A stretch of DNA of 64,000 nt from assembly GCA_017436185.1 (NCBI GenBank), contig JAFSDP010000018.1, forward strand, positions 1 through 64,000. The letters run 5' to 3'. This stretch comes from Alistipes sp. Lineage in GTDB: Bacteria; Bacteroidota; Bacteroidia; Bacteroidales; Rikenellaceae. Position numbers and translations under genes: made by a program. The notes under the pieces are model-generated. The model saw nothing but the letters and a program-made list of their open reading frames with translations. It was not told where the DNA came from and ran no database searches. Shown in pieces: positions 1 to 64,000 of the stretch (positions are counted from its first letter, which is position 1; the number at the start of each line of letters is the position of its first letter).

Positions 1-2
1 AC

Positions 3-236
3 GAAGGGGTCCCCTCGGCCTGTGACCTACCGAATGAGGAGGCTCGTAATGAGGTGGTTACGGTGCTGAAGGAGTTGTACGGCGGCTGCATCGAACGCGA
101 GGTGCTGACCCGCAAACTGACCGAACGAATCGGGTCGGAGAATACCGCCCGAGTGCATATCACCCGAGCCGTGAAACGAGGGTTGGTGAGCTATGACCCC
201 GAAAGTAAGTTGGTGCGTGTGTGTAGCGTGCTGTAG
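3..236 (+). CDS. C-terminal part of an unidentified protein, cut by the window edge
   Basis: The frame is open from the first bases of the window to a TAG at 234-236, so the gene begins to the left; the GTG at 54 is only an internal codon. About 77 residues are visible. The tail is rich in charged residues and has a pattern (REVLTRKL, then HITRAVKRGLV and a short beta-like SKLVRVCSV) that resembles a small winged-helix DNA-binding domain. That is an impression of shape, not a family match. I do not recognise the protein. The gene is followed at once by repeat arrays. Confidence 0.55.
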   Translation, partial: EGVPSACDLPNEEARNEVVTVLKELYGGCIEREVLTRKLTERIGSENTARVHITRAVKRGLVSYDPESKLVRVCSVL

Positions 237-238
237 CC

Positions 239-316
239 CATTACACCATTACACTCATTACGCCATTACACTCATTACAGGGGTGCGTATGCCTGTAATG
301 GGTGTAATGTGTAATG
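239..316. repeat. 8-9 nt tandem array folding into a hairpin (ATTACACTC type)
   Basis: Variants of ATTACACC, ATTACACTC and ATTACGCC follow one another. The segment 264-280 is the reverse complement of 293-309 at 16 of 17 positions, separated by a 12-nt loop. It starts only a few bases after the stop codon of the left-edge gene, so it could serve as its terminator, although there is no T-run directly after it. Confidence 0.7.
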
Positions 317-320
317 AAAA

Positions 321-416
321 ATTAGATAAAGAGATTAAAGAACTTAAAGAGATTAACGAAGCTGACCTAAAAACCTTAAGCTCTTTAATATCCTTAAAAT
401 CTTTAATTTCCTTATC
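321..416. repeat. 9-nt tandem array folding into a long hairpin (TTAAAGAAC type), copy 1
   Basis: The left arm is built from 9-nt units such as TTAAAGAAC and TTAAAGAGA, the right arm from their complements (CTTTAATTT, CCTTAAAAT). The outer arms pair at about 16 of 18 positions. A 41-nt core at 343-383 is 40/41 identical to 4276-4316, so this is a dispersed element with at least two copies in this window, in the same orientation. Confidence 0.75.
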
Positions 417-438
417 ACCCCACCACCTCCCACAAAGA

Positions 439-503
439 AAAAAAGGGTCGTGACGCCCCACAACCCCCAATTTTTAATCTTTAATCTTTAATTTTTAATT
501 TTT
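439..503 (+). repeat. GGGTCGT motif plus heptamer array, copy A
   Basis: The block reads AAAAAGGGTCGT, then a C-rich spacer with CCACAACCCC, then heptamers of the TTTTTAA/TCTTTAA type. The reverse complement of the same arrangement occurs at 11139-11204. It lies directly upstream of the -7 box of the POT transporter gene. Confidence 0.7.
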
Positions 504-508
504 TTTCC

Positions 509-516
509 TATCTTTG
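509..516 (+). promoter_or_regulatory. Bacteroidota -7 box for the POT transporter gene
   Basis: TATCTTTG matches the TAnnTTTG consensus and lies 54 nt upstream of the ATG at 571. No clear TTTG -33 box is visible because the upstream DNA is the heptamer array. Confidence 0.6.
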
Positions 517-570
517 TCCTCGTTGGAAAGTACGACTTGAAATTTTTTTATAACACCTAAATTTTTTGCT

Positions 571-2130
571 ATGTTCAAAGGACATCCCAAAGGCCTTTTG
601 GCCGCTGCGTTGAGTAATATGGGTGAGCGTTTCGGCTACTATATTATGAACGCTGTGTTGGTGCTCTTCCTCTGCTCGAAGTTCGGCTTGGGCGAGGCGG
701 CAAGCGGCACGATCTATTCGGTTTTCTATGCAGGTATCTACCTGCTGGGCCTCATTGGCGGTTACATCGCCGACCACACCCAGAACTACAAGGGTACCAT
801 CAAATCGGGTTTGGTGGTGATGGCGTCGGGTTATGTGTTGCTCTCGATTCCCATCCTCGCCACGGCAGGTAACACCACCTGGCTCTTGGCCCTGACCTGT
901 CTGGCCCTGTTCCTCATTGCCTTCGGTAACGGCCTTTTCAAGGGTAACCTGCAGGCCATCGTGGGTCAGATGTACGACAACCTGGAGGCCGAGGCGGCCA
1001 AGCAGGGCGAGGCTGCCCTGCGTGAGGCCAAGAGCAAGCGTGACTCGGGTTTCCAGATTTTCTACGTCTTCATCAACGTGGGTGGTCTGATTGCCCCCTT
1101 CGTAGCTCCGTTGCTGCGTGAGTGGTGGTTGGAGACGAACGGTATGTTCTACAACGCCCAGCTGCCCGCCCTCTGCCACGAGTTTATCAATGGTGCCGCT
1201 GCAATGGCCCCCGAGGCGTTGGCCAACCTGGAGCAGCTGATGACCGCTGCCGGTGGCAACATCGCCGATATGGCCGCTTCGTGCCAGCAGTACCTGCAGA
1301 TTTTCAACGAGGGTATCCACTATTCGTTCATCGCTTCGGTGGTGGCTATGCTCATCTCGCTCGTTATCTTTGTCTGCTCGCAGAAGATGTTCCCCACCCC
1401 CTCGAAGAAGGAGAAGGTGGCTTCGGTGGAGTACACCCCCGAGGAGAAGGCTGCCGCTGCCAAGGAGATCAAGCAGCGTCTGTATGCGCTGTTTGCCGTG
1501 CTGGGTGTGGTGATTTTCTTCTGGTTCTCGTTCCACCAGAACGGTATGTCGCTCTCGTTCTTTGCCCGTGACTTTGTCGATTCGTCGGCGGTGGCTCCCG
1601 AGGTATGGCAGGCCATCAACCCCTTCTTTGTGATTGTACTGACCCCCGTCATTATGGCCATCTTTGGTGCGCTGGCTCGTCGTGGCAAGGAGATTTCGAC
1701 CCCCAAGAAGATTGCCATCGGTATGTTCATTGCCGGTCTGGCCTTCTTGTTCCTGGCTGTCTATTCGTTCGTGGCAGGCTATCCTTCGGCCGATGCCTTC
1801 AAGGCGATGCCCATCGCCGAGCAGATGGCTTCGAAGGCCCACTGGTGGGTGCTGATTGCCATCTACTTCTTCTTGACCGTCGCCGAGCTCTTCATCTCGC
1901 CGCTGGGTCTGTCGTTCGTATCGAAGGTGGCTCCCAAGCACCTCTTGGGTCTGTGCCAGGGTCTGTGGCTCGGTGCTACGGCCGTAGGTAACCTGATGCT
2001 GTGGGTCGGTCCGCTGATGTACAACGCTTGGCCGATTTGGCAGTGCTGGAGCGTCTTCCTCGTCGTATGCCTCATTTCGATGGGTGTGATGCTCGGTATG
2101 GTGAAGTGGCTGGAGCGAGTGACGAAGTAG
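571..2130 (+). CDS. POT/PTR2 family proton-coupled peptide transporter
   Basis: A 519-residue membrane protein of the major facilitator superfamily, peptide (POT) branch, expected to import di- and tripeptides with protons across the inner membrane. The N-terminus (GHPKGLLAAALSNMGERFGYY) carries the POT signature in which E-R-F-x-Y-Y lies in helix 1 and takes part in proton coupling. Many hydrophobic helices follow, with a long polar insertion near residues 130-170 and a second near 190-230 as is common in Bacteroidota members. Length is normal for the family. It is transcribed alone: its own -7 box lies upstream and a T-rich hairpin follows it. Substrate range cannot be read from sequence. 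Confidence 0.9.
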   Translation: MFKGHPKGLLAAALSNMGERFGYYIMNAVLVLFLCSKFGLGEAASGTIYSVFYAGIYLLGLIGGYIADHTQNYKGTIKSGLVVMASGYVLLSIPILATAGNTTWLLALTCLALFLIAFGNGLFKGNLQAIVGQMYDNLEAEAAKQGEAALREAKSKRDSGFQIFYVFINVGGLIAPFVAPLLREWWLETNGMFYNAQLPALCHEFINGAAAMAPEALANLEQLMTAAGGNIADMAASCQQYLQIFNEGIHYSFIASVVAMLISLVIFVCSQKMFPTPSKKEKVASVEYTPEEKAAAAKEIKQRLYALFAVLGVVIFFWFSFHQNGMSLSFFARDFVDSSAVAPEVWQAINPFFVIVLTPVIMAIFGALARRGKEISTPKKIAIGMFIAGLAFLFLAVYSFVAGYPSADAFKAMPIAEQMASKAHWWVLIAIYFFLTVAELFISPLGLSFVSKVAPKHLLGLCQGLWLGATAVGNLMLWVGPLMYNAWPIWQCWSVFLVVCLISMGVMLGMVKWLERVTK

Positions 2131-2155
2131 CCGTACGTTTGTGACTTATTTATAT

Positions 2156-2185
2156 GGGGGAAGGCTTCACTTTCCCCCTTTTTTT
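2156..2185 (+). terminator. Rho-independent terminator after the POT transporter gene
   Basis: GGGGGAA at 2156-2162 pairs with TTCCCCC at 2172-2178 and is followed by a run of seven T. It overlaps the start of the pfkA promoter region, so the pfkA transcript begins just after it. Confidence 0.8.
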
Positions 2186-2186
2186 G

Positions 2187-2194
2187 TATCTTTG
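2187..2194 (+). promoter_or_regulatory. Bacteroidota -7 box for pfkA
   Basis: TATCTTTG, 27 nt upstream of the pfkA ATG and immediately after the preceding terminator. The -33 region coincides with the terminator stem, so no independent TTTG is clear. Confidence 0.65.
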
Positions 2195-2221
2195 CACAAA
2201 ATGTGCTAATCAACCAGAGTT

Positions 2222-3202
2222 ATGGCAACAGTAAAATGTATCGGAATACTCACCTCGGGCGGTGATGCCCCGGGTATGAATGCGGCCATTCGTGCCGTGA
2301 CACGCAGTGCCATCTACCACGGCTATACGGTCAAGGGCATTATGCGTGGTTATAAGGGCCTTATGACGGGCGAGATTGTCAATTTCGACTCGCACAACGT
2401 CTCGAACATCATCCAGTTGGGCGGTACGATTCTCAAGACGGCCCGTTGCAAGGAGTTCACCACCCCCGAGGGTCGCCGTCAGGCCTACGAGAATATGACC
2501 AAGGCGGGCATCGATGCGCTGGTGGTGATTGGTGGCGACGGTACGCTGACGGGTGCCAAGTGCTTTGCCGAGGAGTTTGATGTACCCATCATCGGCCTGC
2601 CCGGCACGATCGACCGAGATTTGGGCGGCACGGACCACACCATCGGCTACGACACGGCGCTCAATACCATCTTGGACGCCATCGATAAACTGCGTGATAC
2701 GGCCTCGTCGCACGAGCGATTGTTCTTTGTCGAGGTGATGGGCCACACGGCAGGTTACCTGGCCCTGTATAGTGCCCTGGCTTCGGGCTCCGAGGCGGCC
2801 ATCATTCCCGAGATGGAGACCGAGGTGGACCAGCTGGGCGAACTGATTAACCACGGCTTCCGCAAGAGCAAAAATTCGGCCATCGTGATTGTGGCCGAGA
2901 ACCCCGAGACGGGTGGTGCTACGGCTTTGGCCGAGCGTGTGAAGAAGGAGTTTCCCGAGTACGATGCCCGTGTGACCATTCTGGGCCACATCCAGCGTGG
3001 TGGTTCGCCGACGGCTCGCGACCGCATCCTTGCCTCGCGTATGGGCGATGCCGCCATCGAGGCCCTGATGGAGGGGCAGCGCAACGTGATGATCGGCATC
3101 CTGAACGGTCAGATTACCTACGTGCCCATCGCCAAGGCGTTGCAGAAGCGCAAGCACATTGTGCGTGAGCACCTGGAGTTGGTCAAGATTCTCTCGATTT
3201 AG
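2222..3202 (+). CDS. pfkA: ATP-dependent 6-phosphofructokinase
   Basis: Phosphorylates fructose 6-phosphate to fructose 1,6-bisphosphate in cytosolic glycolysis. The 326-residue length is normal. The ATP-binding [14 protein letters not shown] lies at residues 12-25 and GGDGT at 104-108. A Gly rather than Asp in GGDG, and Gly rather than Lys in PGTID, mark an ATP rather than pyrophosphate enzyme. The catalytic loop reads T129-I-D131-R132-D133: the proposed catalytic Asp is kept, but the Asn usual in TIDND is Arg. In the fructose-6-phosphate site the usual MGR reads M173-G-H175. Both substitutions are unusual. The gene probably shares a transcript with the kinase gene 32 nt downstream. Confidence 0.93.
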
Positions 3203-3234
3203 AAACCTACAAAACAATACTTACCCAAACCGCA

Positions 3235-4236
3235 ATGAAACGTGTAATCGGCATTGGTAATGCCCTGACCGATATGTTGGTCAATCTTCGCTCGGACGAT
3301 GTGCTGAGCCGCTTTAAGTTGGCCAAAGGGTCGATGAGTTTGGTCGATACCGACCTGCAAACCGAAATCTCGAAATCTGTGGCAGGCTTGCCCTATTCGC
3401 TCTCGTTGGGTGGCTCGGCAGGCAACACCATCCGTGCTATGGCACGCTTGGGCTGCGAGGTGGGCTTCATCGGCAAGGTGGGCGAGGATACGACGGGCGA
3501 CTTTTACATTCAGGCCCTCACGAATCTCTCGATCGAGCCTTGCATCTTCCGAGGTCAGGAGAAGTCGGGTAAGTGTGTGTCGTTGGTCTCGGCCGATGGC
3601 GAGCGCACGATGGTCACCCACCTGGGTGCCGCCTTGGAGTTGGAGGCCGAGGAGATTGATGAGGCCATCTTCGAGGGGTACGACTGCCTCTATGTCGAGG
3701 GCTATTTGGTGCAGAACCACGCCCTTATCGAGCGTGCTGTCGCCGTAGCCAAGCAGTGTGGTCTGAAGGTGGCCATCGACCTGGCTTCGTTCAACGTGGT
3801 GGCCGAGAATTTGGAGTTCCTGCGTCGTCTGGTGAGCGAGTATGTCGATATTGTCTTTGCCAACGAGGACGAGGCCAAGACCTTCACCTGCGAGGGTGAG
3901 CCGGTCAATGCCTTGCAGCGTATCTCGGAGATGTGCGAGTTGGCGGTCGTAAAGATTGGTACGAAGGGGGCACTGATTAAGTGCAACGGCGAGGTGATTC
4001 ACGTCGGCATTATGGCGGCTGCCAAGCGTGTCGATACGACGGGTGCAGGCGACTTCTACGCCGCAGGTTTTATGGCGGGCTTGTGCCAGGGCCTCACGCT
4101 GCGTCAATGCGGCACGGTGGGTGCCATCACGGCCGGCAAGGTAATCGAGGTGGTCGGCACGACCTTTGGCGAGGAGGCTTGGCAGGAGATCTTCCGCCTG
4201 GTCGAGAAGGTCAAGACCGAAACGTACCTTTTCTAA
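3235..4236 (+). CDS. PfkB-family kinase, adenosine-kinase-like
   Basis: A 333-residue ribokinase-superfamily enzyme that transfers phosphate from ATP to the hydroxymethyl group of a sugar or nucleoside. The substrate-side GGSAGNT motif lies at residues 59-65 and the DTTGAGD anion-hole motif with the catalytic Asp near 266-272. Bacteroidota homologues are usually labelled adenosine kinase or carbohydrate kinase; the sequence does not settle the substrate. It follows pfkA by 32 nt on the same strand and has no separate promoter that I can see, so the two are likely cotranscribed. The hairpin array at 4247-4356 lies directly downstream. Confidence 0.85.
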   Translation: MKRVIGIGNALTDMLVNLRSDDVLSRFKLAKGSMSLVDTDLQTEISKSVAGLPYSLSLGGSAGNTIRAMARLGCEVGFIGKVGEDTTGDFYIQALTNLSIEPCIFRGQEKSGKCVSLVSADGERTMVTHLGAALELEAEEIDEAIFEGYDCLYVEGYLVQNHALIERAVAVAKQCGLKVAIDLASFNVVAENLEFLRRLVSEYVDIVFANEDEAKTFTCEGEPVNALQRISEMCELAVVKIGTKGALIKCNGEVIHVGIMAAAKRVDTTGAGDFYAAGFMAGLCQGLTLRQCGTVGAITAGKVIEVVGTTFGEEAWQEIFRLVEKVKTETYLF

Positions 4237-4246
4237 AATGAAAGAT

Positions 4247-4356
4247 TAGATAAGGATATTAAAGAACTTAAAGAACTTAAAGAGATTAACGAAGCGGACC
4301 TAAAAACCTTAAGCTCCTTAAAATCTTTAATTTCCTTAAATTCTTTAATATCCCTT
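4247..4356. repeat. 9-nt tandem array folding into a long hairpin (TTAAAGAAC type), copy 2
   Basis: Left-arm units TTAAAGAAC, TTAAAGAAC, TTAAAGAGA and TTAACGAAG face complementary right-arm units. The outermost 13 nt (4254-4266) are a perfect reverse complement of 4341-4353. The 41-nt centre is nearly identical to copy 1 at 343-383. Its position between the convergent kinase and SDR genes suits a two-way terminator, which is inference. Confidence 0.8.
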
Positions 4357-4384
4357 TTCAGCTTGCGCAGCCTACCTCTCCACG

Positions 4385-5200
4385 CTATTTGAAGGGCGAG
4401 TTGGGCTCTTTCGACATCACGTAGTAGAACATCTTGTCCAAGAAGGCGGGGGCAAACTTCTTCACAAAGTGGGTGGCACGACCCTCAATCTCCATCAGAC
4501 AGAGACGCTTACGGCGGCGGATGCCCTTCACCACAATTTTGGCCACCTCCTCGGCCGTCATCATCTTATCCTCGTTGCGGGGGGTCTCACCCTGCTGCGA
4601 GCCATCGGCCGTGAGGGCCGAGAAACGCACATTCGAGGCGGTGAAGCCCGGACAGGCCACCATCACGTGCAACCCCTTCTTCAGGTTCTCGATGCGCAGC
4701 GTCTCCAAGAAGCCCGTCATCGCATACTTCGAGGCCGAGTAACCCGTACGGCCCGGCAGACCGTGCAGACCTGCCACCGACGAGATGCCGACAATCGAGC
4801 CTTTGGCCTGCTGAAGATACGGAAGGGCATATTTGCAGCAGTTCACCGTGCCCCAGAAATTGACATCCATCAGGCGGTGCAGCACCTCCAAATCGACCTC
4901 GTCGAAGATGGCACGCATCGACAAACCGGCGTTGCAAATCAGAATATCCACGCCGCCAAACTCCTTCACGGCCGTGTCGATCAACTCCTTGCACTCCTCG
5001 GGTTTCACCACGTCGCAACCGCAGTAGGCCACCTTGCCGCCCTTCTCACGAATCTGACCTGCAATGAGTTGCAACTTCTGCACGCTGCGTGCGCCGATCA
5101 CCACGTTGGCACCCAACTCGGCAAACTCACGAGCCAACGCCTCGCCGATACCCGACGATGCCCCCGTCACGATAACGGTCTTATTGGTAAAGTTTTTCAT
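4385..5200 (-). CDS. SDR family oxidoreductase
   Basis: A 271-residue classical short-chain dehydrogenase/reductase. TGASSGIG at residues 12-19 is the dinucleotide-binding glycine motif, CNAG at 89-92 the structural motif, and Ser140/141, Tyr154 and Lys158 (YSASK) form the catalytic set. The C-terminal extension of about 30 residues after the Rossmann core, ending in a basic and hydrophobic stretch, is like membrane-associated SDRs of the DHRS7 or sphinganine-reductase type; substrate unknown. It is the last gene of a minus-strand operon, 21 nt after the metallo-hydrolase gene. Confidence 0.85.
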   Translation of the reverse strand: MKNFTNKTVIVTGASSGIGEALAREFAELGANVVIGARSVQKLQLIAGQIREKGGKVAYCGCDVVKPEECKELIDTAVKEFGGVDILICNAGLSMRAIFDEVDLEVLHRLMDVNFWGTVNCCKYALPYLQQAKGSIVGISSVAGLHGLPGRTGYSASKYAMTGFLETLRIENLKKGLHVMVACPGFTASNVRFSALTADGSQQGETPRNEDKMMTAEEVAKIVVKGIRRRKRLCLMEIEGRATHFVKKFAPAFLDKMFYYVMSKEPNSPFK

Positions 5201-5221
5201 AGTATGCTTTTTCTGTAAATC

Positions 5222-6001
5222 TTATATTTCAATCGTTAATTCGTCGTAGGCCAACGCTACCCCCTCGGGTAGCCGTGCTTGACGCTCGGCGTGCAACCCC
5301 ATCTCGTGCGAACAGTGGGTCAAAAAGGCCCGACGAGGCCCAATGCGCCCGATGATGGCCAAAGCCTCCTCCAAATTCCAATGCGAGTCGTGCGGCTCGG
5401 GGCGCAGGGCATTGACCACCAACACCTCGACCCCCATCAGTTTCTGCAACTCCTCCTCTTCGAGGAGTTTGAAGTCCGTGAGGTAGGCCAACTTGCCGAT
5501 GCGAAAGCCCGTGGTCTCGAACCTTACGGAGTGTTGCCCTCGGATGGGGATAATCTCCACCCCCTCGATGCAAAACGGTCGGGCAGGGTCAATCGTATGG
5601 AGGTGGATGAGCGGCACACCTCGGTACTTATCCTCGGCAAAGGCGTAGTCGTAGTCCTTGCGCACAATCTTCAGCGTTCGCTCCGTAGCATAGACCTCGA
5701 CGGGGTGCACCGCCTCGGGGTAATCGACAAAGTTCAGTGCACGCACATCGTCCAGTCCGCCCGTGTGGTCTTTGTGTTCGTGGGTCAGCAGGATCCCCCG
5801 CAGGTGGCTTACGTTGGCACGCAGCAACTGCTGACGGAGGTCAGGCCCTGCGTCAATGAGGAGGCGTACCCCTTCTGCTTCGACCAATGCCGAGGTGCGC
5901 AGTCGCTTGTCTTTTGCGTCGGTCGAGGTGCAGACCCGACAACGGCATCCGATGACCGGAACGCCCTGCGAGGTACCTGTGCCTAAAAACGTCAGTTTCA
6001 C
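5222..6001 (-). CDS. MBL-fold metallo-hydrolase, PhnP/RNase Z-like
   Basis: A 259-residue metallo-beta-lactamase-fold enzyme. The dinuclear metal motif H74-E-H76-K-D78-H79 is intact, and further His residues follow (HSVRF, LTHCSH). The N-terminus has GTGTSQGVPVIGC followed by a Cys-rich stretch (C19, C21, C24), as in PhnP-like phosphodiesterases that bind an extra zinc. The family includes cyclic phosphate phosphodiesterases and tRNase Z relatives; this member is probably a phosphodiesterase of small phosphate esters, which is inference. It sits between the decarboxylase gene (23 nt upstream) and the SDR gene. Confidence 0.85.
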   Translation of the reverse strand: MKLTFLGTGTSQGVPVIGCRCRVCTSTDAKDKRLRTSALVEAEGVRLLIDAGPDLRQQLLRANVSHLRGILLTHEHKDHTGGLDDVRALNFVDYPEAVHPVEVYATERTLKIVRKDYDYAFAEDKYRGVPLIHLHTIDPARPFCIEGVEIIPIRGQHSVRFETTGFRIGKLAYLTDFKLLEEEELQKLMGVEVLVVNALRPEPHDSHWNLEEALAIIGRIGPRRAFLTHCSHEMGLHAERQARLPEGVALAYDELTIEI

Positions 6002-6024
6002 CGCTTTTGGTTGTCGCTAATTGA

Positions 6025-7419
6025 CTAATAACCCAGAATGCGCAGCATCGAACGGTACGACTGCTCCTTGGCAAAGAGGCGGGTGTAGTACTCGTTGTCC
6101 GACTTATCACGGTCGATGATGACGTGTTTCGGTGCGGGAATCAGGCAGTGCTGAATGCCGCCAAAGCCGCCCAACGACTCCTGGTAGGCACCCGTGTGGA
6201 AGAAGCCGATGTACTGCGTGTTGCCCTGCTCGAGTTTCGGCAGGAAGATGGCGTTGGTGTGGACCTCGGCGTTGTAGAAGTCCTCCGAGTCGCACGTCAG
6301 ACCGCCCAAGAAGACACGCTGATACTCCTTGTCCCAGTTGTTGATGGGCAACATAATGAATCGCTGGTTGATGCCCCACGTATCGGGCAGGGTCGTGATG
6401 AACGACGAGTCGATCATATACCAGTTCTCACGGTCGTTCTGCTGCTTCTGATTGACAATCGAGTAGAGGGCTGCACCGCTCTCGCCGACGGTAAACGAGC
6501 CGAACTCGGTGAAGATGTTGGGCTCCTCGACATCGTTGCGCTGGCAGATGTTCTTGATCTGGGCAATGATCTCCTCGGTGAGGTACTCGTAGTCGTAGTT
6601 GAAGTCGAGCGAGTTCTTCACGGGGAAGCCGCCGCCGATGTTGAGGCTGTCCAACTCGGGACAGATCTGCTTCAGCTCGCAATAGACGTTCATACACTTC
6701 GACAACTCGTTCCAATAGTAGGCCGTGTCGCGAATACCCGTATTGATGAAGAAGTGCAGCATCTTGAGCTGGAACTTCTTGTTGGTCTTGATTTTAGCCT
6801 TGTAGAAATCGACGATGTCGTTGTAGCGGATACCCAGACGCGAGGTGTAGAAGTCGAACTTCGGCTCCTCCTCGCAGGCGATGCGGATGCCCACCTTGCA
6901 CTTCTTCGACACGGCCGTGTCGAACAGGTCAATCTCCTCCTTGTTGTCGATTACGGGAATGGTATTCTCGAACCCTTCGTCGAGCAGCTGGGCGATACCC
7001 TCGACATACTGCGGACGCTTGAAACCGTTGCAGATGATGTAGCGATCCTTGTCCAGAATGCCGCCGTCGTAGAGGGCCTTGATGATGTGAATATCGTAGG
7101 CCGACGAGGTCTCCAGGTGGATGTCGTTTTTCATTGCCTCCTCCAAAACAAACGAGAAGTGGCTCGACTTGGTGCAGTAGCAGTAGTTGTACGAGCCTCG
7201 GTAGTCGGCTTTGGCCATAGCGACGTTGAACATACGCTTGGCACGGTTGATCTGTTGCGAGATTTTGGGCAGGTAGGTGACCTTGAGGGGCGTGCCGTAC
7301 TGCTTGATGAGCTCCATCAAGGGAATGTCGTAGAATTGCAGCTCGCCGTCCTGCACCGAGAACTCGTCTTGGGGGAAATCGAAGGTCTGTTCGATCAGGT
7401 CGATGTACTTGTCTTTCAT
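6025..7419 (-). CDS. Fold-type III PLP-dependent decarboxylase (arginine/ornithine decarboxylase family)
   Basis: A 464-residue alanine-racemase-fold decarboxylase. The N-terminal barrel carries YCTKSSH with Lys84 in the place of the PLP Schiff-base lysine. A Gly-rich phosphate-binding loop (NIGGGFP) and C-terminal Cys/Asp segments (GGLTCDSED) are typical of the group. Bacteroidota homologues of this size are usually called arginine decarboxylase, but it is much shorter than the roughly 630-residue biosynthetic SpeA and lacks its inserted domains. The substrate should be treated as a basic amino acid not proven here. It is the first gene of the operon and has a -7 box at 7484-7491. Confidence 0.82.
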   Translation of the reverse strand: MKDKYIDLIEQTFDFPQDEFSVQDGELQFYDIPLMELIKQYGTPLKVTYLPKISQQINRAKRMFNVAMAKADYRGSYNYCYCTKSSHFSFVLEEAMKNDIHLETSSAYDIHIIKALYDGGILDKDRYIICNGFKRPQYVEGIAQLLDEGFENTIPVIDNKEEIDLFDTAVSKKCKVGIRIACEEEPKFDFYTSRLGIRYNDIVDFYKAKIKTNKKFQLKMLHFFINTGIRDTAYYWNELSKCMNVYCELKQICPELDSLNIGGGFPVKNSLDFNYDYEYLTEEIIAQIKNICQRNDVEEPNIFTEFGSFTVGESGAALYSIVNQKQQNDRENWYMIDSSFITTLPDTWGINQRFIMLPINNWDKEYQRVFLGGLTCDSEDFYNAEVHTNAIFLPKLEQGNTQYIGFFHTGAYQESLGGFGGIQHCLIPAPKHVIIDRDKSDNEYYTRLFAKEQSYRSMLRILGY

Positions 7420-7483
7420 AATCCGTTTTGGGGAGTTTGTCGCCTAAAAAACAATCCGACTCGATTACATTGCCCAAAAAATG

Positions 7484-7491
7484 CAAAAGTA
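7484..7491 (-). promoter_or_regulatory. Bacteroidota -7 box for the decarboxylase operon
   Basis: On the minus strand this reads TACTTTTG, matching TAnnTTTG, and lies 65 nt upstream of the decarboxylase ATG. A -33 TTTG at the right distance was not found. Confidence 0.5.
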
Positions 7492-7590
7492 ACTCGATTG
7501 GATTGTCATTTTTTTATCGATGCAAAGTAGGCGATTATTTTCCGCTTTTGCAACACTTTGTGTTATTATTTTGAAATAAGGTGCGCGAAT

Positions 7591-7622
7591 TTTGTTTTTT
7601 TCGGCGAAAACCGGTAATTTTG
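7591..7622 (+). promoter_or_regulatory. Bacteroidota -33/-7 promoter for the HU-like gene
   Basis: TTTG at 7591-7594 and TAATTTTG at 7615-7622 are separated by 20 nt, the standard spacing. The -7 box ends 27 nt before the ATG at 7650. Confidence 0.65.
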
Positions 7623-7649
7623 AGGCCTGAAAAGAGTTAAACGAACGAA

Positions 7650-8456
7650 ATGAACGTGATTGTCCGCATCATAGCCCAATACCTCGACACCCACAAGCGA
7701 TTGGTCATCCCCGGCCTGGGTATGTTCCTCGTCAAGGAGGAGCCTCGCAAGGTGGTCTTTACCGAACTGATGAGCCGTGACGACGGGGTGTTGCAGGCCC
7801 TGCTTGTCGAGCAAGGGATGACGGTACTTGCCGCCGCAGGCGAGTTGAACCGCTTTGTCTTCGAGGTGCGCCACGCCATCGAGAGTGGGCGCGAGTTCGA
7901 GATGCAGGGCTTTGGGGTGTTGCGTCCTGCCGGCAATGGTACGATGCGCTTCGACCACCGTCCGCTCACTACGGTGTTGCCCGATGTAGCCCTCGAAATC
8001 GAGCCCGAGCAGGTGCAGAAGGTGCGTCACGTTGAGCGTATCGAGGAGCCTCGCCGCCCCATCCAGCCTGCGCAGCCCGCCGAGGAGCCCGCCGAGGAGC
8101 CCGCCGAAGAGCCGAAAGAGGAGGAGGTGGAAGAGGAGATTCAGACCGAAGCCGAACTGAACGAGCCGATCGAGGATAACGACGAGGAGCAACACGAACC
8201 CCTCGACGACAGCGACCCCTTTATGGAGGAGGACGAGGAGGACGAATTGCCCCAACCCCGCCGAGTACGCCGTGTGGCCCGCCCCACACAACAAAAACCC
8301 AAGGTCGATCGTTTCTTGTTGGTGGCCATTGTGGCTGCCCTCTTGGCTTTGCTGGCCATCGGCTATGGGATGTACTCCAACTCGATGAGTGTGGAGGAGG
8401 CAGAAGAGACGCCCACCGAGCAGACCGATTCGCTTGCTGTTCCGATGGCACAATAG
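7650..8456 (+). CDS. HU-CCDC81-type domain protein with an acidic linker and one membrane helix
   Basis: A 268-residue protein. Residues 1 to about 110 look like the bacterial HU/CCDC81 fold: an HU-like segment with an IPGLGMF turn and a later FEMQGFGVLRP arm region. Residues about 135-205 are extremely acidic, with repeated PAEEP units, and form a probable unstructured linker. A single hydrophobic helix (LLVAIVAALLALLAIGYGMY) follows near 224-245, with a short tail outside. Such proteins in Bacteroidota are often tied to a C-terminal SPOR domain; none is present here. The role may be DNA or cell-wall related and is not established. It starts a run of five co-directional genes. Confidence 0.75.
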   Translation: MNVIVRIIAQYLDTHKRLVIPGLGMFLVKEEPRKVVFTELMSRDDGVLQALLVEQGMTVLAAAGELNRFVFEVRHAIESGREFEMQGFGVLRPAGNGTMRFDHRPLTTVLPDVALEIEPEQVQKVRHVERIEEPRRPIQPAQPAEEPAEEPAEEPKEEEVEEEIQTEAELNEPIEDNDEEQHEPLDDSDPFMEEDEEDELPQPRRVRRVARPTQQKPKVDRFLLVAIVAALLALLAIGYGMYSNSMSVEEAEETPTEQTDSLAVPMAQ

Positions 8457-8486
8457 GCTGTTGCACAACTAAAAACAGAGAGATAA

Positions 8487-9704
8487 GTGGAGGAATTGAC
8501 AACCATAAAACAACGCTTCGGCATCATTGGCAACTCGGAGTTGCTGAATCGGGCATTGGAGATGGCCATACGGGTCGCTCCGACCGATTTGACCGTGCTG
8601 GTGACGGGCGAAAGCGGTGTGGGTAAGGAGTTCTTTCCCCAAATCATCCACACCTATTCGGCACGCCGCCACGCCAAATACATCGCCGTAAACTGCGCCG
8701 CCATCCCCGAGGGTACGATCGATTCGGAGCTCTTCGGCCACGAAAAAGGCTCCTTCACGGGGGCTGTCGAGGCACGCAAAGGCTACTTCGAGGAGGCCGA
8801 CGGAGGTACGATTTTCTTGGACGAGGTGGCAGAGTTGCCCCTCGCTACGCAGGCTCGTCTGCTGCGTGTGTTGCAGTCGGGTGAGTTTATTCGTGTCGGC
8901 TCGTCGAAGGTCCAGAAGACCAACGTGCGTGTGGTCGCTGCCACGAACGTGACGCTGCAAAAGGCCATCGAGGAGGGACGTTTCCGTGAGGATTTGTTCT
9001 ACCGCCTCTCGACCGTGCCGCTCGTGATTCCCGCCCTGCGTGAGCGCAAGGAGGATATTCCGCTCCTGTTCCGTAAATTCGCTGCCGATGTGGCTGTGCA
9101 GTACCGTATGCCCGCCATCCGCCTTGACGACGAGGCCCGTGAGGTGCTGCAAAACTACTATTGGCGTGGCAATATCCGCCAACTGAAAAATGTCGCCGAG
9201 CAGATCTCGGCCATCGAGCAGAGCCGCCTCATTACGGCCGATGTGTTGCGTCGTTACCTGCCCGACTCGGGCCAATCGACCCACCTTGCCGCAGGCTCAC
9301 AACACACTGCGGGTCAGGAGTTTGCCAACGAGCGTGAACTGCTCTACAAACTGCTGTTCGATATGCGTGCCGAGATTGGCGACCTGAAACGAATGGTGGC
9401 CGAACTGATGCACCGAGCGGGTGCCGTGACCCCTCCGCCGAGCGAGGTGAAGGCCTACCTGCCCTCGCCGCAGCCTCCGCACCAACACCCGACGTCCCAC
9501 CCCTATGCCGAGGAGGAGTTTGCTCCGGTTGAGGAGGTGGAGGAGATGGGCGACAAACCCCGCACCAAGGACGAAGTGCTGCGTGAGCAGATCATCCGTG
9601 CGCTGCGTCGCAACGGGGGTCGCCGCCGCGAGACAGCCAAAGAGCTCTTTATGTCGGAGCGCACCCTCTACCGCAAAATCAAGGATTTGGGAATAGAAGA
9701 ATAA
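8487..9704 (+). CDS. Sigma-54-interacting AAA+ transcriptional activator
   Basis: A 405-residue bacterial enhancer-binding protein that drives open-complex formation by sigma-54 RNA polymerase. There is no N-terminal receiver or sensor domain: the AAA+ core starts at about residue 10. Walker A is GESGVGKE at 41-48, the sigma-54 contact loop is GSFTGA at 88-93, and Walker B is GGTIFLDE at 106-113. A Pro-rich linker near 310-345 leads to a Fis-type helix-turn-helix at the C-terminus (GRRRETAKELFMSERTLYRKI). I chose GTG at 8487 because it gives the first plausible residues and no ATG fits upstream. It lies 30 nt after the HU-like gene. Confidence 0.88.
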   Translation: MEELTTIKQRFGIIGNSELLNRALEMAIRVAPTDLTVLVTGESGVGKEFFPQIIHTYSARRHAKYIAVNCAAIPEGTIDSELFGHEKGSFTGAVEARKGYFEEADGGTIFLDEVAELPLATQARLLRVLQSGEFIRVGSSKVQKTNVRVVAATNVTLQKAIEEGRFREDLFYRLSTVPLVIPALRERKEDIPLLFRKFAADVAVQYRMPAIRLDDEAREVLQNYYWRGNIRQLKNVAEQISAIEQSRLITADVLRRYLPDSGQSTHLAAGSQHTAGQEFANERELLYKLLFDMRAEIGDLKRMVAELMHRAGAVTPPPSEVKAYLPSPQPPHQHPTSHPYAEEEFAPVEEVEEMGDKPRTKDEVLREQIIRALRRNGGRRRETAKELFMSERTLYRKIKDLGIEE

Positions 9705-9710
9705 CGCACT

Positions 9711-10220
9711 ATGCTGAAACGAATCATCGCCTTTATGGCCGCTACGCTGCTCCTGAGCGGTTGCGGTGTAGCCATCAAATACTCGCTCTCGGGTGCCTCG
9801 ATTCCGCCCGATGCCAAGACCTTCTCGGTGGCCTACTTCCCGAACAACGCCACGATGGTCTCGCCCATCTTGTCTTCGACCCTCACGGATGCCCTGATCG
9901 ACATCTTCTCGCGTCGTACCCGCCTGCAACAGGTTGAGGAGGGGGGCGACTTCGCCTTCGAGGGTGAGATTACGAACTACACCTCGGTGACCGCCTCGGT
10001 GTCGAGCGACGACTATGCCGTCCTGAACCGCCTGACCATCACCGTGAAGGTGCGCTTCACGAATGCCATCGACGAGACGATGTCGTTCAATAAGACCTTC
10101 TCGGCCTACGAGGATTACGACTCGACCCAGCTCTTGACCGAAGTGGAGGGTACGCTCATTCCCGAGATTGTCGATAAAATTGTCACGGATATCTTTATGG
10201 CTTCGGCCTCAAATTGGTAG
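9711..10220 (+). CDS. lptE: LptE-family lipopolysaccharide assembly lipoprotein
   Basis: A 169-residue outer-membrane lipoprotein that would plug the LptD barrel and help deliver LPS to the surface. The signal peptide ends in the lipobox LLSG-Cys19. The following GVAIKYSLSGASIPPDAKTFSVAYF matches the conserved start of Bacteroidota LptE proteins, and the rest alternates beta strands with a short helix. It starts 6 nt after the sigma-54 activator gene and ends 3 nt before the next gene, so it is part of one operon. Confidence 0.85.
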   Translation: MLKRIIAFMAATLLLSGCGVAIKYSLSGASIPPDAKTFSVAYFPNNATMVSPILSSTLTDALIDIFSRRTRLQQVEEGGDFAFEGEITNYTSVTASVSSDDYAVLNRLTITVKVRFTNAIDETMSFNKTFSAYEDYDSTQLLTEVEGTLIPEIVDKIVTDIFMASASNW

Positions 10221-10223
10221 CGG

Positions 10224-10712
10224 ATGGCCATCACAAAACTCAGTTTTGCCACCCGTGAGGGGGCGTTGTCCCTGGCCGATGGGGAGATTCGGGAGGTGTT
10301 GGAGGGCTATCCCTGGTTTCGTGCCGCCTCGGAGGCTGCCCGCCTGCACGGAATGAAGGGAGCACCGCTTTCGGAGGTGGTAAGCCTCTGGCGTTCGGAG
10401 AGTTCCTACCTTCGTGAGGGCTACGATGCCGAGACGCTGCACCACATCACAACGGACGATATGATCGATAGTTTCCTGCGCAAAGACGAACTGCGTATCG
10501 TGGCCGAAGAGGGCGATGTGGAGGAGGAGATACGGACCGAAGCCGACCTGGACGAGGAGGACGAATTGGTGAGCGAGGAGCTGGCCGAAATCTACCTAAA
10601 GCAGGGACTGAAAACCGAGGCAGAGGCAATTTATCGCAAATTAAGTTTGCTAAATCCCGAAAAAAGTGTTTACTTTGCCGAGCTAATTGAAAAAATAGAA
10701 CAACAAAATTAA
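10224..10712 (+). CDS. Conserved hypothetical protein with a C-terminal TPR-like unit
   Basis: A 162-residue soluble protein without signal peptide or membrane helix. The first 85 residues are not recognisable. An acidic linker follows at about 95-115. The C-terminal stretch ELAEIYLKQGLKTEAEAIYRK then SLLNPEKSVYFAELIE looks like one tetratricopeptide helix pair. Genes of this shape are commonly found between lptE and secG in Bacteroidota, as here (recalled, not searched). The function is unknown. Confidence 0.7.
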   Translation: MAITKLSFATREGALSLADGEIREVLEGYPWFRAASEAARLHGMKGAPLSEVVSLWRSESSYLREGYDAETLHHITTDDMIDSFLRKDELRIVAEEGDVEEEIRTEADLDEEDELVSEELAEIYLKQGLKTEAEAIYRKLSLLNPEKSVYFAELIEKIEQQN

Positions 10713-10724
10713 ACGTTTAACGCT

Positions 10725-11078
10725 ATGTTATACACGATTTGCATTGTTTTGATTCTGATTGCCAGCGTATTGATCATCCTGGCCGTATTGGTGCAGAGCC
10801 CCAAGAGCGGTATGGCTGCCAACTTCGGTGCCTCGAACCAGGTGATGGGCGTTCGTGAGACGACCAACTTCTTGGAGAAGTTTACGTGGGCAATGGCTAT
10901 CGCCATCGTAGTGTTGAGCCTGGTGGCTACGACCGCTATGGAGCGTGGCACGAACAACACCTCGATCTCGAAGGATGCTGCTGCGCTGCAGGAGCGTGTG
11001 ATAGAGGAGGCTACGACGATTCCTCAGGCCGAGATTCCGGTCGTTGAGGAGGCTGCGGAGGCTCAGGAGCAGAACTAA
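10725..11078 (+). CDS. secG: Preprotein translocase subunit SecG
   Basis: A 117-residue small membrane protein of the SecYEG channel. It has two hydrophobic helices (about 3-22 and 55-75) joined by the conserved loop VLVQSPKSGMAANFGASNQ, in which Gln-x-x-K-x-G and the AxxFG patch are SecG hallmarks. The C-terminal tail is acidic and Ala/Glu-rich, as often seen in Bacteroidota. It is the last gene of the operon and is followed by a hairpin terminator. Confidence 0.92.
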   Translation: MLYTICIVLILIASVLIILAVLVQSPKSGMAANFGASNQVMGVRETTNFLEKFTWAMAIAIVVLSLVATTAMERGTNNTSISKDAAALQERVIEEATTIPQAEIPVVEEAAEAQEQN

Positions 11079-11103
11079 TAACACCACTCACAAGAGCGGC
11101 GTG

Positions 11104-11137
11104 AAGGGGAGCGGGAAACCGTATCCCCTTGTTTTGT
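11104..11137 (+). terminator. Terminator after secG
   Basis: AAGGGGA at 11104-11110 pairs with TCCCCTT at 11124-11130, with a partly paired inner loop, and is followed by GTTTTGTT. Confidence 0.7.
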
Positions 11138-11138
11138 T

Positions 11139-11204
11139 GAATTAAAAATTAAAGATTAAAAATTAAAAATTGGGGTTGTGGCGTTGGCTACGACCCTTTT
11201 TTTG
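11139..11204 (-). repeat. GGGTCGT motif plus heptamer array, copy B (inverted)
   Basis: Read on the minus strand this gives AAAAAAAGGGTCGT, a spacer containing CCACAACCCC, then heptamers of the TTTTTAA/TCTTTAA type. This is the same order as copy A at 439-503, which lies on the plus strand. Confidence 0.7.
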
Positions 11205-11215
11205 TTCTTTGGAAA

Positions 11216-11243
11216 GACCTATAAGACTTATAAGACCTATAGG
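11216..11243. repeat. 9-nt tandem array GACCTATAA
   Basis: Three consecutive 9-nt units, GACCTATAA, GACTTATAA and GACCTATAG. They are partly complementary to the CCCATAGGY array at 11324-11378 (for example GACCTAT with ATAGGTC), so the two arrays could form the arms of one large hairpin around the REP-like element. Confidence 0.65.
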
Positions 11244-11251
11244 CAAAGGTT

Positions 11252-11306
11252 ATCATTCTGAACGTCAGTGAAGAATCTCTTGGCGAGCAGGGCGACCACC
11301 AGAGAT
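11252..11306. repeat. REP-like element with hairpin
   Basis: It contains ATTCTGAACGTCAGTGAAGAA followed by a hairpin in which ATCTCTTGG (11275-11283) pairs with CCAGAGAT (11299-11306), with one bulged base. The ATTCTGA-ACG-AGTGAAGAATCTC phrase resembles dispersed intergenic sequences I recall from several bacterial phyla; this is from memory and not checked. Confidence 0.5.
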
Positions 11307-11323
11307 ATTTCGGTCGTGTTACT

Positions 11324-11386
11324 CCCATCATTCCCATCAACCCCATAGGCCCCATAGGTCCCATAGGCCCCATAGGCCTTTTTTTA
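11324..11386. repeat. 9-nt tandem array CCCATAGGC ending in a T-run
   Basis: Six units of 9 nt follow each other: CCCATCATT, CCCATCAAC, CCCATAGGC, CCCATAGGT, CCCATAGGC and CCCATAGGC. Seven T residues follow from 11379, which would suit termination if the array pairs with the 11216-11243 array. Confidence 0.7.
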
Positions 11387-11398
11387 TGTCGCGCAGCC

Positions 11399-11433
11399 CA
11401 ACTCTCAACTTTCAACTTTCAACTTTCAACTCC
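11399..11433. repeat. Heptamer tandem array AACTTTC
   Basis: AACTCTC, AACTTTC, AACTTTC, AACTTTC and AACTCCC follow one another at 7-nt spacing. It lies 40 nt upstream of the promoter of the pigment cluster. Confidence 0.7.
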
Positions 11434-11473
11434 CTTTCGATTTGTCTTTTTATTACATAAAAAGAACAAAAAG

Positions 11474-11505
11474 TTTGTCGTTCCGCTTTTTATGTCTTAT
11501 TTTTG
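11474..11505 (+). promoter_or_regulatory. Promoter of the aryl-polyene-type gene cluster
   Basis: TTTG at 11474-11477 and TATTTTTG at 11498-11505 are 20 nt apart, a full match to the Bacteroidota -33/-7 pattern. The -7 box lies inside the longer open frame of the first gene, which fixes its start at the ATG at 11531. No other convincing promoter was seen before 33159. Confidence 0.7.
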
Positions 11506-11530
11506 TGACCTATTAGCGAAACGTGAAACT

Positions 11531-13060
11531 ATGATCACCATCACCCAAACACTCTCCTTCGACGAGGTAGAACGCATTTGCATCGCCCGTGAGCCGATTG
11601 CGCTTTCGGCCGATGCCCTTCAGAAGGTGGCCGCCTGCCACCATTTCCTGTGCGACTTTGCGAAGGATAAAGTCATCTACGGCATCAATACGGGCTTTGG
11701 TCCGATGGCCCAATGGCGCATCGACGACAAGGACCTCACAGCCCTCCAATACAACATCATCCGCAGCCACTCCACCGGTGCAGGCCGTCCCCTGCCCGAA
11801 CATTGTGTGCGTGCCGCTATGACGGCTCGCCTGATGACCTTTATGCAGGCCCGCTCGGGTGTGCATCCCCAGGTGGTGGAACTGCTGGTCGAACTCTTGA
11901 ACCGCCACATCCACCCCGTCATTCCCGAACACGGCAGCGTGGGGGCAAGTGGCGATTTGGTGCAACTCTCGCACATCGCCCTGGCCCTGATTGGCGAGGG
12001 TGAGGTCTTCTATAAGGGCACTCGTCGCAAGACCGAGGAGGTCTTCCGTGAGGAGGGCCTGACGCCCCTACGGATGCACGTGCGTGAGGGGTTGGCCGTG
12101 ACGAACGGCACGGCGGTGATGACGGGCATCGGTCTGGTGAACCTGATGCGTGCCCGCCACCTGCTGGATTGGAGCGTGAGCTGCTCGGTGCTGATGAACG
12201 AGATTGCCTCGTCGTACGACGATTTGATGTCCGAGACCCTCAACGGCCTCAAACACCACGCAGGGCAGCAGCAGATTGCCGCCCGTATGCGTCGTGTGGC
12301 CGAGGGAAGCCGTGCGCTGCGCTCCCGTGAAGCGGAGCTTTATCGCAGCCACAGCGAGGAGGTCTTCGAACACAAGGTGCAGCCCTACTACTCGTTGCGT
12401 TGCATTCCGCAGATTCTTGGGCCGGTGCTCGATACGATGAATCGTGCGGAGGAGGTCTTGATTAACGAGCTGAACTCGGTGGACGACAACCCCGTCATCG
12501 ACCCCGTAAACGGCACGGTCTATCACGGTGGCAACTTCCACGGCGACTACGTTTCGCTTGAGATGGACAAGCTCAAAATAGTCATCACCAAACTCACGAT
12601 GCTGGCCGAGCGTCAGATGAACTACCTCTTCCACGACCGCATCAACGGCATCCTGCCTCCGTTCGTCAATCTGGGTGTGCTGGGGTTGAACTACGGCCTG
12701 CAAGCCTCGCAATTTACGGCCACCTCCACAACGGCCGAGTGCCAGACCCTCTCCAACTCGATGTATGTCCACTCGATTCCCAACAACAACGACAACCAGG
12801 ATGTGGTCTCGATGGGTACCAATTCGGCTCTGCTGTGCGGTCGGGTGGTGGAGAACAGTCTGCAGGTGCTTGCAATCCACCTGATGGCCTTGGTGCAGGC
12901 GGTCGATTGCCTGCGAATGAAGGAGCAGCTGGCCCCCGCCACACGCAACCTCTACGAGCGTGTACGCAAGTTGGTGCCCTGCTTTGTTGAGGATACGCCC
13001 AAGTACGAAGAGATTGAGCGACTGATCACCTTCCTGAAGAACGAAAGCCCCCTTTGCTAA
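11531..13060 (+). CDS. Tyrosine ammonia-lyase (HAL/PAL/TAL family)
   Basis: A 509-residue lyase expected to remove ammonia from L-tyrosine, giving p-coumarate as the aromatic starter of the polyene. The self-forming MIO cofactor triad Ala139-Ser140-Gly141 lies in GASGDLVQLSH. The substrate-selectivity region reads RSHSTG with Ser79-His80. As I recall it, the flexirubin-cluster tyrosine ammonia-lyase of Flavobacterium johnsoniae shares this segment and long stretches such as YGINTGFGPMAQ, VYHGGNFHGDY and HSIPNNNDNQD. Histidine lyases share Ser-His too, so substrate rests on context. The start is ATG 11531, since the upstream extension overlaps the promoter. First gene of the 20-gene cluster. 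Confidence 0.85.
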   Translation: MITITQTLSFDEVERICIAREPIALSADALQKVAACHHFLCDFAKDKVIYGINTGFGPMAQWRIDDKDLTALQYNIIRSHSTGAGRPLPEHCVRAAMTARLMTFMQARSGVHPQVVELLVELLNRHIHPVIPEHGSVGASGDLVQLSHIALALIGEGEVFYKGTRRKTEEVFREEGLTPLRMHVREGLAVTNGTAVMTGIGLVNLMRARHLLDWSVSCSVLMNEIASSYDDLMSETLNGLKHHAGQQQIAARMRRVAEGSRALRSREAELYRSHSEEVFEHKVQPYYSLRCIPQILGPVLDTMNRAEEVLINELNSVDDNPVIDPVNGTVYHGGNFHGDYVSLEMDKLKIVITKLTMLAERQMNYLFHDRINGILPPFVNLGVLGLNYGLQASQFTATSTTAECQTLSNSMYVHSIPNNNDNQDVVSMGTNSALLCGRVVENSLQVLAIHLMALVQAVDCLRMKEQLAPATRNLYERVRKLVPCFVEDTPKYEEIERLITFLKNESPLC

Positions 13061-13062
13061 CG

Positions 13063-13797
13063 ATGAATAGACGCTATGCCCTTGTGACGGGTGCGGGTCG
13101 AGGTATCGGCCGAGCCGTCGCCTGCCGTCTGGCCCGTGCGGGATATACGGTGCTGATTAACTACCTGCAAAACGAAACGGCTGCCGCCGAGACCCTCCGT
13201 CTTATCGAGGAGGCGGGTGGTGAGGCCGAACTGATGCGCTTCGATGTGGCCGACCGTGCGGCGGTCGATGAGGCCCTTGCGGCGTGGCATACAGCCCACC
13301 CCGAGGCCTACATTTCGGTCTTGGTCAATAATGCGGGTATCCGTCGGGACAACCTGCTGATGTGGATGCCCGAGGAGGATTGGCACGCGGTGCTACACAC
13401 CTCGCTCGACGGCTTCTACAACGCCACGCAGCCGCTACTGAAAAATATGCTTTTGAATAAGTGGGGCCGCATTGTCAATATCGTCTCGCTGTCGGGCATC
13501 AAAGGGTTGCCCGGCCAGACGAACTATTCGGCGGCCAAGGGGGGCGTGATTGCCGCCACGAAGGCGCTGGCACAGGAGGTGGCCAAGAAGCGGGTGACGG
13601 TCAATGCCGTGGCTCCGGGCTTCATCCGCACCGATATGACGGCCGACCTGGACGAGGCGACGCTCAAAAAACAGATTCCGTCGGGTCGCTTTGGCGAGGC
13701 CGATGAGGTGGCTGCGCTGGTGGCCTTCCTCTGCTCCGACGAGGCGGGCTACATCACGGGCGAGGTGATTTCGATCAATGGCGGACTTTACACCTAA
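13063..13797 (+). CDS. 3-oxoacyl-ACP reductase (FabG-like SDR)
   Basis: A 244-residue short-chain reductase that would reduce the beta-keto group after each polyene elongation with NADPH. It has TGAGRGIG near residues 9-16, VNNAGIRRDNLL as in FabG, the catalytic set within SLSGIKGLPGQTNYSAAKGG, and the C-terminal ITGEVISINGG. An in-frame TTG at 13054 lies upstream, but ATG 13063 begins only 2 nt after the lyase stop and gives the normal FabG start. It is the only keto-reductase in the cluster. Confidence 0.88.
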   Translation: MNRRYALVTGAGRGIGRAVACRLARAGYTVLINYLQNETAAAETLRLIEEAGGEAELMRFDVADRAAVDEALAAWHTAHPEAYISVLVNNAGIRRDNLLMWMPEEDWHAVLHTSLDGFYNATQPLLKNMLLNKWGRIVNIVSLSGIKGLPGQTNYSAAKGGVIAATKALAQEVAKKRVTVNAVAPGFIRTDMTADLDEATLKKQIPSGRFGEADEVAALVAFLCSDEAGYITGEVISINGGLYT

Positions 13798-13830
13798 ACA
13801 CCGAAAAACAAAAGAAACGACATACGACTT

Positions 13831-15054
13831 ATGGCAAACAGAGTAGTGATTACGGGGATGGGTATCTGGTCCTCGCTCGGCACCTCGAAGGAGGAGGTGC
13901 AGCAGGCCCTTTGGGAGGGTCGCTCGGGCATCGGCATCGACCCCGTACGCAAACAGATGGGTTACCGTTCGGCCTTGACGGGCATCATTCCGACCCCCAA
14001 CCTGAAGGGGATGTTGGATCGCCGTCAGCGTCTGTGCCTCCCCGAGCAGGGAGCCTATGCCTATATGGCCACCCGTGAGGCGTTGGCCCAAGCAGGCATC
14101 GACGAGGCTTTCTTACACGCGCGCGAGGTGGGTATCCTCTACGGCAACGACAGCAGTGCCGAGGCGGTGGTGACGGGTATCGACATCATCCGTGAGAAGC
14201 AGACGACGGCCCTGGTCGGCTCGGGCAACATCTTCCAGTCGATGAACTCCACGCTGACGATGAACCTCTCGACCATCTTCAACCTCCGAGGGGTCAATTT
14301 CACCATCTCGGGGGCTTGTGCCAGCGGCTCGCACGCCATCGGTATGGCCTACCTGCTCATCAAGCAGGGGCTGCAGCAGTGCGTCATCTGCGGTGGTGCG
14401 GAGGAGGTGAACCGCTATGCGGTGGGTAACTTCGATGCCCTGTCGGCCTTCTCGATTCGTGAGGAGGAGCCGACCCGTGCCTCCCGCCCCTTCGACCGTG
14501 ACCGTGACGGCTTGGTGCCGAGCGGCGGTGCAGCGACGCTCATTCTGGAGAGTTACGATTCGGCCGTTGAGCGTGGTGCCGAGATTCTGGGCGAGGTGAT
14601 CGGCTACGGCTTCTCGTCGAATGGCGAGCATATCTCGGTGCCCAATGTCGATGGGCCGGTGCGCTCGCTTCGAATGGCCTTGAAGGATGCCGACCTGCAG
14701 CCCGACCAAATTGCCTATGTCAATGCCCACGCCACCTCGACCCCGCTGGGAGATCAGAACGAGGCACGTGCCATTGCCGAGGTCTTTGGCAACGAGGGGC
14801 CCTATGTCACCTCGACCAAGTCGCAGACGGGCCACGAGATGTGGATGGCGGGTGCCAGCGAGGTGATCTACTCGATGCTGATGATGCAGGGCGGCTTCAT
14901 CGCCCCCAACCTCAATTTCGAGAACCCCGACGAGGCCTCGGCCGTGTTGCGCATCCCGAGGGAGCGTGTCGAGTTGGAGTTTGATACGTTCCTGAGCAAC
15001 TCGTTTGGCTTCGGAGGCACGAACTCGACCCTTATTGTTCGCAAAATCAAATAA
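13831..15054 (+). CDS. Beta-ketoacyl-ACP synthase (FabF-like), ketosynthase 1
   Basis: A 407-residue condensing enzyme with a complete active site: Cys163 in SGACASGSHAIG, His300 in NAHATSTPLGD and His335 in QTGHEMWMAG. The C-terminus ends with NSFGFGGTNSTLIV as in FabB/FabF enzymes. It would extend an ACP-bound acyl chain with malonyl-ACP. It is one of three ketosynthases with full triads in the cluster, so each may have a separate job (priming, elongation or fatty tail), which cannot be assigned from sequence. An acyl carrier protein gene follows after 29 nt. Confidence 0.9.
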   Translation: MANRVVITGMGIWSSLGTSKEEVQQALWEGRSGIGIDPVRKQMGYRSALTGIIPTPNLKGMLDRRQRLCLPEQGAYAYMATREALAQAGIDEAFLHAREVGILYGNDSSAEAVVTGIDIIREKQTTALVGSGNIFQSMNSTLTMNLSTIFNLRGVNFTISGACASGSHAIGMAYLLIKQGLQQCVICGGAEEVNRYAVGNFDALSAFSIREEEPTRASRPFDRDRDGLVPSGGAATLILESYDSAVERGAEILGEVIGYGFSSNGEHISVPNVDGPVRSLRMALKDADLQPDQIAYVNAHATSTPLGDQNEARAIAEVFGNEGPYVTSTKSQTGHEMWMAGASEVIYSMLMMQGGFIAPNLNFENPDEASAVLRIPRERVELEFDTFLSNSFGFGGTNSTLIVRKIK

Positions 15055-15083
15055 TTACACAAAATAATAGACGAAACACAACA

Positions 15084-15329
15084 ATGAATTTAGCAGAGAT
15101 TACCGAAAAGGCCAAGGTGGTTTTGGCCGAAGAGTTTGAGGTTGAGGAGTCGGCCATCACCCCCGAGGCGTCGCTCAAGGAGACGTTGGGTCTGGACAGC
15201 CTCGATTTGGTCGATGTGGTGGTGCTCGTGGAGCAGCACTTCGGCGTGACGCTCAAGGGTCCCGACTTTGTGGGCGTGAAGACTTTTGCCGACTTCTACC
15301 GCCTGCTCGACAGCAAACTCAACGCCTAA
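15084..15329 (+). CDS. Acyl carrier protein 1
   Basis: An 81-residue carrier with the phosphopantetheine site Ser39 in LGLDSLDLVDVV. It is acidic and helical, of usual length for a discrete ACP. It must be activated by a phosphopantetheinyl transferase, which is not encoded in this window. It sits between ketosynthase 1 and the LpxL-like acyltransferase. Confidence 0.92.
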   Translation: MNLAEITEKAKVVLAEEFEVEESAITPEASLKETLGLDSLDLVDVVVLVEQHFGVTLKGPDFVGVKTFADFYRLLDSKLNA

Positions 15330-15355
15330 CAAGTCCCCAAAACCAAGCAACAAGA

Positions 15356-16240
15356 ATGGCACAGGAGCAACGAAGGGCGTGGAGCGGCAAATCGCGCGGA
15401 GGCAGCTTTGGCTACCTCTTCTTTGTGCGTGTGATTCGCCTCTTGGGCATACGGGCCGCCTATGTGGTGCTGGCCTTTGTGGCCCTCTACTTCATCCCCT
15501 TTGCCCCGAAGGCTACGGCTGCCATCTGGGACTACAACCGTCGCACCCGCCGCTTGGGGTGGCTTGGCTCGGCCTGGCAACTCTACCGCCACTACTACAC
15601 CTTCGGCCTTACGCTCATCGACCGTATGGCCCTGCGTGCAGGGATGCAGCAGCGTTACCGCTTCGCCTTTGAGGAGTACGACCGCTTTTTGGAGATCATC
15701 AACTCGGGCAGCGGCGTGGTGATGATTGGTGCCCACGTCGGTTTGTGGGAGGCGGGCGCATCGTTCTTCGGCAAGTATGGCAAGCACATCAACATCGTGA
15801 TGCTCGATGCCGAACACGAGGCCATCAAACGCATCTTGGAGGAGCAGGGCATCGCAAGCGACTTCAAAATCATCCCCATCAACGAGGGGGGCTTGGAGGC
15901 GATGATTGCCATCCGCAAGGCCCTTACCGACGGGGAGTATGTCTGCTTCAACGGCGACCGCTTCTACGAGGAGGCGACCGCCATTCCCCATCCGCTGATG
16001 GGGCGTGAAGCTCGCTTTCCGAGCGGCCCGTTCCGCATTGCAGCCCGTTGTCGGGTGCCGGTGGTCTTCTACTATGCGATGCGTGAGAAGGGGCGTTGCT
16101 ACCGCTTCCACTTCGAGGAGGTCCCCGCCGAGGAGCTGCGGAGTGCCGAGGCTATTCTGAATCGCTACACCTCGTCGCTCGAACGACTGATGGCGCGTTA
16201 CCCCCGCCAATGGTTTAACTTTTACAAATTCTGGAACTAA
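15356..16240 (+). CDS. LpxL/HtrB-like lysophospholipid acyltransferase
   Basis: A 294-residue membrane-bound acyltransferase. A hydrophobic N-terminal anchor spans about 22-50, and the catalytic H(x4)E motif is His127 to Glu132 in IGAHVGLWEAG. Later motifs NGDRFYEE and FPSGPFRIA match the LpxL group. Members of this family in aryl-polyene clusters are thought to attach the polyene acyl chain to a lipid or glycolipid. It lies 26 nt after the ACP gene and 3 nt before the methyltransferase gene. Confidence 0.85.
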   Translation: MAQEQRRAWSGKSRGGSFGYLFFVRVIRLLGIRAAYVVLAFVALYFIPFAPKATAAIWDYNRRTRRLGWLGSAWQLYRHYYTFGLTLIDRMALRAGMQQRYRFAFEEYDRFLEIINSGSGVVMIGAHVGLWEAGASFFGKYGKHINIVMLDAEHEAIKRILEEQGIASDFKIIPINEGGLEAMIAIRKALTDGEYVCFNGDRFYEEATAIPHPLMGREARFPSGPFRIAARCRVPVVFYYAMREKGRCYRFHFEEVPAEELRSAEAILNRYTSSLERLMARYPRQWFNFYKFWN

Positions 16241-16243
16241 ACG

Positions 16244-17344
16244 ATGAAACTTACCCCCCAGCTCGAACGCATCTACGGCCACGAGCAGTGTACGGCCCTT
16301 GAGGCACAACGCCGTGCCCAGGAGATTGCCTTTGCACCGATGGTCTTTCAGGTCTCGCGCCTGATGCTCAAATTCGGCATCCTCGACTACCTTTCGGAAC
16401 ACCGTGAGGGGGCTACCCAACGCGAAATTGCGACCCAATGCCACCTCTCGGAGTATGCCGCACAGGTGCTGTTGGAGGCTTCGCTGTCGATTGGTACGGT
16501 CTTGACCGCCGACGATAAATACACCCTCTCGAAGACGGGTTGGTTCCTACTGAACGATCGAATGGCCCGTGCCAACCTCGACTTTAACCACGATGTCAAT
16601 TACCTCGGTCTGTTCCACCTGGAGGAGGCTCTGCGTGAGGGCAAACCGGCCGGATTGAAGGTCTTTGGCCAGTGGCCCACCATCTACGAGGGGCTTTCGA
16701 GCCTTCCGGAGGAGGTGCAGCGCAGCTGGTTCGGCTTCGACCACTTCTACTCCGACGAGTCGTTCGAGGCGGCCTTGAAGGTGGTCTTCGACAACCCCGA
16801 CCGACCGGTGCGTCGGCTGTTGGATGTGGGTGGCAACACGGGCCGCTGGGCCGAGCGTTGCGTGGCCTACAACAAGGAGGTGGAGGTGACGATTATGGAC
16901 CTGCCGCAGCAGTTGGAACTGATGCGCAAGGCGACCGAGGGCAAGGCGGGAGCCGAGCGTATTCACGGCTATGGCGGCAACCTATTGGACGAGGCGACGG
17001 CCTTCCCGACCCCGGCGTTCGATGTGATTTGGATGAGCCAATTCCTGGACTGCTTCTCCGAGGAGGAGGTGACAAGCATCTGCCGTCGTGCCGCCGAGTC
17101 GATGAACGAGGAGTCGCGCCTCTACATTATGGAGACCTTCTGGGATCGCCAGCGTTTCGAGACGGCTGCCTACTGCCTCACGCTCACGAGCATCTACTTT
17201 ACGGCTCTGGCCAACGGCAACAGCAAGATGTACCACTCGGAGGATATGCGCCGCTGTGTTGAGGCGGCAGGTCTGGAGGTTGAGGAGGTGCGTGACGGGC
17301 TGGGTCTCGGCCACTCGATTATGATTTGCAAACGCAAAGCCTAA
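16244..17344 (+). CDS. SAM-dependent O-methyltransferase-like protein
   Basis: A 366-residue enzyme of the plant/bacterial O-methyltransferase type. An N-terminal winged-helix dimerisation domain occupies about residues 25-105. The SAM-binding loop LLDVGGNTGRWAERC begins near residue 190. It would methylate a hydroxyl or ring carbon of the aryl head group, as aryl polyenes often carry ring methylation or O-methylation; target not proven. It is translationally close to its neighbours, with 3 nt before it and 14 nt after it. Confidence 0.8.
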   Translation: MKLTPQLERIYGHEQCTALEAQRRAQEIAFAPMVFQVSRLMLKFGILDYLSEHREGATQREIATQCHLSEYAAQVLLEASLSIGTVLTADDKYTLSKTGWFLLNDRMARANLDFNHDVNYLGLFHLEEALREGKPAGLKVFGQWPTIYEGLSSLPEEVQRSWFGFDHFYSDESFEAALKVVFDNPDRPVRRLLDVGGNTGRWAERCVAYNKEVEVTIMDLPQQLELMRKATEGKAGAERIHGYGGNLLDEATAFPTPAFDVIWMSQFLDCFSEEEVTSICRRAAESMNEESRLYIMETFWDRQRFETAAYCLTLTSIYFTALANGNSKMYHSEDMRRCVEAAGLEVEEVRDGLGLGHSIMICKRKA

Positions 17345-17358
17345 ATAGAAAGTCGGCA

Positions 17359-17766
17359 ATGGATATTTTGGAACTCATCCCGCAGCGACCGCCGATGGTC
17401 TTGGTCGATACGTTTGAGGGTATCGATGCCGAGGGGGTGGCCCACACGACCCTCGAAGTGCGCTCGGACAACCTCTTCTTGGAGGAGGATTGCCTGACCG
17501 AATGCGGTCTGACGGAGCACATTGCCCAATCGGCTGCGGCCCGCATCGGCTACCTTTATCGGGAGCGTGGCGAGGAGGTGCCCATCGGCTTCATCGGCTC
17601 GGTCAATAACCTGGTGGTGGAGCAGTTGCCCGAGGTGGGTGTACGCCTCTACACGGCCGTGCGGGTGGTGCAGGAGGTCTTCAACGTCACCCTGATTGAG
17701 GCCGAGACGGCGACCGAAACCGAGACGGTGGCCCGTTGCAAAATGAAGATATTTTTACAACAATGA
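17359..17766 (+). CDS. Hotdog-fold 3-hydroxyacyl-ACP dehydratase-like protein 1 (ApeP/FabZ relative)
   Basis: A 135-residue single hotdog protein beginning ELIPQRPPMVLVD, the start typical of FabA/FabZ relatives in polyene clusters, and continuing with TEHIAQSAAARIGY for the central helix. The usual His of IPHR is Gln here (IPQR), as I recall for many Bacteroidota members. I see no GHFP histidine. It could remove water after keto-reduction or act as a partner of dehydratase 2. ATG 17359 is preferred because the longer frame overlaps the methyltransferase stop at 17344. Its stop overlaps the next start (ATGA). Confidence 0.75.
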   Translation: MDILELIPQRPPMVLVDTFEGIDAEGVAHTTLEVRSDNLFLEEDCLTECGLTEHIAQSAAARIGYLYRERGEEVPIGFIGSVNNLVVEQLPEVGVRLYTAVRVVQEVFNVTLIEAETATETETVARCKMKIFLQQ

Positions 17767-18206
17767 TACGCAAAAAACAACCCCAAACGGCTGCCTTGAC
17801 GGCTACAGCCCCGATTCGTGTCCGCTTCAGCGAGGTCGATTCGATGCAGGTGGTGTGGCACGGCGAGTATGTGCGCTACTTCGAAGATGGGCGTGAGGCC
17901 TTTGGTCGCAAGTACCCCGGCATCGGCTATCTGGACATCTACGGTGCGGGCTATACGGCGCCGATTGTGCAGATGGAGATCGACTACCTGCGCCCCTTGC
18001 GTTTGGAGGAGGAGGCGACCATCGAGATTGGTTATCTGGACTCGGAGGCCGCCAAACTCTGCTTTTGCTACGAGGTGCGCCGTGCGGATGGCGAGTTGGC
18101 TGCCCGAGGGCGTACGACGCAGGTCTTTGTCAATGGGGCAGGCGAGATGGAGTTGAACCTGCCCGAATTTGTGAAACGATGGAAAGAGAACAACTTAACG
18201 AAATAA
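17763..18206 (+). CDS. 4-hydroxybenzoyl-CoA-type thioesterase
   Basis: A 147-residue hotdog thioesterase of the YbgC/4HBT group. The conserved entry RVRFSEVDSMQVVWHGEYVRYFEDGREAF contains the Asp used for catalysis. It may release the polyene from the ACP or edit misprimed ACP. I placed the start at ATG 17763, which overlaps the preceding stop by 4 nt, rather than at a longer frame within that gene. The following ketosynthase gene begins 28 nt before this gene ends. Confidence 0.82.
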   Translation: MIRKKQPQTAALTATAPIRVRFSEVDSMQVVWHGEYVRYFEDGREAFGRKYPGIGYLDIYGAGYTAPIVQMEIDYLRPLRLEEEATIEIGYLDSEAAKLCFCYEVRRADGELAARGRTTQVFVNGAGEMELNLPEFVKRWKENNLTK

Positions 18207-19855
18207 CCCCCGTCTATCTGGGTCCTGCGGCAATCGAAACTGCGCTGGGCAACCGTACCGAAACCCTCGAGGCGATGATGAAGGGGGTGAGCGGCCTAAA
18301 GAAAGATGCGACGCTCGGTATCCCCTTTGGTGCGTTGCATGAGGAGGCGAACATCCCCCGTGAGGAGCGTTTTGTCACCCTTCTGGTGCGCTTGGCCGAG
18401 CAGGTGATTCGTGAGGCGGGCTTGGCGGTCGATGATCCGCAACTGCAACTCGTTGTTTCGACCACCAAGGGCAACATTGCCGCCCTGGAGGGCCATACCG
18501 AGGAGCTTCCCGATGAGGTCTTCCTCTCGACCACGGCGACCCAACTGCGTGAGTTGGTGGGGGCGGTGCGTGAGCCGATTCTGATCTCGAATGCCTGCAT
18601 CTCGGGTCTTTCGGCACTCATCGTGGCCCGTCGTCTCATCGAGCAGGGGGCTTGCCGCCACGCCTTGGTGGTGGGTGGTGATTTGGTGGGCGAGTTTATC
18701 GCCTCGGGTTTTCAGTCCTTCAAATCGTTGGACGACGAAGCCTGCCGCCCCTACGATGTTACCCGCAACGGCCTGACGCTGGGCGAGGCGGTCGGTGCAC
18801 TCCTTCTGACGGCCGATCGTTCGGCAGCCGAGGAGGCGGTGGTGCGCTTGGATGGCGGTGTGGTGACGAACGATGCCAACCACATTTCAGGCCCCTCCCG
18901 CACGGGTGACGGCCTCTACTACGCCATCAGTGGAGCGTTGGAGGAGGCGGGTCTGGACCCCGAGCAGGTGGGTATGGTCAATACGCACGGCACGGCAACC
19001 CGCTACAACGACGAGATGGAGAGCCGCGCCCTCTTTCTGGCGGGTCTGGACCAAACGCCGACCAACAGCCTGAAGGGCTACATCGGCCACACGCTGGGTG
19101 CCTCGGGGGTGGTGGAGACCATCCTGACGGCCGACCAACTGCGCCGTGGCGAGGCGGTGGGCACAAAGGGGTTGCGCACCATCGATTTGCCCTGCCCGAT
19201 GCAGGTGAGCCGCGAGAAGCAACCGCTGGAGCAACGCATAGCCGTCAAGACCGCTTCGGGATTTGGTGGTTGCAATGCGGCGCTGGTCCTCTCGATGGAG
19301 CCCGAGCAGCGTCAGCCCCTGCTGCCCGAGGTGGAGATTCACGAGACGGCCCACTACCGACTGCCCCAAAGCGAGAAGCCCTTTGCCGAGTTTATCCGTG
19401 AGGAGTACCGCACGTTGGGCGAGAAGAATATGAAGTTTTACAAGATGAGCGACCTGGCCAAAGGGTTGTACGTCGCTACGATGCGCCTCTTGGCGGGTCG
19501 GGAACTCTATCCCCAATACGGCCCGACGGAGGTGGCCGTCATCCTCGCCAACCGCTCCTCGTCGCTCGATGCCGATTGCGAGCACCAACGCCTGGTGGAG
19601 CAGCATCCTGCCGAGGGGACTTCGCCGGCCCTCTTTGTCTATACGCTTCCCAACGTGGCGGTGGGCGAGGTCTGCATCCGCCACAAGATTCAGGGCGATA
19701 ATACGTTCTTTATAGAGAACAGCGATGCGGTGGTGGCCGAGTGCTATGCACGCATCCTGCTGGAAACAGGTCGTGCAAGAGCCGCCATTACGGGCCGAGC
19801 CGAGAAGCTGGGCGAGGGCTGGGAATTTGATTTGAAACTATTGGAAACCAACTAA
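18179..19855 (+). CDS. Ketosynthase 2 with a degenerate ketosynthase-like C-terminal domain
   Basis: A 558-residue protein, about 150 residues longer than a normal ketosynthase. Residues 1 to about 395 are a complete condensing domain with Cys140 (SNACISGL), His270 (VNTHGTATRYND) and His304 (YIGHTLGASG). The C-terminal part includes VAVILANRSSSLDAD and a later YTLPNVAVGEVCIRHK segment. This resembles the N-terminal half of a ketosynthase without an active-site Cys, as in Ketoacyl-synt_2 domains. The tail may serve as a built-in chain-length or docking partner. The start overlaps the thioesterase gene by 28 nt; ATG 18179 gives the natural N-terminus. Confidence 0.85.
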   Translation: MEREQLNEITPVYLGPAAIETALGNRTETLEAMMKGVSGLKKDATLGIPFGALHEEANIPREERFVTLLVRLAEQVIREAGLAVDDPQLQLVVSTTKGNIAALEGHTEELPDEVFLSTTATQLRELVGAVREPILISNACISGLSALIVARRLIEQGACRHALVVGGDLVGEFIASGFQSFKSLDDEACRPYDVTRNGLTLGEAVGALLLTADRSAAEEAVVRLDGGVVTNDANHISGPSRTGDGLYYAISGALEEAGLDPEQVGMVNTHGTATRYNDEMESRALFLAGLDQTPTNSLKGYIGHTLGASGVVETILTADQLRRGEAVGTKGLRTIDLPCPMQVSREKQPLEQRIAVKTASGFGGCNAALVLSMEPEQRQPLLPEVEIHETAHYRLPQSEKPFAEFIREEYRTLGEKNMKFYKMSDLAKGLYVATMRLLAGRELYPQYGPTEVAVILANRSSSLDADCEHQRLVEQHPAEGTSPALFVYTLPNVAVGEVCIRHKIQGDNTFFIENSDAVVAECYARILLETGRARAAITGRAEKLGEGWEFDLKLLETN

Positions 19856-19866
19856 TTAAATAAACG

Positions 19867-20121
19867 ATGGAACAACTGATTCTGGAACTAAAAGAGCATC
19901 TGATCGAGGAGCTGAACCTCGAGGAACTGACCGCCGAGGATATCGACGCCGAGGCTCCGCTGTTTGGCGAGGGGCTGGGGTTGGATTCGATCGATGCCTT
20001 GGAGATTATCCTGATTTTGGAGAAGTATTACGGTGTGCGTTTAGCCAATACGGCCGAGGCGAAGCCCGTCTTCTACTCGGTGAAGAGCTTGGCCGAGTAT
20101 GTGATGGCCAACCGTAAGTAA
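19867..20121 (+). CDS. Acyl carrier protein 2
   Basis: An 84-residue acyl carrier protein with phosphopantetheine site Ser41 in LGLDSIDALEII. It begins 11 nt after ketosynthase 2 and ends 25 nt before ketosynthase 3. Having two ACPs with different sequences suggests one carries the aryl starter or polyene and the other a different chain, which is inference. Confidence 0.92.
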   Translation: MEQLILELKEHLIEELNLEELTAEDIDAEAPLFGEGLGLDSIDALEIILILEKYYGVRLANTAEAKPVFYSVKSLAEYVMANRK

Positions 20122-20146
20122 TCCACTGCAAATCAATCGAAAACAG

Positions 20147-21331
20147 ATGCGTATCGTAGTGAGTGGCTTGGGGGTCGTCTCGGCCCTGGGGGTGGGTGTT
20201 GAAAGCCACCTCGAAAGGCTCAGTCGGGGCCAAAGCGGCATTGTGTCGTCGCCTCGGCTGTTGCAGACGGTGAACCGCCTGCCTGTGGGTGAGGTGGCCT
20301 TGGACAACGAGGACTTGCACCGCCTGTGTGGCGTGGAGCCTTCGGCGCACCTCTCACGCACCGCCCTCTTGGGGATGGTGGCCGTGGGCGAGGCGTTGCG
20401 GGATGCCGCCCTCGATCCGACCACGAAACGCATCGGACTGATTTCGGCCACCTCGGTGGGGGGAATGGACCGGACGGAACACTTCTTTGTCCCCTTCTTG
20501 GAGGATGAAACGGCGGGTCGCCTGCGTGATGTACGGATGCACGACTGCTCCGCCTCGACCGAGGCCATTGCCCGCCACTACCACCTTACGGGTCACCGTG
20601 CCACCATCAGCACCGCCTGTTCGTCGGCTGCCAACGCCTTCGTCTTGGGGGAGAAGTTGCTGCGCCACCGCCTTTGCGATGCGGTGGTCGTGGGCGGAAC
20701 GGATGCCTTGAGTGCCTTTACGATGAATGGTTTTAAGTCGCTGATGATTCTCGACGAGGAGCCGTGTCGCCCCTTCGACGAGCACCGTGCAGGGCTGAAT
20801 CTGGGCGAGGGGGCAGGTTATGTGGTTTTGGAGCGTGAGGAGGAGTGCAGCCGCACCCCCTATTGCCTTTTGGCTGGTGCCGCCAACCGCAACGATGCCC
20901 ACCACCAAACCGCCTCGTCGGAGGAGGGTGAGGGGGCTTTTCTGGCGATGCAGGAGGCCCTGCAACGGGCCGCTGTCAGCCCCGAGGAGGTCGATTACAT
21001 CAACGCCCACGGCACAGGTACGGGCAACAACGACCTCTCGGAGGGGCGTGCCATTTGCCGCTTGTTTGGCGATCGGGTGCCCCCGTTCAGCTCCACGAAG
21101 GGCTTTACGGGCCACACGTTAGCCGCCGCAGGAGGTATCGAGGCGGTCTTCTCGGCCCTCGCTATTGCCCACCAAAGCCTTTGGCCCTCGCTGCGCTTCA
21201 CGACCCCCATCGAGGGGTTGGGGCTGCGCCCCGTTATGGAGTGTCAAACGGCGCAAAAGGTGGATGTAGTCTTGTCGAATTCGTTTGGCTTTGGCGGTAA
21301 TTGTGCCGCTATCATCTTGAAAAAGTGTTGA
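20147..21331 (+). CDS. Beta-ketoacyl-ACP synthase, ketosynthase 3
   Basis: A 394-residue condensing enzyme with Cys158 in STACSSAANAF, His288 in INAHGTGTGNND and His323 in FTGHTLAAAGG, so the triad is complete. The C-terminus reads NSFGFGGNCAAIIL. It is followed after 2 nt by a ketosynthase-like protein without the Cys, which suggests a KS/chain-length-factor pair as in type II polyketide systems. Confidence 0.9.
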   Translation: MRIVVSGLGVVSALGVGVESHLERLSRGQSGIVSSPRLLQTVNRLPVGEVALDNEDLHRLCGVEPSAHLSRTALLGMVAVGEALRDAALDPTTKRIGLISATSVGGMDRTEHFFVPFLEDETAGRLRDVRMHDCSASTEAIARHYHLTGHRATISTACSSAANAFVLGEKLLRHRLCDAVVVGGTDALSAFTMNGFKSLMILDEEPCRPFDEHRAGLNLGEGAGYVVLEREEECSRTPYCLLAGAANRNDAHHQTASSEEGEGAFLAMQEALQRAAVSPEEVDYINAHGTGTGNNDLSEGRAICRLFGDRVPPFSSTKGFTGHTLAAAGGIEAVFSALAIAHQSLWPSLRFTTPIEGLGLRPVMECQTAQKVDVVLSNSFGFGGNCAAIILKKC

Positions 21332-21333
21332 TT

Positions 21334-22128
21334 ATGGCCTGCTACATTGAACGTATCCTCGCCTCTGCGGAGGCCCAAGTCGATTTGAAGGAGTTGGTCA
21401 AGGAGGCCTCGGTGCGCCGCCGTATGAGCCGTGTGTTGAAACTCGGTGTCGGCACGGCCATCGAGTCGTTGGGGGGTGTCGAGCAGATCGATGCACTCGA
21501 CGCCATCATCACCGCTACGGGGTGGGGCTGTTTGGGTGATAGCGAACGCTTCCTCACAACGATGATTCAGAGCCGTGAAGAGTTACTCAATCCCACCCCC
21601 TTCATCCAATCGACCTTCAATACGGTGGGTGGCCTTGTGGCCCTGCTCCGCCACAACAGGTGCTACAATATGACCTACGCAGGGGTGGTGTCGAGCTTCG
21701 AGAATGCCCTGTTGGATGGGTGGTTGCGCATCGAGGATGGCGACGCTCGGCGGGTCTTGGTGGGTGCTTTTGATGAGCTGACCCCGACCCTCGACAAACT
21801 GCAACGCCGTATGGGACTCTATCGAAACCACATATCGGGCGAGGGGGCACTGTTTCTGACCCTCACGGCCGAACGTAGCGAAGAGAGTGTTGCCACGCTT
21901 CGTCGCATCGAGTGGCTTGACGAAGAGTTGGACGAAGGGGCCCTCACGGAGCGTTTTGGTGCGGGTGAGGTGGTGCGTCAAAGCGATACAACGTGGTATC
22001 CGACCTACTCGGCGATGTTGTTGCATCGCGCCGTGAAGCGTATCGAGGCCGGGGCAGAACGGGTACTTATTTATAATAAACAGCCGCAGGGAGCTCCTGT
22101 GGTGATTGTGGTGGAATGTCTTGGGTAG
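21334..22128 (+). CDS. Ketosynthase-like protein without active-site Cys (probable chain-length factor)
   Basis: A 264-residue protein resembling the N-terminal half of a ketosynthase (Ketoacyl-synt_2 type). The signature TGWGCLGDSERFL lies at about 62-74, and NTVGGLVALLRHNRCYNMTY leads to a segment SSFENALLDGW where a catalytic Cys would be expected; Ser-Ser-Phe is found instead. It is therefore predicted to be non-catalytic and to pair with ketosynthase 3. ATG 21334 follows the ketosynthase 3 stop by 2 nt; the longer frame would begin inside that gene. The next gene overlaps by 13 nt. Confidence 0.78.
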   Translation: MACYIERILASAEAQVDLKELVKEASVRRRMSRVLKLGVGTAIESLGGVEQIDALDAIITATGWGCLGDSERFLTTMIQSREELLNPTPFIQSTFNTVGGLVALLRHNRCYNMTYAGVVSSFENALLDGWLRIEDGDARRVLVGAFDELTPTLDKLQRRMGLYRNHISGEGALFLTLTAERSEESVATLRRIEWLDEELDEGALTERFGAGEVVRQSDTTWYPTYSAMLLHRAVKRIEAGAERVLIYNKQPQGAPVVIVVECLG

Positions 22129-22814
22129 TTGCCATAACCATTTTTGTGGCCGTGACCGCCTTTTTGGTCTGGGCCTCGGCAGATGTCCGCAGCGGCATCT
22201 ACCTGGGGATGCTGTGCCGTACGACGACCCATCGACGGGTCGTGGCCCTCACGTTCGACGACGGGCCCGATGCCGAAGAGACCCCTCGGGTGTTGGATGT
22301 GCTGAAACGTCACGGTGTGCGTGCCACCTTCTTTGTGGTGGGCGAGCGCATCGAAGCACACCCCGAACTGCTGTTAAGGATGCTCTCCGAGGGGCACACC
22401 ATCGGCAACCACACCTCGACCCACACCGCCTCGCTGCCGCTGAAGCGCAGCCGCACGATTGCCGAGGAGATTGACCGCACTCGCACCCTTGTAACCCGCC
22501 TGACGGGGCTTCGGATGCGCCTCTTCCGTCCGCCGTTTGGTGTTACGAACCCCAACGTAGCCCGTGCCGTACGCCGTACGGGGGTCGTCTCGGTGGGGTG
22601 GAGCATCCGTTCGCTCGACACGATGAAGGGCGACCGACAACGGGTCTTGGAGCGCATCCTTTCGCACCTCCATCCGGGGGGTGTGGTGCTACTGCACGAC
22701 CGTGTGGAGGGGGCTGCCGAGCTGCTCGACAAGCTGCTGGTGGAGCTTAAAGCGCAAAACTATACCACCGCTACGGTGGATGAACTTTTTGAAATCGAAG
22801 CCTATGAAAAATAG
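22116..22814 (+). CDS. Polysaccharide deacetylase (NodB-type) family protein
   Basis: A 232-residue carbohydrate esterase 4 family protein. A membrane helix or signal anchor covers residues 4-21. The metal site has TFDDGP at 46-51 (Asp48, Asp49) and His99/His103 in GNHTSTH. RPPFG near 138-142 and a late LLHD motif complete the NodB set. The enzyme is predicted active and faces the periplasm. It could remove an acetyl group from a sugar attached to the pigment or from an acylated intermediate; no direct evidence. Confidence 0.83.
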   Translation: MSWVVAITIFVAVTAFLVWASADVRSGIYLGMLCRTTTHRRVVALTFDDGPDAEETPRVLDVLKRHGVRATFFVVGERIEAHPELLLRMLSEGHTIGNHTSTHTASLPLKRSRTIAEEIDRTRTLVTRLTGLRMRLFRPPFGVTNPNVARAVRRTGVVSVGWSIRSLDTMKGDRQRVLERILSHLHPGGVVLLHDRVEGAAELLDKLLVELKAQNYTTATVDELFEIEAYEK

Positions 22815-23388
22815 ACTGTTGTTGCTTCTGCTGCTCTTTTCGTTGCAGTGGAGCGTTGCCCAAACCGACCCAACGGCTCGCTTTGCCCAAGAGCTGGCCG
22901 CCAAGAGCCAAACCATCGACCGCATCGACTGCCGCTTTGAGCAGGTGCGGGTGATGCAGATTCTGCAAAACGAGGTGCGCCGTGCGGGGGTGTTCTGCTA
23001 TGTGCGTCCCGACCAAATCCACCTCGACTTCGAGGGGGGCGACTTCATCCGTATGAGCGAGGCCTCCTTCACGATGCGTACGGCTGGCGTCGAGCAGCAG
23101 GTGCGCATCCAGTCCAACCCGATGCTCCGTGAGCTGAAACGCATCCTCTCGGCCTGTATGACGGGCGATGTGGCGAGCCTGACGGGTGGCTTTACGATGG
23201 AACTCAGCGAGCAACCGACCCATTACGAGGTGACCCTGCACCCCCGCAAAGGGCGTATGGCTGCCCGTATGGGGGCCATTCGGATGCGCTTCGAGCGAAC
23301 GACGATGACCCTCGAAGAGCTGCGTATGGAGGAGCCTTCGGGCGACTATACCGCCTACCGTTTTTACGATAAACAACTGAACCGCTAA
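22804..23388 (+). CDS. LolA-like outer membrane lipoprotein carrier
   Basis: A 194-residue periplasmic protein with a clear signal peptide (residues 1-19, ending WSVAQ). The rest matches LolA-type carriers: an amphipathic N-terminal helix (ARFAQELAAKSQTIDRIDCRFEQ) and a series of beta strands forming a half barrel with a hydrophobic cavity. In aryl-polyene clusters a dedicated LolA homologue is thought to ferry the lipid-linked pigment across the periplasm. ATG 22804 overlaps the deacetylase gene by 11 nt; longer frames lie inside that gene. Confidence 0.82.
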   Translation: MKNRLLLLLLLFSLQWSVAQTDPTARFAQELAAKSQTIDRIDCRFEQVRVMQILQNEVRRAGVFCYVRPDQIHLDFEGGDFIRMSEASFTMRTAGVEQQVRIQSNPMLRELKRILSACMTGDVASLTGGFTMELSEQPTHYEVTLHPRKGRMAARMGAIRMRFERTTMTLEELRMEEPSGDYTAYRFYDKQLNR

Positions 23389-23391
23389 CCG

Positions 23392-23757
23392 ATGCTTTTT
23401 GACGGAAATTTCTATACGGTCTTATCGCAACATCAAGCGGGCCAACTCTTTACTGTGGAGGTGGAGGTGAACGATAAACACCCCCTCTTCGGTGGCCATT
23501 TCCCCTCGCAGCCCGTTGTTCCGGGGGTGGTGACGATGACCATCCTGCGTGAACAGTTGGCCGTGATTTTGGGGCGCAAGGTGCGCTTTACGACCCTCAA
23601 AGAGTGTAAGTTTGTCTCGGCGCTCGTGCCTCGTGAGGGGTTGCGCCTGCGCCTGGAGATGACCATCAACGCCGACCACCTGCGTGCCGTTGTCTATGAC
23701 GGCGAACGTGTGGCACTGAAACTTTCGACCCATTTTTACACCTATCCGCTTCGTTAG
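23392..23757 (+). CDS. Hotdog dehydratase 2 (FabZ/ApeI-like)
   Basis: A 121-residue hotdog protein with the FabZ-type motif HPLFGGHFPSQPVVPGVV, giving the catalytic His36. In FabZ a Glu lies three residues after PGV(L/M/V) (PGVMIIE); here that position is Thr50 (PGVVTMT), so the second catalytic residue is missing from its usual place. It may use another acid, possibly Glu54, or work together with dehydratase 1. It lies 3 nt after the LolA-like gene and 2 nt before the glycosyltransferase gene. Confidence 0.8.
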   Translation: MLFDGNFYTVLSQHQAGQLFTVEVEVNDKHPLFGGHFPSQPVVPGVVTMTILREQLAVILGRKVRFTTLKECKFVSALVPREGLRLRLEMTINADHLRAVVYDGERVALKLSTHFYTYPLR

Positions 23758-23759
23758 TA

Positions 23760-24962
23760 ATGCTCCACCAAGAAGAATGCCGCCAAACACTCCGAGCACT
23801 TAGGTGCCTCGTTGTCATCCCCACCTACAACAATGCGGGGACCCTTGCCCGTGTCATCGGCGAGGTACGTTGCTGGGCCGACGAGGTGCTGGTCGTAAAC
23901 GATGGCTCGACCGACTCGACGGCCGAGATTTTGGCCGCCATCGAGGGAATCCGCACCCTGACCCATCCGAAGAATCGGGGCAAGGGTCGTGCCCTGCAGA
24001 CGGGGCTGAAGGCGGCCTGGGAGTGGGGCTACCGCTATGCCCTGACGATCGATTCCGACGGCCAACACTATGCCGACGATATTCCCCGCTTTGCCGAGCG
24101 CATTCAGGCCGTGCCCGAGAGCCTGCTGATTGGTGCCCGCAACCTTACGGCCGAAAATATGCCCTCGAAGAACACCTTTGCCAACCGCTTCTCGAACTTC
24201 TGGTATCGGGTCGAGACGGGCATTCGCCTCGACGACACGCAGTCGGGTTTTCGACTCTATCCGCTGAAGAAACTGCAACGTATGCACCTGCTCTGCTCGG
24301 GCTATGAATTTGAGGTTGAGGTGATTGTGCGTGCCGCTTGGCGAGGTGTGAATGTCGAAAACATCCCCATCAAGGTCTATTATCCGCCTGCCGAAGAGCG
24401 GGTGTCGCACTTCCGCCCCGTGCGTGATTTCACCCGCATCTCGATCCTGAACACGGTCTTGGTGCTGGGGGCACTGCTCTTCTACTATCCCTGGCGATTT
24501 ATCCGCTCGCTGACACGTGAGAACATCCGCAAGTTCTTCTCCGAGCAGGTTTTCCATACCACCGACTCGAACCTTCGAATGGCCTTGGCAATGGGGTGGG
24601 GTGTCTTTTGCGGCATCATCCCGCTGTGGGGCTACCAGATGATTTTTGCCGCCCTGTCGGCCCACGTGATGCGGCTCAACAAGGTGGTAAGTGTCGTCTT
24701 CTCGAATGTGAGCATCCCGCCGATGATTCCCTTCATCCTCTTCGGCTCGGTCTGGCTGGGGGTGACGATGTGTGGTGGTGAACTGCTGATTTCGTTCGAC
24801 GATATCTCGTTCGAGGCCCTCTCGCGCAGCGTGGCCCACTACCTGGTGGGAAGTGTTGCTCTGGCGGTGCTGGCAGGCTGTGCGGTGACCCTTATCGGCT
24901 GGGTGGCGATGACGCTGGCGGGTCGCAAACCAAGAACTACAACCCCTACGGACAATGAATAA
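23760..24962 (+). CDS. GT2 glycosyltransferase fused to a DUF2062 membrane domain
   Basis: A 400-residue fusion. Residues about 14-235 are a family 2 glycosyltransferase domain: VVIPTYNNAGTL, VVNDGSTDST and the metal-binding D98-S-D100 in DSDGQHYADD. After about residue 240 comes a hydrophobic DUF2062 domain with several membrane helices (MALAMGWGVFCGIIPLWGYQ is typical). The arrangement suits transfer of a sugar from a lipid or nucleotide donor at the inner membrane, perhaps onto the polyene or its lipid. The following gene starts 8 nt before its stop. Confidence 0.85.
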   Translation: MLHQEECRQTLRALRCLVVIPTYNNAGTLARVIGEVRCWADEVLVVNDGSTDSTAEILAAIEGIRTLTHPKNRGKGRALQTGLKAAWEWGYRYALTIDSDGQHYADDIPRFAERIQAVPESLLIGARNLTAENMPSKNTFANRFSNFWYRVETGIRLDDTQSGFRLYPLKKLQRMHLLCSGYEFEVEVIVRAAWRGVNVENIPIKVYYPPAEERVSHFRPVRDFTRISILNTVLVLGALLFYYPWRFIRSLTRENIRKFFSEQVFHTTDSNLRMALAMGWGVFCGIIPLWGYQMIFAALSAHVMRLNKVVSVVFSNVSIPPMIPFILFGSVWLGVTMCGGELLISFDDISFEALSRSVAHYLVGSVALAVLAGCAVTLIGWVAMTLAGRKPRTTTPTDNE

Positions 24963-27900
24963 ACTCTTCATAGGTCTCTACGATTGGTTCTCCGAGCGTC
25001 GGGGAGGATTGCTGTTGCTGCTTGCGGTGGTGACGGCTCTTCTGGTGTGGCCCGTCACGCAGCTCCACTTCGAGGAGAACATCACCTCCTTCTTCGGCTC
25101 GGACGAGCGCAACCGTAAGGGTTTGTTCGATCAGTTGAGCCTCAAAGACCGCATCTTGGTCTTGGTCGAGGGCGACGATGCCGACACGATGGTTGAGGCG
25201 GGCGATCGCTTTTGTGAAGAGATAGCCCCTTTGTGTGACGATGGGCTGCTGCGCACCATCTCGACGGGTGCCGACGAGCGTACCCTGCAAGGGGGTGCCG
25301 ATTTCATCTACCGCTACCTGCCCATCTGGTTGGAGGAGGCCGATTATGCACGCATCGACTCGCTGCTGACCCCGCAAGGGATGGCCGCCTCGGTCGATGG
25401 ATTGTACGAACGCCTCACCTCGCCGATGGCGATGGTGGTGGGCGATATGGTGCGCCGTGACCCCCTTTCGTTGGGGTCGCACCTGCTGCGCCGCTTCGAG
25501 CGCTTCGGCTCGGAGAACCGCTATACGCTCTACGACGGGCACCTCTTTACCGAGAATTTGGGGGCGATGCTCATCTTCCTCTCGCCCGCCCACGCGATGG
25601 GCAGCACGGGCAACAACGACCGTCTGGTCGAGGCCTTGGAGGGGGCTGCGGAGCGTGTCGGGGCGGAGTATTCGGTCGAGATCACCTCGGTTGGCGGTCC
25701 GGTGGTGGCGGTGCATAATGCCCGCCGCATCAAGCACGATACGGCCCTGACGCTTACGTTGGCGTTGGTGGTCATCATCACGGTCATCTGCTGTTCGTTC
25801 CGCAGTCGCCGTGCCATTCCGCTCATCATCGTGCCGCCCCTGTTTGGTGCCCTCTTTGCGTTGGCTGTCATCAGCCTTACGCAGGGGTCGATTTCGGCCA
25901 TTGCCGTCGGTGCAGGGGCGGTGATTCTGGGCATTGCGTTGAGTTACTCGATTCACGTCGTTTCGCATACCAACCACTGCTCCGACCCCCGAGAGATTAT
26001 TCGGGATTTGAGTTACCCGCTTACGATCGGCTGCCTGACGACCATCGGAGCCTTTGTGGCACTGACCTTTACGGGGTCGGTCCTGCTGCACGATTTGGGG
26101 CTCTTCTCGGCCCTGGCACTCATCGGAACGACCCTCTTTTGCCTTGTTGTGTTGCCTCACTTCCTCCGCCCGAAGGCGGGGGCGGCCAAGAGCGGTCTGC
26201 TGCGTCTGATTGAGCGGGTGAACGGCTACCCCTACGAGCGCAACGGCTGGTTGGTGGGGGGTATTGTGATGGTGACGGTGGTGATGCTCTTCTTCTATCG
26301 CGATGCCTCGTTCGACAGCGATATGACCTCGCTGGGGTATGTGCCCGAACGCATCGCCCGAGCCGAGCAGCGCATCGACGAAGAGTTCTCGGCCCGCAGT
26401 CGCCAAATCTACCTGGTGAGCCGCAGCGATGAGCAACACTCCCTGGAGCAGGTGATGGAGACACTGCGCCGTCGAGGCGAGGTGGAGAACTACATCTCGG
26501 CCGCCGATTTTGTCATCGACAGCACCACCCAGCAGGAGCGCATCGCCCGTTGGGAGGCCTTCTGGGCCACACGTCGTGAGGCAACGTTGTCGCTTTTCGA
26601 GCAGACGATCGAGCGGCGTGGTTTCCGCCGAGGTGCCTTTCCGCAGTTGGCCGAAATGCTTGCTACCCAATACGTTCCGTGTGGTTATACGCACGACGAG
26701 TTGGCCGATGCACCGTTGCTTTCCGATTGGTTGAATCCGACCGACGAGGGCCTTTTGTTGGTGGGGCGCATCACGTTGGATGGCGAGGACAAAGCGGCAG
26801 TCTATGGGGCAATCGAGCGTGAAAGCGAGGCGGCCATCATCGACCGTGCCTACTTCTCGGCCCGTATGGCTGACGAGGCGAGCCAAGATTTCAACTTCAT
26901 CCTCTTTGTCTCGTCGCTCATCGTCTTTGCGGCCCTCTACATCACCTACGGGCGCATCGAGTTGGCCCTTCTGACCTTCCTGCCGATGGCCATTTCGTGG
27001 GTCATCATTCTGGGGCTGATGGCCTTGTTGGATATTCGTTTCAACATCGTCAATATCATTCTGGCCACCTTTATCTTCGGTATCGGTGACGACTTTTCGA
27101 TCTTCATTATGGATGGCCTGAGGGAGGAGTACGCTACCGGCCGACGGATGCTCTCGACCCACAAGACGGCCATCTTCTTCTCCGCCTTCACGACCATTGT
27201 CGGTATGGGGGTCTTGATTTTGGCTCAACACCCCGCTTTGAAGTCGATTGCGCTGGTCTCGGTGCTCGGTATGGCGGTGGTGGTGGTAGTGGCCTACACA
27301 CTGCAACCCTTCTTGTTCCGCCTCTTCATCTCGAGCCAGACGGAGCGGGGTGGCTACCCCTATACCTGCGTGGGGTTGTTGCGCACGGCCTATTCGTTCC
27401 TCTACTTCCTGGTGGGGTGTCTGGTGGCGCAGGGGATGATGGTGGTGCTGATGGTGCTGCCCATCGCACGCCGCTTGAAGAAGGGGCTGTTCCACCGCTT
27501 CCTCTACGGGTTTGCGTGGTTGTTCTTAAAGACCATCCCGGGGGTGAAGTTGCATAAACACGCCATCAAATCGTTTGATACACCGTCGGTTGTGGTGGCC
27601 AATCACCAATCGTTTGTCGATATTTTGGTCTTGTTGAGCCTTTCGCCTCGTGTGGTGATGGTGACCAATTCGTGGGTGTGGCGTTCGCCCTTCTTCGGGT
27701 GGGTGGTGCGCTATGCCGACTGCTGCCACGCCGCCGATGGCTACGAGGCACTCATCGAACGCCTCCGACCCCGTGTCGAGGAGGGCTATTCGGTGGTCAT
27801 CTTCCCCGAGGGTACCCGCTCGCCCGACTGCCGCATCGGCCGCTTCCACAAGGGAGCCTTCTTGTTGGCCGAACGGTTGCGCCTTGCGGTGCGTCCGTTG

Positions 27901-28749
27901 GTGCTCTATGGCACGGGGCAGGTCTGCTCGAAACGACAAGGATTCTACATCAAGGCGGGTGACCTGCACGTTACGGAACTTGCTACGCAACCCATTGCGG
28001 GTGACCTGCGTAGCGAGGCCAAGCGCATCGGTGCGCTGGTGCGTGCGGGCTATGCCCAAAGCGAGGAGCTGTACGGCCTGCCGACCGCTCGGTGGATGCG
28101 TGAGACGCTCCATAAGAACTACATCTACAAAAGCCCCGTCATCGAGTGGTATATCCGCATCAAGGCACGGCTGGATGGCCACTACCTGCGTTGGCATCGA
28201 CTCATTCCCCGCACGGCCACCATCACTGACATCGGGTGTGGCTACGGGCAGTTGGCGCTGATGCTGGGCCTTGCGAGCCGTGAGCGACAGATTGTGGGTA
28301 TGGATTACGACGGCGAGAAGATTCTCTTGGCCTCGCATTGCTTCAGTCGGGGCGAGCAGATTCGCTTCGTCGAGGCCGATATGCGCACGGCCGAGTTGCC
28401 CCGCTCGGATGTCTTCCTCTTCAACGACTCGCTGCACTATGTGAGTGCCGAGCAGCAGTGGCAGATTCTGGAACGCTGTGTCGAGCGGCTCAACGAGGGG
28501 GGGATGCTCATTGTGCGTGACGGCGACAGCTCGCAACACGAACAACAGCACCGCACGACCCTCTGGACCGAAAAGTGGAGCACCCGTATCCTGCGCTTCA
28601 ACCGCACCGACGAGCCGTTGCAGTTTGTCGATCGGGAGTGGATGTGTCGCTTTGCCGCCTCGCACGGCCTTGCGATCGAGATAGAGCCCTTCGATACGAA
28701 AACCTCGGCCAACCTGTATGTGTGCCGCAAAATGACTGCCAATGGCTAA
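24955..28749 (+). CDS. Trifunctional MMPL exporter / PlsC-like acyltransferase / SAM methyltransferase
   Basis: A 1264-residue, three-part fusion. Residues 1 to about 810 are an MMPL/RND-type exporter with a first helix at about 17-36, two large periplasmic loops and two blocks of helices. Residues about 850-1060 are a PlsC-like acyltransferase with NHQSFVD near 882 (the H(x4)D motif) and FPEGTRSP near 949. Residues about 1075-1264 are a class I methyltransferase with DIGCGYGQLALMLG near 1092. Combining export, acyl transfer and methylation in one chain suggests coupled lipidation and transport of the pigment. Homologues with this layout are known from Bacteroidota. It overlaps the genes on both sides by 8 nt. 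Confidence 0.88.
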   Translation: MNKLFIGLYDWFSERRGGLLLLLAVVTALLVWPVTQLHFEENITSFFGSDERNRKGLFDQLSLKDRILVLVEGDDADTMVEAGDRFCEEIAPLCDDGLLRTISTGADERTLQGGADFIYRYLPIWLEEADYARIDSLLTPQGMAASVDGLYERLTSPMAMVVGDMVRRDPLSLGSHLLRRFERFGSENRYTLYDGHLFTENLGAMLIFLSPAHAMGSTGNNDRLVEALEGAAERVGAEYSVEITSVGGPVVAVHNARRIKHDTALTLTLALVVIITVICCSFRSRRAIPLIIVPPLFGALFALAVISLTQGSISAIAVGAGAVILGIALSYSIHVVSHTNHCSDPREIIRDLSYPLTIGCLTTIGAFVALTFTGSVLLHDLGLFSALALIGTTLFCLVVLPHFLRPKAGAAKSGLLRLIERVNGYPYERNGWLVGGIVMVTVVMLFFYRDASFDSDMTSLGYVPERIARAEQRIDEEFSARSRQIYLVSRSDEQHSLEQVMETLRRRGEVENYISAADFVIDSTTQQERIARWEAFWATRREATLSLFEQTIERRGFRRGAFPQLAEMLATQYVPCGYTHDELADAPLLSDWLNPTDEGLLLVGRITLDGEDKAAVYGAIERESEAAIIDRAYFSARMADEASQDFNFILFVSSLIVFAALYITYGRIELALLTFLPMAISWVIILGLMALLDIRFNIVNIILATFIFGIGDDFSIFIMDGLREEYATGRRMLSTHKTAIFFSAFTTIVGMGVLILAQHPALKSIALVSVLGMAVVVVVAYTLQPFLFRLFISSQTERGGYPYTCVGLLRTAYSFLYFLVGCLVAQGMMVVLMVLPIARRLKKGLFHRFLYGFAWLFLKTIPGVKLHKHAIKSFDTPSVVVANHQSFVDILVLLSLSPRVVMVTNSWVWRSPFFGWVVRYADCCHAADGYEALIERLRPRVEEGYSVVIFPEGTRSPDCRIGRFHKGAFLLAERLRLAVRPLVLYGTGQVCSKRQGFYIKAGDLHVTELATQPIAGDLRSEAKRIGALVRAGYAQSEELYGLPTARWMRETLHKNYIYKSPVIEWYIRIKARLDGHYLRWHRLIPRTATITDIGCGYGQLALMLGLASRERQIVGMDYDGEKILLASHCFSRGEQIRFVEADMRTAELPRSDVFLFNDSLHYVSAEQQWQILERCVERLNEGGMLIVRDGDSSQHEQQHRTTLWTEKWSTRILRFNRTDEPLQFVDREWMCRFAASHGLAIEIEPFDTKTSANLYVCRKMTANG

Positions 28750-30232
28750 CCGTTCCACCATCATCCTCGGTGCAGGCCCCGGTGGACTGCTTGCCGCCTC
28801 GATGCTGGCCCGTGCCGGCAAGCGGGTGGTGGTGTTGGAGCAACACCACACCGTCGGGGGTGGTTTGCAGTCGTTTAGCCGTCGGGGCGAATGGTTCGAT
28901 ACGGGCTTTCACTATGTGGGGGCGATGGACGAGGGACAGGTGCTGCGTCAGATTTTTCGCTATGCGGGCTTGAATGAACTGCCGCTGCGCCGCCTTTCCG
29001 AGGAGGCATTCGATCGCATCTGTTTGGGCGACAACCACTTCGATTTGGCGATGAGGTGCGACCGCTTTGTCGAGCGGTTGGCCGAGGCCTTTCCCCACCA
29101 GCGGGAGCACCTGCGCCGCTATCTTTCGATGGTACGGCAGGTGGGCGAGTCGGTCTCTGTGGAGGAGTTTCGTGCGGGCCGCATCGCCCGTGATGCCTCC
29201 TCGTGGCAGGGTGTCTCGGCCGAGGAGGTGCTCCGTACCACGATTGATGACCCGACGTTGCGTGCCGTCTTGACGGGCAATGCAATGCTTTATGGCGGTG
29301 GTCGGAACCACACCTCGTTCTACGACCACGCGATGATTCTCCACTCCTTTGTGGCGGGTGGAGCCTACGCCTTTTCGGGGGGCACGCAGCAGGTGGCCGA
29401 TGCCCTCAAAGAGGCAGTCGAACGACAGGGAGGCGAGGTGGTAACCCGTGCCCGTGTGGTGGCGTTGCACCTTAAAGCAGGGCGTGTTGAGGCGGTCGAG
29501 ACCGAAGATGGTCGCCGCTGGGAGGCCGAGGAGGTGATTTCGACCCTTCATCCCCGTCAGACTTTTGCCCTACTGCAGGGCGAGCACCGCTACCGCCCCT
29601 CGTTCTTCGAGCGACTGAATAGGATGGCGGATAGTTGCACCCTCTTTACCCTCTACCTGCACCTGCCCGAGGGGGTAAGCTACCGCCCGACGAACTACTA
29701 CCTCCACCGCACCGAGCAGCCGTGGCCGACCCCCTTGCGCACGATGGAGGAGCCTTTGGAGGAGTTGCTGCTGACGATGCAACCGCCCCGTGAGGGGGAG
29801 CGTGCTACGGTCTTGTCGCTGATGACCCCGATGGTCCATACCGCCTTTGAAAAGTGGAACGATACGACCCACCCGATGCAACGAGGCGAGGCGTACGAGG
29901 CTGCCAAGGCGGCTCTGGCCGAGCGGATGGTTCGGTTTGCCGACCGTTTTCGGTTGGATTTGCCCCTCACCCAAGGGGTGCGCTATACCGCCTCGCCCCT
30001 CACTTGGCGTGATTATACCTCGACCCCCAACGGCTCGGCCTATGGGTTGGTGAAGGATTTTCATAACCCGCTTGCGACCCACCTGCCTGCCCGCACCCGC
30101 ATCGAAAACCTCTGGTTGGCGGGTCAGAGTGTCAATCTGCACGGCGGTTTGGGCGTGGCCCTCTCGTCGGTGGTGGCCGCAGGCTGCGTGGTAGGCGAAG
30201 AGCAACTTACAAAAGCGATTGCAAATGCGTAA
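28742..30232 (+). CDS. FAD-dependent oxidoreductase, phytoene-desaturase-like
   Basis: A 496-residue flavoprotein with the FAD-binding GAGPGGLLAAS at residues 10-20, Glu34 at the end of strand two (VVVLEQHH), the GGLQSF segment and a C-terminal LAGQSVNLHGGLGVALSS motif as in CrtI-type and all-trans-retinol saturase-like enzymes. In a polyene cluster it could desaturate or isomerise the chain, or oxidise the head group. It overlaps the exporter gene by 8 nt and the C45 gene by 8 nt. Confidence 0.85.
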   Translation: MANRSTIILGAGPGGLLAASMLARAGKRVVVLEQHHTVGGGLQSFSRRGEWFDTGFHYVGAMDEGQVLRQIFRYAGLNELPLRRLSEEAFDRICLGDNHFDLAMRCDRFVERLAEAFPHQREHLRRYLSMVRQVGESVSVEEFRAGRIARDASSWQGVSAEEVLRTTIDDPTLRAVLTGNAMLYGGGRNHTSFYDHAMILHSFVAGGAYAFSGGTQQVADALKEAVERQGGEVVTRARVVALHLKAGRVEAVETEDGRRWEAEEVISTLHPRQTFALLQGEHRYRPSFFERLNRMADSCTLFTLYLHLPEGVSYRPTNYYLHRTEQPWPTPLRTMEEPLEELLLTMQPPREGERATVLSLMTPMVHTAFEKWNDTTHPMQRGEAYEAAKAALAERMVRFADRFRLDLPLTQGVRYTASPLTWRDYTSTPNGSAYGLVKDFHNPLATHLPARTRIENLWLAGQSVNLHGGLGVALSSVVAAGCVVGEEQLTKAIANA

Positions 30233-31871
30233 AGTGATAAAATACAGCCTTTTGACCCTGGTCGGGTTGTGCGTGTTGTTGTTGGCTTTGCCGACGGCAC
30301 TCTACCTCACGGCCGATATGAAACAGCCCCACGAGGTGGTCGATACCTCGTCGGTCGAGGTGGTGGTGCGTGGCGACAGCGTGCGCCTCACCACACGAGG
30401 GTCGCTGGTGCATACCCCCTACGGATTGTGGGAGGGGCGGGTGAGTGGCACCCCCTTGGAGCGAGGTCTGCACCTCGGGGTCTTGCAACGTGATTTGTTG
30501 GAGTATCAGGAGGCGGCCTTTGTCGAGCAGATTCGTCGCTTTGTCCCCTCGGAAAAGTACCTGTGGCTGCTGCATAAACTCACCATCATCTTCAACCGTC
30601 GGATGGCCGACCACATCGACGAGGAGCTGCGCCAAGAGATTTACGCTATGTCGGCTTCGTGCAGCCACCGTTTCGACAGTTTCGGTACCCCCTATTTCCG
30701 CCAACTCAACTACCACGCTGCCCACGACATCGGCCACGCTATGCAGGAGTATATGTTGGTGGGGTGCAGTGCCTTTGCCGTGCGAGGCGAGGCGAGCGAG
30801 GATGGCAACCTTCTGGTTGGTCGCAACTTCGACTTCTGGGTGGGCGATGCCTTTGCCGAAAATAAGGTGGTGATGATGGTCGAGCCGACCGAAGGGTACC
30901 GCTACCTCTCGGTCACCTGGCCCGGAATGGTGGGGGTGGTCTCGGGAATGAACGAGCGAGGGCTGACCGTCACGATCAATGCCGCCAAGGGGGCGATTCC
31001 CACCTCCTCGGCGATGCCCATTTCGCTCCTGACCCGCCGCATTTTGCAGTATGCCTCCACCATCGAAGAGGCCTATCGGATGGCCTGCGAGGCCGAAACT
31101 TTCGTGTCGGAGTCGATTTTGGTCGCTTCGGGCGAGGAGAATCGGGCGGTGGTCATCGAGAAAAGCCCCACCCAAACAGCCCTCTACGCCCCCGAGGCGG
31201 AGCGTCTGGTGGTGACGAACCACTACCAATCCGAGGCCTTTGTCACGGATGGCTACAACCTGGAAAACATCGCCACGTCGGATAGCCCCTACCGCCACGC
31301 ACGCCTGACGGAGCTTTTGACCGAGGCGGGTCGGCTCACCCCCGAGGGGGCTGCTGCCGTGCTGCGCAACCGCTACGGAATGGGGGGCAGGGATATCGGC
31401 CTTACGAACGAAAAGTCGATCAACCAGGCCATTGCCCACCACGCCGTCATCTTCCAACCTGTGGAGCGCAGGGTGTGGGTCTCGACTGCCCCCTGGCAGG
31501 CGGGTGCGATGCTCTGTTACGACCTCGACGAGGTGTTTGCTGCACCCACCGACGGCCAAACCCGCTACGATGCAATGCGCACCATTGCCCCCGACAGTGC
31601 CTTCCTTATGAATGATTACCCTCGGGTAACGGCCTATCGAGCATTGAGCCAACGCCTTCAGCAGCACCCCGATACATCGCTTGTCGATTCGCTCGTTAAG
31701 CTCAATCCCAACTATTTCGGCACTTACGAGTTGGCGGGCGACTGCTACGCCGCCGAGGGCAAGCGTGCCGAGGCTGTTGCCCTATGGCACGAGGCCCTCG
31801 AATGCGAGACGGCTCGCCTTTCGGACCGCCAAAAAATAGAACAAAAAATCCAAGACTATGGTAAAAGATAG
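30225..31871 (+). CDS. C45/AAT-type autoproteolytic acyltransferase-hydrolase homologue
   Basis: A 548-residue protein of the Ntn-hydrolase class related to acyl-CoA:6-aminopenicillanate acyltransferase and choloylglycine hydrolase. An N-terminal helix (residues 6-28) works as a signal anchor. Cys181 in LVGCSAFAVRG is the expected nucleophile exposed by autocleavage; GRNFDFW follows. It thus likely acts outside the cytoplasm, making or breaking an amide or ester bond. The C-terminal part has one TPR-like helix pair (LAGDCYAAEGKRAEAVALWHEA). ATG 30225 overlaps the previous stop; a TTG two codons upstream is less likely. Role in the cluster is unknown. Confidence 0.75.
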   Translation: MRKVIKYSLLTLVGLCVLLLALPTALYLTADMKQPHEVVDTSSVEVVVRGDSVRLTTRGSLVHTPYGLWEGRVSGTPLERGLHLGVLQRDLLEYQEAAFVEQIRRFVPSEKYLWLLHKLTIIFNRRMADHIDEELRQEIYAMSASCSHRFDSFGTPYFRQLNYHAAHDIGHAMQEYMLVGCSAFAVRGEASEDGNLLVGRNFDFWVGDAFAENKVVMMVEPTEGYRYLSVTWPGMVGVVSGMNERGLTVTINAAKGAIPTSSAMPISLLTRRILQYASTIEEAYRMACEAETFVSESILVASGEENRAVVIEKSPTQTALYAPEAERLVVTNHYQSEAFVTDGYNLENIATSDSPYRHARLTELLTEAGRLTPEGAAAVLRNRYGMGGRDIGLTNEKSINQAIAHHAVIFQPVERRVWVSTAPWQAGAMLCYDLDEVFAAPTDGQTRYDAMRTIAPDSAFLMNDYPRVTAYRALSQRLQQHPDTSLVDSLVKLNPNYFGTYELAGDCYAAEGKRAEAVALWHEALECETARLSDRQKIEQKIQDYGKR

Positions 31872-33159
31872 CAACCTGCACTACCGCACCCCCGACGAGA
31901 TTCGCTGTTTTCAGGAGGAGCGTCTGCGTGAAACGGTGGCCTATGTCGCCGCCCACTCGCCCTACTATATGGCCCTCTTTGTACGTGAGGGAATCGATCC
32001 CGCCACCATCCGTACGCTCGATGATTTGCGTCGCCTGCCCCTCACCACGAAAGAGGATTTGCAGCTGCACGGCGAGGAGTTTGTCTGCGTACCCCGTCGC
32101 CAAATCATCGACTATGTGACCACCTCGGGTACGCTGGGTGACCCCGTTACGTTTGCCCTCACGGAGGGTGACCTGCAACGTTTGGCCTACAACGAGGCCT
32201 GCTCGTTTCGGATGGCGGGCTGCTCGGAGGAGGATGTGATGCAGCTGATGACCACCATCGACCGTCGCTTTATGGCGGGTCTGGCCTACTTTATGGGGGC
32301 TCGTGAGTTGGGTTGCGGCGTGGTGCGTGTCGGCAACGGCATCCCCGAATTGCAGTGGGATACCATTCGACGAGTCGGCTCGACGGCCTGTATGGTGGTC
32401 CCCTCGTTTTTGGTCAAACTCATCGACTACGCCGAGCGCAACGGCATCGACCCCAACCAAAGCACCCTGCGTCGTGCCATCTGCATCGGCGAGGCCTTGC
32501 GTACCCCCGAAGGAAAACTTACGACCCTGGGCGAGAAGATTGCCGAGCGGTGGCCCAACCTCGAACTCTACTCGACCTATGCCTCGACCGAGATGCAGTC
32601 TTCGTTTACCGAGTGCAGCTGCCACAACGGCGGCCACATCCCCTCGGATTTGATTATCGTCGAGCTGTTGGACGAGGAGAACAACCCCGTCGAGGATGGC
32701 CGTGAGGGCGAGGTGACCATCACCACGCTGGGCGTGGAGGGTATGCCGCTGCTGCGTTTCAAGACGGGCGACATCTGCATCCGCATCAGTGAGCCGTGCG
32801 GCTGCGGTCGCCATACGGCCCGCCTGAGCAGTGTCATCGGCCGCAAAGGGCAGATGATTAAGTTTAAGGGTACAACCCTCTATCCGCCTGCGCTGTTCGA
32901 TATTCTGGACAACATTCCGCAGGTCGAGAACTACCTAGTCGAGGTCTTCACGAACAACCTCGGCACCGACCAAATTCAGATTAAAATCGGCTCGGAGAAC
33001 CACTCCGAGGGCTTCATCAAGCAGATCAAGGACATCTTCCGCTCGAAGGTGCGTGTCGCCCCCGACATCCGTTTCGAGCCGGTCGAGCTGATCGCCCGCC
33101 AACAGATGCCGCCAATGAGTCGCAAGGTGGTGAAATTCATCGATTTACGCAAGAAATAA
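31858..33159 (+). CDS. PaaK-like AMP-forming acyl-CoA/ACP ligase
   Basis: A 433-residue adenylate-forming enzyme of the phenylacetate-CoA ligase type. The P-loop-like TTSGTLGDP lies at residues 88-96, the second core motif YASTE near 241, and the C-terminal AMP-binding_C part follows (GRKGQMIKFKGTTLYPP). A Cys-rich patch (CGCGRH) is present near residue 320. It is the natural candidate to activate p-coumarate as an adenylate and load it onto CoA or an ACP. It overlaps the C45 gene by 14 nt and is the last gene of the cluster. Confidence 0.87.
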   Translation: MVKDSNLHYRTPDEIRCFQEERLRETVAYVAAHSPYYMALFVREGIDPATIRTLDDLRRLPLTTKEDLQLHGEEFVCVPRRQIIDYVTTSGTLGDPVTFALTEGDLQRLAYNEACSFRMAGCSEEDVMQLMTTIDRRFMAGLAYFMGARELGCGVVRVGNGIPELQWDTIRRVGSTACMVVPSFLVKLIDYAERNGIDPNQSTLRRAICIGEALRTPEGKLTTLGEKIAERWPNLELYSTYASTEMQSSFTECSCHNGGHIPSDLIIVELLDEENNPVEDGREGEVTITTLGVEGMPLLRFKTGDICIRISEPCGCGRHTARLSSVIGRKGQMIKFKGTTLYPPALFDILDNIPQVENYLVEVFTNNLGTDQIQIKIGSENHSEGFIKQIKDIFRSKVRVAPDIRFEPVELIARQQMPPMSRKVVKFIDLRKK

Positions 33160-33164
33160 AAGCC

Positions 33165-33201
33165 GAAGGGGTTGTTCGCTCATCGAACAACCCCTTTCGT
33201 T
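33165..33201 (+). terminator. Strong terminator of the pigment cluster
   Basis: GAAGGGGTTGTTCG (33165-33178) pairs with CGAACAACCCCTTTC (33184-33198) with a 5-nt loop, starting 6 nt after the last stop codon. The T-run is short and broken. Because a minus-strand gene ends at 33249, it may also act in the other direction. Confidence 0.8.
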
Positions 33202-33248
33202 TGGCGGTAACCCTATATGAACCCGATTGTCTCGCCAACGACAATCGA

Positions 33249-33449
33249 TTAGTCGATCAAGGCACGCTCCAGGATTTGTGCCTGCCCCTCCTCACGGCGG
33301 GGATCGATGCGTCGGTTGCACTCGGGGCAGAAGAAGGGTGCCTCGTAGTCGCTCTCGACTCCGCAACCCACACACATCATCAATTCGCCGGCGACATAGT
33401 TAAACTCCTTGCCACAGCCGCCGCATTTCACTGCATACCACATTGCCAT
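33249..33449 (-). CDS. Small zinc-ribbon protein
   Basis: A 66-residue protein with three CxxC pairs (Cys9/Cys12, Cys26/Cys29 and Cys41/Cys44), so it could bind one or more zinc ions as a rubredoxin-like or zinc-ribbon knuckle. Charged residues dominate the tail. A longer reading frame extends upstream, but its extra part translates the 32-bp repeat and the promoter, so the ATG at 33449 is chosen. Function unknown; such proteins often act in RNA, ribosome or protein contacts. Confidence 0.75.
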   Translation of the reverse strand: MAMWYAVKCGGCGKEFNYVAGELMMCVGCGVESDYEAPFFCPECNRRIDPRREEGQAQILERALID

Positions 33450-33477
33450 AGTTCTTTTCTGTTTTAAGTTCACGCTA

Positions 33478-33485
33478 CAAAAGTA
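33478..33485 (-). promoter_or_regulatory. Bacteroidota -7 box for the zinc-ribbon gene
   Basis: The minus strand reads TACTTTTG, 28 nt before the chosen ATG. Its position inside the longer open frame supports the short start. Confidence 0.6.
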
Positions 33486-33521
33486 GGAGGTGTATATGCC
33501 AAAACGTGGCAGAGTTAAGAA

Positions 33522-33553
33522 AAATTCAAAATTTAGAATGCAAAATTCAAAAT
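33522..33553. repeat. 32-bp dispersed repeat, copy 1
   Basis: An AT-rich 32-bp sequence built on AAATTCAAAAT, a central TAGAAT, and a second AAAATTCAAAAT. It differs from 38887-38918 at only two positions and has the same orientation. It lies between two divergent promoters. Confidence 0.75.
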
Positions 33554-33572
33554 GACTTTTGATGCAAAAACG

Positions 33573-33604
33573 TTTGGCATTGCCGTTGGCAACGATTATC
33601 TTTG
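33573..33604 (+). promoter_or_regulatory. Bacteroidota -33/-7 promoter for the AspT-type transporter gene
   Basis: TTTG at 33573-33576 and TATCTTTG at 33597-33604 are 20 nt apart. The -7 box ends 20 nt before ATG 33625, which sets the gene start; the open frame from 33559 would begin before the promoter. Confidence 0.7.
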
Positions 33605-33624
33605 TCCCCGTTTTTAGCAGTGTA

Positions 33625-35286
33625 ATGGAATATCTAAAACTTTTATTTATCGAGCATTCGGCCTTGCAGGCCATTGTGGTGCTGTCGCTCATCTCGGCCA
33701 TCGGTGTGATGCTGGGCCGTGTGAAGTGTTGCGGCGTATCGCTCGGTACGGCATTCATCTTCTTTGTCGGCATTATGGCGGGCCACTTCGGTCTCTCGAT
33801 CGATGCCCAGATGCTTAAATATGCCGAGTCGTTTGGCTTGGTGCTCTTTGTCTATGCCCTCGGTTTGCAGGTCGGTCCGGGTTTCTTCTCGTCGATGCGC
33901 ACCGAAGGGTTGCGCCTGCTCCTCCCCTCGATTGGTGTGGTGTTGGTGGGTACGCTCCTCTCGGTGGCGGTGGCTTACGGCTGCGGCATCTCCATTCCCG
34001 ATATGGCGGGTATCTTGTGCGGTGCCACGACCAATACTCCCGCCCTGGGTGCCGCCCAGCAGACCCTCGAGCAGATGGGCCTCTCGGGCAGTGGGGCGGC
34101 GTTGAGCTGCGCCCTGACCTATCCGATGGGTGTGGTAGGGGTCATCTTGGCCATCATCCTCCTGCGCCGATGGGTGGTGCGCCCCTCCGATTTGGCAGGC
34201 CCCGATGCCGAGCACCGCAAAAATATCTTCATTGCCAGCTATCGTCTCACCAACCCTGCCGCCTTTGGCAAGACGGTCCACGAGTTGGCCGCTATGAGCC
34301 ACCACCATTTCGTGATCTCCCGCATTTGGCGTGACGGTCGGGTCTCGATTCCCACCTCCGATAAACAGCTCGAGGAGGGCGATGTGCTGATGGTCATCAC
34401 CACGCCCCACGAGGCCGAGGCGCTGCGCCTGATCTTTGGCGAGCAGGAGGCGAAGGATTGGAACTCGGAGGACATTGACTGGAACAAAATCGACAGCCAA
34501 CTCATCTCGCAACGCATCTTGGTGACTCGCCCCGAAATCAACGGCAAACGATTGAAAACCTTGCGTTTGAGAAATAACTACGGCATCAACATTTCGCGTG
34601 TCTATCGCTCGGGAGTACAGCTCTTGGCTACGCCCGACCTGATTCTGCAACTTGGTGACCGCCTGACGGTCGTAGGCGAGGAGGCCGACATTCGCCGTGT
34701 GGAGAAGATCTTGGGTAATGCCGTCAAGAGCCTCAATGAGCCGAACCTCGTCTCGGTATTTATCGGTATGATTTTGGGTCTGATGCTGGGTTACATCCCC
34801 TTCTCGGTGCCGGGAATCTCGCTCCCCGTCAAGCTCGGTTTGGCGGGTGGTCCCATCATTGTCGGCATCCTGATTGGAACGTTCGGCCCCCGAATGCATA
34901 TGATTACCTACACCACGCAGAGTGCCAATATGATGTTGCGTGCCCTGGGTCTGGACCTCTACCTGGCCTGTCTGGGTTTGCGGTCGGGTGCCCACTTCTT
35001 CGAGACGGTGGTGCGTCCCGAGGGTCTGCTGTGGCTCGGCGCAGGTGCTCTGCTGACCATCGTACCTATTCTTATTATAGGGTGGATGGCCCTGCGTTGG
35101 TTGCGCCTCGACTTCGGCTCCATCACCGGTCTGCTGTGCGGCTCGATGGCCAATCCGATGGCCCTCGGCTATGCCAACGACACCATCGAGGGCGACAATC
35201 CGTCGGTGGCCTACGCTACGGTCTATCCCGTCTGTATGTTCTTGCGCGTCGTAGTCATTCAGCTACTACTGATGCTGCTCTTATAA
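33625..35286 (+). CDS. AspT/YidE-type transporter with two TrkA-C domains
   Basis: A 553-residue membrane protein of the aspartate:alanine exchanger family. Two homologous membrane halves of about five helices each flank a central soluble region with two TrkA_C (RCK_C) domains at roughly residues 195-375. The halves share GVSLGTAFIFFVGIMAGHFG and, in the second, GISLPVKLGLAGGPIIVGI. The family moves carboxylates or amino acids across the inner membrane; the exact substrate is unknown. It has its own promoter and shares a terminator with ileS, which points towards it. Confidence 0.87.
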   Translation: MEYLKLLFIEHSALQAIVVLSLISAIGVMLGRVKCCGVSLGTAFIFFVGIMAGHFGLSIDAQMLKYAESFGLVLFVYALGLQVGPGFFSSMRTEGLRLLLPSIGVVLVGTLLSVAVAYGCGISIPDMAGILCGATTNTPALGAAQQTLEQMGLSGSGAALSCALTYPMGVVGVILAIILLRRWVVRPSDLAGPDAEHRKNIFIASYRLTNPAAFGKTVHELAAMSHHHFVISRIWRDGRVSIPTSDKQLEEGDVLMVITTPHEAEALRLIFGEQEAKDWNSEDIDWNKIDSQLISQRILVTRPEINGKRLKTLRLRNNYGINISRVYRSGVQLLATPDLILQLGDRLTVVGEEADIRRVEKILGNAVKSLNEPNLVSVFIGMILGLMLGYIPFSVPGISLPVKLGLAGGPIIVGILIGTFGPRMHMITYTTQSANMMLRALGLDLYLACLGLRSGAHFFETVVRPEGLLWLGAGALLTIVPILIIGWMALRWLRLDFGSITGLLCGSMANPMALGYANDTIEGDNPSVAYATVYPVCMFLRVVVIQLLLMLLL

Positions 35287-35326
35287 CCCAAAAAAGGCTG
35301 CCCCAATGTGGAGCAGCCTTTTTTCG
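35287..35326. terminator. Bidirectional terminator between the transporter gene and ileS
   Basis: AAAAAGGCTGC at 35291-35301 pairs with GCAGCCTTTTT at 35312-35322; inner CCA/TGG bases extend the stem. A-run and T-run flank it, suiting both converging transcripts. Confidence 0.85.
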
Positions 35327-35345
35327 TCTGTTCTCTCCTCTGCCT

Positions 35346-38300
35346 TTAGCAGCGGGTCACGGCAATCTTGAGCGGCGTTTCGTCCAAATCGCTCTTGACA
35401 ACCACCTCGCCCTGCGGCTCGGCGGCAACCTTCACCTCCAAGGCCAACGTCTGCTGACCGATGAAGTCGGCCCAAACAGCCAGCGCCTCCTCGACACCCT
35501 CAATCGGCTCTATCTCGACACGAATCTTGTCCGTCACGCTGAAGTTGGCCTCCTTGCGGATGTTCTGGATGCGGTTCACCAACTCACGGGCCACACCCTC
35601 ACGCTTCAGCTCCTCGGTGATCGTGACATCGAGGGCGACGGTGAGCGTACCCTCCGATGCAACCTGCCAGCCGGGCATATCCTCCGACGTGATGATGAAG
35701 TCGGCGGGGGTCACCGTAATCGCCTCGCCATCCAACTCGAGCGAGGTCTCCATTGCCGACTCGATGGCGGCAATCTGCTCCTGCGTAAAGCTGTTCAGCA
35801 GGGCTGCCATCTGCTTCGAGAATTTGGCGTAGCGGGTGCAGAACGACTTGAAGTTCAGTTTGATATGCTTCGTAATGATACCCGTCGTGTCGTGCAGCAG
35901 CTCGATATCCTTCACGTTTACCTCGTTTTTGATCAACTCCTTCATCGTCTCCACGTGGGCAGCCATCGTGGCGTTCAGCACCGGAATCATAATCTTCTGC
36001 AACGGCTGACGCACCTTGATCGACACCTTGCGGCGCAGGGCCAACGTCAGCGAGGTCACCTGCTGGGCAATGCTCATCATCTCCTCCAAATCGGGGCAGA
36101 TGAGCGACGTGTCGGCCTTGGGGAAGGTCGAGAGGTGTACCGACGACTCGGTGTGGCGGCCGCTCAGGGCGTTCAAATCGGTGTAAATCTGGTCCGAAAT
36201 GAAGGGGGCGAAGGGGGCCGAAAGTTGTGCAACGGTCTCCAGACAGGTGTAGAGGGTCTGGTAGGCGGCCTTCTTGTCGGCGGTCATCTCGCCACCCCAG
36301 AAACGCTTGCGGTTCAGACGCACATACCAATTCGAGAGGTTGCGATCGACAAACTCCTGAATAGCACGGGCGGCAGGCGTGGGGTCGTAGTCCTCCAGGT
36401 AGGCGGTCACACGACCAATCAGCGAGTTGAGCTCCGAGAGGATCCAACGGTCAATCTCGGGACGCTCGGCTACGGCAATCTCCTCCTCGCGACCCGTGAA
36501 GCCGTCGATGTTGGCATAGAGGGCGAAGAACGAGTAGGTGTTGTAGAGCGTGCCGAAGAACTTGTTGCGCACCTCCTTGACACCCTCCACATCGAATTTG
36601 AGGTTGTCCCAGGGCTGCGAGTTCGAGATCATATACCAACGGGTGGCATCGGCACCATAGGTCGAGAGCACCTCGAAGGGATCGACCGCATTGCCCAGAC
36701 GCTTCGACATCTTGTTGCCGTTCTTGTCCAGCACCAGGCCGTTCGAGATGATGTTCTTGAAGGCCACCGAGTCGAACAACATCGTCGAGAGGGCGTGCAG
36801 GGTGAAGAACCAACCTCGGGTCTGGTCCACACCCTCGGCCACGAAGTCGGCTGGGAAGAGCTCGCCGAAGTTCTCCTTGTTCTCGAACGGATAGTGACGC
36901 TGGGCGTAGGGCATCGCACCCGAATCGAACCATACGTCAATCAGGTCGGCCTCACGGCGCATCGGCTCACCCTTCGACGAGGTGAGGATGATATGATCGA
37001 CATAGGGACGGTGCAGGTCGATGTTCTCGGTCGAGTAGTTCTCCTTCGACATATCGCCTACACGGAACTTCGGGAAGGGATTCTGTGCCATATTTCCGGC
37101 CGCAACCGAACGCTCGATCTCGGCCATCAGCTCCTCCACCGAGCCGATGCAGCGCACCTCCGAACGGTCCTCCGTTGCCCAGATGGGCAGCGGCGTACCC
37201 CAGAAGCGCGAACGCGAGAGGTTCCAGTCGTTCAGATTCTCGAGCCACTTGCCGAAACGGCCCGTACCGGTCGATTCGGGCTTCCACTTGATGGTCGTGT
37301 TGAGGGCCATCATACGCTCCTTGAGGGCCGTCGAGCGGATAAACCACGAGTCGAGCGGGTAGTACAACACCGGCTTGTCGGTGCGCCAGCAGTGGGGGTA
37401 GTTGTGGGTGTGCTTTTCGATCTTGAAGGCCTTGTGCTGCTCTTTCAGGCGGATGGCGATATAGACATCCAACGTCTCGGCAGCGGCAGCCGCCTTCTCG
37501 TCGTACTTGCCATCGGGGTTGAACTGCGGGTCGTAGGCATTCTTTACGTAGCGACCTGCGTAGTCGGCATAAAGATCGGTGGCGACGCACTCCTTCACAA
37601 ACTGCTCGTCCAACTCCTCCACGAGGTAGAACTTACCCGTCAGATCGACCATCGGGCGGGTCTCGCCACGCTTGTTGATCATATAGAGGGCCGGAACACC
37701 TGCGGCACGAGCCACCTGGGCGTCATCGGCACCAAAGGTGGGGGCGATGTGTACGATACCCGTACCATCCTCGGTCGTTACGTAGTCACCCGGAATGACA
37801 CGGAAGGCCTCTGCCGAGGCGTCGTGCCACTGCTTATCGTCGTCCATTACGACTGGCTTCACCCAGGGAATCAGCTGCTCGTAGTGCATACCGACCAGCT
37901 CCGAGCCCTTCCACTCGCCCACGATGCGCCAGGGGGCCACCTTGTCGCCCGCCTTGTACTCCTCGAGGGGCTGATTCTCGCCCTTGGGGTTGAAGTGGCT
38001 CTTCACGAGGGCCTTGGCACATACGACCGTCATCGGCTCACCCGTGTAGGTGTTGTAGGACTGCACGGCCACATAGTCGATCTTCGGACCGACGCAGAGG
38101 GCCGTATTCGAGGGCAACGTCCAGGGGGTCGTCGTCCAGGCAATGAAGTAGGGGGTACCCCAGGCGGCCATCTCGGGCTTCGGATCGACCATCTTGAATT
38201 GGGCCACCATCGTGGTGTCCTTCACATCACGGTAGCAACCGGGCTGGTTCAACTCGTGCGACGAGAGACCCGTACCTGCGGCGGGCGAGTAGGGCTGAAT

Positions 38301-38831
38301 GGTGTAACCCTTGTAGAGCAGACCCTTCTCGAAGAGCTGCTTGAGCATCCACCACAGCGTCTCGATGTACTTGTTGTCGTAGGTGATGTAGGGGTCCTGC
38401 ATATTGACCCAGTAACCCATCTTGCGGGTCAGCTCCTCCCATACACCCGTGAACTCCATCACCGCCTCACGGCAGGTGCGGTTGTACTCCTCGATGGTGA
38501 TGCGCTTGCCGATATCCTCCTTGGTGATGCCGAGCTTCTTCTCGACACCCAACTCTACGGGCAGACCGTGCGTATCCCAACCTGCCTTGCGCTCGACACG
38601 AAAACCCTGCTGGGTCTTGTAGCGGCAGAAGACATCCTTGATGGTACGAGCCATCACGTGGTGAATACCCGGCATACCGTTGGCCGAGGGGGGACCCTCG
38701 AAGAAGACAAACGAAGGAGCTCCCTCACGCGTGGAGAGGCTCTTTCCGAAGGTGCCATCCTCGTCCCAGCGGGCGAGCACCTCATCAGCAATCGTGGCCA
38801 AATTCAGCCCTTTGTACTCCTTGAACTTCAT
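35346..38831 (-). CDS. ileS: Isoleucyl-tRNA synthetase
   Basis: A 1161-residue class I synthetase that charges tRNA-Ile. The HIGH-type signature is PPSANGMPGIHH at residues 47-58 and the KMSKS-type signature is KMSKR at 707-711. The editing domain and a long C-terminal anticodon-binding part without zinc Cys cluster match the longer, eukaryote-like IleRS form. The start is ATG 38831; the open frame upstream would translate the 32-bp repeat. It has a -7 box at 38872-38879. Confidence 0.95.
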   Translation of the reverse strand: MKFKEYKGLNLATIADEVLARWDEDGTFGKSLSTREGAPSFVFFEGPPSANGMPGIHHVMARTIKDVFCRYKTQQGFRVERKAGWDTHGLPVELGVEKKLGITKEDIGKRITIEEYNRTCREAVMEFTGVWEELTRKMGYWVNMQDPYITYDNKYIETLWWMLKQLFEKGLLYKGYTIQPYSPAAGTGLSSHELNQPGCYRDVKDTTMVAQFKMVDPKPEMAAWGTPYFIAWTTTPWTLPSNTALCVGPKIDYVAVQSYNTYTGEPMTVVCAKALVKSHFNPKGENQPLEEYKAGDKVAPWRIVGEWKGSELVGMHYEQLIPWVKPVVMDDDKQWHDASAEAFRVIPGDYVTTEDGTGIVHIAPTFGADDAQVARAAGVPALYMINKRGETRPMVDLTGKFYLVEELDEQFVKECVATDLYADYAGRYVKNAYDPQFNPDGKYDEKAAAAAETLDVYIAIRLKEQHKAFKIEKHTHNYPHCWRTDKPVLYYPLDSWFIRSTALKERMMALNTTIKWKPESTGTGRFGKWLENLNDWNLSRSRFWGTPLPIWATEDRSEVRCIGSVEELMAEIERSVAAGNMAQNPFPKFRVGDMSKENYSTENIDLHRPYVDHIILTSSKGEPMRREADLIDVWFDSGAMPYAQRHYPFENKENFGELFPADFVAEGVDQTRGWFFTLHALSTMLFDSVAFKNIISNGLVLDKNGNKMSKRLGNAVDPFEVLSTYGADATRWYMISNSQPWDNLKFDVEGVKEVRNKFFGTLYNTYSFFALYANIDGFTGREEEIAVAERPEIDRWILSELNSLIGRVTAYLEDYDPTPAARAIQEFVDRNLSNWYVRLNRKRFWGGEMTADKKAAYQTLYTCLETVAQLSAPFAPFISDQIYTDLNALSGRHTESSVHLSTFPKADTSLICPDLEEMMSIAQQVTSLTLALRRKVSIKVRQPLQKIMIPVLNATMAAHVETMKELIKNEVNVKDIELLHDTTGIITKHIKLNFKSFCTRYAKFSKQMAALLNSFTQEQIAAIESAMETSLELDGEAITVTPADFIITSEDMPGWQVASEGTLTVALDVTITEELKREGVARELVNRIQNIRKEANFSVTDKIRVEIEPIEGVEEALAVWADFIGQQTLALEVKVAAEPQGEVVVKSDLDETPLKIAVTRC

Positions 38832-38871
38832 TTTAGTATCTTGTTTTTGCTTTGTTTGCGTTCTAATTGGG

Positions 38872-38879
38872 CAAAGATA
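38872..38879 (-). promoter_or_regulatory. Bacteroidota -7 box for ileS
   Basis: The minus strand reads TATCTTTG, 40 nt before the ileS ATG. The -33 zone lies in the 32-bp repeat and shows no TTTG at ideal spacing. Confidence 0.6.
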
Positions 38880-38886
38880 GGAAAAT

Positions 38887-38918
38887 AAATTCAAAATGTA
38901 GAATTCAAAATTCAAAAT
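38887..38918. repeat. 32-bp dispersed repeat, copy 2
   Basis: It is 30/32 identical to 33522-33553. It consists of ATTCAAA heptamer-like units around a central TAGAAT and lies just upstream of the ileS -7 box. Confidence 0.75.
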
Positions 38919-38979
38919 TTTCAGCACTGGCTGCGGTGACTTATAGCGACCCTGACACTCACCTGCCACAATGCAAAGA

Positions 38980-39003
38980 GGGTCGTGATGACCACGACCC
39001 CCG
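38980..39003 (-). terminator. Hairpin after the ABC exporter gene
   Basis: GGGTCGTG (38980-38987) pairs with CACGACCC (38993-39000), with a 5-nt loop. It lies about 33 nt beyond the stop of the minus-strand ABC gene. The T-run is weak. The GGGTCGT phrase also occurs in repeats at 439-503 and 11139-11204. Confidence 0.5.
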
Positions 39004-39032
39004 TTTTGAATGCTGCGTTTGTTTGAATTGCC

Positions 39033-40862
39033 TTATGCGAAGCTTTGCATCTCGATGAGTTTGGCGTAGATGCCGCCCTGCTGCAACAGCTCGTCGTGGG
39101 TGCCCTGCTCGGCAATGCGACCCTCGCTCACGACGATGATCTTGTCGGCCCCCTGGATGGTCGAAAGACGGTGGGCAATGACCACCGACGTACGCCCCTT
39201 CAAGAGCTTGTTCAGGGCCTCCTGCACCAGCTTCTCGCTCTCGGTATCGAGGGCCGAGGTGGCCTCGTCAAGAATCAGAATCTCGGGATTCTTCAGCACG
39301 GCACGGGCAATCGAAAGGCGCTGACGCTGACCGCCCGAAAGTTTCGAGCCTCGGTCGCCGATGTTGGTGTTGAAGCCCTCGGGCAGCTGCTCGATGAACT
39401 CCGCTGCATTGGCGATGCGGGCCGCCTGCAACAGCTCCTCGTCCGTGGCATCGGCCTTGCCCATACGCAGGTTGGCGGCAATCGTGTCGTTGAACAAGAC
39501 GGTCTCCTGGGCCACGATGCTCAGGTGTTCGCGCAGGCTCTCCTGCGTGAAATCCTGCAGGGGGGTGCCGTCAATCAGAATGCGGCCCATCTGCGGATCG
39601 TAGAAGCGGGGAATGAGCTCCGAAAGGGTCGATTTACCACCGCCCGACGGGCCTACGAGGGCCACCGTCTGACCCCGCCCGATGGTGAACGAAACGTCGT
39701 TAATCACCTCACGCTGACCATCGTACGAGAAGTGTACCTGCTCGAAACGAATCTCTTTCTTCAACCCCTCGAACTTTTTGGCATCCGCCTTGTCCTCGAT
39801 GGCGGGGTTGTCGTCGATTATCTCGAAAATACGCTCGCCGGCAGCGATACCCTGGTTGATGTTGGCAAACTGATCGACAAAGTGGCGCACGGGGCGGGTA
39901 ATCTGCGAGAAGATGGCCACGAAGGCGATGAACGAGCCGGGGTCGAGCGAGCCGTTACCGACCAAAATGCCGCCGAAGACCAGCACCACACCCACGGCCG
40001 AGATGCCCAGGAACTCGCTCATCGGCGAGGCCAACTGCTGACGGCGGGCCATCGAGAGGGTCAAATCGGCCACATCGGCATTGATGCCGAAGAAGTTGCG
40101 CTTTACGTAATCGGTGGCGTTGTAGCTCTTGATGACCTTCACGCCCGACAACGACTCGTCGAGAGCCGAAACCATCTCACCCAGACGCTGTTGGTTGGTG
40201 CGTGCGGGGTGGCGAAGTCGCTTTACGATGCTGCCAATCAAGAGGGCTACGAGCGGCAGGAACAGCACCGAGAAGATCGACAGCTCCCACGACAGCATAA
40301 TCATCATAGCAATGTAGCCGATAATGAGGAAGGGTTCACGGAAGGCCACCAACAGCGTGTTCGTAATGCAGAACTGCACGACATTCACATCGGCCGTGAT
40401 GCGCGAAATGATGTCGCCCTTCTGCTGGTCGCTGAAGTAGCCGACGTGCATATCCATCACCCGCGAGAACATTGCATCACGCATACGCTGCAACGTGCGG
40501 GCACGCATCGACTCGACGGTCCAGGCGCCCAGGTAGCGGAACAGGTTGCTCAAGAAACTGATGCAGATGGTAAACAGGGCCAACATAATCAATACCCGCT
40601 GACGGTCGTAGTCGGGGTAGAGCATCGAATAGACGTAGTTGAAGAAGGTGGTCAGGTACTCCGTGCTGAACGAGAACGGAGGTAACTCGGTGATGCGCTC
40701 GAAGTGGTAGTCGGGGTCGAACATCGTGTTCATAATCGGGACAATCAGGACGAAAGTCAGCGAGTTGAACACCGCATAAAAGAGCGAGTAGAAAAAGTAG
40801 GGGATGGCGTATTTGCTTATCGGGCTGGCGAAGCCGAGCAACCGAAAGTAGGTTCTGAACAT
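39033..40862 (-). CDS. ABC exporter with fused membrane and ATPase domains (MsbA-like)
   Basis: A 609-residue half-transporter that works as a homodimer. Residues 1 to about 330 hold six membrane helices, and the nucleotide-binding domain follows with Walker A GPSGGGKST near 393, signature LSGGQRQRLS, Walker B ILILDEATSALD and the switch His in IAHRLST. It belongs to the lipid/multidrug exporter group that includes MsbA. It may flip lipid A core or drugs; the sequence does not decide. It has a promoter at 40889-40920, and rnhA lies upstream on the same strand. Confidence 0.88.
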   Translation of the reverse strand: MFRTYFRLLGFASPISKYAIPYFFYSLFYAVFNSLTFVLIVPIMNTMFDPDYHFERITELPPFSFSTEYLTTFFNYVYSMLYPDYDRQRVLIMLALFTICISFLSNLFRYLGAWTVESMRARTLQRMRDAMFSRVMDMHVGYFSDQQKGDIISRITADVNVVQFCITNTLLVAFREPFLIIGYIAMMIMLSWELSIFSVLFLPLVALLIGSIVKRLRHPARTNQQRLGEMVSALDESLSGVKVIKSYNATDYVKRNFFGINADVADLTLSMARRQQLASPMSEFLGISAVGVVLVFGGILVGNGSLDPGSFIAFVAIFSQITRPVRHFVDQFANINQGIAAGERIFEIIDDNPAIEDKADAKKFEGLKKEIRFEQVHFSYDGQREVINDVSFTIGRGQTVALVGPSGGGKSTLSELIPRFYDPQMGRILIDGTPLQDFTQESLREHLSIVAQETVLFNDTIAANLRMGKADATDEELLQAARIANAAEFIEQLPEGFNTNIGDRGSKLSGGQRQRLSIARAVLKNPEILILDEATSALDTESEKLVQEALNKLLKGRTSVVIAHRLSTIQGADKIIVVSEGRIAEQGTHDELLQQGGIYAKLIEMQSFA

Positions 40863-40888
40863 ACCGAGCTAAATGTTAGATTAACTGC

Positions 40889-40920
40889 CAAATATAGCAA
40901 AAAGTTTCCTTTTGTGCAAA
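40889..40920 (-). promoter_or_regulatory. Bacteroidota -33/-7 promoter for the ABC exporter gene
   Basis: On the minus strand TTTG (40917-40920) is followed after 20 nt by TATATTTG (40889-40896), which ends 26 nt before the ATG. Good match to consensus. Confidence 0.68.
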
Positions 40921-40929
40921 CCCGATGGG

Positions 40930-41382
40930 CTATTCGGGCATATAACCACTATCTTCCAAGAGGTTTTGACCTGCCGCAGCGGTGGTGGCCAGCTGGTCGC
41001 AACGGTTGTTTTCGACCGTTTCGGCGTGGCCTTTGACCCAGACGAAGCGGACCCGATGTTGGTTGTAGATGCGCAAGAAACGCATCCACAAATCGGGATT
41101 CTTCTTCCCCTGAAAGCCCTTGCGGGCCCAGCCCCACACCCATCGTTTTTCGACGGCATCGACCACATATTTCGAGTCGGAGTAGATGGTCACATCGTGG
41201 CCCGGCTGCTTGAGTGCCTCCAACGCCACGCAGACGGCCAACAGCTCCATACGATTGTTGGTCGTGAGTCGGTAGCCGGCCGAGAGCTCCTTGCGGTGCG
41301 GACCGGCCAACAAGACACAGCCGTAGCCCCCCGGACCCGGGTTGCCCAGCGACGAGCCGTCGGTATAGATGGTGATTTGCAA
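40930..41382 (-). CDS. rnhA: Ribonuclease HI
   Basis: A 150-residue enzyme that cuts the RNA strand of RNA-DNA hybrids. The four metal-binding acids are Asp8 (YTDGS), Glu46 (NNRMEL), Asp69 (YSDSKY) and Asp129 (NNRCDQLA), and the mobile His119 (KGHAE) is present. The basic handle helix (VWGWARKGFQGKKNP) is of the E. coli type. It follows the valS terminator on the minus strand and precedes the ABC exporter gene. Confidence 0.95.
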   Translation of the reverse strand: MQITIYTDGSSLGNPGPGGYGCVLLAGPHRKELSAGYRLTTNNRMELLAVCVALEALKQPGHDVTIYSDSKYVVDAVEKRWVWGWARKGFQGKKNPDLWMRFLRIYNQHRVRFVWVKGHAETVENNRCDQLATTAAAGQNLLEDSGYMPE

Positions 41383-41403
41383 CTTATTAAATCTCGTTTT
41401 ACG

Positions 41404-41443
41404 AAAAAATTGGGGTGAGCGATCTCACTCACCCCAATTTTTC
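41404..41443 (-). terminator. Terminator after valS
   Basis: AAAAATTGGGGTGAG (41405-41419) pairs with CTCACCCCAATTTTT (41428-41442), a 15-bp stem with A/T flanks, 24 nt beyond the valS stop. Confidence 0.85.
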
Positions 41444-41466
41444 GACTTATACAACTTGAAATGTCT

Positions 41467-44094
41467 CTATTTGAGCGCCTCCAACTGGGCCTTGATGGCG
41501 GCAATTTTTGCCTCGGCATCCGACTTCTTGGCACGCTCGTTGGCGACCACCTTCTCGGGGGCGTTCTGTACGAAACGCTCGTTCGAGAGTTTGGCCATCA
41601 CGCTCTTCAGGAAGCCCTCGTAGTAGGCCAAATCCTGCTCGAGCTTGGCACGCTCGGCCTCGGTGTCGATCATGCCGGCCAGCGGTACGAAGTACTGCGT
41701 GGTCTTGACGATGAAGGCTGCAGCGGCGGCATCCTTCTCGGTCGTCGGCTCAATCTTGTCGAGGTTGGCCATCTTGATGATGACGGGGGCCAACTCGGCG
41801 GGGTAGTTCTCATCCACGACCACACGCAGCGTCAGGGCCTCCTTGCGGGGCAGGTTCTTCTGGTTGCGGATGTTACGCACGGCCGAGATTACCTCGCGAG
41901 CCAACTCGAAGCGGGCCAAAATGCCGGGCTTCTCCTCCGAGGCGGCGGGCATCTGTGCCACGCAGATCGACTCGCCCTCGGCACGGGGTGCCAGGTCTTG
42001 CCAAATCTCCTCGGTGATGAAGGGCATAAAGGGGTGCAGCGTACGCATCAGGGCGTCGAAGAAACGCTTGGTGGCCTCCATCGTGGGGGCATCGATCGGC
42101 TCGCCGTAGGCGGGCTTCACCAGCTCGAGATAGACACCGCTGAACTCGTCCCAGAAGAGCTTGTAGAGGCTCATACAAGCCTCCGAAATGCGGTACTGCT
42201 TGAAGTCCGACTCCACCTCACGCAACGTGCGCGAGAGGACCTCGTCGAACCACTCGACCGCCAGACGGTTGTTCTCCGAGGTGGCCAAAGCGGGGTCAAT
42301 CTGCCAACCGTTCAAGAGGCGGTAGGCGTTCCAAATTTTGTTGCCGAAGTTGCGACCCTGCTCGCAGAGTGCCTCGTCGAACATCACATCGTTACCGGCC
42401 GACGACGACATCAGCATCGCCAGACGCACACCATCGGCACCGTACTGTTCGATCAGATCGAGCGGATCGGGCGAGTTGCCAAGCTGCTTGGACATCTTGC
42501 GACCGATCTTGTCACGCACGATACCCGTGAAATAGACGTTGCGGAAGGGCTCGGCCGAGCGGTATTCGTAACCGGCCATAATCATACGTGCCACCCAGAA
42601 GAAGATGATATCGGGACCCGTCACCAAATCGTTGGTGGGGTAGTAGTAGCGAATCTCCTCGTTGTCGGGGTTGCGAATGCCGTCGAAGACCGAGATGGGC
42701 CACAGCCACGACGAGAACCAGGTATCCAACACATCCTCGTCCTGACGCAGGTCGGCCAGCGTGAGGGTCTTATCACCCGTCTTGGCTTGTGCTTTGGCCA
42801 ACGCCTCCTCGGCCGTCTCGGCTACCACATAGCCACCCTTAGGCAGGTAGTAGGCCGGAATGCGCTGACCCCACCACAACTGACGCGAGATACACCAATC
42901 CTTGATGTTTTCCATCCAGTGGCGGTAGGTATTCTTGTACTTCTCGGGTACGAAGCGGATGATATCCTCCAATACGGCCTTCGTGGCGGGCTTGGCCAGC
43001 TCCTCCATCGAGAGGAACCACTGCATCGAGAGCTTCGGCTCGATGGCTACGCCCGTGCGCTCCGAGTAACCCACGTTGTTGGTGTAGTCCTCGGTCTTCT
43101 CCAACAGGTCGGCAGCCGCCAAATCCTTCTCAATCTGCTTGCGCAGCTCGAAGCGGTCCATACCGACATAGATGCCCACCTTGTCGTTGATGGTGCCATC
43201 GTCGTTGAAGATGTCGATGGTCTCCAGGCCATACTTCTCGCCCAGCATATAGTCGTTCACATCGTGGGCGGGGGTCACCTTCAGGGCACCCGTACCGAAC
43301 TCGATATCGACATACTCGTCACGAATCACGGGAATCGAACGACCTACCAACGGCACGATGACACGGGCATCAGCGCTCAGGTGTTGGTAGCGGGGGTCGT
43401 TGGGATTTACGCAGAGGGCCGTATCGCCCAGAATGGTCTCGGGACGGGTCGTGGCCACGATAAGGGCCTCATCCGACCCTTCGACCTTGTAGCGCAGGTA
43501 GTAGAGCTTGCCGTGCGACTCCTTGAAGATCACCTCCTCATCCGAAAGGGCCGTCTTGGCCGAGGGGTCCCAATTGACCATACGCACGCCACGATAGATC
43601 TTGCCCTTCTCATAGAGGTCGCAGAAGACCTTGATTACGCTCTGGGTGCGAGCATCGTCCATCGTGAAGCAGGTGCGGTCCCAATCGCACGAAGCACCCA
43701 GCTTGCGCAGCTGCTTGAGAATCACACCGCCATACTTCTCCTTCCACTCCCAGGCATACTTCAAAAACTCCTCACGTGTGAGGTCGGCCTTCTCGATGCC
43801 CTGCTCGTGCAGCATAGCCACCACCTTGGCCTCGGTGGCAATCGAGGCGTGGTCCATACCCGGTACCCAGCAGGCGTTCTTGCCCATCATACGGGCACGA
43901 CGCACCAGCACGTCCTGCAACGTGTTGTTGAGCATATGGCCCATATGGAGCATACCCGTCACATTGGGGGGCGGGATGACGATGGTATAGGGCTCGCGGT
44001 GGTCAATCTCGGAGTGGAACAATTTTTGGTCGATCCAATACTGATACCACTTGGACTCCAACTGTCCGGGGGTGTATTTGTCTGCAATCTGCAT
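41467..44094 (-). CDS. valS: Valyl-tRNA synthetase
   Basis: An 875-residue class I synthetase that charges tRNA-Val. The HIGH-type motif lies in [13 protein letters not shown] at residues 41-53. The KMSKS-type motif reads KMSKQ at 533-537, with Gln in the last place. The C-terminal coiled-coil (about 810-875) rich in Glu/Lys/Ala that binds tRNA is present. The start is ATG 44094 ([10 protein letters not shown]); a further 15 codons upstream are in frame but overlap the promoter at 44148-44155 too closely. Confidence 0.94.
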
Positions 44095-44147
44095 AGTTGT
44101 GATGGTTGAATTTGCGTTTAACGGTGCGCCGTGGCGCATTTGAGCTG

Positions 44148-44155
44148 CAAAGTTA
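44148..44155 (-). promoter_or_regulatory. Bacteroidota -7 box for valS
   Basis: The minus strand reads TAACTTTG, 53 nt upstream of the valS ATG. It is divergent from the lon -7 box 43 nt away. Confidence 0.6.
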
Positions 44156-44198
44156 TTAACATTCTGTTAAAGTTAAAATAAAATCGCCGAAAAAACGT

Positions 44199-44206
44199 TA
44201 CCTTTG
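44199..44206 (+). promoter_or_regulatory. Bacteroidota -7 box for lon
   Basis: TACCTTTG, 25 nt before the lon ATG. No heat-shock operator such as a CIRCE repeat was seen near it. Confidence 0.6.
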
Positions 44207-44231
44207 TGGCGATTTACTTCACAGAGAAACT

Positions 44232-46661
44232 ATGAATAAGAAAGATAAAATAGAAAAAATCGAGATTGACGACGTAAACCTGTCGGCCGAACTCTTGGAC
44301 GGTCGCCATCGGGTCATCCCCATCGTAACGGGCGATGACGAGCCGATGGAGGAGGTGGAGGTACCCGAGGTGCTTCCCATCCTGACGCTGCGTTCGTCGG
44401 TTCTCTTTCCCGGAGCCATCACCCCCATCACCGTAGGCCGTGACAAGTCGATTGCCTTGGTGCGTGCCGTCAATGAAGAGGGGGGTATGCTGGGTGCCGT
44501 GCTGCAGCGTGAGAGCGAAATCGAGAATCCCACCCCCGCCGATATGTATCGGGTGGGTACGTCGGCCCGCATCATCAAAATTTTGGAGATGCCCAACGGC
44601 AACCTGACCGTCATCCTGAATGGTCTGCAGAAGATTGAGGTGGGCGAGTATGTCTCGACCGAGCCCTACTTCAAGGCCCGAGTGACGGCCCTGCGTGATA
44701 CGACCCCCGATTTGAAGAGTTTGGAGTTCGAGGCCCTGGTCGATTCGATTCGCGAGACGGCCCTCGGCATCATCAACATCTCGCCCACGATGCCCAAGGA
44801 GGCCGCTTTTGCCATCAAGAACATCGACTCGAAGCGAGGCATCATCAACTTCATCTGCTCGAATATGGAGCTTTCGGACGACGACCGTCAGGCCCTCTTG
44901 GAGGCCCCCGGTCTGTTGGCCCGTGCCCGCAAACTGCTCGAGATTCTGATTCGTGAGCAGCAGTTGGCCGAGCTGAAGAGCGAGATTCAGGAGCGTGTGA
45001 AGCAGGAGATCGACAAGCAGCAGCGTGACTACTACCTGCAACAGCAGATGCGTACCATTCAGGAGGAGTTGGGCGATACGACCGATGCCGAGCTGAAGCG
45101 TCTGGAGGAGGCCGCCAAAAAGAAGAAGTGGCCCGAGGAGGTGCAAAAGCTCTTCGAGAAGGAGCTGCTGAAGTTGGAGCGCATCAACCCCGCTGTGGCC
45201 GAATATACGGTGCAAATCACCTACCTGGAGCTGCTGTTGGAGCTGCCCTGGGGCGAATATACCACCGACAACCTCGACCTGAAGGCTGCCCGTGAGCAGT
45301 TGGATCGTGACCACTTCGGCTTGGAGGAGGTCAAGGACCGCATCTTGGAGCACCTGGCCGTCATCAAACTCAAAGGCGATTTGAAGTCGCCCATCCTCTG
45401 CCTCTACGGCCCTCCGGGTGTGGGTAAAACCTCGTTGGGTAAGAGCGTGGCGGCTGCCCTGGGTCGTAAGTTCGGCCGTATCTCGTTGGGCGGTCTGCAC
45501 GATGAGTCGGAGATTCGCGGTCACCGCCGCACCTACATCGGTGCGATGCCGGGTCGTATCATCCAGACCATCAAGCGTTGCGGCTCGTCGAATCCGGTCA
45601 TCATCCTCGACGAGGTGGATAAACTCACCGTCTCGAACCACGGCGACCCCTCGAGTGCGCTGTTGGAGGTGCTTGACCCCGAGCAGAATACCACCTTCCA
45701 CGACAACTACATCGATGTGGAGTACGACCTGTCGAAGGTCCTCTTCATCGCTACGGCCAACAATATCCAGAACATTGCTCCGGCCCTGCGTGACCGTATG
45801 GAGATGATCAACATCCCCGGCTACCTGATGGAGGAGAAGTGCAGCATCGCCTCGCAGCACCTGGTGGCCAAGCAGTCGGAGGCACACGGCCTGAAGGCCG
45901 AGCAGTTCCAATTGGAGCAGAGCACCATCGAGCAGATTATCAGCGGCTATACCCGTGAGGCGGGTGTCCGTTCGCTCGACAAGCAGCTGGCCAAGTTGGC
46001 CCGTGCCCGTGCCAAGCAGGTGGCCTTCGAGGAGGAGTTCTCGCCCACGATGACCGCCGACGAGGTGGTGAAGGTGCTGGGTATGCCCAAATTCCTCAAG
46101 GAGGAGTACGAGGTGGCCGGTATGGCAGGCGTCGTGACGGGTCTGGCCTGGACCGAGGTGGGAGGCGATATCCTCTACATCGAGTCGTGCCTGACACCCG
46201 GCAAGGGCGGTCTGTCGCTGACGGGTCACCTGGGCGATGTGATGAAGGAGTCGGCCCAGATTGCGCTGGAGTGGGTCAAGGCCCACCACGAGGAGCTGGG
46301 TATCGAGGTCGAGAAGTTCGAGAAGTATGATGTTAATATCCACGTGCCCGAGGGGGCGATTCCGAAGGATGGTCCCTCGGCAGGTATCACGATGGTGACG
46401 TCGCTCGTCTCGACCTTCACGGGTCGCCTGGTGAAGGAGCGTCTGGCTATGACGGGCGAGACGACGCTGCGTGGCCGTGTGATGCCCGTAGGCGGTGTGA
46501 AGGAGAAGGTGCTGGCCGCCAAGCGTGCAGGCATCACCCAAATCATCCTCTCGGAGGAGAACCGCAAGGATGTGGCCGAGATCAAGGCCGAGTACATCGC
46601 CGGTTTGGAGTTCCATTATGTCAGAACCAACGACGAGGTGTTGCGCCTCGCCCTTATATAA
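44232..46661 (+). CDS. lon: ATP-dependent protease Lon
   Basis: An 809-residue LonA protease that degrades damaged and regulatory proteins in the cytosol. The N-terminal substrate domain (about 45-245) is followed by a coiled-coil, the AAA+ domain with Walker A GPPGVGKT near 393, and the protease domain with the Ser716-Lys759 dyad (PKDGPSAG and GGVKEKVLAA). It has its own promoter. kdsB begins 6 nt after its stop, so lon and the Kdo genes may share a transcript. Confidence 0.95.
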   Translation: MNKKDKIEKIEIDDVNLSAELLDGRHRVIPIVTGDDEPMEEVEVPEVLPILTLRSSVLFPGAITPITVGRDKSIALVRAVNEEGGMLGAVLQRESEIENPTPADMYRVGTSARIIKILEMPNGNLTVILNGLQKIEVGEYVSTEPYFKARVTALRDTTPDLKSLEFEALVDSIRETALGIINISPTMPKEAAFAIKNIDSKRGIINFICSNMELSDDDRQALLEAPGLLARARKLLEILIREQQLAELKSEIQERVKQEIDKQQRDYYLQQQMRTIQEELGDTTDAELKRLEEAAKKKKWPEEVQKLFEKELLKLERINPAVAEYTVQITYLELLLELPWGEYTTDNLDLKAAREQLDRDHFGLEEVKDRILEHLAVIKLKGDLKSPILCLYGPPGVGKTSLGKSVAAALGRKFGRISLGGLHDESEIRGHRRTYIGAMPGRIIQTIKRCGSSNPVIILDEVDKLTVSNHGDPSSALLEVLDPEQNTTFHDNYIDVEYDLSKVLFIATANNIQNIAPALRDRMEMINIPGYLMEEKCSIASQHLVAKQSEAHGLKAEQFQLEQSTIEQIISGYTREAGVRSLDKQLAKLARARAKQVAFEEEFSPTMTADEVVKVLGMPKFLKEEYEVAGMAGVVTGLAWTEVGGDILYIESCLTPGKGGLSLTGHLGDVMKESAQIALEWVKAHHEELGIEVEKFEKYDVNIHVPEGAIPKDGPSAGITMVTSLVSTFTGRLVKERLAMTGETTLRGRVMPVGGVKEKVLAAKRAGITQIILSEENRKDVAEIKAEYIAGLEFHYVRTNDEVLRLALI

Positions 46662-46667
46662 ATAGGT

Positions 46668-47423
46668 ATGAAGTTTATTGCAATCATTCCTGCCCGTTAC
46701 GCTTCGACCCGTTTTCCGGGCAAACCGCTCGCTATGCTGGGGGGTAAGACGGTCATTCAGCGGGTCTATGAGCAGGTGCGTGGCGTCTTGGACGAGGCGG
46801 TCGTGGCGACCGACGATGAGCGTATCTTTGCCGCCGTTGAGGCCTTTGGTGGCAAGGCGGTGATGACCTCCTCGGCCCACCGCAGTGGTACGGATCGTTG
46901 CCGTGAGGCCTTCGAGAAGATGGGCGAGGGGTACGATGTGGTGGTCAATGTGCAGGGCGACGAGCCCTTCATTCAGCCCGCCCAGTTGGAGTCGTTGAAG
47001 TGCTGCTTTTTGAATCCTGCAACCCAGATTGCCACCCTCGTAAAGCCCTTTACGGAGGCCGACGGCTTGGCGGCACTCGAGAATCCCAACTCGCCGAAGG
47101 TGGTGCTCGATAACGAGGGGTGCGCCCTCTACTTTTCCCGCTCGGTGGTGCCCTACCTGCGTGGCGTGGAGCGCAATGAGTGGCTCAAGCACCACACCTT
47201 TTACAAACATATCGGCATCTATGCCTTCCGTGCCGAGGTGCTGAAGGCGGTCGCAGACCTGCCGCAATCGACGCTGGAACTTAGCGAGAGCTTGGAGCAG
47301 TTGCGTTGGCTCGAGAATGGCTACAAAATCGGGGTGGGCATCACGCAGATGGAGACCATCGGCATCGATACGCCCGAAGATTTGGCCAAGGCCGAGGCCT
47401 TCCTGATGGCTCGTGACCATTAA
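46668..47423 (+). CDS. kdsB: 3-deoxy-manno-octulosonate cytidylyltransferase
   Basis: A 251-residue enzyme that joins CTP and Kdo into CMP-Kdo for lipopolysaccharide core synthesis. It carries [16 protein letters not shown] at the N-terminus, [10 protein letters not shown] for metal and nucleotide binding, and the late GIDTPEDL motif. It begins 6 nt after lon and ends 11 nt before kdsA. Confidence 0.94.
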
Positions 47424-47434
47424 AAGCTGACACT

Positions 47435-48184
47435 ATGAAACTTATCGCCGGTCCGTGTGTGATTGAATCGGCCGAGCTGCTCGACAAGGTGGCAGCCCGC
47501 CTGGTGGAGATCAACCGTAGTTTGGGGACCGAGATTATCTTTAAGGCCTCGTTTGATAAGGCCAATCGCACCTCCATTCACTCGTTTCGTGGCCCCGGCT
47601 TGGAGCGAGGACTGCAACTGCTTGCCGATGTGAAACAACGGTGGGGCTTGTCGCTTTTGACCGACATCCACGAAGCGTGGCAGGCCGAGGCGGTGGGTCA
47701 GGTGGTTGATGTGGTACAGATTCCCGCCTTTCTGTGTCGTCAGACCGACCTGCTGGTGGCGGCGGCACGTACAGGGCGAATTGTCAATATCAAGAAGGGA
47801 CAGTTTCTCTCGGGAGCCGATATGCGCTACCCGGTCGAGAAGGCCCGTGAGGCGGGTGCCCGTGAAATCTGGCTCACGGAGCGTGGCAACTCGTTTGGTT
47901 ACAACAATCTGGTGGTCGATTTTCGCAACATTGCCGATATGACCCGCTTGGTCGATACGGTGGTGATGGATTGCACCCACTCGGTGCAACGCCCCGGCGC
48001 AGGCAACGGTACGACGAGTGGCAATCGCGAGTTTGTCCCTTCGATGGCGCTGGCAGCCAAGGCCTTCGGCGCCAATGGTTACTTCTTTGAGGTCCATCCT
48101 GACCCCGATACGGCGCTCTCCGATGGACCGAATATGTTACCCCTCGATGAGTTGGAAGGGGTTATTAAACAACTGATGCAATGA
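47435..48184 (+). CDS. kdsA: 3-deoxy-8-phosphooctulonate synthase (metal-dependent class)
   Basis: A 249-residue enzyme that condenses phosphoenolpyruvate with arabinose 5-phosphate to Kdo 8-phosphate. The N-terminal AGPCVIES contains Cys8. Enzymes with Cys here, such as that of Aquifex, need a divalent metal, while metal-free ones such as E. coli KdsA have Asn. Matching metal ligands are present later (FFEVHPDPD, SDGPNM). The N-terminus is short compared with E. coli. Its stop overlaps the kdsD start by 4 nt. Confidence 0.93.
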   Translation: MKLIAGPCVIESAELLDKVAARLVEINRSLGTEIIFKASFDKANRTSIHSFRGPGLERGLQLLADVKQRWGLSLLTDIHEAWQAEAVGQVVDVVQIPAFLCRQTDLLVAAARTGRIVNIKKGQFLSGADMRYPVEKAREAGAREIWLTERGNSFGYNNLVVDFRNIADMTRLVDTVVMDCTHSVQRPGAGNGTTSGNREFVPSMALAAKAFGANGYFFEVHPDPDTALSDGPNMLPLDELEGVIKQLMQ

Positions 48185-49146
48185 CCGATAATCTCAAACA
48201 ACAGCTCTTGAATGCAGCACGCCGTGCCATCCGCACCGAATGTGAATCGTTGGCTGCGTTGGAGCGCAAAATAGACGATAATTTTGCCCGGGCCGTTCAG
48301 ACGATTCTTGCCTCTTCGGGAAAGTGTATCATCACCGGTATGGGCAAGTCGGGCTTGGTTGGGCGCAAAATTGCTGCTACACTCGCCTCGACGGGTACTC
48401 CGAGTTTCTTTCTTCATCCGGGTGAGGCCTTTCACGGCGACCTGGGTATGATCTCGAAGGAGGATGTGGTGGTGGCCCTCTCCTATTCGGGGGAAACGGA
48501 TGAGGTGTTGAAAATTGTCCCTTTCGTTCAGGCAAACGGCAATCGGTTGGTGGCCCTCACCGGCAATCCCCATTCGACGTTGGCCCGCCACGCCGATATT
48601 CATCTTGATGTGGGTGTCGAACACGAAGCCTGCATTTTGCAGTTGGCCCCCACCTCTTCGACGACGGCCCAATTGGCTATGGGCGATGCGTTGGCGGTGG
48701 CATTGATGGAGGTGCGAGGCTTTACGAGTGTCGATTTCGCCCGCCTGCACCCGGGTGGCAGTCTGGGCCGCCGTCTGTTGATGACCGTAGGTCAGGCTAT
48801 GCGTGACCACGACCTTCCGGTGGTGGCCCCCTCTTGCTCGGCGGTGGAGATGATTCACACCATCTCGAAGGGCGGCTTGGGACTCATTGTCGTGGAGGAG
48901 CAGAATCGCATTGCGGGTATTGTGACCGATGGCGATGTACGTCGTGCTATGGAGCGTTTGAAAAGTGATTTCTTCTCCATCACGGCTGCCGACATAGCCA
49001 CCGTAAACCCCCGCACGATCGCTGCCGATGCCCGCCTTATCGATGCCGAGCAGTTGATGACTCGCTACAAGGTCACCTCGCTGTTGGTGGCCGATGAGGA
49101 GCAACACCTGCAAGGTGTGATTCAGATTTACGACATCAAACTCTGA
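48181..49146 (+). CDS. kdsD: Arabinose-5-phosphate isomerase (KpsF/GutQ family)
   Basis: A 321-residue isomerase that makes arabinose 5-phosphate from ribulose 5-phosphate, the first step to Kdo. A sugar isomerase (SIS) domain covers residues about 30-185 with TGMGKSGLVGRKIA and LHPGEAFHGDLGM; two CBS domains follow to the C-terminus. With kdsB and kdsA it completes most of the Kdo pathway in one operon. The start overlaps the kdsA stop. A terminator lies 53 nt downstream. Confidence 0.92.
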   Translation: MTDNLKQQLLNAARRAIRTECESLAALERKIDDNFARAVQTILASSGKCIITGMGKSGLVGRKIAATLASTGTPSFFLHPGEAFHGDLGMISKEDVVVALSYSGETDEVLKIVPFVQANGNRLVALTGNPHSTLARHADIHLDVGVEHEACILQLAPTSSTTAQLAMGDALAVALMEVRGFTSVDFARLHPGGSLGRRLLMTVGQAMRDHDLPVVAPSCSAVEMIHTISKGGLGLIVVEEQNRIAGIVTDGDVRRAMERLKSDFFSITAADIATVNPRTIAADARLIDAEQLMTRYKVTSLLVADEEQHLQGVIQIYDIKL

Positions 49147-49198
49147 TCGCAGCCTGGCTGCTTGGCTGCCTGTCCCCTTCGGCAAAACCGATTTGACA

Positions 49199-49234
49199 CA
49201 AAAAGCCCCCGACCGATTGGTCAGGGGCTTTTTC
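49199..49234. terminator. Bidirectional terminator between kdsD and the ferredoxin gene
   Basis: AAAAGCCCCCGACC (49201-49214) pairs with GGTCAGGGGCTTTT (49219-49232) with one mismatch, and is flanked by an A-run and a T-run. Confidence 0.85.
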
Positions 49235-49253
49235 ATTAGCGTTTTCGCACCAA

Positions 49254-49421
49254 TTACTCGGCAACGATAGCCTCGGTGGGGCATACGCTTGCGCACGAGC
49301 CGCAGTCGATGCACTTATCGGGATCGATGACATAGATGTCGCCGGCCGAGATAGCCTCTACGGGGCACTCGCCAATGCAGGTACCGCAAGCCAGGCACGA
49401 ATCGGTAATTCTGTAAGCCAT
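49254..49421 (-). CDS. 2[4Fe-4S] ferredoxin
   Basis: A 55-residue protein too short for usual ORF cut-offs. It has two complete clusters of four cysteines: Cys9, 12, 15 with Cys19-Pro, and Cys37, 40, 43 with Cys47-Pro. This is the classical clostridial-type bacterial ferredoxin, a low-potential electron carrier in the cytosol. The start is ATG at 49421, with a -33/-7 promoter at 49463-49493. It follows serS on the same strand but has its own promoter. Confidence 0.93.
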   Translation of the reverse strand: MAYRITDSCLACGTCIGECPVEAISAGDIYVIDPDKCIDCGSCASVCPTEAIVAE

Positions 49422-49462
49422 AATTGTAAAGTTTTAGAGTTTAATGTGTGTGTTTGTTATTG

Positions 49463-49493
49463 CAAATATAATACATTATTTGATAAAATCAAA
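49463..49493 (-). promoter_or_regulatory. Bacteroidota -33/-7 promoter for the ferredoxin gene
   Basis: On the minus strand TTTG (49490-49493) and TATATTTG (49463-49470) are 19 nt apart. The -33 box lies within the last codons of serS. Confidence 0.65.
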
Positions 49494-50747
49494 TCCTGTG
49501 TAGGGAATTAACACCTCGGGGATGCGGATTCCCTCCTCGGTTTGATTGTTCTCCAATAATGCTGCCACGATGCGGGGAAGTGCCAACGACGAACCGTTGA
49601 GGGTGTGCGCCAGCTGGGTCTTCTTCTGCTCGTCACGATAGCGGAGCTTGAGGCGGTTGGCCTGGAACGACTCGAAGTTCGACACCGACGACACCTCCAA
49701 CCAACGCTGCTGGGCCTCGGAATAGACCTCGAAGTCGTAGGTCAGGGCCGAGGTGAACGACATATCGCCGCCACACAGACGCAGGATGCGGTACGGCAAG
49801 CCCAGCGATTTAACGATCGACTCGACGTGCGCCACCATGCCGTCCAGCGCCTCGTACGAGTGGTCGGGGTGGGCCACCTGCACGATCTCCACCTTGTCGA
49901 ACTGGTGCAGACGGTTCAGACCACGCACATCCTTGCCATACGAGCCGGCCTCACGACGGAAGCAGGGGGTGTAGGCGGTCATCTTGACGGGCAGCTCTGC
50001 ACCCTCCAGAATCACATCACGGAAGATATTGGTTACGGGCACCTCGGCCGTAGGAACGAGGTAGAAGTTATCTGCTGTGGCATGGTACATCTGACCCTCC
50101 TTGTCGGGCAGCTGACCCGTACCGAAGCCCGAAGCCTCATTGACCATAATGGGGGGCTCGACCTCCTGGTAACCGGCCTTGGTGTTGCAGTCGAGGAAGT
50201 AGTTGATCAGGGCACGTTGCAGACGGGCACCCTTGCCCTTATAGACGGGGAAACCGGCACCGGTGAGCTTCACGCCCAGGTCGAAGTCGATGATGTCGTA
50301 CTTGCGGGCCAACTCCCAGTGGGGCAGCGGATTGGCGGGCAGCTGCGAGTAGTTCTCGTCGATCTTTACCACCACGTTGTCCTCGGCCGTGCGACCCTCG
50401 GGAACAATCTCGGCGGGGAAGTTCGGCAGCGAGACGATGGCGCTGTTCAACTGCTCCTGTACCGAAGCCGACTCCTGCTGCAGCTCGGCCGACTTCTGCT
50501 TCATCTGAGCCACCTCGGCCTTGGCAGCTTCGGCCTCCTCTTTGCGGCCCTGGCCCATCAGCATACCGATCTGCTTGGCAGCCTTGTTCTGGGCGGCCAG
50601 CGTGTTGTCAAGCTCGGTCTGGATGGCACGACGACGGTCGTCGAGGGCGATAATTTGCTCGATGATGGGTGCTGCATCGACACCCTTCTTGGCCAAACGG
50701 CGAACTGCCTCGGCCTTGTTGTCGCGTATTTGCTTGATAGTAAGCAT
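49476..50747 (-). CDS. serS: Seryl-tRNA synthetase
   Basis: A 423-residue class II synthetase that charges tRNA-Ser. The N-terminal about 105 residues form the antiparallel coiled-coil arm. The catalytic core shows class II motif 2 in FRREAGSYGKDVRGLNRLHQF and motif 3 near the C-terminus (NGSSLALPRIVAALLE). Length is usual. A -7 box lies 41 nt upstream, back to back with that of the U32 peptidase gene. Confidence 0.95.
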   Translation of the reverse strand: MLTIKQIRDNKAEAVRRLAKKGVDAAPIIEQIIALDDRRRAIQTELDNTLAAQNKAAKQIGMLMGQGRKEEAEAAKAEVAQMKQKSAELQQESASVQEQLNSAIVSLPNFPAEIVPEGRTAEDNVVVKIDENYSQLPANPLPHWELARKYDIIDFDLGVKLTGAGFPVYKGKGARLQRALINYFLDCNTKAGYQEVEPPIMVNEASGFGTGQLPDKEGQMYHATADNFYLVPTAEVPVTNIFRDVILEGAELPVKMTAYTPCFRREAGSYGKDVRGLNRLHQFDKVEIVQVAHPDHSYEALDGMVAHVESIVKSLGLPYRILRLCGGDMSFTSALTYDFEVYSEAQQRWLEVSSVSNFESFQANRLKLRYRDEQKKTQLAHTLNGSSLALPRIVAALLENNQTEEGIRIPEVLIPYTGFDFIK

Positions 50748-50787
50748 ATTTCAAGAAATTTGAGTTGCGTTTTCGGTTTACAATCGA

Positions 50788-50795
50788 CAAAATTA
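50788..50795 (-). promoter_or_regulatory. Bacteroidota -7 box for serS
   Basis: The minus strand reads TAATTTTG, 41 nt upstream of the serS ATG. Confidence 0.55.
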
Positions 50796-50817
50796 CAAAA
50801 CAATTCGCAAAAATGAT

Positions 50818-50825
50818 TATTTTTG
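50818..50825 (+). promoter_or_regulatory. Bacteroidota -7 box for the U32 peptidase gene
   Basis: TATTTTTG lies 19 nt before ATG 50845 and diverges from the serS promoter. Confidence 0.55.
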
Positions 50826-50844
50826 TGAAAAATTATCGCATTTA

Positions 50845-52656
50845 ATGAAGCGCATCGAACTCTTAGCGCCGGCCAAGGATTATGCGGCAGCGGTGCGTGC
50901 GGTCGATTACGGGGCGGATGCCCTCTACATCGGCGGAGCACGCTTCGGCGCACGCCAGGGGGCGACGAACTCAATCGAGGAGATTCGCCGCACGGTGGCC
51001 TATGCCCATCGCTACGGCGTGCGGGTCTATGCCACGATGAACACCCTGGTCTGGGAGGAGGAGCTTCGGGAGGCCGAAGCCCAGGCCCGCCAACTCTTGG
51101 AGGCGGGGGTCGATGCCCTCATTGTGCAGGATATGGCCTACCGCCGTATGGGGTTGGGGTGTGAGATGCACGCCTCGACCCAGGTGCAGGTGCGCACCCC
51201 CGAATTGGCCCGCTTCTTGGGCGAGGCGGGATTCAGCCGTGTAATTCTGGAACGAGCCCTCTCGCTTGGTGAGATCAGAGCCATTGCCGAGGCAACCTCG
51301 GCCGAGGTGGAGTGCTTCGTACACGGGGCCATCTGCGTGGGGTATAGCGGTCGCTGCTTCCTTTCCCGCTCGATGTCGCCCACCCGCAGCGGCAACCGAG
51401 GCGGATGCAGCCAGCCCTGCCGCCTGAAGTGGAACCTGACGGATGGCCGAGGCCGCACGATTGTGGCCGATAAACACCTCCTCTCGTTGCAGGATTTATG
51501 CCTTAAAAACCGCTTGGGCGAGCTGTTGGATGCCGGTGTTACCTCTTTCAAAATCGAAGGCCGTCTGAAAGACGAAGATTATATCCGCAACGTGGTGGCG
51601 GCCTACCGCCGTGCTTTGGATAAGGCCCTGCAGGAGCGTCCGCACCTGCAACGTGCCTCGGTGGGGGAGTCCCCGACGAGCTTTACGCCCGATACGGCCA
51701 AGAGCTTTACGCGAGGCGAGTCGGAGTACTACTTCGACGGCAAGCGCCGAGGGGTCGCCTCGTTCGACACGCCGAAGGCTGTGGGCGAGTGGCTGGGCGA
51801 GGTGACGCAGGTGTTGCGCAACGGCTATCGGGTCCGCTCCCGCAAACCCCTGTCGGCGGGCGACGGCATCTGCCTCTTGACCCCCGACGGCATCGTGGGA
51901 ACCAACCTGAACGGCGTGGAGGGCGATCGCATCGTGCCCAACCGAATGACACGGGTGGCGGTCGGAACGCCCCTCTATCGCAACTACGACCACCAATTTC
52001 ACCGCCTGTTGGCGGCCGATCGTACCCGCCGTACGATTGCTGCACGGGCCGAGGTGGTGGCTTCGGAGAGTGGGGTGCAACTGCGATTGACCGACTGCAC
52101 GGGCTGCTCGGTCGAGGTGGGCGTGTTGCAACCCTTGGATAGGGCGCAGAACAGCGAGCGCAACGGCGAGAATATCCGCCGACAAACAATGCGTTCGGGA
52201 GATACGATTTTCCGCATCGAAGACGTTGATATAGTGGGTGAAGGGTGGTTTGTGCCCGCTTCGCTGATGACCGACCTGAGGCGTGAGGCGTTGGAACGCC
52301 TTTTGGAGGCCCGCCTGGCGGCTCACCCCCAAGGCGTCGAGGCGACCGAAAACCTCGAGGTGCGCTACCCCTCATCGACCCTTTTGGCCGAGGAGAATGT
52401 CTGCAATTCGTTGGCCGCACAGTTCTACCGTGACCACGGCGTGGAGCGCATCGTTGAGCCGTTGGAGCGTGCCCTGACGATGGAGGGGGCTCGGGTGATG
52501 CAGTCGGCCTACTGCCTGCGCCGTGAGTTGGGTGAATGCCTCAAGGAGAATCCCCGCTTGAAGGGCGATTTGTACCTCGAAACGGCGGGCCACCGTTACC
52601 GCTTGGCCTTCGATTGCAAGCGTTGTGAAATGAGTTTGATAGATTGTACGAAATAG
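50845..52656 (+). CDS. Peptidase U32 family protein (RlhA-like)
   Basis: A 603-residue member of the U32 family. The N-terminal barrel begins ELLAPAKDYAAAVRAVDYGADALYIGG, and the family signature is ECFVHGAICVGYSGRCFLS, followed by the Cys of RGGCSQPCR. E. coli RlhA, a relative, is needed for hydroxylation of C2501 in 23S rRNA; other members are linked to ubiquinone or protease roles, so the exact role is open. The next gene, a methyltransferase, begins 1 nt after its stop. Confidence 0.85.
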   Translation: MKRIELLAPAKDYAAAVRAVDYGADALYIGGARFGARQGATNSIEEIRRTVAYAHRYGVRVYATMNTLVWEEELREAEAQARQLLEAGVDALIVQDMAYRRMGLGCEMHASTQVQVRTPELARFLGEAGFSRVILERALSLGEIRAIAEATSAEVECFVHGAICVGYSGRCFLSRSMSPTRSGNRGGCSQPCRLKWNLTDGRGRTIVADKHLLSLQDLCLKNRLGELLDAGVTSFKIEGRLKDEDYIRNVVAAYRRALDKALQERPHLQRASVGESPTSFTPDTAKSFTRGESEYYFDGKRRGVASFDTPKAVGEWLGEVTQVLRNGYRVRSRKPLSAGDGICLLTPDGIVGTNLNGVEGDRIVPNRMTRVAVGTPLYRNYDHQFHRLLAADRTRRTIAARAEVVASESGVQLRLTDCTGCSVEVGVLQPLDRAQNSERNGENIRRQTMRSGDTIFRIEDVDIVGEGWFVPASLMTDLRREALERLLEARLAAHPQGVEATENLEVRYPSSTLLAEENVCNSLAAQFYRDHGVERIVEPLERALTMEGARVMQSAYCLRRELGECLKENPRLKGDLYLETAGHRYRLAFDCKRCEMSLIDCTK

Positions 52657-52657
52657 T

Positions 52658-53539
52658 ATGCAGGAACAATTGACCCCTGATTTTCAAGATTATGCCTTGC
52701 TGGATTCGGGCGACTTCGAGAAGTTGGAACGCTTTGGCCGCTTCGTAACACGCCGTCCCGAGCCGCAGGCCATCTGGCACCGTTCGCTCAGCGAAGAGGA
52801 GTGGCAGCGCCGTGCCGATGCCTCGTTTTTGAAGGACGAGCGCAGCGACGAACGTGGCAGCTGGCAACTCAAACGAGGGATGCCCGACCGCTGGAATCTC
52901 ACCTACCGCTATAAGGAGATGGCCCTCACGATGCGTCTGGCGCTGACCTCCTTCAAGCACGTCGGCATCTTCCCCGAGCAGGCGGCCAATTGGAACTTTA
53001 TCTATGACCGTGTCACCGAACTGAAACAAACGAAGACACCCCGTGTGCTCAACCTGTTTGCCTATACGGGAGGTGCTACGCTGGCAGCCCGTGCCGCAGG
53101 GGCCGAGGTGACGCACGTCGATTCGGTGAAGCAGGTGGTCACCTGGTCGCGCGAGAATATGGAGCATAGCGGCTTGGACGGGGTGCGCTGGATGGTGGAG
53201 GATGCCTTGAAGTTTGTCCGCCGTGAGGTGCGCCGAGGCAACCGCTACGACGGCATCATCCTCGATCCGCCCGCTTATGGACGTGGTGCCAATGGCGAGA
53301 AGTGGGTCCTGGAGGAGCATATCGGCGAGATGCTGGCCTGCTGTGCCGAACTGTTGGAGAAGGAGGGTGCTTTTCTGGTGCTGAACCTCTATTCGATGGG
53401 ACTCTCCTCGACCCTGGCCCGCACGGCCGTACGACAGGCCTTTGGTGTGCCTCGCGAGGAGCAGTATGGCGAGCTGACCTTCACCGACGACTTTGCGAAG
53501 GAACTGCCCTTGGGTACCTATTACCGCTTCGTGCGCTAA
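52658..53539 (+). CDS. Class I SAM-dependent methyltransferase, RlmI-like
   Basis: A 293-residue methyltransferase. SAM-binding motif I is RVLNLFAYTGGATLAA, and LDPPAYGRG is motif IV, as in the RlmI/RlmK group that methylates cytosine in 23S rRNA. It lacks the N-terminal PUA domain found in RlmI. The probable substrate is rRNA, consistent with its tight coupling to the U32 gene, but this is inference. Confidence 0.82.
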   Translation: MQEQLTPDFQDYALLDSGDFEKLERFGRFVTRRPEPQAIWHRSLSEEEWQRRADASFLKDERSDERGSWQLKRGMPDRWNLTYRYKEMALTMRLALTSFKHVGIFPEQAANWNFIYDRVTELKQTKTPRVLNLFAYTGGATLAARAAGAEVTHVDSVKQVVTWSRENMEHSGLDGVRWMVEDALKFVRREVRRGNRYDGIILDPPAYGRGANGEKWVLEEHIGEMLACCAELLEKEGAFLVLNLYSMGLSSTLARTAVRQAFGVPREEQYGELTFTDDFAKELPLGTYYRFVR

Positions 53540-53571
53540 ACAAGAATTTTTAACGATTAAAACGTATAACT

Positions 53572-53862
53572 ATGGGAATTTTGGCACTTATCTTTGGTCT
53601 GCTGAGCGGATGTTTCCTCTCGGTGTTGGTGGGTCTGCTGGGCGCACAGCGCAACATCGGCTTTGGCCTGTCGTTTTTGATCAGCCTTATCTTTACCCCC
53701 ATCGTGGGACTAATTTTTGTCCTGCTGTCCGACCCCCTGCCGGGTGGCAGCTCCAACGGACTGGGTTGCATCGGCAACACGCTGGGCTGCCTGGGCCTGC
53801 TGTTCCTGCTGGGCTTTGTGCTGCTGCTCGTTACCGGCGGTGCCGCCCTCGCCGCCCTGTAA
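53572..53862 (+). CDS. Small hydrophobic membrane protein
   Basis: A 96-residue protein with three strongly hydrophobic segments (about 3-24, 31-52 and 72-95) and a Gly/Ser-rich loop near 56-66. No family was recognised. It lies 32 nt after the methyltransferase gene and is followed by a strong hairpin. Confidence 0.6.
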   Translation: MGILALIFGLLSGCFLSVLVGLLGAQRNIGFGLSFLISLIFTPIVGLIFVLLSDPLPGGSSNGLGCIGNTLGCLGLLFLLGFVLLLVTGGAALAAL

Positions 53863-53863
53863 C

Positions 53864-53893
53864 AAAAAAGAGACTCCCCCGAGTCTCTTTTTT
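53864..53893. terminator. Bidirectional terminator between the small membrane protein and the chromate transporter genes
   Basis: AAAAAAGAGACTC (53864-53876) pairs perfectly with GAGTCTCTTTTTT (53881-53893) around a CCCC loop. Confidence 0.9.
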
Positions 53894-54459
53894 TAATGAT
53901 AAATAAGTATGCCGATGGCGGCGGAGAGAAGGATGAGCAGGATGGGGTTGATTTTGCGCCATTGGCCCAGCAGGACTCCGCCGAAGAGCAGCCAGCTCCA
54001 GGTGTCGATGAAGTTCTCTTCGCCCGCCGCAGGGTTGTGGGGAAAGATCAGGAGCAGGGCCGCAGCGGCAATCATACCGATGACGGCGGGGCGCATACCG
54101 AGCATCGCCCCCTCGATTAAGGTGTTGTGGCGCAGACGTAGGAAATACTTGGTAATGAGCAGCATCAGTGTCATCGCCGGCAGGCAGACGGCAAAGGTGG
54201 CAACGAGTGCTCCCAAGATCCCCAACCACGTTGAGCCGGCCTGCATACCCACCGTGTAGCCCACGTAGGTGGCCGAATTGATGGCAATCGGGCCGGGGGT
54301 GATTTGCGAGACGGCGACAATGTCGGTAAATTCGCTGCCCGTCATCCAACCGTGTTGCACGACCACCTCGTTTTGGATGAGCGACAGCATCGCATAGCCG
54401 CCACCAAAGCCGAAGAAACCGATCTTGAGGTAGGAAAGAAAGAGTTGCCAGAAAATCAT
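53893..54459 (-). CDS. Chromate transporter, half-size subunit 2
   Basis: A 188-residue single-domain member of the CHR family. The N-terminus has the family motif FFGFGGGYAMLSLIQNEVV and then SQITPGPIAINSATYVGY. Half-size CHR proteins work as pairs; the partner gene lies just upstream and overlaps by 4 nt. The pair may export chromate or another oxyanion; chromate transport is not proven for this group. Confidence 0.88.
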   Translation of the reverse strand: MIFWQLFLSYLKIGFFGFGGGYAMLSLIQNEVVVQHGWMTGSEFTDIVAVSQITPGPIAINSATYVGYTVGMQAGSTWLGILGALVATFAVCLPAMTLMLLITKYFLRLRHNTLIEGAMLGMRPAVIGMIAAAALLLIFPHNPAAGEENFIDTWSWLLFGGVLLGQWRKINPILLILLSAAIGILIYH

Positions 54460-54998
54460 CGCTTCACACCTTTAAGTTGATACAACTCCCAGCCGATGCC
54501 CCCCACAGCCGCCACGATTAAGACATAGACGGGCGACCAGCCAAGCCCCCACACGGCCAGAGCCGAGGCAATGATAATCAGATACATCGACCAATGCAGC
54601 CCCTTGGCGAGTTTCAGCACGGGGGCGACAATCAGGGCCACCACCGCAGGGCGCATCCCCTTGAAGGCGGCCTCGACCCACGCATTGTGGCGGATGTCGC
54701 TAAAGAGAATGGCGACCAGCAAAATGACCACAAACGAGGGAATCACGATGCCCAGAATGGCACTCACCGCCCCCCAGAGGCCGCGCAGTTGGTAGCCCAC
54801 AAAGACGGCCGTATTGAGCGCGATAGGCCCCGGAGCCGATTGGGCGAGGGTCAGCAGATCCAAAAACTCCTCTCGTTTGACCCAACGGCGGTTGTCGATG
54901 ACCTCCCGTTCGATGAGCGGAATCATCGCATAGCCGCCACCAAAGGTGAAGGCTCCAATCTTGAAAAAGCTCCAAAAGAGGGCGGCCAACTGTTTCAT
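54456..54998 (-). CDS. Chromate transporter, half-size subunit 1
   Basis: A 180-residue CHR-family half protein with GAFTFGGGYAMIPLIEREVI and AQSAPGPIALNTAVFVGY, the same motifs as subunit 2. It begins 2 nt after the end of rsmE, so all three genes are probably one operon. Confidence 0.88.
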   Translation of the reverse strand: MKQLAALFWSFFKIGAFTFGGGYAMIPLIEREVIDNRRWVKREEFLDLLTLAQSAPGPIALNTAVFVGYQLRGLWGAVSAILGIVIPSFVVILLVAILFSDIRHNAWVEAAFKGMRPAVVALIVAPVLKLAKGLHWSMYLIIIASALAVWGLGWSPVYVLIVAAVGGIGWELYQLKGVKR

Positions 54999-55000
54999 TA

Positions 55001-55717
55001 TTAGCGGTTATTTACGACCGAAACCATTACCGAGGCCACTACGGCGGCCGTCTCGGTGCGCAGGCGTTGCGTGCCGAGCGAGATCTCCTCGAATCCGACC
55101 GCTAAGGCTGCCTCGACCTCCTCGGGCGAGAAATCACCCTCGGGACCAATGAGGATGAGGGCCGCCTCACCGGGGTGCAAAACCGATGCCAGGTACTGCT
55201 TGCCCGCCTCGCTTTGCGAAGGGTTGCAGTGGGCGATAAAACGCCGCCCCTCGAAGGGCTCGGCAATCACCTCGGCAAAGGGGGTCAGCTCCTCGACCTG
55301 CGGAAGAAAAGCCTTCAAAGACTGCTTCATGGCGGCCACCACGACCTTCTCCATGCGCTCACGTTTCAGCGTGCGACGCTCGCTGTGGGCCGATTCGAGC
55401 GGGATGAAGCGATCGACACCCACCTCGGTGGCCTTCTCCAGAAACCACTCGTAGCGGTCGTTGTTTTTGGTCGGTGCCACGGCCATCGTCAGGTGGTAGG
55501 GGAGCGGCTCAAAGGGCGACTCGGTGTGATGGATGGTCACTATGCAACGCTTCGGGTGGTCGTCGGTAATGGTGGCGTGATAGAGGTTGCCCCGACCATC
55601 GGTCAGGTGCAGCTCTTCGCCCTTTGTGAGGCGCAATACCCGAATGCAGTGTTTCGACTCCTCCTCGCTGAGGGTATAAGTGGGGAGTGTAATTTCAGGG
55701 GCATAAAATAGTTGCAT
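55001..55717 (-). CDS. rsmE: 16S rRNA (uracil-1498 N3) methyltransferase
   Basis: A 238-residue SPOUT-class enzyme. The N-terminal PUA-like domain begins MQLFYAPE and includes EEESKHCIRVLRL; the knotted SAM site has LILIGPEGDFSPEEVEAA and LGTQRLRTETAAV. The start is ATG 55717: the longer open frame begins inside the -7 box at 55754-55761. It is the first gene of an operon with the chromate transporter pair. Confidence 0.93.
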   Translation of the reverse strand: MQLFYAPEITLPTYTLSEEESKHCIRVLRLTKGEELHLTDGRGNLYHATITDDHPKRCIVTIHHTESPFEPLPYHLTMAVAPTKNNDRYEWFLEKATEVGVDRFIPLESAHSERRTLKRERMEKVVVAAMKQSLKAFLPQVEELTPFAEVIAEPFEGRRFIAHCNPSQSEAGKQYLASVLHPGEAALILIGPEGDFSPEEVEAALAVGFEEISLGTQRLRTETAAVVASVMVSVVNNR

Positions 55718-55731
55718 ACCGAAATTTTCCT

Positions 55732-55739
55732 TATCTTTG
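55732..55739 (+). promoter_or_regulatory. Bacteroidota -7 box for the M3 peptidase pair
   Basis: TATCTTTG, 47 nt upstream of ATG 55787. It lies within the divergent rsmE leader, so the two promoters overlap face to face. Confidence 0.6.
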
Positions 55740-55753
55740 CTCGTTAATAGATG

Positions 55754-55761
55754 CAAAGTTA
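55754..55761 (-). promoter_or_regulatory. Bacteroidota -7 box for rsmE
   Basis: The minus strand reads TAACTTTG, 36 nt upstream of the rsmE ATG at 55717. Transcripts from this box and from 55732-55739 cross each other. Confidence 0.55.
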
Positions 55762-55786
55762 TAAAAAAAATCGATAAAGCCTACTT

Positions 55787-57982
55787 ATGAGACACATTGC
55801 ATGGCTCTTTGCCCTTTTAGTTATGATGACAATCCCTTCGTGCAGCTCCTCGTCGGTCGAGGAGCAGAATCCCCTCTTGGTGGAGTGGGATACCCCCTAC
55901 GGCGTGCCCCCCTTCGATCAAATCAAGGTGACGCACTACATCCCCGCTTTCGAGGCGGCGATGGCCGAGCACCAGGCCGAGATTGAGGCCATCGTGAAGG
56001 TGCGTTCGGTGCCCGATTTCGAGAACACCATCCTGGCCTTCGACAATGCGGGTCGCAAATTGGAGCAGGTGGCGCTGGTCTTCGGTATGCTGGCCGCCGC
56101 CGATACCAACCCCGAAATGCAGGCCGTTGAGGCCGAGATGATGCCCCGTCTGGCGGTGCATAGCGACCAAATTATGCTCAACGAGCTGCTCTTTGCCCGC
56201 ATCAAGGAGGTCTATGACCGCCGCAAAGAGTTCGGGCTCGATGCCGAGCAGCTGCGTCTGGTGGAGAAGACCTACACCGAGTTTGTTCGCTCGGGAGCGC
56301 TGCTCGAGGGCGAGGAGCGTGAGCGTCTGAAGGCCATCAACGAGGAGCTGTCGGCCACCTCCGTGAAGTATGGCCAGAACATCCTCTCGGAGAACAACGC
56401 CTACCAACTCGTGCTCGAAAGCAAGGATTTGATCGGCATTCCCTCGTCGATTCGCGATATGGCCTCGGAGCGTGCCAAGGAGCTGGGTCACAGCGGTAAA
56501 TATGTATTTACGCTCCACAAGCCGAGCCTGATTCCCTTCTTGACCTATGCCGAGAATCGTGCCCTGCGCCAGGAGATCTACACCGCCTACCTGAATCGTT
56601 GCAACAACAATAACGAGCTGGATAACAAGCAGCTCATCAACGACTTCATCCGCCTGCGTATCGAGAAGGCCAAGCTGCTTGGTTACAAGAACTACGCCGA
56701 CTATGTCATCTCGAACGAGATGGCCGCCACCACCTCGGCTGTCTATGACCTGTTGGATGAGATTTGGAACCCCGCCGTCGAGCGTGCGAAGGGCGAGCTT
56801 GACGAGATGCTGCCCCTCTTCGAGAAGGACCACCCGGGCGAGAAGTTCGCCTCGTGGGATTGGTGGTACTACGCCGAGAAGGTACGCAAGAAGAACTACG
56901 CCCTCGATGAGGAGATGTTGCGCCCCTACTTCTCGTTGGACGCCGTGCGCAGCGGTATCTTCTTCTTGGCCAACCGCCTCTACGGCATCACCTTCCGCCC
57001 CATTTCGGTGCCTGTCTATAATGCCGAGGTGTCGGCCTACGAGGTGCTCGATACCGACAATTCGCACATCGGTGTCCTCTACTTCGACTACCACCCCAGA
57101 GATGGTAAGGGTCAGGGTGCTTGGTGTGGTAACTATGTGGAGCAGAGCTATGTGGATGGCAAACGTGTGGCCCCCGTCGTGTCGATTGTCTGCAACTTTA
57201 CCCGCCCGACCGCCTCGCTGCCCTCGCTTCTGACGTTGGACGAGGCCGAGACCCTCTTCCACGAGTTTGGTCACGCCCTGCACTTCCTGTTCCACGACGT
57301 GAAGTATCGTGGTTTGTCGGAGGTCGAGGGTGACTTTGTCGAGCTGCCCTCGCAGGTGATGGAGAATTGGGCTTTCCACCCCGAACTGCTCAAGCACTAC
57401 GCCGTGCACCACCGCACGGGCGAGGTCATTTCGCAGAACATCATCGAGAAGATGCAGCGTGCCGAGCTCTTCAATCAGGGCTTTATGACCACCGAGCTGA
57501 TTGCCGCCTCGCTTTCGGATTTGGACATCCACTCGATGAGCGAGTATGTTCCCTTCGACCCGATGGCCTTCGAGCGTCACGCCCTCTATGTGCAGCGTGG
57601 TATGAATCCCGAGATTGAGCCTCGCTATCATTACCCCTACTTCAGCCACATCTTCGATGGCGGCTACTCGGCCGGTTACTACTTCTACACCTGGGCCGAG
57701 GTGCTCGATAAGGATGCCTTCGAGGCCTTCCGCGAAAGTGGCGACCTGTTCAACCGTGAGGTGGCTGCCCGCCTGCGCAAACTGCTCGAGAGCGGTGGCT
57801 CGAAGCCGGGTATGACCCTCTACCGCGAATTCCGAGGCAAGGATCCCGACAAGACGGCGATGCTCGTAGGTCGTGGTCTGATTGAAAAACCCGTCGAGGA
57901 GCCCGTCGAGGAGCCCGCCGAGCCGACCGTCGCAGCGATGAAGGTTGAGCCGAAGGCGGATGCAATGAACGGCTGGAAATAA
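55787..57982 (+). CDS. M3 family oligopeptidase, lipoprotein (copy 1)
   Basis: A 731-residue zinc metallopeptidase of the dipeptidyl carboxypeptidase/oligopeptidase A type. The zinc motif is HEFGH at residues 492-496 (FHEFGHALHFLFH). A signal sequence ends in the lipobox-like IPS-Cys19, so it may be anchored in a membrane and cut peptides in the periplasm. The C-terminal tail is Glu/Pro/Val-rich (PVEEPVEEPAEP), not typical of the family. The second M3 gene follows after 38 nt. Confidence 0.9.
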   Translation: MRHIAWLFALLVMMTIPSCSSSSVEEQNPLLVEWDTPYGVPPFDQIKVTHYIPAFEAAMAEHQAEIEAIVKVRSVPDFENTILAFDNAGRKLEQVALVFGMLAAADTNPEMQAVEAEMMPRLAVHSDQIMLNELLFARIKEVYDRRKEFGLDAEQLRLVEKTYTEFVRSGALLEGEERERLKAINEELSATSVKYGQNILSENNAYQLVLESKDLIGIPSSIRDMASERAKELGHSGKYVFTLHKPSLIPFLTYAENRALRQEIYTAYLNRCNNNNELDNKQLINDFIRLRIEKAKLLGYKNYADYVISNEMAATTSAVYDLLDEIWNPAVERAKGELDEMLPLFEKDHPGEKFASWDWWYYAEKVRKKNYALDEEMLRPYFSLDAVRSGIFFLANRLYGITFRPISVPVYNAEVSAYEVLDTDNSHIGVLYFDYHPRDGKGQGAWCGNYVEQSYVDGKRVAPVVSIVCNFTRPTASLPSLLTLDEAETLFHEFGHALHFLFHDVKYRGLSEVEGDFVELPSQVMENWAFHPELLKHYAVHHRTGEVISQNIIEKMQRAELFNQGFMTTELIAASLSDLDIHSMSEYVPFDPMAFERHALYVQRGMNPEIEPRYHYPYFSHIFDGGYSAGYYFYTWAEVLDKDAFEAFRESGDLFNREVAARLRKLLESGGSKPGMTLYREFRGKDPDKTAMLVGRGLIEKPVEEPVEEPAEPTVAAMKVEPKADAMNGWK

Positions 57983-58020
57983 CCCCGAAAGAAAAGAAAC
58001 TTAAATAAAAACACGACAAG

Positions 58021-60135
58021 ATGAAAAAGTTAATTCTTATGGCAACTGCTTTTGTTGCTGTGGCTTGTGGCGATAACTCCATTCCGCAGGCACAGTATCC
58101 CGAGCTCGACCTGCAGAATCCGCTGCTGGCCGAGTGGACCACCCCCTACCAAACGCCTCCCTTCTCGCTCATCAAGTTGGAGCACTTCGAGCCGGCCATC
58201 GATGCCGCCATCGCCTGCTCACGTGCCGAGATTGAGGCCATCGTAACCAACCCCGCCAAGCCCACCTTCGGCAACACGATTCTGGCCCTGGAGCGCAATG
58301 GCGAGCTGCTGAATAAGGTGTCGGGCGTCTTCTACAACCTGATGGGTACGGACGCTACGCCCGAGATGCAGGAGGTAGCCCAACGTATTCAGCCCAAGCT
58401 GACCGAGCTGAGCAACGACGTGTCGCTCAATGCCGAGTTGTTTGCTCGTGTGAAGGCCGTCTATGACAATCCCCCGATGTTTATGTCCACGGCCGAGGAG
58501 AAGCTCTTGGAGGATACCTACCAGGGCTTTGCCCGCAGCGGTGCCGCCCTCTCGGAGGAGGATAAGGAGCTCTATCGTCAGTATTCGGGCGAGTTAGCAG
58601 CCCTCACGTTGCAGTTTGGTCAGAATGCCTTGAAGGCCACCAACGCCTTCACGCTCAACATCACCGACAAGCGTCAGGTGGCCGAGCTGCCCGACTTTGT
58701 GAAGGAGGCGATGGCTGCCGAGGCCAAGAGCCGAGGCCAGCAGGGTTGGACCGTGACGTTGCAGGCTCCGAGCTACATCCCCTTTATGACCTATTCGTCG
58801 AATCGTGAGCTCAAGGAGCAGCTCTATCGTGCCTACAATTCGCGTGCGTTGGGCGGTGAGTTCGACAATACGGAGGTGATTCGCGGCATCGTGAATACCC
58901 GCCTCAAGTTGGCCAACCTGTTGGGCTACGAGACCTATGCCGACTTCACGTTGGAGCGTCGTATGGCCGAGACCACCGAGACGGTTGAGAATTTCCTGGA
59001 GGAGCTGCTGACGGCCACCCGTGAGCGTGCCGACGAGGAGGTGCGCACCATTGCCGAGTATGCCGCTTCGCAGGGCTTCGAGGGTCAGCTGATGCCCTGG
59101 GATTGGGCCTACTACACCGAGAAGTACAAGGATGAGAAGTATGCCCTTTCGGACGAGGTGGTGAAGCCCTACTTCAAGTTGGAGAATGTCAAGAAGGGTG
59201 TCTTTATGCTGGCCAACAAGCTCTACGGCCTGACTTTTACCGAGACCACCGAGATCGAGGGCTACCACCCCGAGACGACGGTCTATGAGGTGACCGACGA
59301 GACGGGCCGTCATATGGCTGTCCTCTATCTCGATTTCCACCCCCGTTCGACGAAGCGTGCCGGTGCCTGGATGACCGACTTCCGTGGCTCGAAGATTGTC
59401 GATGGTGTGGAGACCCGCCCGCTGGTTTCGCTGGTGATGAACTTCTCGAAGCCGACCGAGTCGAAGCCCGCTCTGCTGACCTACGACGAGGTGGAGACCT
59501 TCCTGCACGAGTTTGGCCACGGCCTGCACGGTATGCTGGGCGAGGGTGAGTTCGGCTCACAGACCGGTACGTCGGTTTATCGTGACTTTGTTGAGCTGCC
59601 GTCGCAGATTATGGAGAATTGGGCTACCGAGAAGGAGTTCCTGGATATGTGGGCCGCACACTATGAGACGGGCGAGCCGATGCCCGCCGAGATTGTCGAG
59701 CGCATCGTGGCTGCCCAGAACTACCTGGCCGCCTACGCCAACGTGCGTCAGCTCTCGTTCGGTATGAGCGATATGGCTTGGCACACCCTCACCGAGCCTT
59801 TCGAGGGCGATGTGGCTGCCTTCGAGAAGGCCGCTATGGAGCCTACGCAGGTGATGCCCTTCGTGGACGGTACGGCGATGGGCCCCGCCTTCACGCATAT
59901 CTTCTCGGGCGGTTATGCGGCCGGTTACTACGGCTACAAGTGGGCCGAGGTGTTGGAGGCCGATGCCTTCTCGATGTTCAAGGAGCAGGGTATCTTCAAC
60001 CGTGAGGTGGCCGATAAGTTCCGTGAGCACATCCTCTCGAAGGGTGGTACGGAGCACCCGATGAAGCTCTACGAGGCTTTCCGTGGCCACAAGCCCGCCA
60101 CGCAGGCGCTGATTGACAAGATTCTGGGCGAGTAA
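58021..60135 (+). CDS. M3 family oligopeptidase, lipoprotein (copy 2)
   Basis: A 704-residue homologue of the preceding gene with HEFGH at 496-500 (LHEFGHGLHGMLG). The N-terminal signal ends in a possible lipobox VAVA-Cys17. Both copies share the start of the mature part (NPLL-EW-TPY-PPF), which indicates tandem duplication and later divergence. It lacks the acidic C-terminal tail of copy 1. A terminator follows. Confidence 0.9.
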   Translation: MKKLILMATAFVAVACGDNSIPQAQYPELDLQNPLLAEWTTPYQTPPFSLIKLEHFEPAIDAAIACSRAEIEAIVTNPAKPTFGNTILALERNGELLNKVSGVFYNLMGTDATPEMQEVAQRIQPKLTELSNDVSLNAELFARVKAVYDNPPMFMSTAEEKLLEDTYQGFARSGAALSEEDKELYRQYSGELAALTLQFGQNALKATNAFTLNITDKRQVAELPDFVKEAMAAEAKSRGQQGWTVTLQAPSYIPFMTYSSNRELKEQLYRAYNSRALGGEFDNTEVIRGIVNTRLKLANLLGYETYADFTLERRMAETTETVENFLEELLTATRERADEEVRTIAEYAASQGFEGQLMPWDWAYYTEKYKDEKYALSDEVVKPYFKLENVKKGVFMLANKLYGLTFTETTEIEGYHPETTVYEVTDETGRHMAVLYLDFHPRSTKRAGAWMTDFRGSKIVDGVETRPLVSLVMNFSKPTESKPALLTYDEVETFLHEFGHGLHGMLGEGEFGSQTGTSVYRDFVELPSQIMENWATEKEFLDMWAAHYETGEPMPAEIVERIVAAQNYLAAYANVRQLSFGMSDMAWHTLTEPFEGDVAAFEKAAMEPTQVMPFVDGTAMGPAFTHIFSGGYAAGYYGYKWAEVLEADAFSMFKEQGIFNREVADKFREHILSKGGTEHPMKLYEAFRGHKPATQALIDKILGE

Positions 60136-60152
60136 TTCCTACTCCCACCAAT

Positions 60153-60188
60153 AAGAAAGCCGACCTCTGTTGCGGGGTCGGCTTTCTT
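60153..60188. terminator. Bidirectional terminator between the M3 peptidase and pectinesterase genes
   Basis: AAGAAAGCCGACC (60153-60165) pairs perfectly with GGTCGGCTTTCTT (60176-60188), with a 10-nt loop. Confidence 0.9.
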
Positions 60189-60204
60189 GTGTATTAAGGG
60201 GTCG

Positions 60205-61698
60205 CTACTCCAACTCGGGAGCCCAACCGCCCAAGACAAAGGCGGGGTCTTGGTACTTTTCGATTAACTCCTTGTCACGCTCCGCATCCAGACGACGCGA
60301 GCCCTTCAGACGCTCCGAGTAGTCGATCGGATTGCCCTCCGTGTCACGGCTGTCATACTCCCAGTAGCGCTGCTCGACAAGGCGGTCGGGAAGACCATAC
60401 CAACCGATGGGTTGGATGTTGTTCATCGTGCAGTGAATCAGCACCGCCTCGCAGTAGTCGTATTTGGGGTTGGTGCGGGCAATGACGGCACGGTTGCCGA
60501 CACCCTCAAAGTGGCAACGCACAAAGACATTGCCGTGGTTGGCGGCGGTGTTGCGAATCCACATAAAGGGGCCTTTCGACTCCAACTCGCAGGCGTAGAA
60601 GAAGCAGGGACCACGACCCAAAATCGAGTCGCCATCGCCCACGATGCGGCAGCGATTCAGATAGACCGAGCCATTGGCCTGCAAGGCATCGCCCGAGCCG
60701 ATGACCGTCACACGATCCATCAGGATGCGCTCGCCCATCACCAGCAGACCCTCGGCCTGACCTTTCAGGTCGGTGGCGATGGTGAGGTTTTTGAGGGTCA
60801 AATCACGGCAGTTGTCGGCCATAAAGGCGGCACGGCGCGACGGGAAGGTGCCCGGCCACTCGTTGGTCGCCACGTTCGCGGGGTAGGGGTTGAAGACCTC
60901 GTTGTTGGGGTAGTGAATCTTGACCCCCTCACGGCTCTCGCCCTCGATGGTGAGGTGATTTTTCGAGCGGAAATAGACCAACTCCTCGTAGTCGCCATTA
61001 TAAATATAGATGGTGTAGGCCTCCGTGTTGTGGTCGGGAATGTGGTCCAACGCCCCCTGCACGGTCGTGAAGTCGGCCGAGCCATCGGCAGCCACCGTCA
61101 GGTAGCGCACCTCCGCATCGGGAGCCTCCTTCTTGGTGCGGAATCGCCAGCCGTCACGCTTCGTGATGCCGTCGAAATCGCCCTCGGCGGTGGTCAAGAC
61201 CCCCTCGTCGATGGTGACGTAGTACTCCTTGTTGTACTCCAACAGGTTGTGGTGCAGGTAGATCTCGGCACGGTTGCCACGCACCAATACGGGGTGGAAG
61301 TGGAAGCCGTCCGTGAATCCGCCAATGATGGTCAGCTGATAGTCGGTCGAGGTCGGCTCGGCCACACCCGAGGGGGTGCCGGGCTTGGTGGTGCGGTTGG
61401 TCTGACGCTCACCCGAGTAGTCGTACGGCTCCCAAGTGTAGGGGGCTTTCGGCAGGGTGCGGGGCGTGGTGGGGCCTGCGGGAATCGACAGGTCGAGGCT
61501 ATCGACCACCGTATCGGTGGCGGCGTCCCACACACGGATTTTACCGCTCGAACCCACCGTCGGCTCACTCTTGAAGGTGATTGCAAGGCGGGTGTCGGGA
61601 TTGACCTCCTTGGCCTTGCGGGGCGGGAAGAACTCCTGCTGCGGAGCGTTGCAGCCCACCATCAGCAGGCCGCAAACCAGAATCATAAGTTTTCTCAT
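60205..61698 (-). CDS. Pectinesterase-fold lipoprotein with N-terminal beta domain
   Basis: A 497-residue secreted lipoprotein (lipobox LMVG-Cys16). Residues about 32-190 look like an Ig-like beta domain. Residues about 198-450 form a right-handed beta-helix of the pectinesterase family (TVAADGSADFTTVQGALDHIP is the typical entry). Asp337 (GSGDAL) and Asp357 (GDSILG) fit the two catalytic acids, but the Gln of QDTL is Gly and the VDFIFG motif is changed. Arg408 could be the catalytic Arg. It may act on pectin or another esterified glycan. It is third in the nadC operon, 14 nt after the acyltransferase-like gene. Confidence 0.8.
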   Translation of the reverse strand: MRKLMILVCGLLMVGCNAPQQEFFPPRKAKEVNPDTRLAITFKSEPTVGSSGKIRVWDAATDTVVDSLDLSIPAGPTTPRTLPKAPYTWEPYDYSGERQTNRTTKPGTPSGVAEPTSTDYQLTIIGGFTDGFHFHPVLVRGNRAEIYLHHNLLEYNKEYYVTIDEGVLTTAEGDFDGITKRDGWRFRTKKEAPDAEVRYLTVAADGSADFTTVQGALDHIPDHNTEAYTIYIYNGDYEELVYFRSKNHLTIEGESREGVKIHYPNNEVFNPYPANVATNEWPGTFPSRRAAFMADNCRDLTLKNLTIATDLKGQAEGLLVMGERILMDRVTVIGSGDALQANGSVYLNRCRIVGDGDSILGRGPCFFYACELESKGPFMWIRNTAANHGNVFVRCHFEGVGNRAVIARTNPKYDYCEAVLIHCTMNNIQPIGWYGLPDRLVEQRYWEYDSRDTEGNPIDYSERLKGSRRLDAERDKELIEKYQDPAFVLGGWAPELE

Positions 61699-61712
61699 AC
61701 TGTAGAAAAGGT

Positions 61713-63098
61713 TTAGGATAGTAGATTCAATACCAAATGGTTGGGCATTGTGATGCCATCTTTCAGCGGGCGCAGCATCGCTCGGTTGCGCTCCACGTCG
61801 CCCGTACCGAAGTCAAAGCCGTCGGGCGTATGGAGGTAGATGGGTACCTCGCCCTCGAAGCCCAACTCCCGATAGAACGTGTGCAGCGACTCCGAAGCGG
61901 CAATCAGGGCCACCGCATCGTACCCCTCCCGGTGGCAACGCTCCACAATCTCCTCGACAAGTGACGAGGCCAATCCCCGACCTCGGTAGTCGGGCAGGGT
62001 GGCCACACCGTAGATGTAGCCGATTTTACGCCCCTCCCCCTCGAAGGGGATGAGGTGGGCCATAGCTACTGTCTTGCCATCGACTTCTCGGGTGTGCATT
62101 CGGGACTCCTCGTAGGGCCCCGTCAAAAACTCCTCGACAAACGAGGGGTCATCCTCCTCAAAGCAGACCTGCCACAACCGACGGCACGCACGGCCTCGTT
62201 CGCTGAGCCACACGGCTCGTTGCTTGAGTTCGAGGAAGGCGGGATGGTACGAAAGTTTCGCCTTGCGCAGCCCCTCGACCCCCAGGTCCTCCTCCCGATT
62301 CAGGTACACCACCTCCTCGGGCAAGGTGCGGGCAAACTCCCGGTTAATCATCGCAAAGACCCCCTCGTAGCGGGTGTCGGCCTTCTCGATGTGGATGTCG
62401 AAGGTGTGGTCGTTGAGCATCGAGCCAAAGGTGAAAGCGACAAGTCGGTCGCCTACATAGAGCATTCCGCCCTGCAACCCCAACTCATCGAAGGCCTCGA
62501 AGGCACGCATCAAGGCCCGTCGTTCGGCTCGCACCCCTTCGTCGTGGCACCCTCCGCGATTGCGACACCACTCCTCCTCCAGACGGATGCACTCCTCGAT
62601 GCGGTCGGTCGTGAGGGGACGATAATGGTGGTCGGGGTAGAGGCTCAAGAAGCGGTTGATGTGGTTGCGTTTGGGTTGGTAGTGTTTGCCCGTCAGAGCC
62701 ACCAGGTCGCTTCGCCGATAGAGGTAGTCGGCCGTGGCTCGGGGGGTGTAGAGGGCCACCGATTCGCCGTAGCGGGCTTGGAGCAACTCGGCCCCTTGGC
62801 TTGTGATGCCGAAGAGGCGCAACGGCTCTCCCAACGCCTCGGCGTCGGCCTTGAGGCGGGGGAGGATGGTCGTAAAATCACCCTCGCCGATGGGCTGCAT
62901 ATAGCCCGTGTGGTCCGACCCGTCGATGCGAAAGCGAAGCACCAGAAAACCCTCGACTTCAGCCCATTGCGTGCCGTACAACTCGTGCCAGCAATACATA
63001 TTGGCAAACGAGAGGTCACAATTATACAGACCGCACCGAAGCGTATGAGCCTCGATAAGGGCGCGGTCTGTAAGTCGTATGGGCTGAAAATCAATCAT
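61713..63098 (-). CDS. DUF2156-like domain fused to a GNAT acetyltransferase
   Basis: A 461-residue fusion. Residues 1 to about 300 match the DUF2156 type of protein, a tandem acyltransferase-like fold related to the C-terminal domain of lysylphosphatidylglycerol synthetase (KRNHINRFL and HIEKADTRYEGVFAMIN are typical). Residues about 310-420 form a GNAT domain with the acetyl-CoA loop IYGVATLPDYRGRGLASSLVEE. Substrates are unknown. It starts 13 nt after nadC on the same strand. Confidence 0.8.
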   Translation of the reverse strand: MIDFQPIRLTDRALIEAHTLRCGLYNCDLSFANMYCWHELYGTQWAEVEGFLVLRFRIDGSDHTGYMQPIGEGDFTTILPRLKADAEALGEPLRLFGITSQGAELLQARYGESVALYTPRATADYLYRRSDLVALTGKHYQPKRNHINRFLSLYPDHHYRPLTTDRIEECIRLEEEWCRNRGGCHDEGVRAERRALMRAFEAFDELGLQGGMLYVGDRLVAFTFGSMLNDHTFDIHIEKADTRYEGVFAMINREFARTLPEEVVYLNREEDLGVEGLRKAKLSYHPAFLELKQRAVWLSERGRACRRLWQVCFEEDDPSFVEEFLTGPYEESRMHTREVDGKTVAMAHLIPFEGEGRKIGYIYGVATLPDYRGRGLASSLVEEIVERCHREGYDAVALIAASESLHTFYRELGFEGEVPIYLHTPDGFDFGTGDVERNRAMLRPLKDGITMPNHLVLNLLS

Positions 63099-63111
63099 TC
63101 TTTTCAGGGGG

Positions 63112-63966
63112 TTACTCGCAGGCTTTGAGCGAGAGGTCGAGCGAACGAATCTGGTGGGTCAAAGCACCTACCGAGATGAAATCGACGCCACACTCGGCAT
63201 AGCTGCGCATCGTCTCCAACGTGATGCCGCCACTCGACTCGGTCTCGCAACGACCTGCCACCTTCTCGACCGCCTTGCGGGTCATCTCGGGGGTGAAGTT
63301 ATCGAACATAATGCGATCGACGCCACCTGCGGCAAAGACCTCGTCGATATCCTCCAAAGATCGTACCTCACACTCGATGGGCAGGTTCTTGCCACGCTCC
63401 TTGAGGTACTGCTTGGCACCCTCGATGGCCTGACGAATACCACCTGCAAAGTCGATGTGGTTGTCTTTCAGCAGAATCATATCGAACAGACCGATGCGGT
63501 GGTTCTCGCCGCCGCCCAGCTTCACGGCCATCTTGTCCAACACACGCATACCCGGGGTGGTTTTGCGGGTGTCGAGCACCTTGGTCTTCAGCCCCTCGAG
63601 GTGCTTCACGTAGAAGGCGGTCTGGGTGGCTACGCCGCTCATACGCTGCATAATGTTCAGCAGGATGCGCTCGGCCTGCAACAGCGAGCGCAGACGGCCC
63701 GAGACGTAGAAGGCCACATCGCCCGGCTTGATGGCAGTGCCATCCTCCAGAACCTGCTCAAATTTCATTTCGGGGTCGAGACGCTTCAGCACCAGCTCGG
63801 CAATCTCCACGCCGGCCAGGATGCCCTCCTGCTTGCACAGCAGACGCATACGACCCTGCTCCTCGGCGGGAATGCAGCACAATGAGGTGTGGTCACCGTC
63901 ACCGATGTCCTCCTTGATGGCGAGCTCGATAAGCTCATCGACAAAAGGTTTGTATTCAGCTTTCAT
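63112..63966 (-). CDS. nadC: Carboxylating nicotinate-nucleotide diphosphorylase (quinolinate phosphoribosyltransferase)
   Basis: A 284-residue enzyme of NAD synthesis that makes nicotinate mononucleotide from quinolinate and PRPP. Typical motifs are EDIGDGDHTS near the N-terminus, RILLNIMQRMSGVAT, DTRKTTPGMR and GGGENHRIGLFDMILLKDNHI. It is apparently the first gene of a minus-strand operon; its promoter would lie near or beyond the window end. Confidence 0.95.
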   Translation of the reverse strand: MKAEYKPFVDELIELAIKEDIGDGDHTSLCCIPAEEQGRMRLLCKQEGILAGVEIAELVLKRLDPEMKFEQVLEDGTAIKPGDVAFYVSGRLRSLLQAERILLNIMQRMSGVATQTAFYVKHLEGLKTKVLDTRKTTPGMRVLDKMAVKLGGGENHRIGLFDMILLKDNHIDFAGGIRQAIEGAKQYLKERGKNLPIECEVRSLEDIDEVFAAGGVDRIMFDNFTPEMTRKAVEKVAGRCETESSGGITLETMRSYAECGVDFISVGALTHQIRSLDLSLKACE

Positions 63967-64000
63967 AGCGATATTGGTTATTGAATGTTAATGCTCAACG

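Follow-up and report, generated by a model that had tools for sequence, protein, structure and literature searches.

A probable aryl-polyene operon of the flexirubin line that lacks dialkylresorcinol genes, from a bacterium of Rikenellaceae type

Introduction

Flexirubin requires a dialkylresorcinol (DAR) module, and a DAR fragment of m/z 293 features in the work on Chitinophaga pinensis. The starter enzymes of the C. pinensis cluster, FlxA and FlxY, were tested in vitro (PMC3992019). Within the text accessible from PMC12940132, the cluster of a gut relative is called flexirubin-like, and gut clusters of the flexirubin line are credited with the pharmacology of flexirubin. The DNA analyzed here (64 kb, the window), from a Rikenellaceae-type gut bacterium related to Alistipes, carries what is probably a flexirubin-line aryl-polyene operon lacking the DAR module. 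On gene content, we regard the locus as a version of a known pathway that lacks resorcinol, with a predicted product.

Results and discussion

Twenty open reading frames (ORFs), each assigned an ATG start and free of internal stops, occupy the + strand from 11531 to 33159 (Table 1). With a largest gap of 33 nt, they bear out the original prediction of 20 genes and no gap over 34 nt. The tight packing also held. Ten junctions had been given as overlapping or touching; 8 of the 19 overlap, and 13 either overlap or are separated by no more than 3 nt. For the first gene, the longest ORF would begin at 11492, within the promoter, and the ATG at 11531 fits better. The order of the genes found matched the window from about flxD onwards in 18 of 19 related loci, truncated loci counted (the exception is L015). 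Rfam and tRNA scans of the 64-kb window returned no matches.

Table 1. Genes and putative signals of the operon, with the sequence evidence for each.
Feature	Position	Strand	Evidence
Bacteroidota-type promoter	11474..11505	+	-33 TTTG, -7 TAnnTTTG
flxA, tyrosine ammonia-lyase	11531..13060	+	NF053541 845.7 bits (cut-off 700); ASG cofactor motif, NQD motif
flxB, FabG-like ketoreductase	13063..13797	+	NF053542 404.5 bits (cut-off 340)
flxC, ketosynthase	13831..15054	+	PF00109, PF02801; Cys-His-His kept
flxD, acyl carrier protein	15084..15329	+	PF00550; DSL motif
flxE, LpxL-like acyltransferase	15356..16240	+	PF03279
flxJ, methyltransferase (putative ring methylation)	16244..17344	+	NF053543 609.9 bits (cut-off 560)
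flxF, hotdog dehydratase	17359..17766	+	weakly FabZ-like, far under cut-off; no Pfam match; gene in same place in G272
flxH, 4HBT-type thioesterase	17763..18206	+	PF13279
flxI-flxL fusion, ketosynthase with C-terminal ketosynthase-like part	18179..19855	+	Cys-His-His kept
flxM, second acyl carrier protein	19867..20121	+	NF006617 88.6 bits (cut-off 70); DSI motif
flxN, ketosynthase	20147..21331	+	Cys-His-His kept
flxO, ketosynthase-like (putative chain-length-factor type)	21334..22128	+	PF13723; catalytic Cys and His unaligned
flxP, polysaccharide deacetylase	22116..22814	+	PF01522
LolA2-like carrier	22804..23388	+	NF053544 121.2 bits (just under cut-off 125)
flxS, ApeI-like dehydratase	23392..23757	+	PF22818 33 bits (cut-off 28.5)
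flxT, GT2 glycosyltransferase with DUF2062	23760..24962	+	PF00535, PF09835
flxU, MMPL exporter, PlsC acyltransferase and methyltransferase domains	24955..28749	+	
flxV, CrtI/CrtD-like FAD oxidoreductase	28742..30232	+	PF01593; CrtD-like, under cut-off
flxW, C45 (Ntn) acyltransferase or hydrolase	30225..31871	+	NF040521 219.4 bits (cut-off 85)
flxY, 4-coumarate CoA ligase	31858..33159	+	NF053551 677.4 bits (cut-off 520)
Hairpin, likely terminator	33166..33196	.	13-bp stem

A good promoter and a terminator had been placed at the two ends, and a Bacteroidota-type promoter and a hairpin that is a likely terminator were recovered there. The promoter reads TTTG-N20-TATTTTTG, a Bacteroidota pattern matched five times on both strands of the 64 kb (0.31 expected by shuffling) and never within the operon; the next + strand match is at 33573-33604. 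Three isolated -7 boxes lie inside, at 17409, 23607, and 32148. Upstream of flxA, 23 of 25 relatives assessed have a -7 box and 7 the full consensus (L044, at a contig edge, and two HAL-like rows were left out), compared with 5.6% and 0.6%, respectively, of 156-nt stretches drawn at random from the same loci, whose base composition was unmatched. For the closing hairpin stretch the folding energy is -25.7 kcal/mol (z -5.0), a value equalled by none of 200 shuffles; its T tract is weak on the + strand, and the terminator scanner reported the - strand only. The sigma-70 consensus differs from the Bacteroidota promoter consensus. A scan with it gave two matches in 10500-22500, both on the - strand (3.9 expected), and nine in 22500-34500 (3.8 in shuffles, sd 1.9); those within the operon on the + strand number four, at 22789, 24355, 25691, and 32960. 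Because this consensus is not that of Bacteroidota, these matches count against a single promoter with little weight, yet with some. From this layout we infer a single transcript.

FlxA, FlxB, FlxJ, and FlxY all pass the NCBI curated flexirubin cut-offs, which places the operon in the flexirubin line of aryl polyenes, and the type II set of ketosynthases (KS), acyl carrier proteins (ACP), ketoreductase, and dehydratases is present in one cluster. Of the proposed "aryl-polyene/flexirubin-type" assignment, family scores and gene content thus support the aryl polyene of the flexirubin line, whereas a full flexirubin does not follow, DarA, DarB, and DarH being missing.

None of these three gave a match within the 64-kb window. 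Because darA and darB of C. pinensis lie far from its flxA-Y cluster (PMC3992019), their absence from 64 kb proves little, and the DAR status of the host rests on relatives, mostly metagenome-assembled genomes. In the family sample, FlxA was found in 18 of 200 genomes, and in these 18 neither DarA, DarB, nor DarH was found. Among 19 related genomes, 18 with FlxA, DarB exceeded its cut-off in none, and the best DarB-profile score was 35.6 bits; weak matches to the profile (E 0.001 or better) occurred in 17 of these relatives and in 9 of 14 control genomes. The DarA query, which has no NCBIfam match and is named from its position beside DarB, recovered eight of nine controls, one of them its own genome. 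In all seven DarB-containing stretches, DarA, DarG, DarH, and an ABC pair adjoin (one permease is cut at the stretch end), and DarH, the BtrH-related acyltransferase of the DAR block, co-occurs with DarB. Across the phylum sample, 31 of 33 FlxA genomes had a full-length DarB (29 above cut-off), and three FlxA-negative genomes (G299, G273, and G238) had a DarB-like sequence under cut-off. The flexirubin line is common in the order, with flxA in 58 of 295 genomes; DarB accompanies it in 30 of the 58, and we therefore reject the idea that DAR loss characterizes the entire order.

A true flexirubin, its dialkylresorcinol made by genes elsewhere in the host genome or by diverged enzymes, would agree with the distant C. 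pinensis genes and with five FlxA genomes of the order sample that pair diverged DarB-like proteins (81-97 bits) with DarH. The empty counts in all 18 family-sample FlxA genomes and the low DarB ceiling among the nearest 19 make it unlikely. The product is thus probably a pigment other than flexirubin and, since the resorcinol-half genes are absent from relatives, it is probably joined to a different partner; with that half missing, the flexirubin label is probably wrong for the Rikenellaceae version.

The starter step was assessed through FlxA, which scored far higher on the FlxA model (845.7 bits) than on the best HAL model (437.9 bits; HAL cut-off 524). Placed by eye, its substrate motif 1 is SH, as in HAL enzymes, and motif 2 appears to have the Gln that is typical of TAL/PAL. 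The first motif would suit a lyase acting on histidine or phenylalanine in an operon with a product other than an aryl polyene. C. pinensis FlxA, however, is described with the same two motifs, including the HAL-like motif 1, and prefers tyrosine to phenylalanine 1010-fold, with no activity on histidine (PMC3992019). Together with the model scores and the motif 2 Gln, this renders such a lyase very improbable. An ordinary aryl polyene of the proteobacterial type, with 4-hydroxybenzoate as starter, might be suggested by the KS, ACP, hotdog, LolA, MMPL, and acyltransferase components that the operon has in common with the ape clusters, as the available text of PMC8253772 describes them, but FlxA and FlxY both exceed the flexirubin cut-offs and leave it scarcely credible. 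A silent or decaying relic, to which the scattered occurrence (18 FlxA genomes among the 200 of the family sample) might point, is hardly tenable in view of the 20 intact ORFs, the kept catalytic motifs, and the -7 box that 23 of 25 relatives have ahead of flxA.

No chemistry was found for clusters of this type, and the route of the resorcinol-free operon is outlined here from homology. Like the tested C. pinensis enzymes, FlxA would convert tyrosine to 4-coumarate and FlxY would activate it. Extension to an aryl-polyene acid may involve FlxC and FlxN, both with the chain-length-factor-like FlxO, as well as FlxI-L, FlxB, both carrier proteins, and two dehydratases, FlxF and FlxS. FlxJ may methylate the ring. 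With DarA, DarB, and DarH missing, esterification to a dialkylresorcinol would not take place; the acid could instead be loaded on a membrane lipid by the acyltransferases that the operon keeps (FlxE, FlxW, and the PlsC domain of FlxU), with a sugar part from FlxT and FlxP. Export would proceed via the MMPL domain of FlxU, and LolA2 would carry the pigment to the outer membrane. Chain length, acceptor, colour, and outer-membrane location we infer from the genes, and, in line with proposals for aryl polyenes, the product likely acts as an antioxidant or envelope pigment.

FlxW was proposed as the enzyme joining polyene to resorcinol (PMC3992019); here the name denotes the C45 gene that occupies the W position and may differ from that FlxW. 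Counting only loci with FlxN or FlxO plus FlxY, and leaving out G319, whose stretch lacks the T-Y part, we found both FlxW and FlxP in 38 loci, neither in 8, FlxP only in 2, and FlxW only in none (p 1.2e-7), and no association of FlxW with DarB (p 0.42), both p values being only descriptive because the genomes are related. Of 37 scored loci from genomes without DarB, 28 had the C45 gene in that position, as did 10 of 11 from genomes with DarB. FlxW tracks FlxP, not DarB, and a role as a DAR-specific ligase is unsupported; the comparison of FlxW with DarH is relevant to the identity of the enzyme that links polyene and resorcinol. All 23 loci compared, the window included, have a Gly-Cys motif in FlxW, the Cys (residue 181) lying 13 residues ahead of the structure match. 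We tentatively raise the possibility of a further class of aryl-polyene lipid in gut Bacteroidales, in which a flexirubin-type polyene started from tyrosine would be joined to an aminosugar lipid. FlxT would add N-acetylhexosamine, FlxP would deacetylate it, and the Ntn enzyme FlxW would acylate the freed amine. The DAR ester would be a branch added by DarH, so that flexirubin producers would make two polyene products.

Other variable parts of the operon were compared across loci. A B12 radical-SAM protein replaces FlxJ in 6 of 33 loci, none of which has both, and this swap may reveal the function of FlxJ. FlxI and FlxL are two separate ORFs in all seven G loci compared (a truncated match in L010 was left out). 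Their fusion is rejected as a mark of DAR loss, since fused forms occur with DarB (G604, G633, G257, and G689) and split forms in DAR-less Bacteroidales (e.g. G517, G694, G644, and G594). Nor is the three-domain FlxU a novelty: single ORFs of 1217-1290 aa from five DAR-type loci align along most of it. In the Flavobacterium-like ones among these ORFs, the methyltransferase part may be degenerate.

Comparison with known systems

The operon has in common with flxA-flxY of C. pinensis the TAL starter, the FlxY ligase, and the set of KS, reductase, dehydratase, and thioesterase, as well as the polysaccharide deacetylase, LolA, glycosyltransferase, and exporter (PMC3992019). The C. pinensis flexirubin cluster has a homologue in F. 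johnsoniae; the window differs in having no DAR genes. Gene order is nearly that of the Chitinophaga-like locus G272, but FlxI and FlxL are fused in the window, FlxJ lies between E and F, and FlxG, the halogenase-like FlxK, LolB2, and AcpS of G272 are unmatched within 11-33.5 kb; of 16 related loci, however, 9 do have a FlxG-like match. Another gut Bacteroidales cluster of the same line, pBGC-12 of Bacteroides xylanisolvens, is reported to be similar to the flexirubin cluster; the accessible part of PMC12940132 makes no mention of DAR genes. The ape clusters of E. coli and Xenorhabdus, according to the available portion of PMC8253772, make an aryl polyene without resorcinol and share acyltransferases, an RND exporter, and Lol-like proteins with the window, but start from 4-hydroxybenzoate, which ApeH loads, not tyrosine. 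The window combines the starter enzymes FlxA and FlxY with retained lipid-anchor and export genes and lacks DAR genes. In the accessible text of PMC3949708, the xanthomonadin and arcuflavin clusters obtain their starter from a chorismate-utilizing enzyme, unlike the window, and similar polyenes occur both without DAR (xanthomonadin) and with it (arcuflavin).

Operon organization and gene content

Judged from its sequence, the flx locus of the Alistipes sp. window is a genuine aryl-polyene operon, complete and of a common type. Twenty intact + strand genes (flxA to flxY) fill positions 11531-33159, and the widest gap at their 19 junctions is 33 nt, which bears out the original prediction of compact genes with no gap above 34 nt. 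Eight junctions overlap, and 13 either overlap or leave a gap of ≤3 nt; ten overlapping or touching junctions were first counted. The observation of a 20-gene operon is confirmed. Genes were assigned by Pfam and NCBIfam profile matches, and the proposed aryl-polyene/flexirubin-type identity held, with four proteins exceeding curated flexirubin cut-offs. Letters of genes lacking a curated model follow position in G272, a Chitinophaga-like comparison locus, and the roles in PMC3992019; those such as V and W were assigned by position and not by the gene tables of that paper. The nearest curated families of FlxT include polyprenyl-phospho-GalNAc synthase (89.9 of 370 bits, far under the cut-off).

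Features of the flx operon and the evidence for each
Feature	Position	Strand	Evidence or assignment
Bacteroidota promoter, full consensus	11474-11505	+	consensus match
FlxA, FlxB, FlxJ, FlxY			above curated NCBIfam flexirubin cut-offs
LolA2			just under cut-off (121.2 of 125)
Acyl carrier proteins			two in operon
Ketosynthases FlxC, FlxI-L, FlxN			Cys-His-His residues kept
FlxO			Cys-His-His residues absent
Hotdog enzymes			FlxF (weak match), FlxH, ApeI-like FlxS
FlxE			LpxL-like
FlxP			deacetylase
FlxT			GT2-DUF2062
FlxU			MMPL-PlsC-methyltransferase
FlxV			CrtD-like
FlxW			C45-family
Hairpin closing operon, 13-bp	33166-33196		z -5.0; + strand T tract weak

The Bacteroidota promoter consensus had five matches in the window (0.31 expected), none of them inside the operon; after the match preceding flxA, the next on the + strand lies at 33573. 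Among 25 relatives assessed, 23 carried a -7 box upstream of flxA and seven the full consensus, compared with 5.6% and 0.6%, respectively, of random 156-nt stretches from the same loci, which were unmatched for AT content. A sigma-70 scan of 22500-34500, using a consensus that differs from the Bacteroidota one, gave nine matches (3.8 expected), four of which lie on the + strand inside the operon and count against a single promoter. A consensus promoter and a hairpin flank the genes; these four matches and three isolated -7 boxes lie between them. We infer a single transcript for the operon.

Window spacers at 11140-11431, 238-503, 4258-4353 and 33521-33553 contain short tandem repeats whose units measure 7, 9 or 18 nt; a CAACTTT array (4.7 copies, 11399-11431) sits just upstream of the flxA promoter. 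A sigma-54-type activator gene and secG precede the operon (8487-11078), neither tied to its regulation.

The resorcinol half

Flexirubin is the ester of a polyene acid with a dialkylresorcinol (DAR) (PMC3992019). In the phylum sample, FlxA scored above cut-off in 33 of 395 genomes, 31 of which encoded full-length DarB (29 above cut-off, two at 499-519 bits); FlxA was present in all 29 genomes with DarB above cut-off. G001 (titled Rikenellaceae bacterium) and G137 were the FlxA genomes without full-length DarB. The order sample held 58 FlxA genomes among 295, with full-length DarB in 30 (24 above cut-off) and DarH in 35 (34 above cut-off): both in 28, neither in 21, DarB alone in two and DarH alone in seven. 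In the family of G001, FlxA occurred in 18 of 200 genomes, and DarB, DarA and DarH were found in none of these 18. The DarA query, named for its adjacency to DarB and lacking an NCBIfam match, was recovered in 8/9 DarB control genomes, including its own source (G257 was missed). Comparing DarB between phylum (31/33) and family (0/18) gives p 6.8e-12, a descriptive value only, since relatedness links the genomes and the two samples share G001.

All seven fetched DarB stretches also carried DarA, DarG, DarH and an ABC pair. The window had no match to DarA, DarB, DarG, DarH or the ABC permease; the sole match to the ABC ATPase query was an MsbA-like gene at about 39 kb. The CrtI and second dehydratase of the DAR module matched only flxV and flxF. 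The DAR half is, by gene content, missing in the window's family.

Five genomes of the order sample (G440, G512, G609, G655 and G693) have FlxA and DarH with a diverged DarB-like protein (81-97 bits), perhaps for another resorcinol-type partner. A second DAR-less Bacteroidales cluster type (G517, G694, G644, G594, G682, G513 and G739, the last from the window's family sample) lacks FlxP and FlxW and has two CrtI-like genes; FlxI and FlxL are split in all five members whose state could be read (all except G513 and G739).

FlxW, the C45 protein, does not behave like a DAR protein; it tracks FlxP and not DarB. Across 48 loci with FlxN or FlxO plus FlxY (window included, G319 excluded), FlxP and FlxW were both present in 38, both absent in eight and never FlxW alone, with FlxP alone in G011 and G016 (p 1.2e-7). 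FlxW occurred in 28/37 loci from DarB-less genomes vs 10/11 from DarB genomes (p 0.42). The Gly-Cys motif of FlxW (Cys at residue 181) was kept in 23/23 loci, and from residue 194 on FlxW weakly matches 2x1c, the structure of a fungal-type acyl-CoA acyltransferase (E 0.00078). DarH, which NCBIfam places among BtrH-related acyltransferases, co-occurs with DarB and is a stronger candidate than FlxW for joining polyene and DAR in an ester. In an excerpt of PMC3949708, the Azoarcus BtrH-like gene is lettered darE, not darH.

Related loci and host

The window's 44232-49146 stretch is ordinary, with lon ahead of kdsB and the genes for KDO-8-P synthase and a KpsF-type isomerase. The Lon protein shares 87% identity with Lon of G018 (Alistipes sp. 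RGIG1820, from a goat caecum) and 85% with Lon of G001. Identity was 65-87% in 21/30 genomes searched, 53-54% in eight others (including Parabacteroides, Massilibacteroides, Tannerellaceae, Bacteroidaceae and Bacteroidales UBA1402 records) and, along only a portion of Lon, 62% in G013. The FlxA tree places the window with G001 and G018 (support 85/87) within a 12-row set (96/95). Clusters from G012 (titled Bacteroidaceae) and G004 (Bacteroidales UBA1402) also fall in this set of window and Alistipes rows, despite Lon identities of only 53-54%; either horizontal transfer or mixed MAG bins could produce this mismatch.

Among 19 related loci fetched with FlxU, 18 kept the window's gene order from about flxD on, for the genes found and with truncated loci included; L015 is rearranged. 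FlxW is lacking in L011 and L016, FlxS was not found in L014 at the threshold used, and FlxJ is absent from L006 and L007. Of these loci, all 16 that gave a usable match have FlxI and FlxL as a single ORF, 555-734 aa long between stops. The two are separate ORFs in 7/7 loci of the first comparison set, and additional Bacteroidales showed both states. Fused FlxI-L has at least 7,997 relatives at E 1e-40 or better, counted among 7,999 candidates scored.

At the FlxJ position, L006 (1043-2410) and L007 (970-2337) encode a B12-binding radical-SAM protein matching TIGR04072 (lipid biosynthesis B12-binding/radical SAM protein rSAM_ladder_B12; 402.8 and 412.5 bits, cut-off 360). Thirty-three loci with FlxE and FlxF had FlxJ alone (22), the radical-SAM protein alone (six: G604, G633, G689, G517, G006 and G007, always between E and F), neither (five) or both (none). 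This alternation of two unrelated SAM enzymes at one position points to a role in polyene modification for each, ring methylation being the simplest such role for FlxJ.

Proposed pathway

By homology to the Chitinophaga pinensis enzymes, for which both reactions have been demonstrated (PMC3992019), FlxA would convert tyrosine to 4-coumarate and FlxY would form 4-coumaroyl-CoA. This starter would be extended, the product methylated by FlxJ, and the polyene loaded onto a lipid, exported by FlxU and carried by LolA2. The Xenorhabdus aryl-polyene lipid, according to a preprint, reportedly has a galactosamine-phosphate-glycerol anchor, which makes an aminosugar anchor a speculative idea worth testing here.

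Comparison with known clusters

Excerpts of earlier papers liken a cluster of gut Bacteroides xylanisolvens to the flexirubin one (PMC12940132), equate the cluster of a periodontal bacterium with flexirubin (PMC6275135) and report an aryl-polyene cluster in a Prevotella assembly (PMC8863827). NCBIfam names already exist for several flx genes. In mainly open-access literature, bioRxiv preprints excluded and judged mostly by titles and abstract starts, we recognised no description of resorcinol-free flexirubin clusters in Rikenellaceae. G272 has FlxG, halogenase-like FlxK, LolB2 and AcpS, whereas the window has no match to these between 11 and 33.5 kb. As its family lacks the DAR half, we count the operon as a new variant: a predicted flexirubin-line operon without the resorcinol genes.
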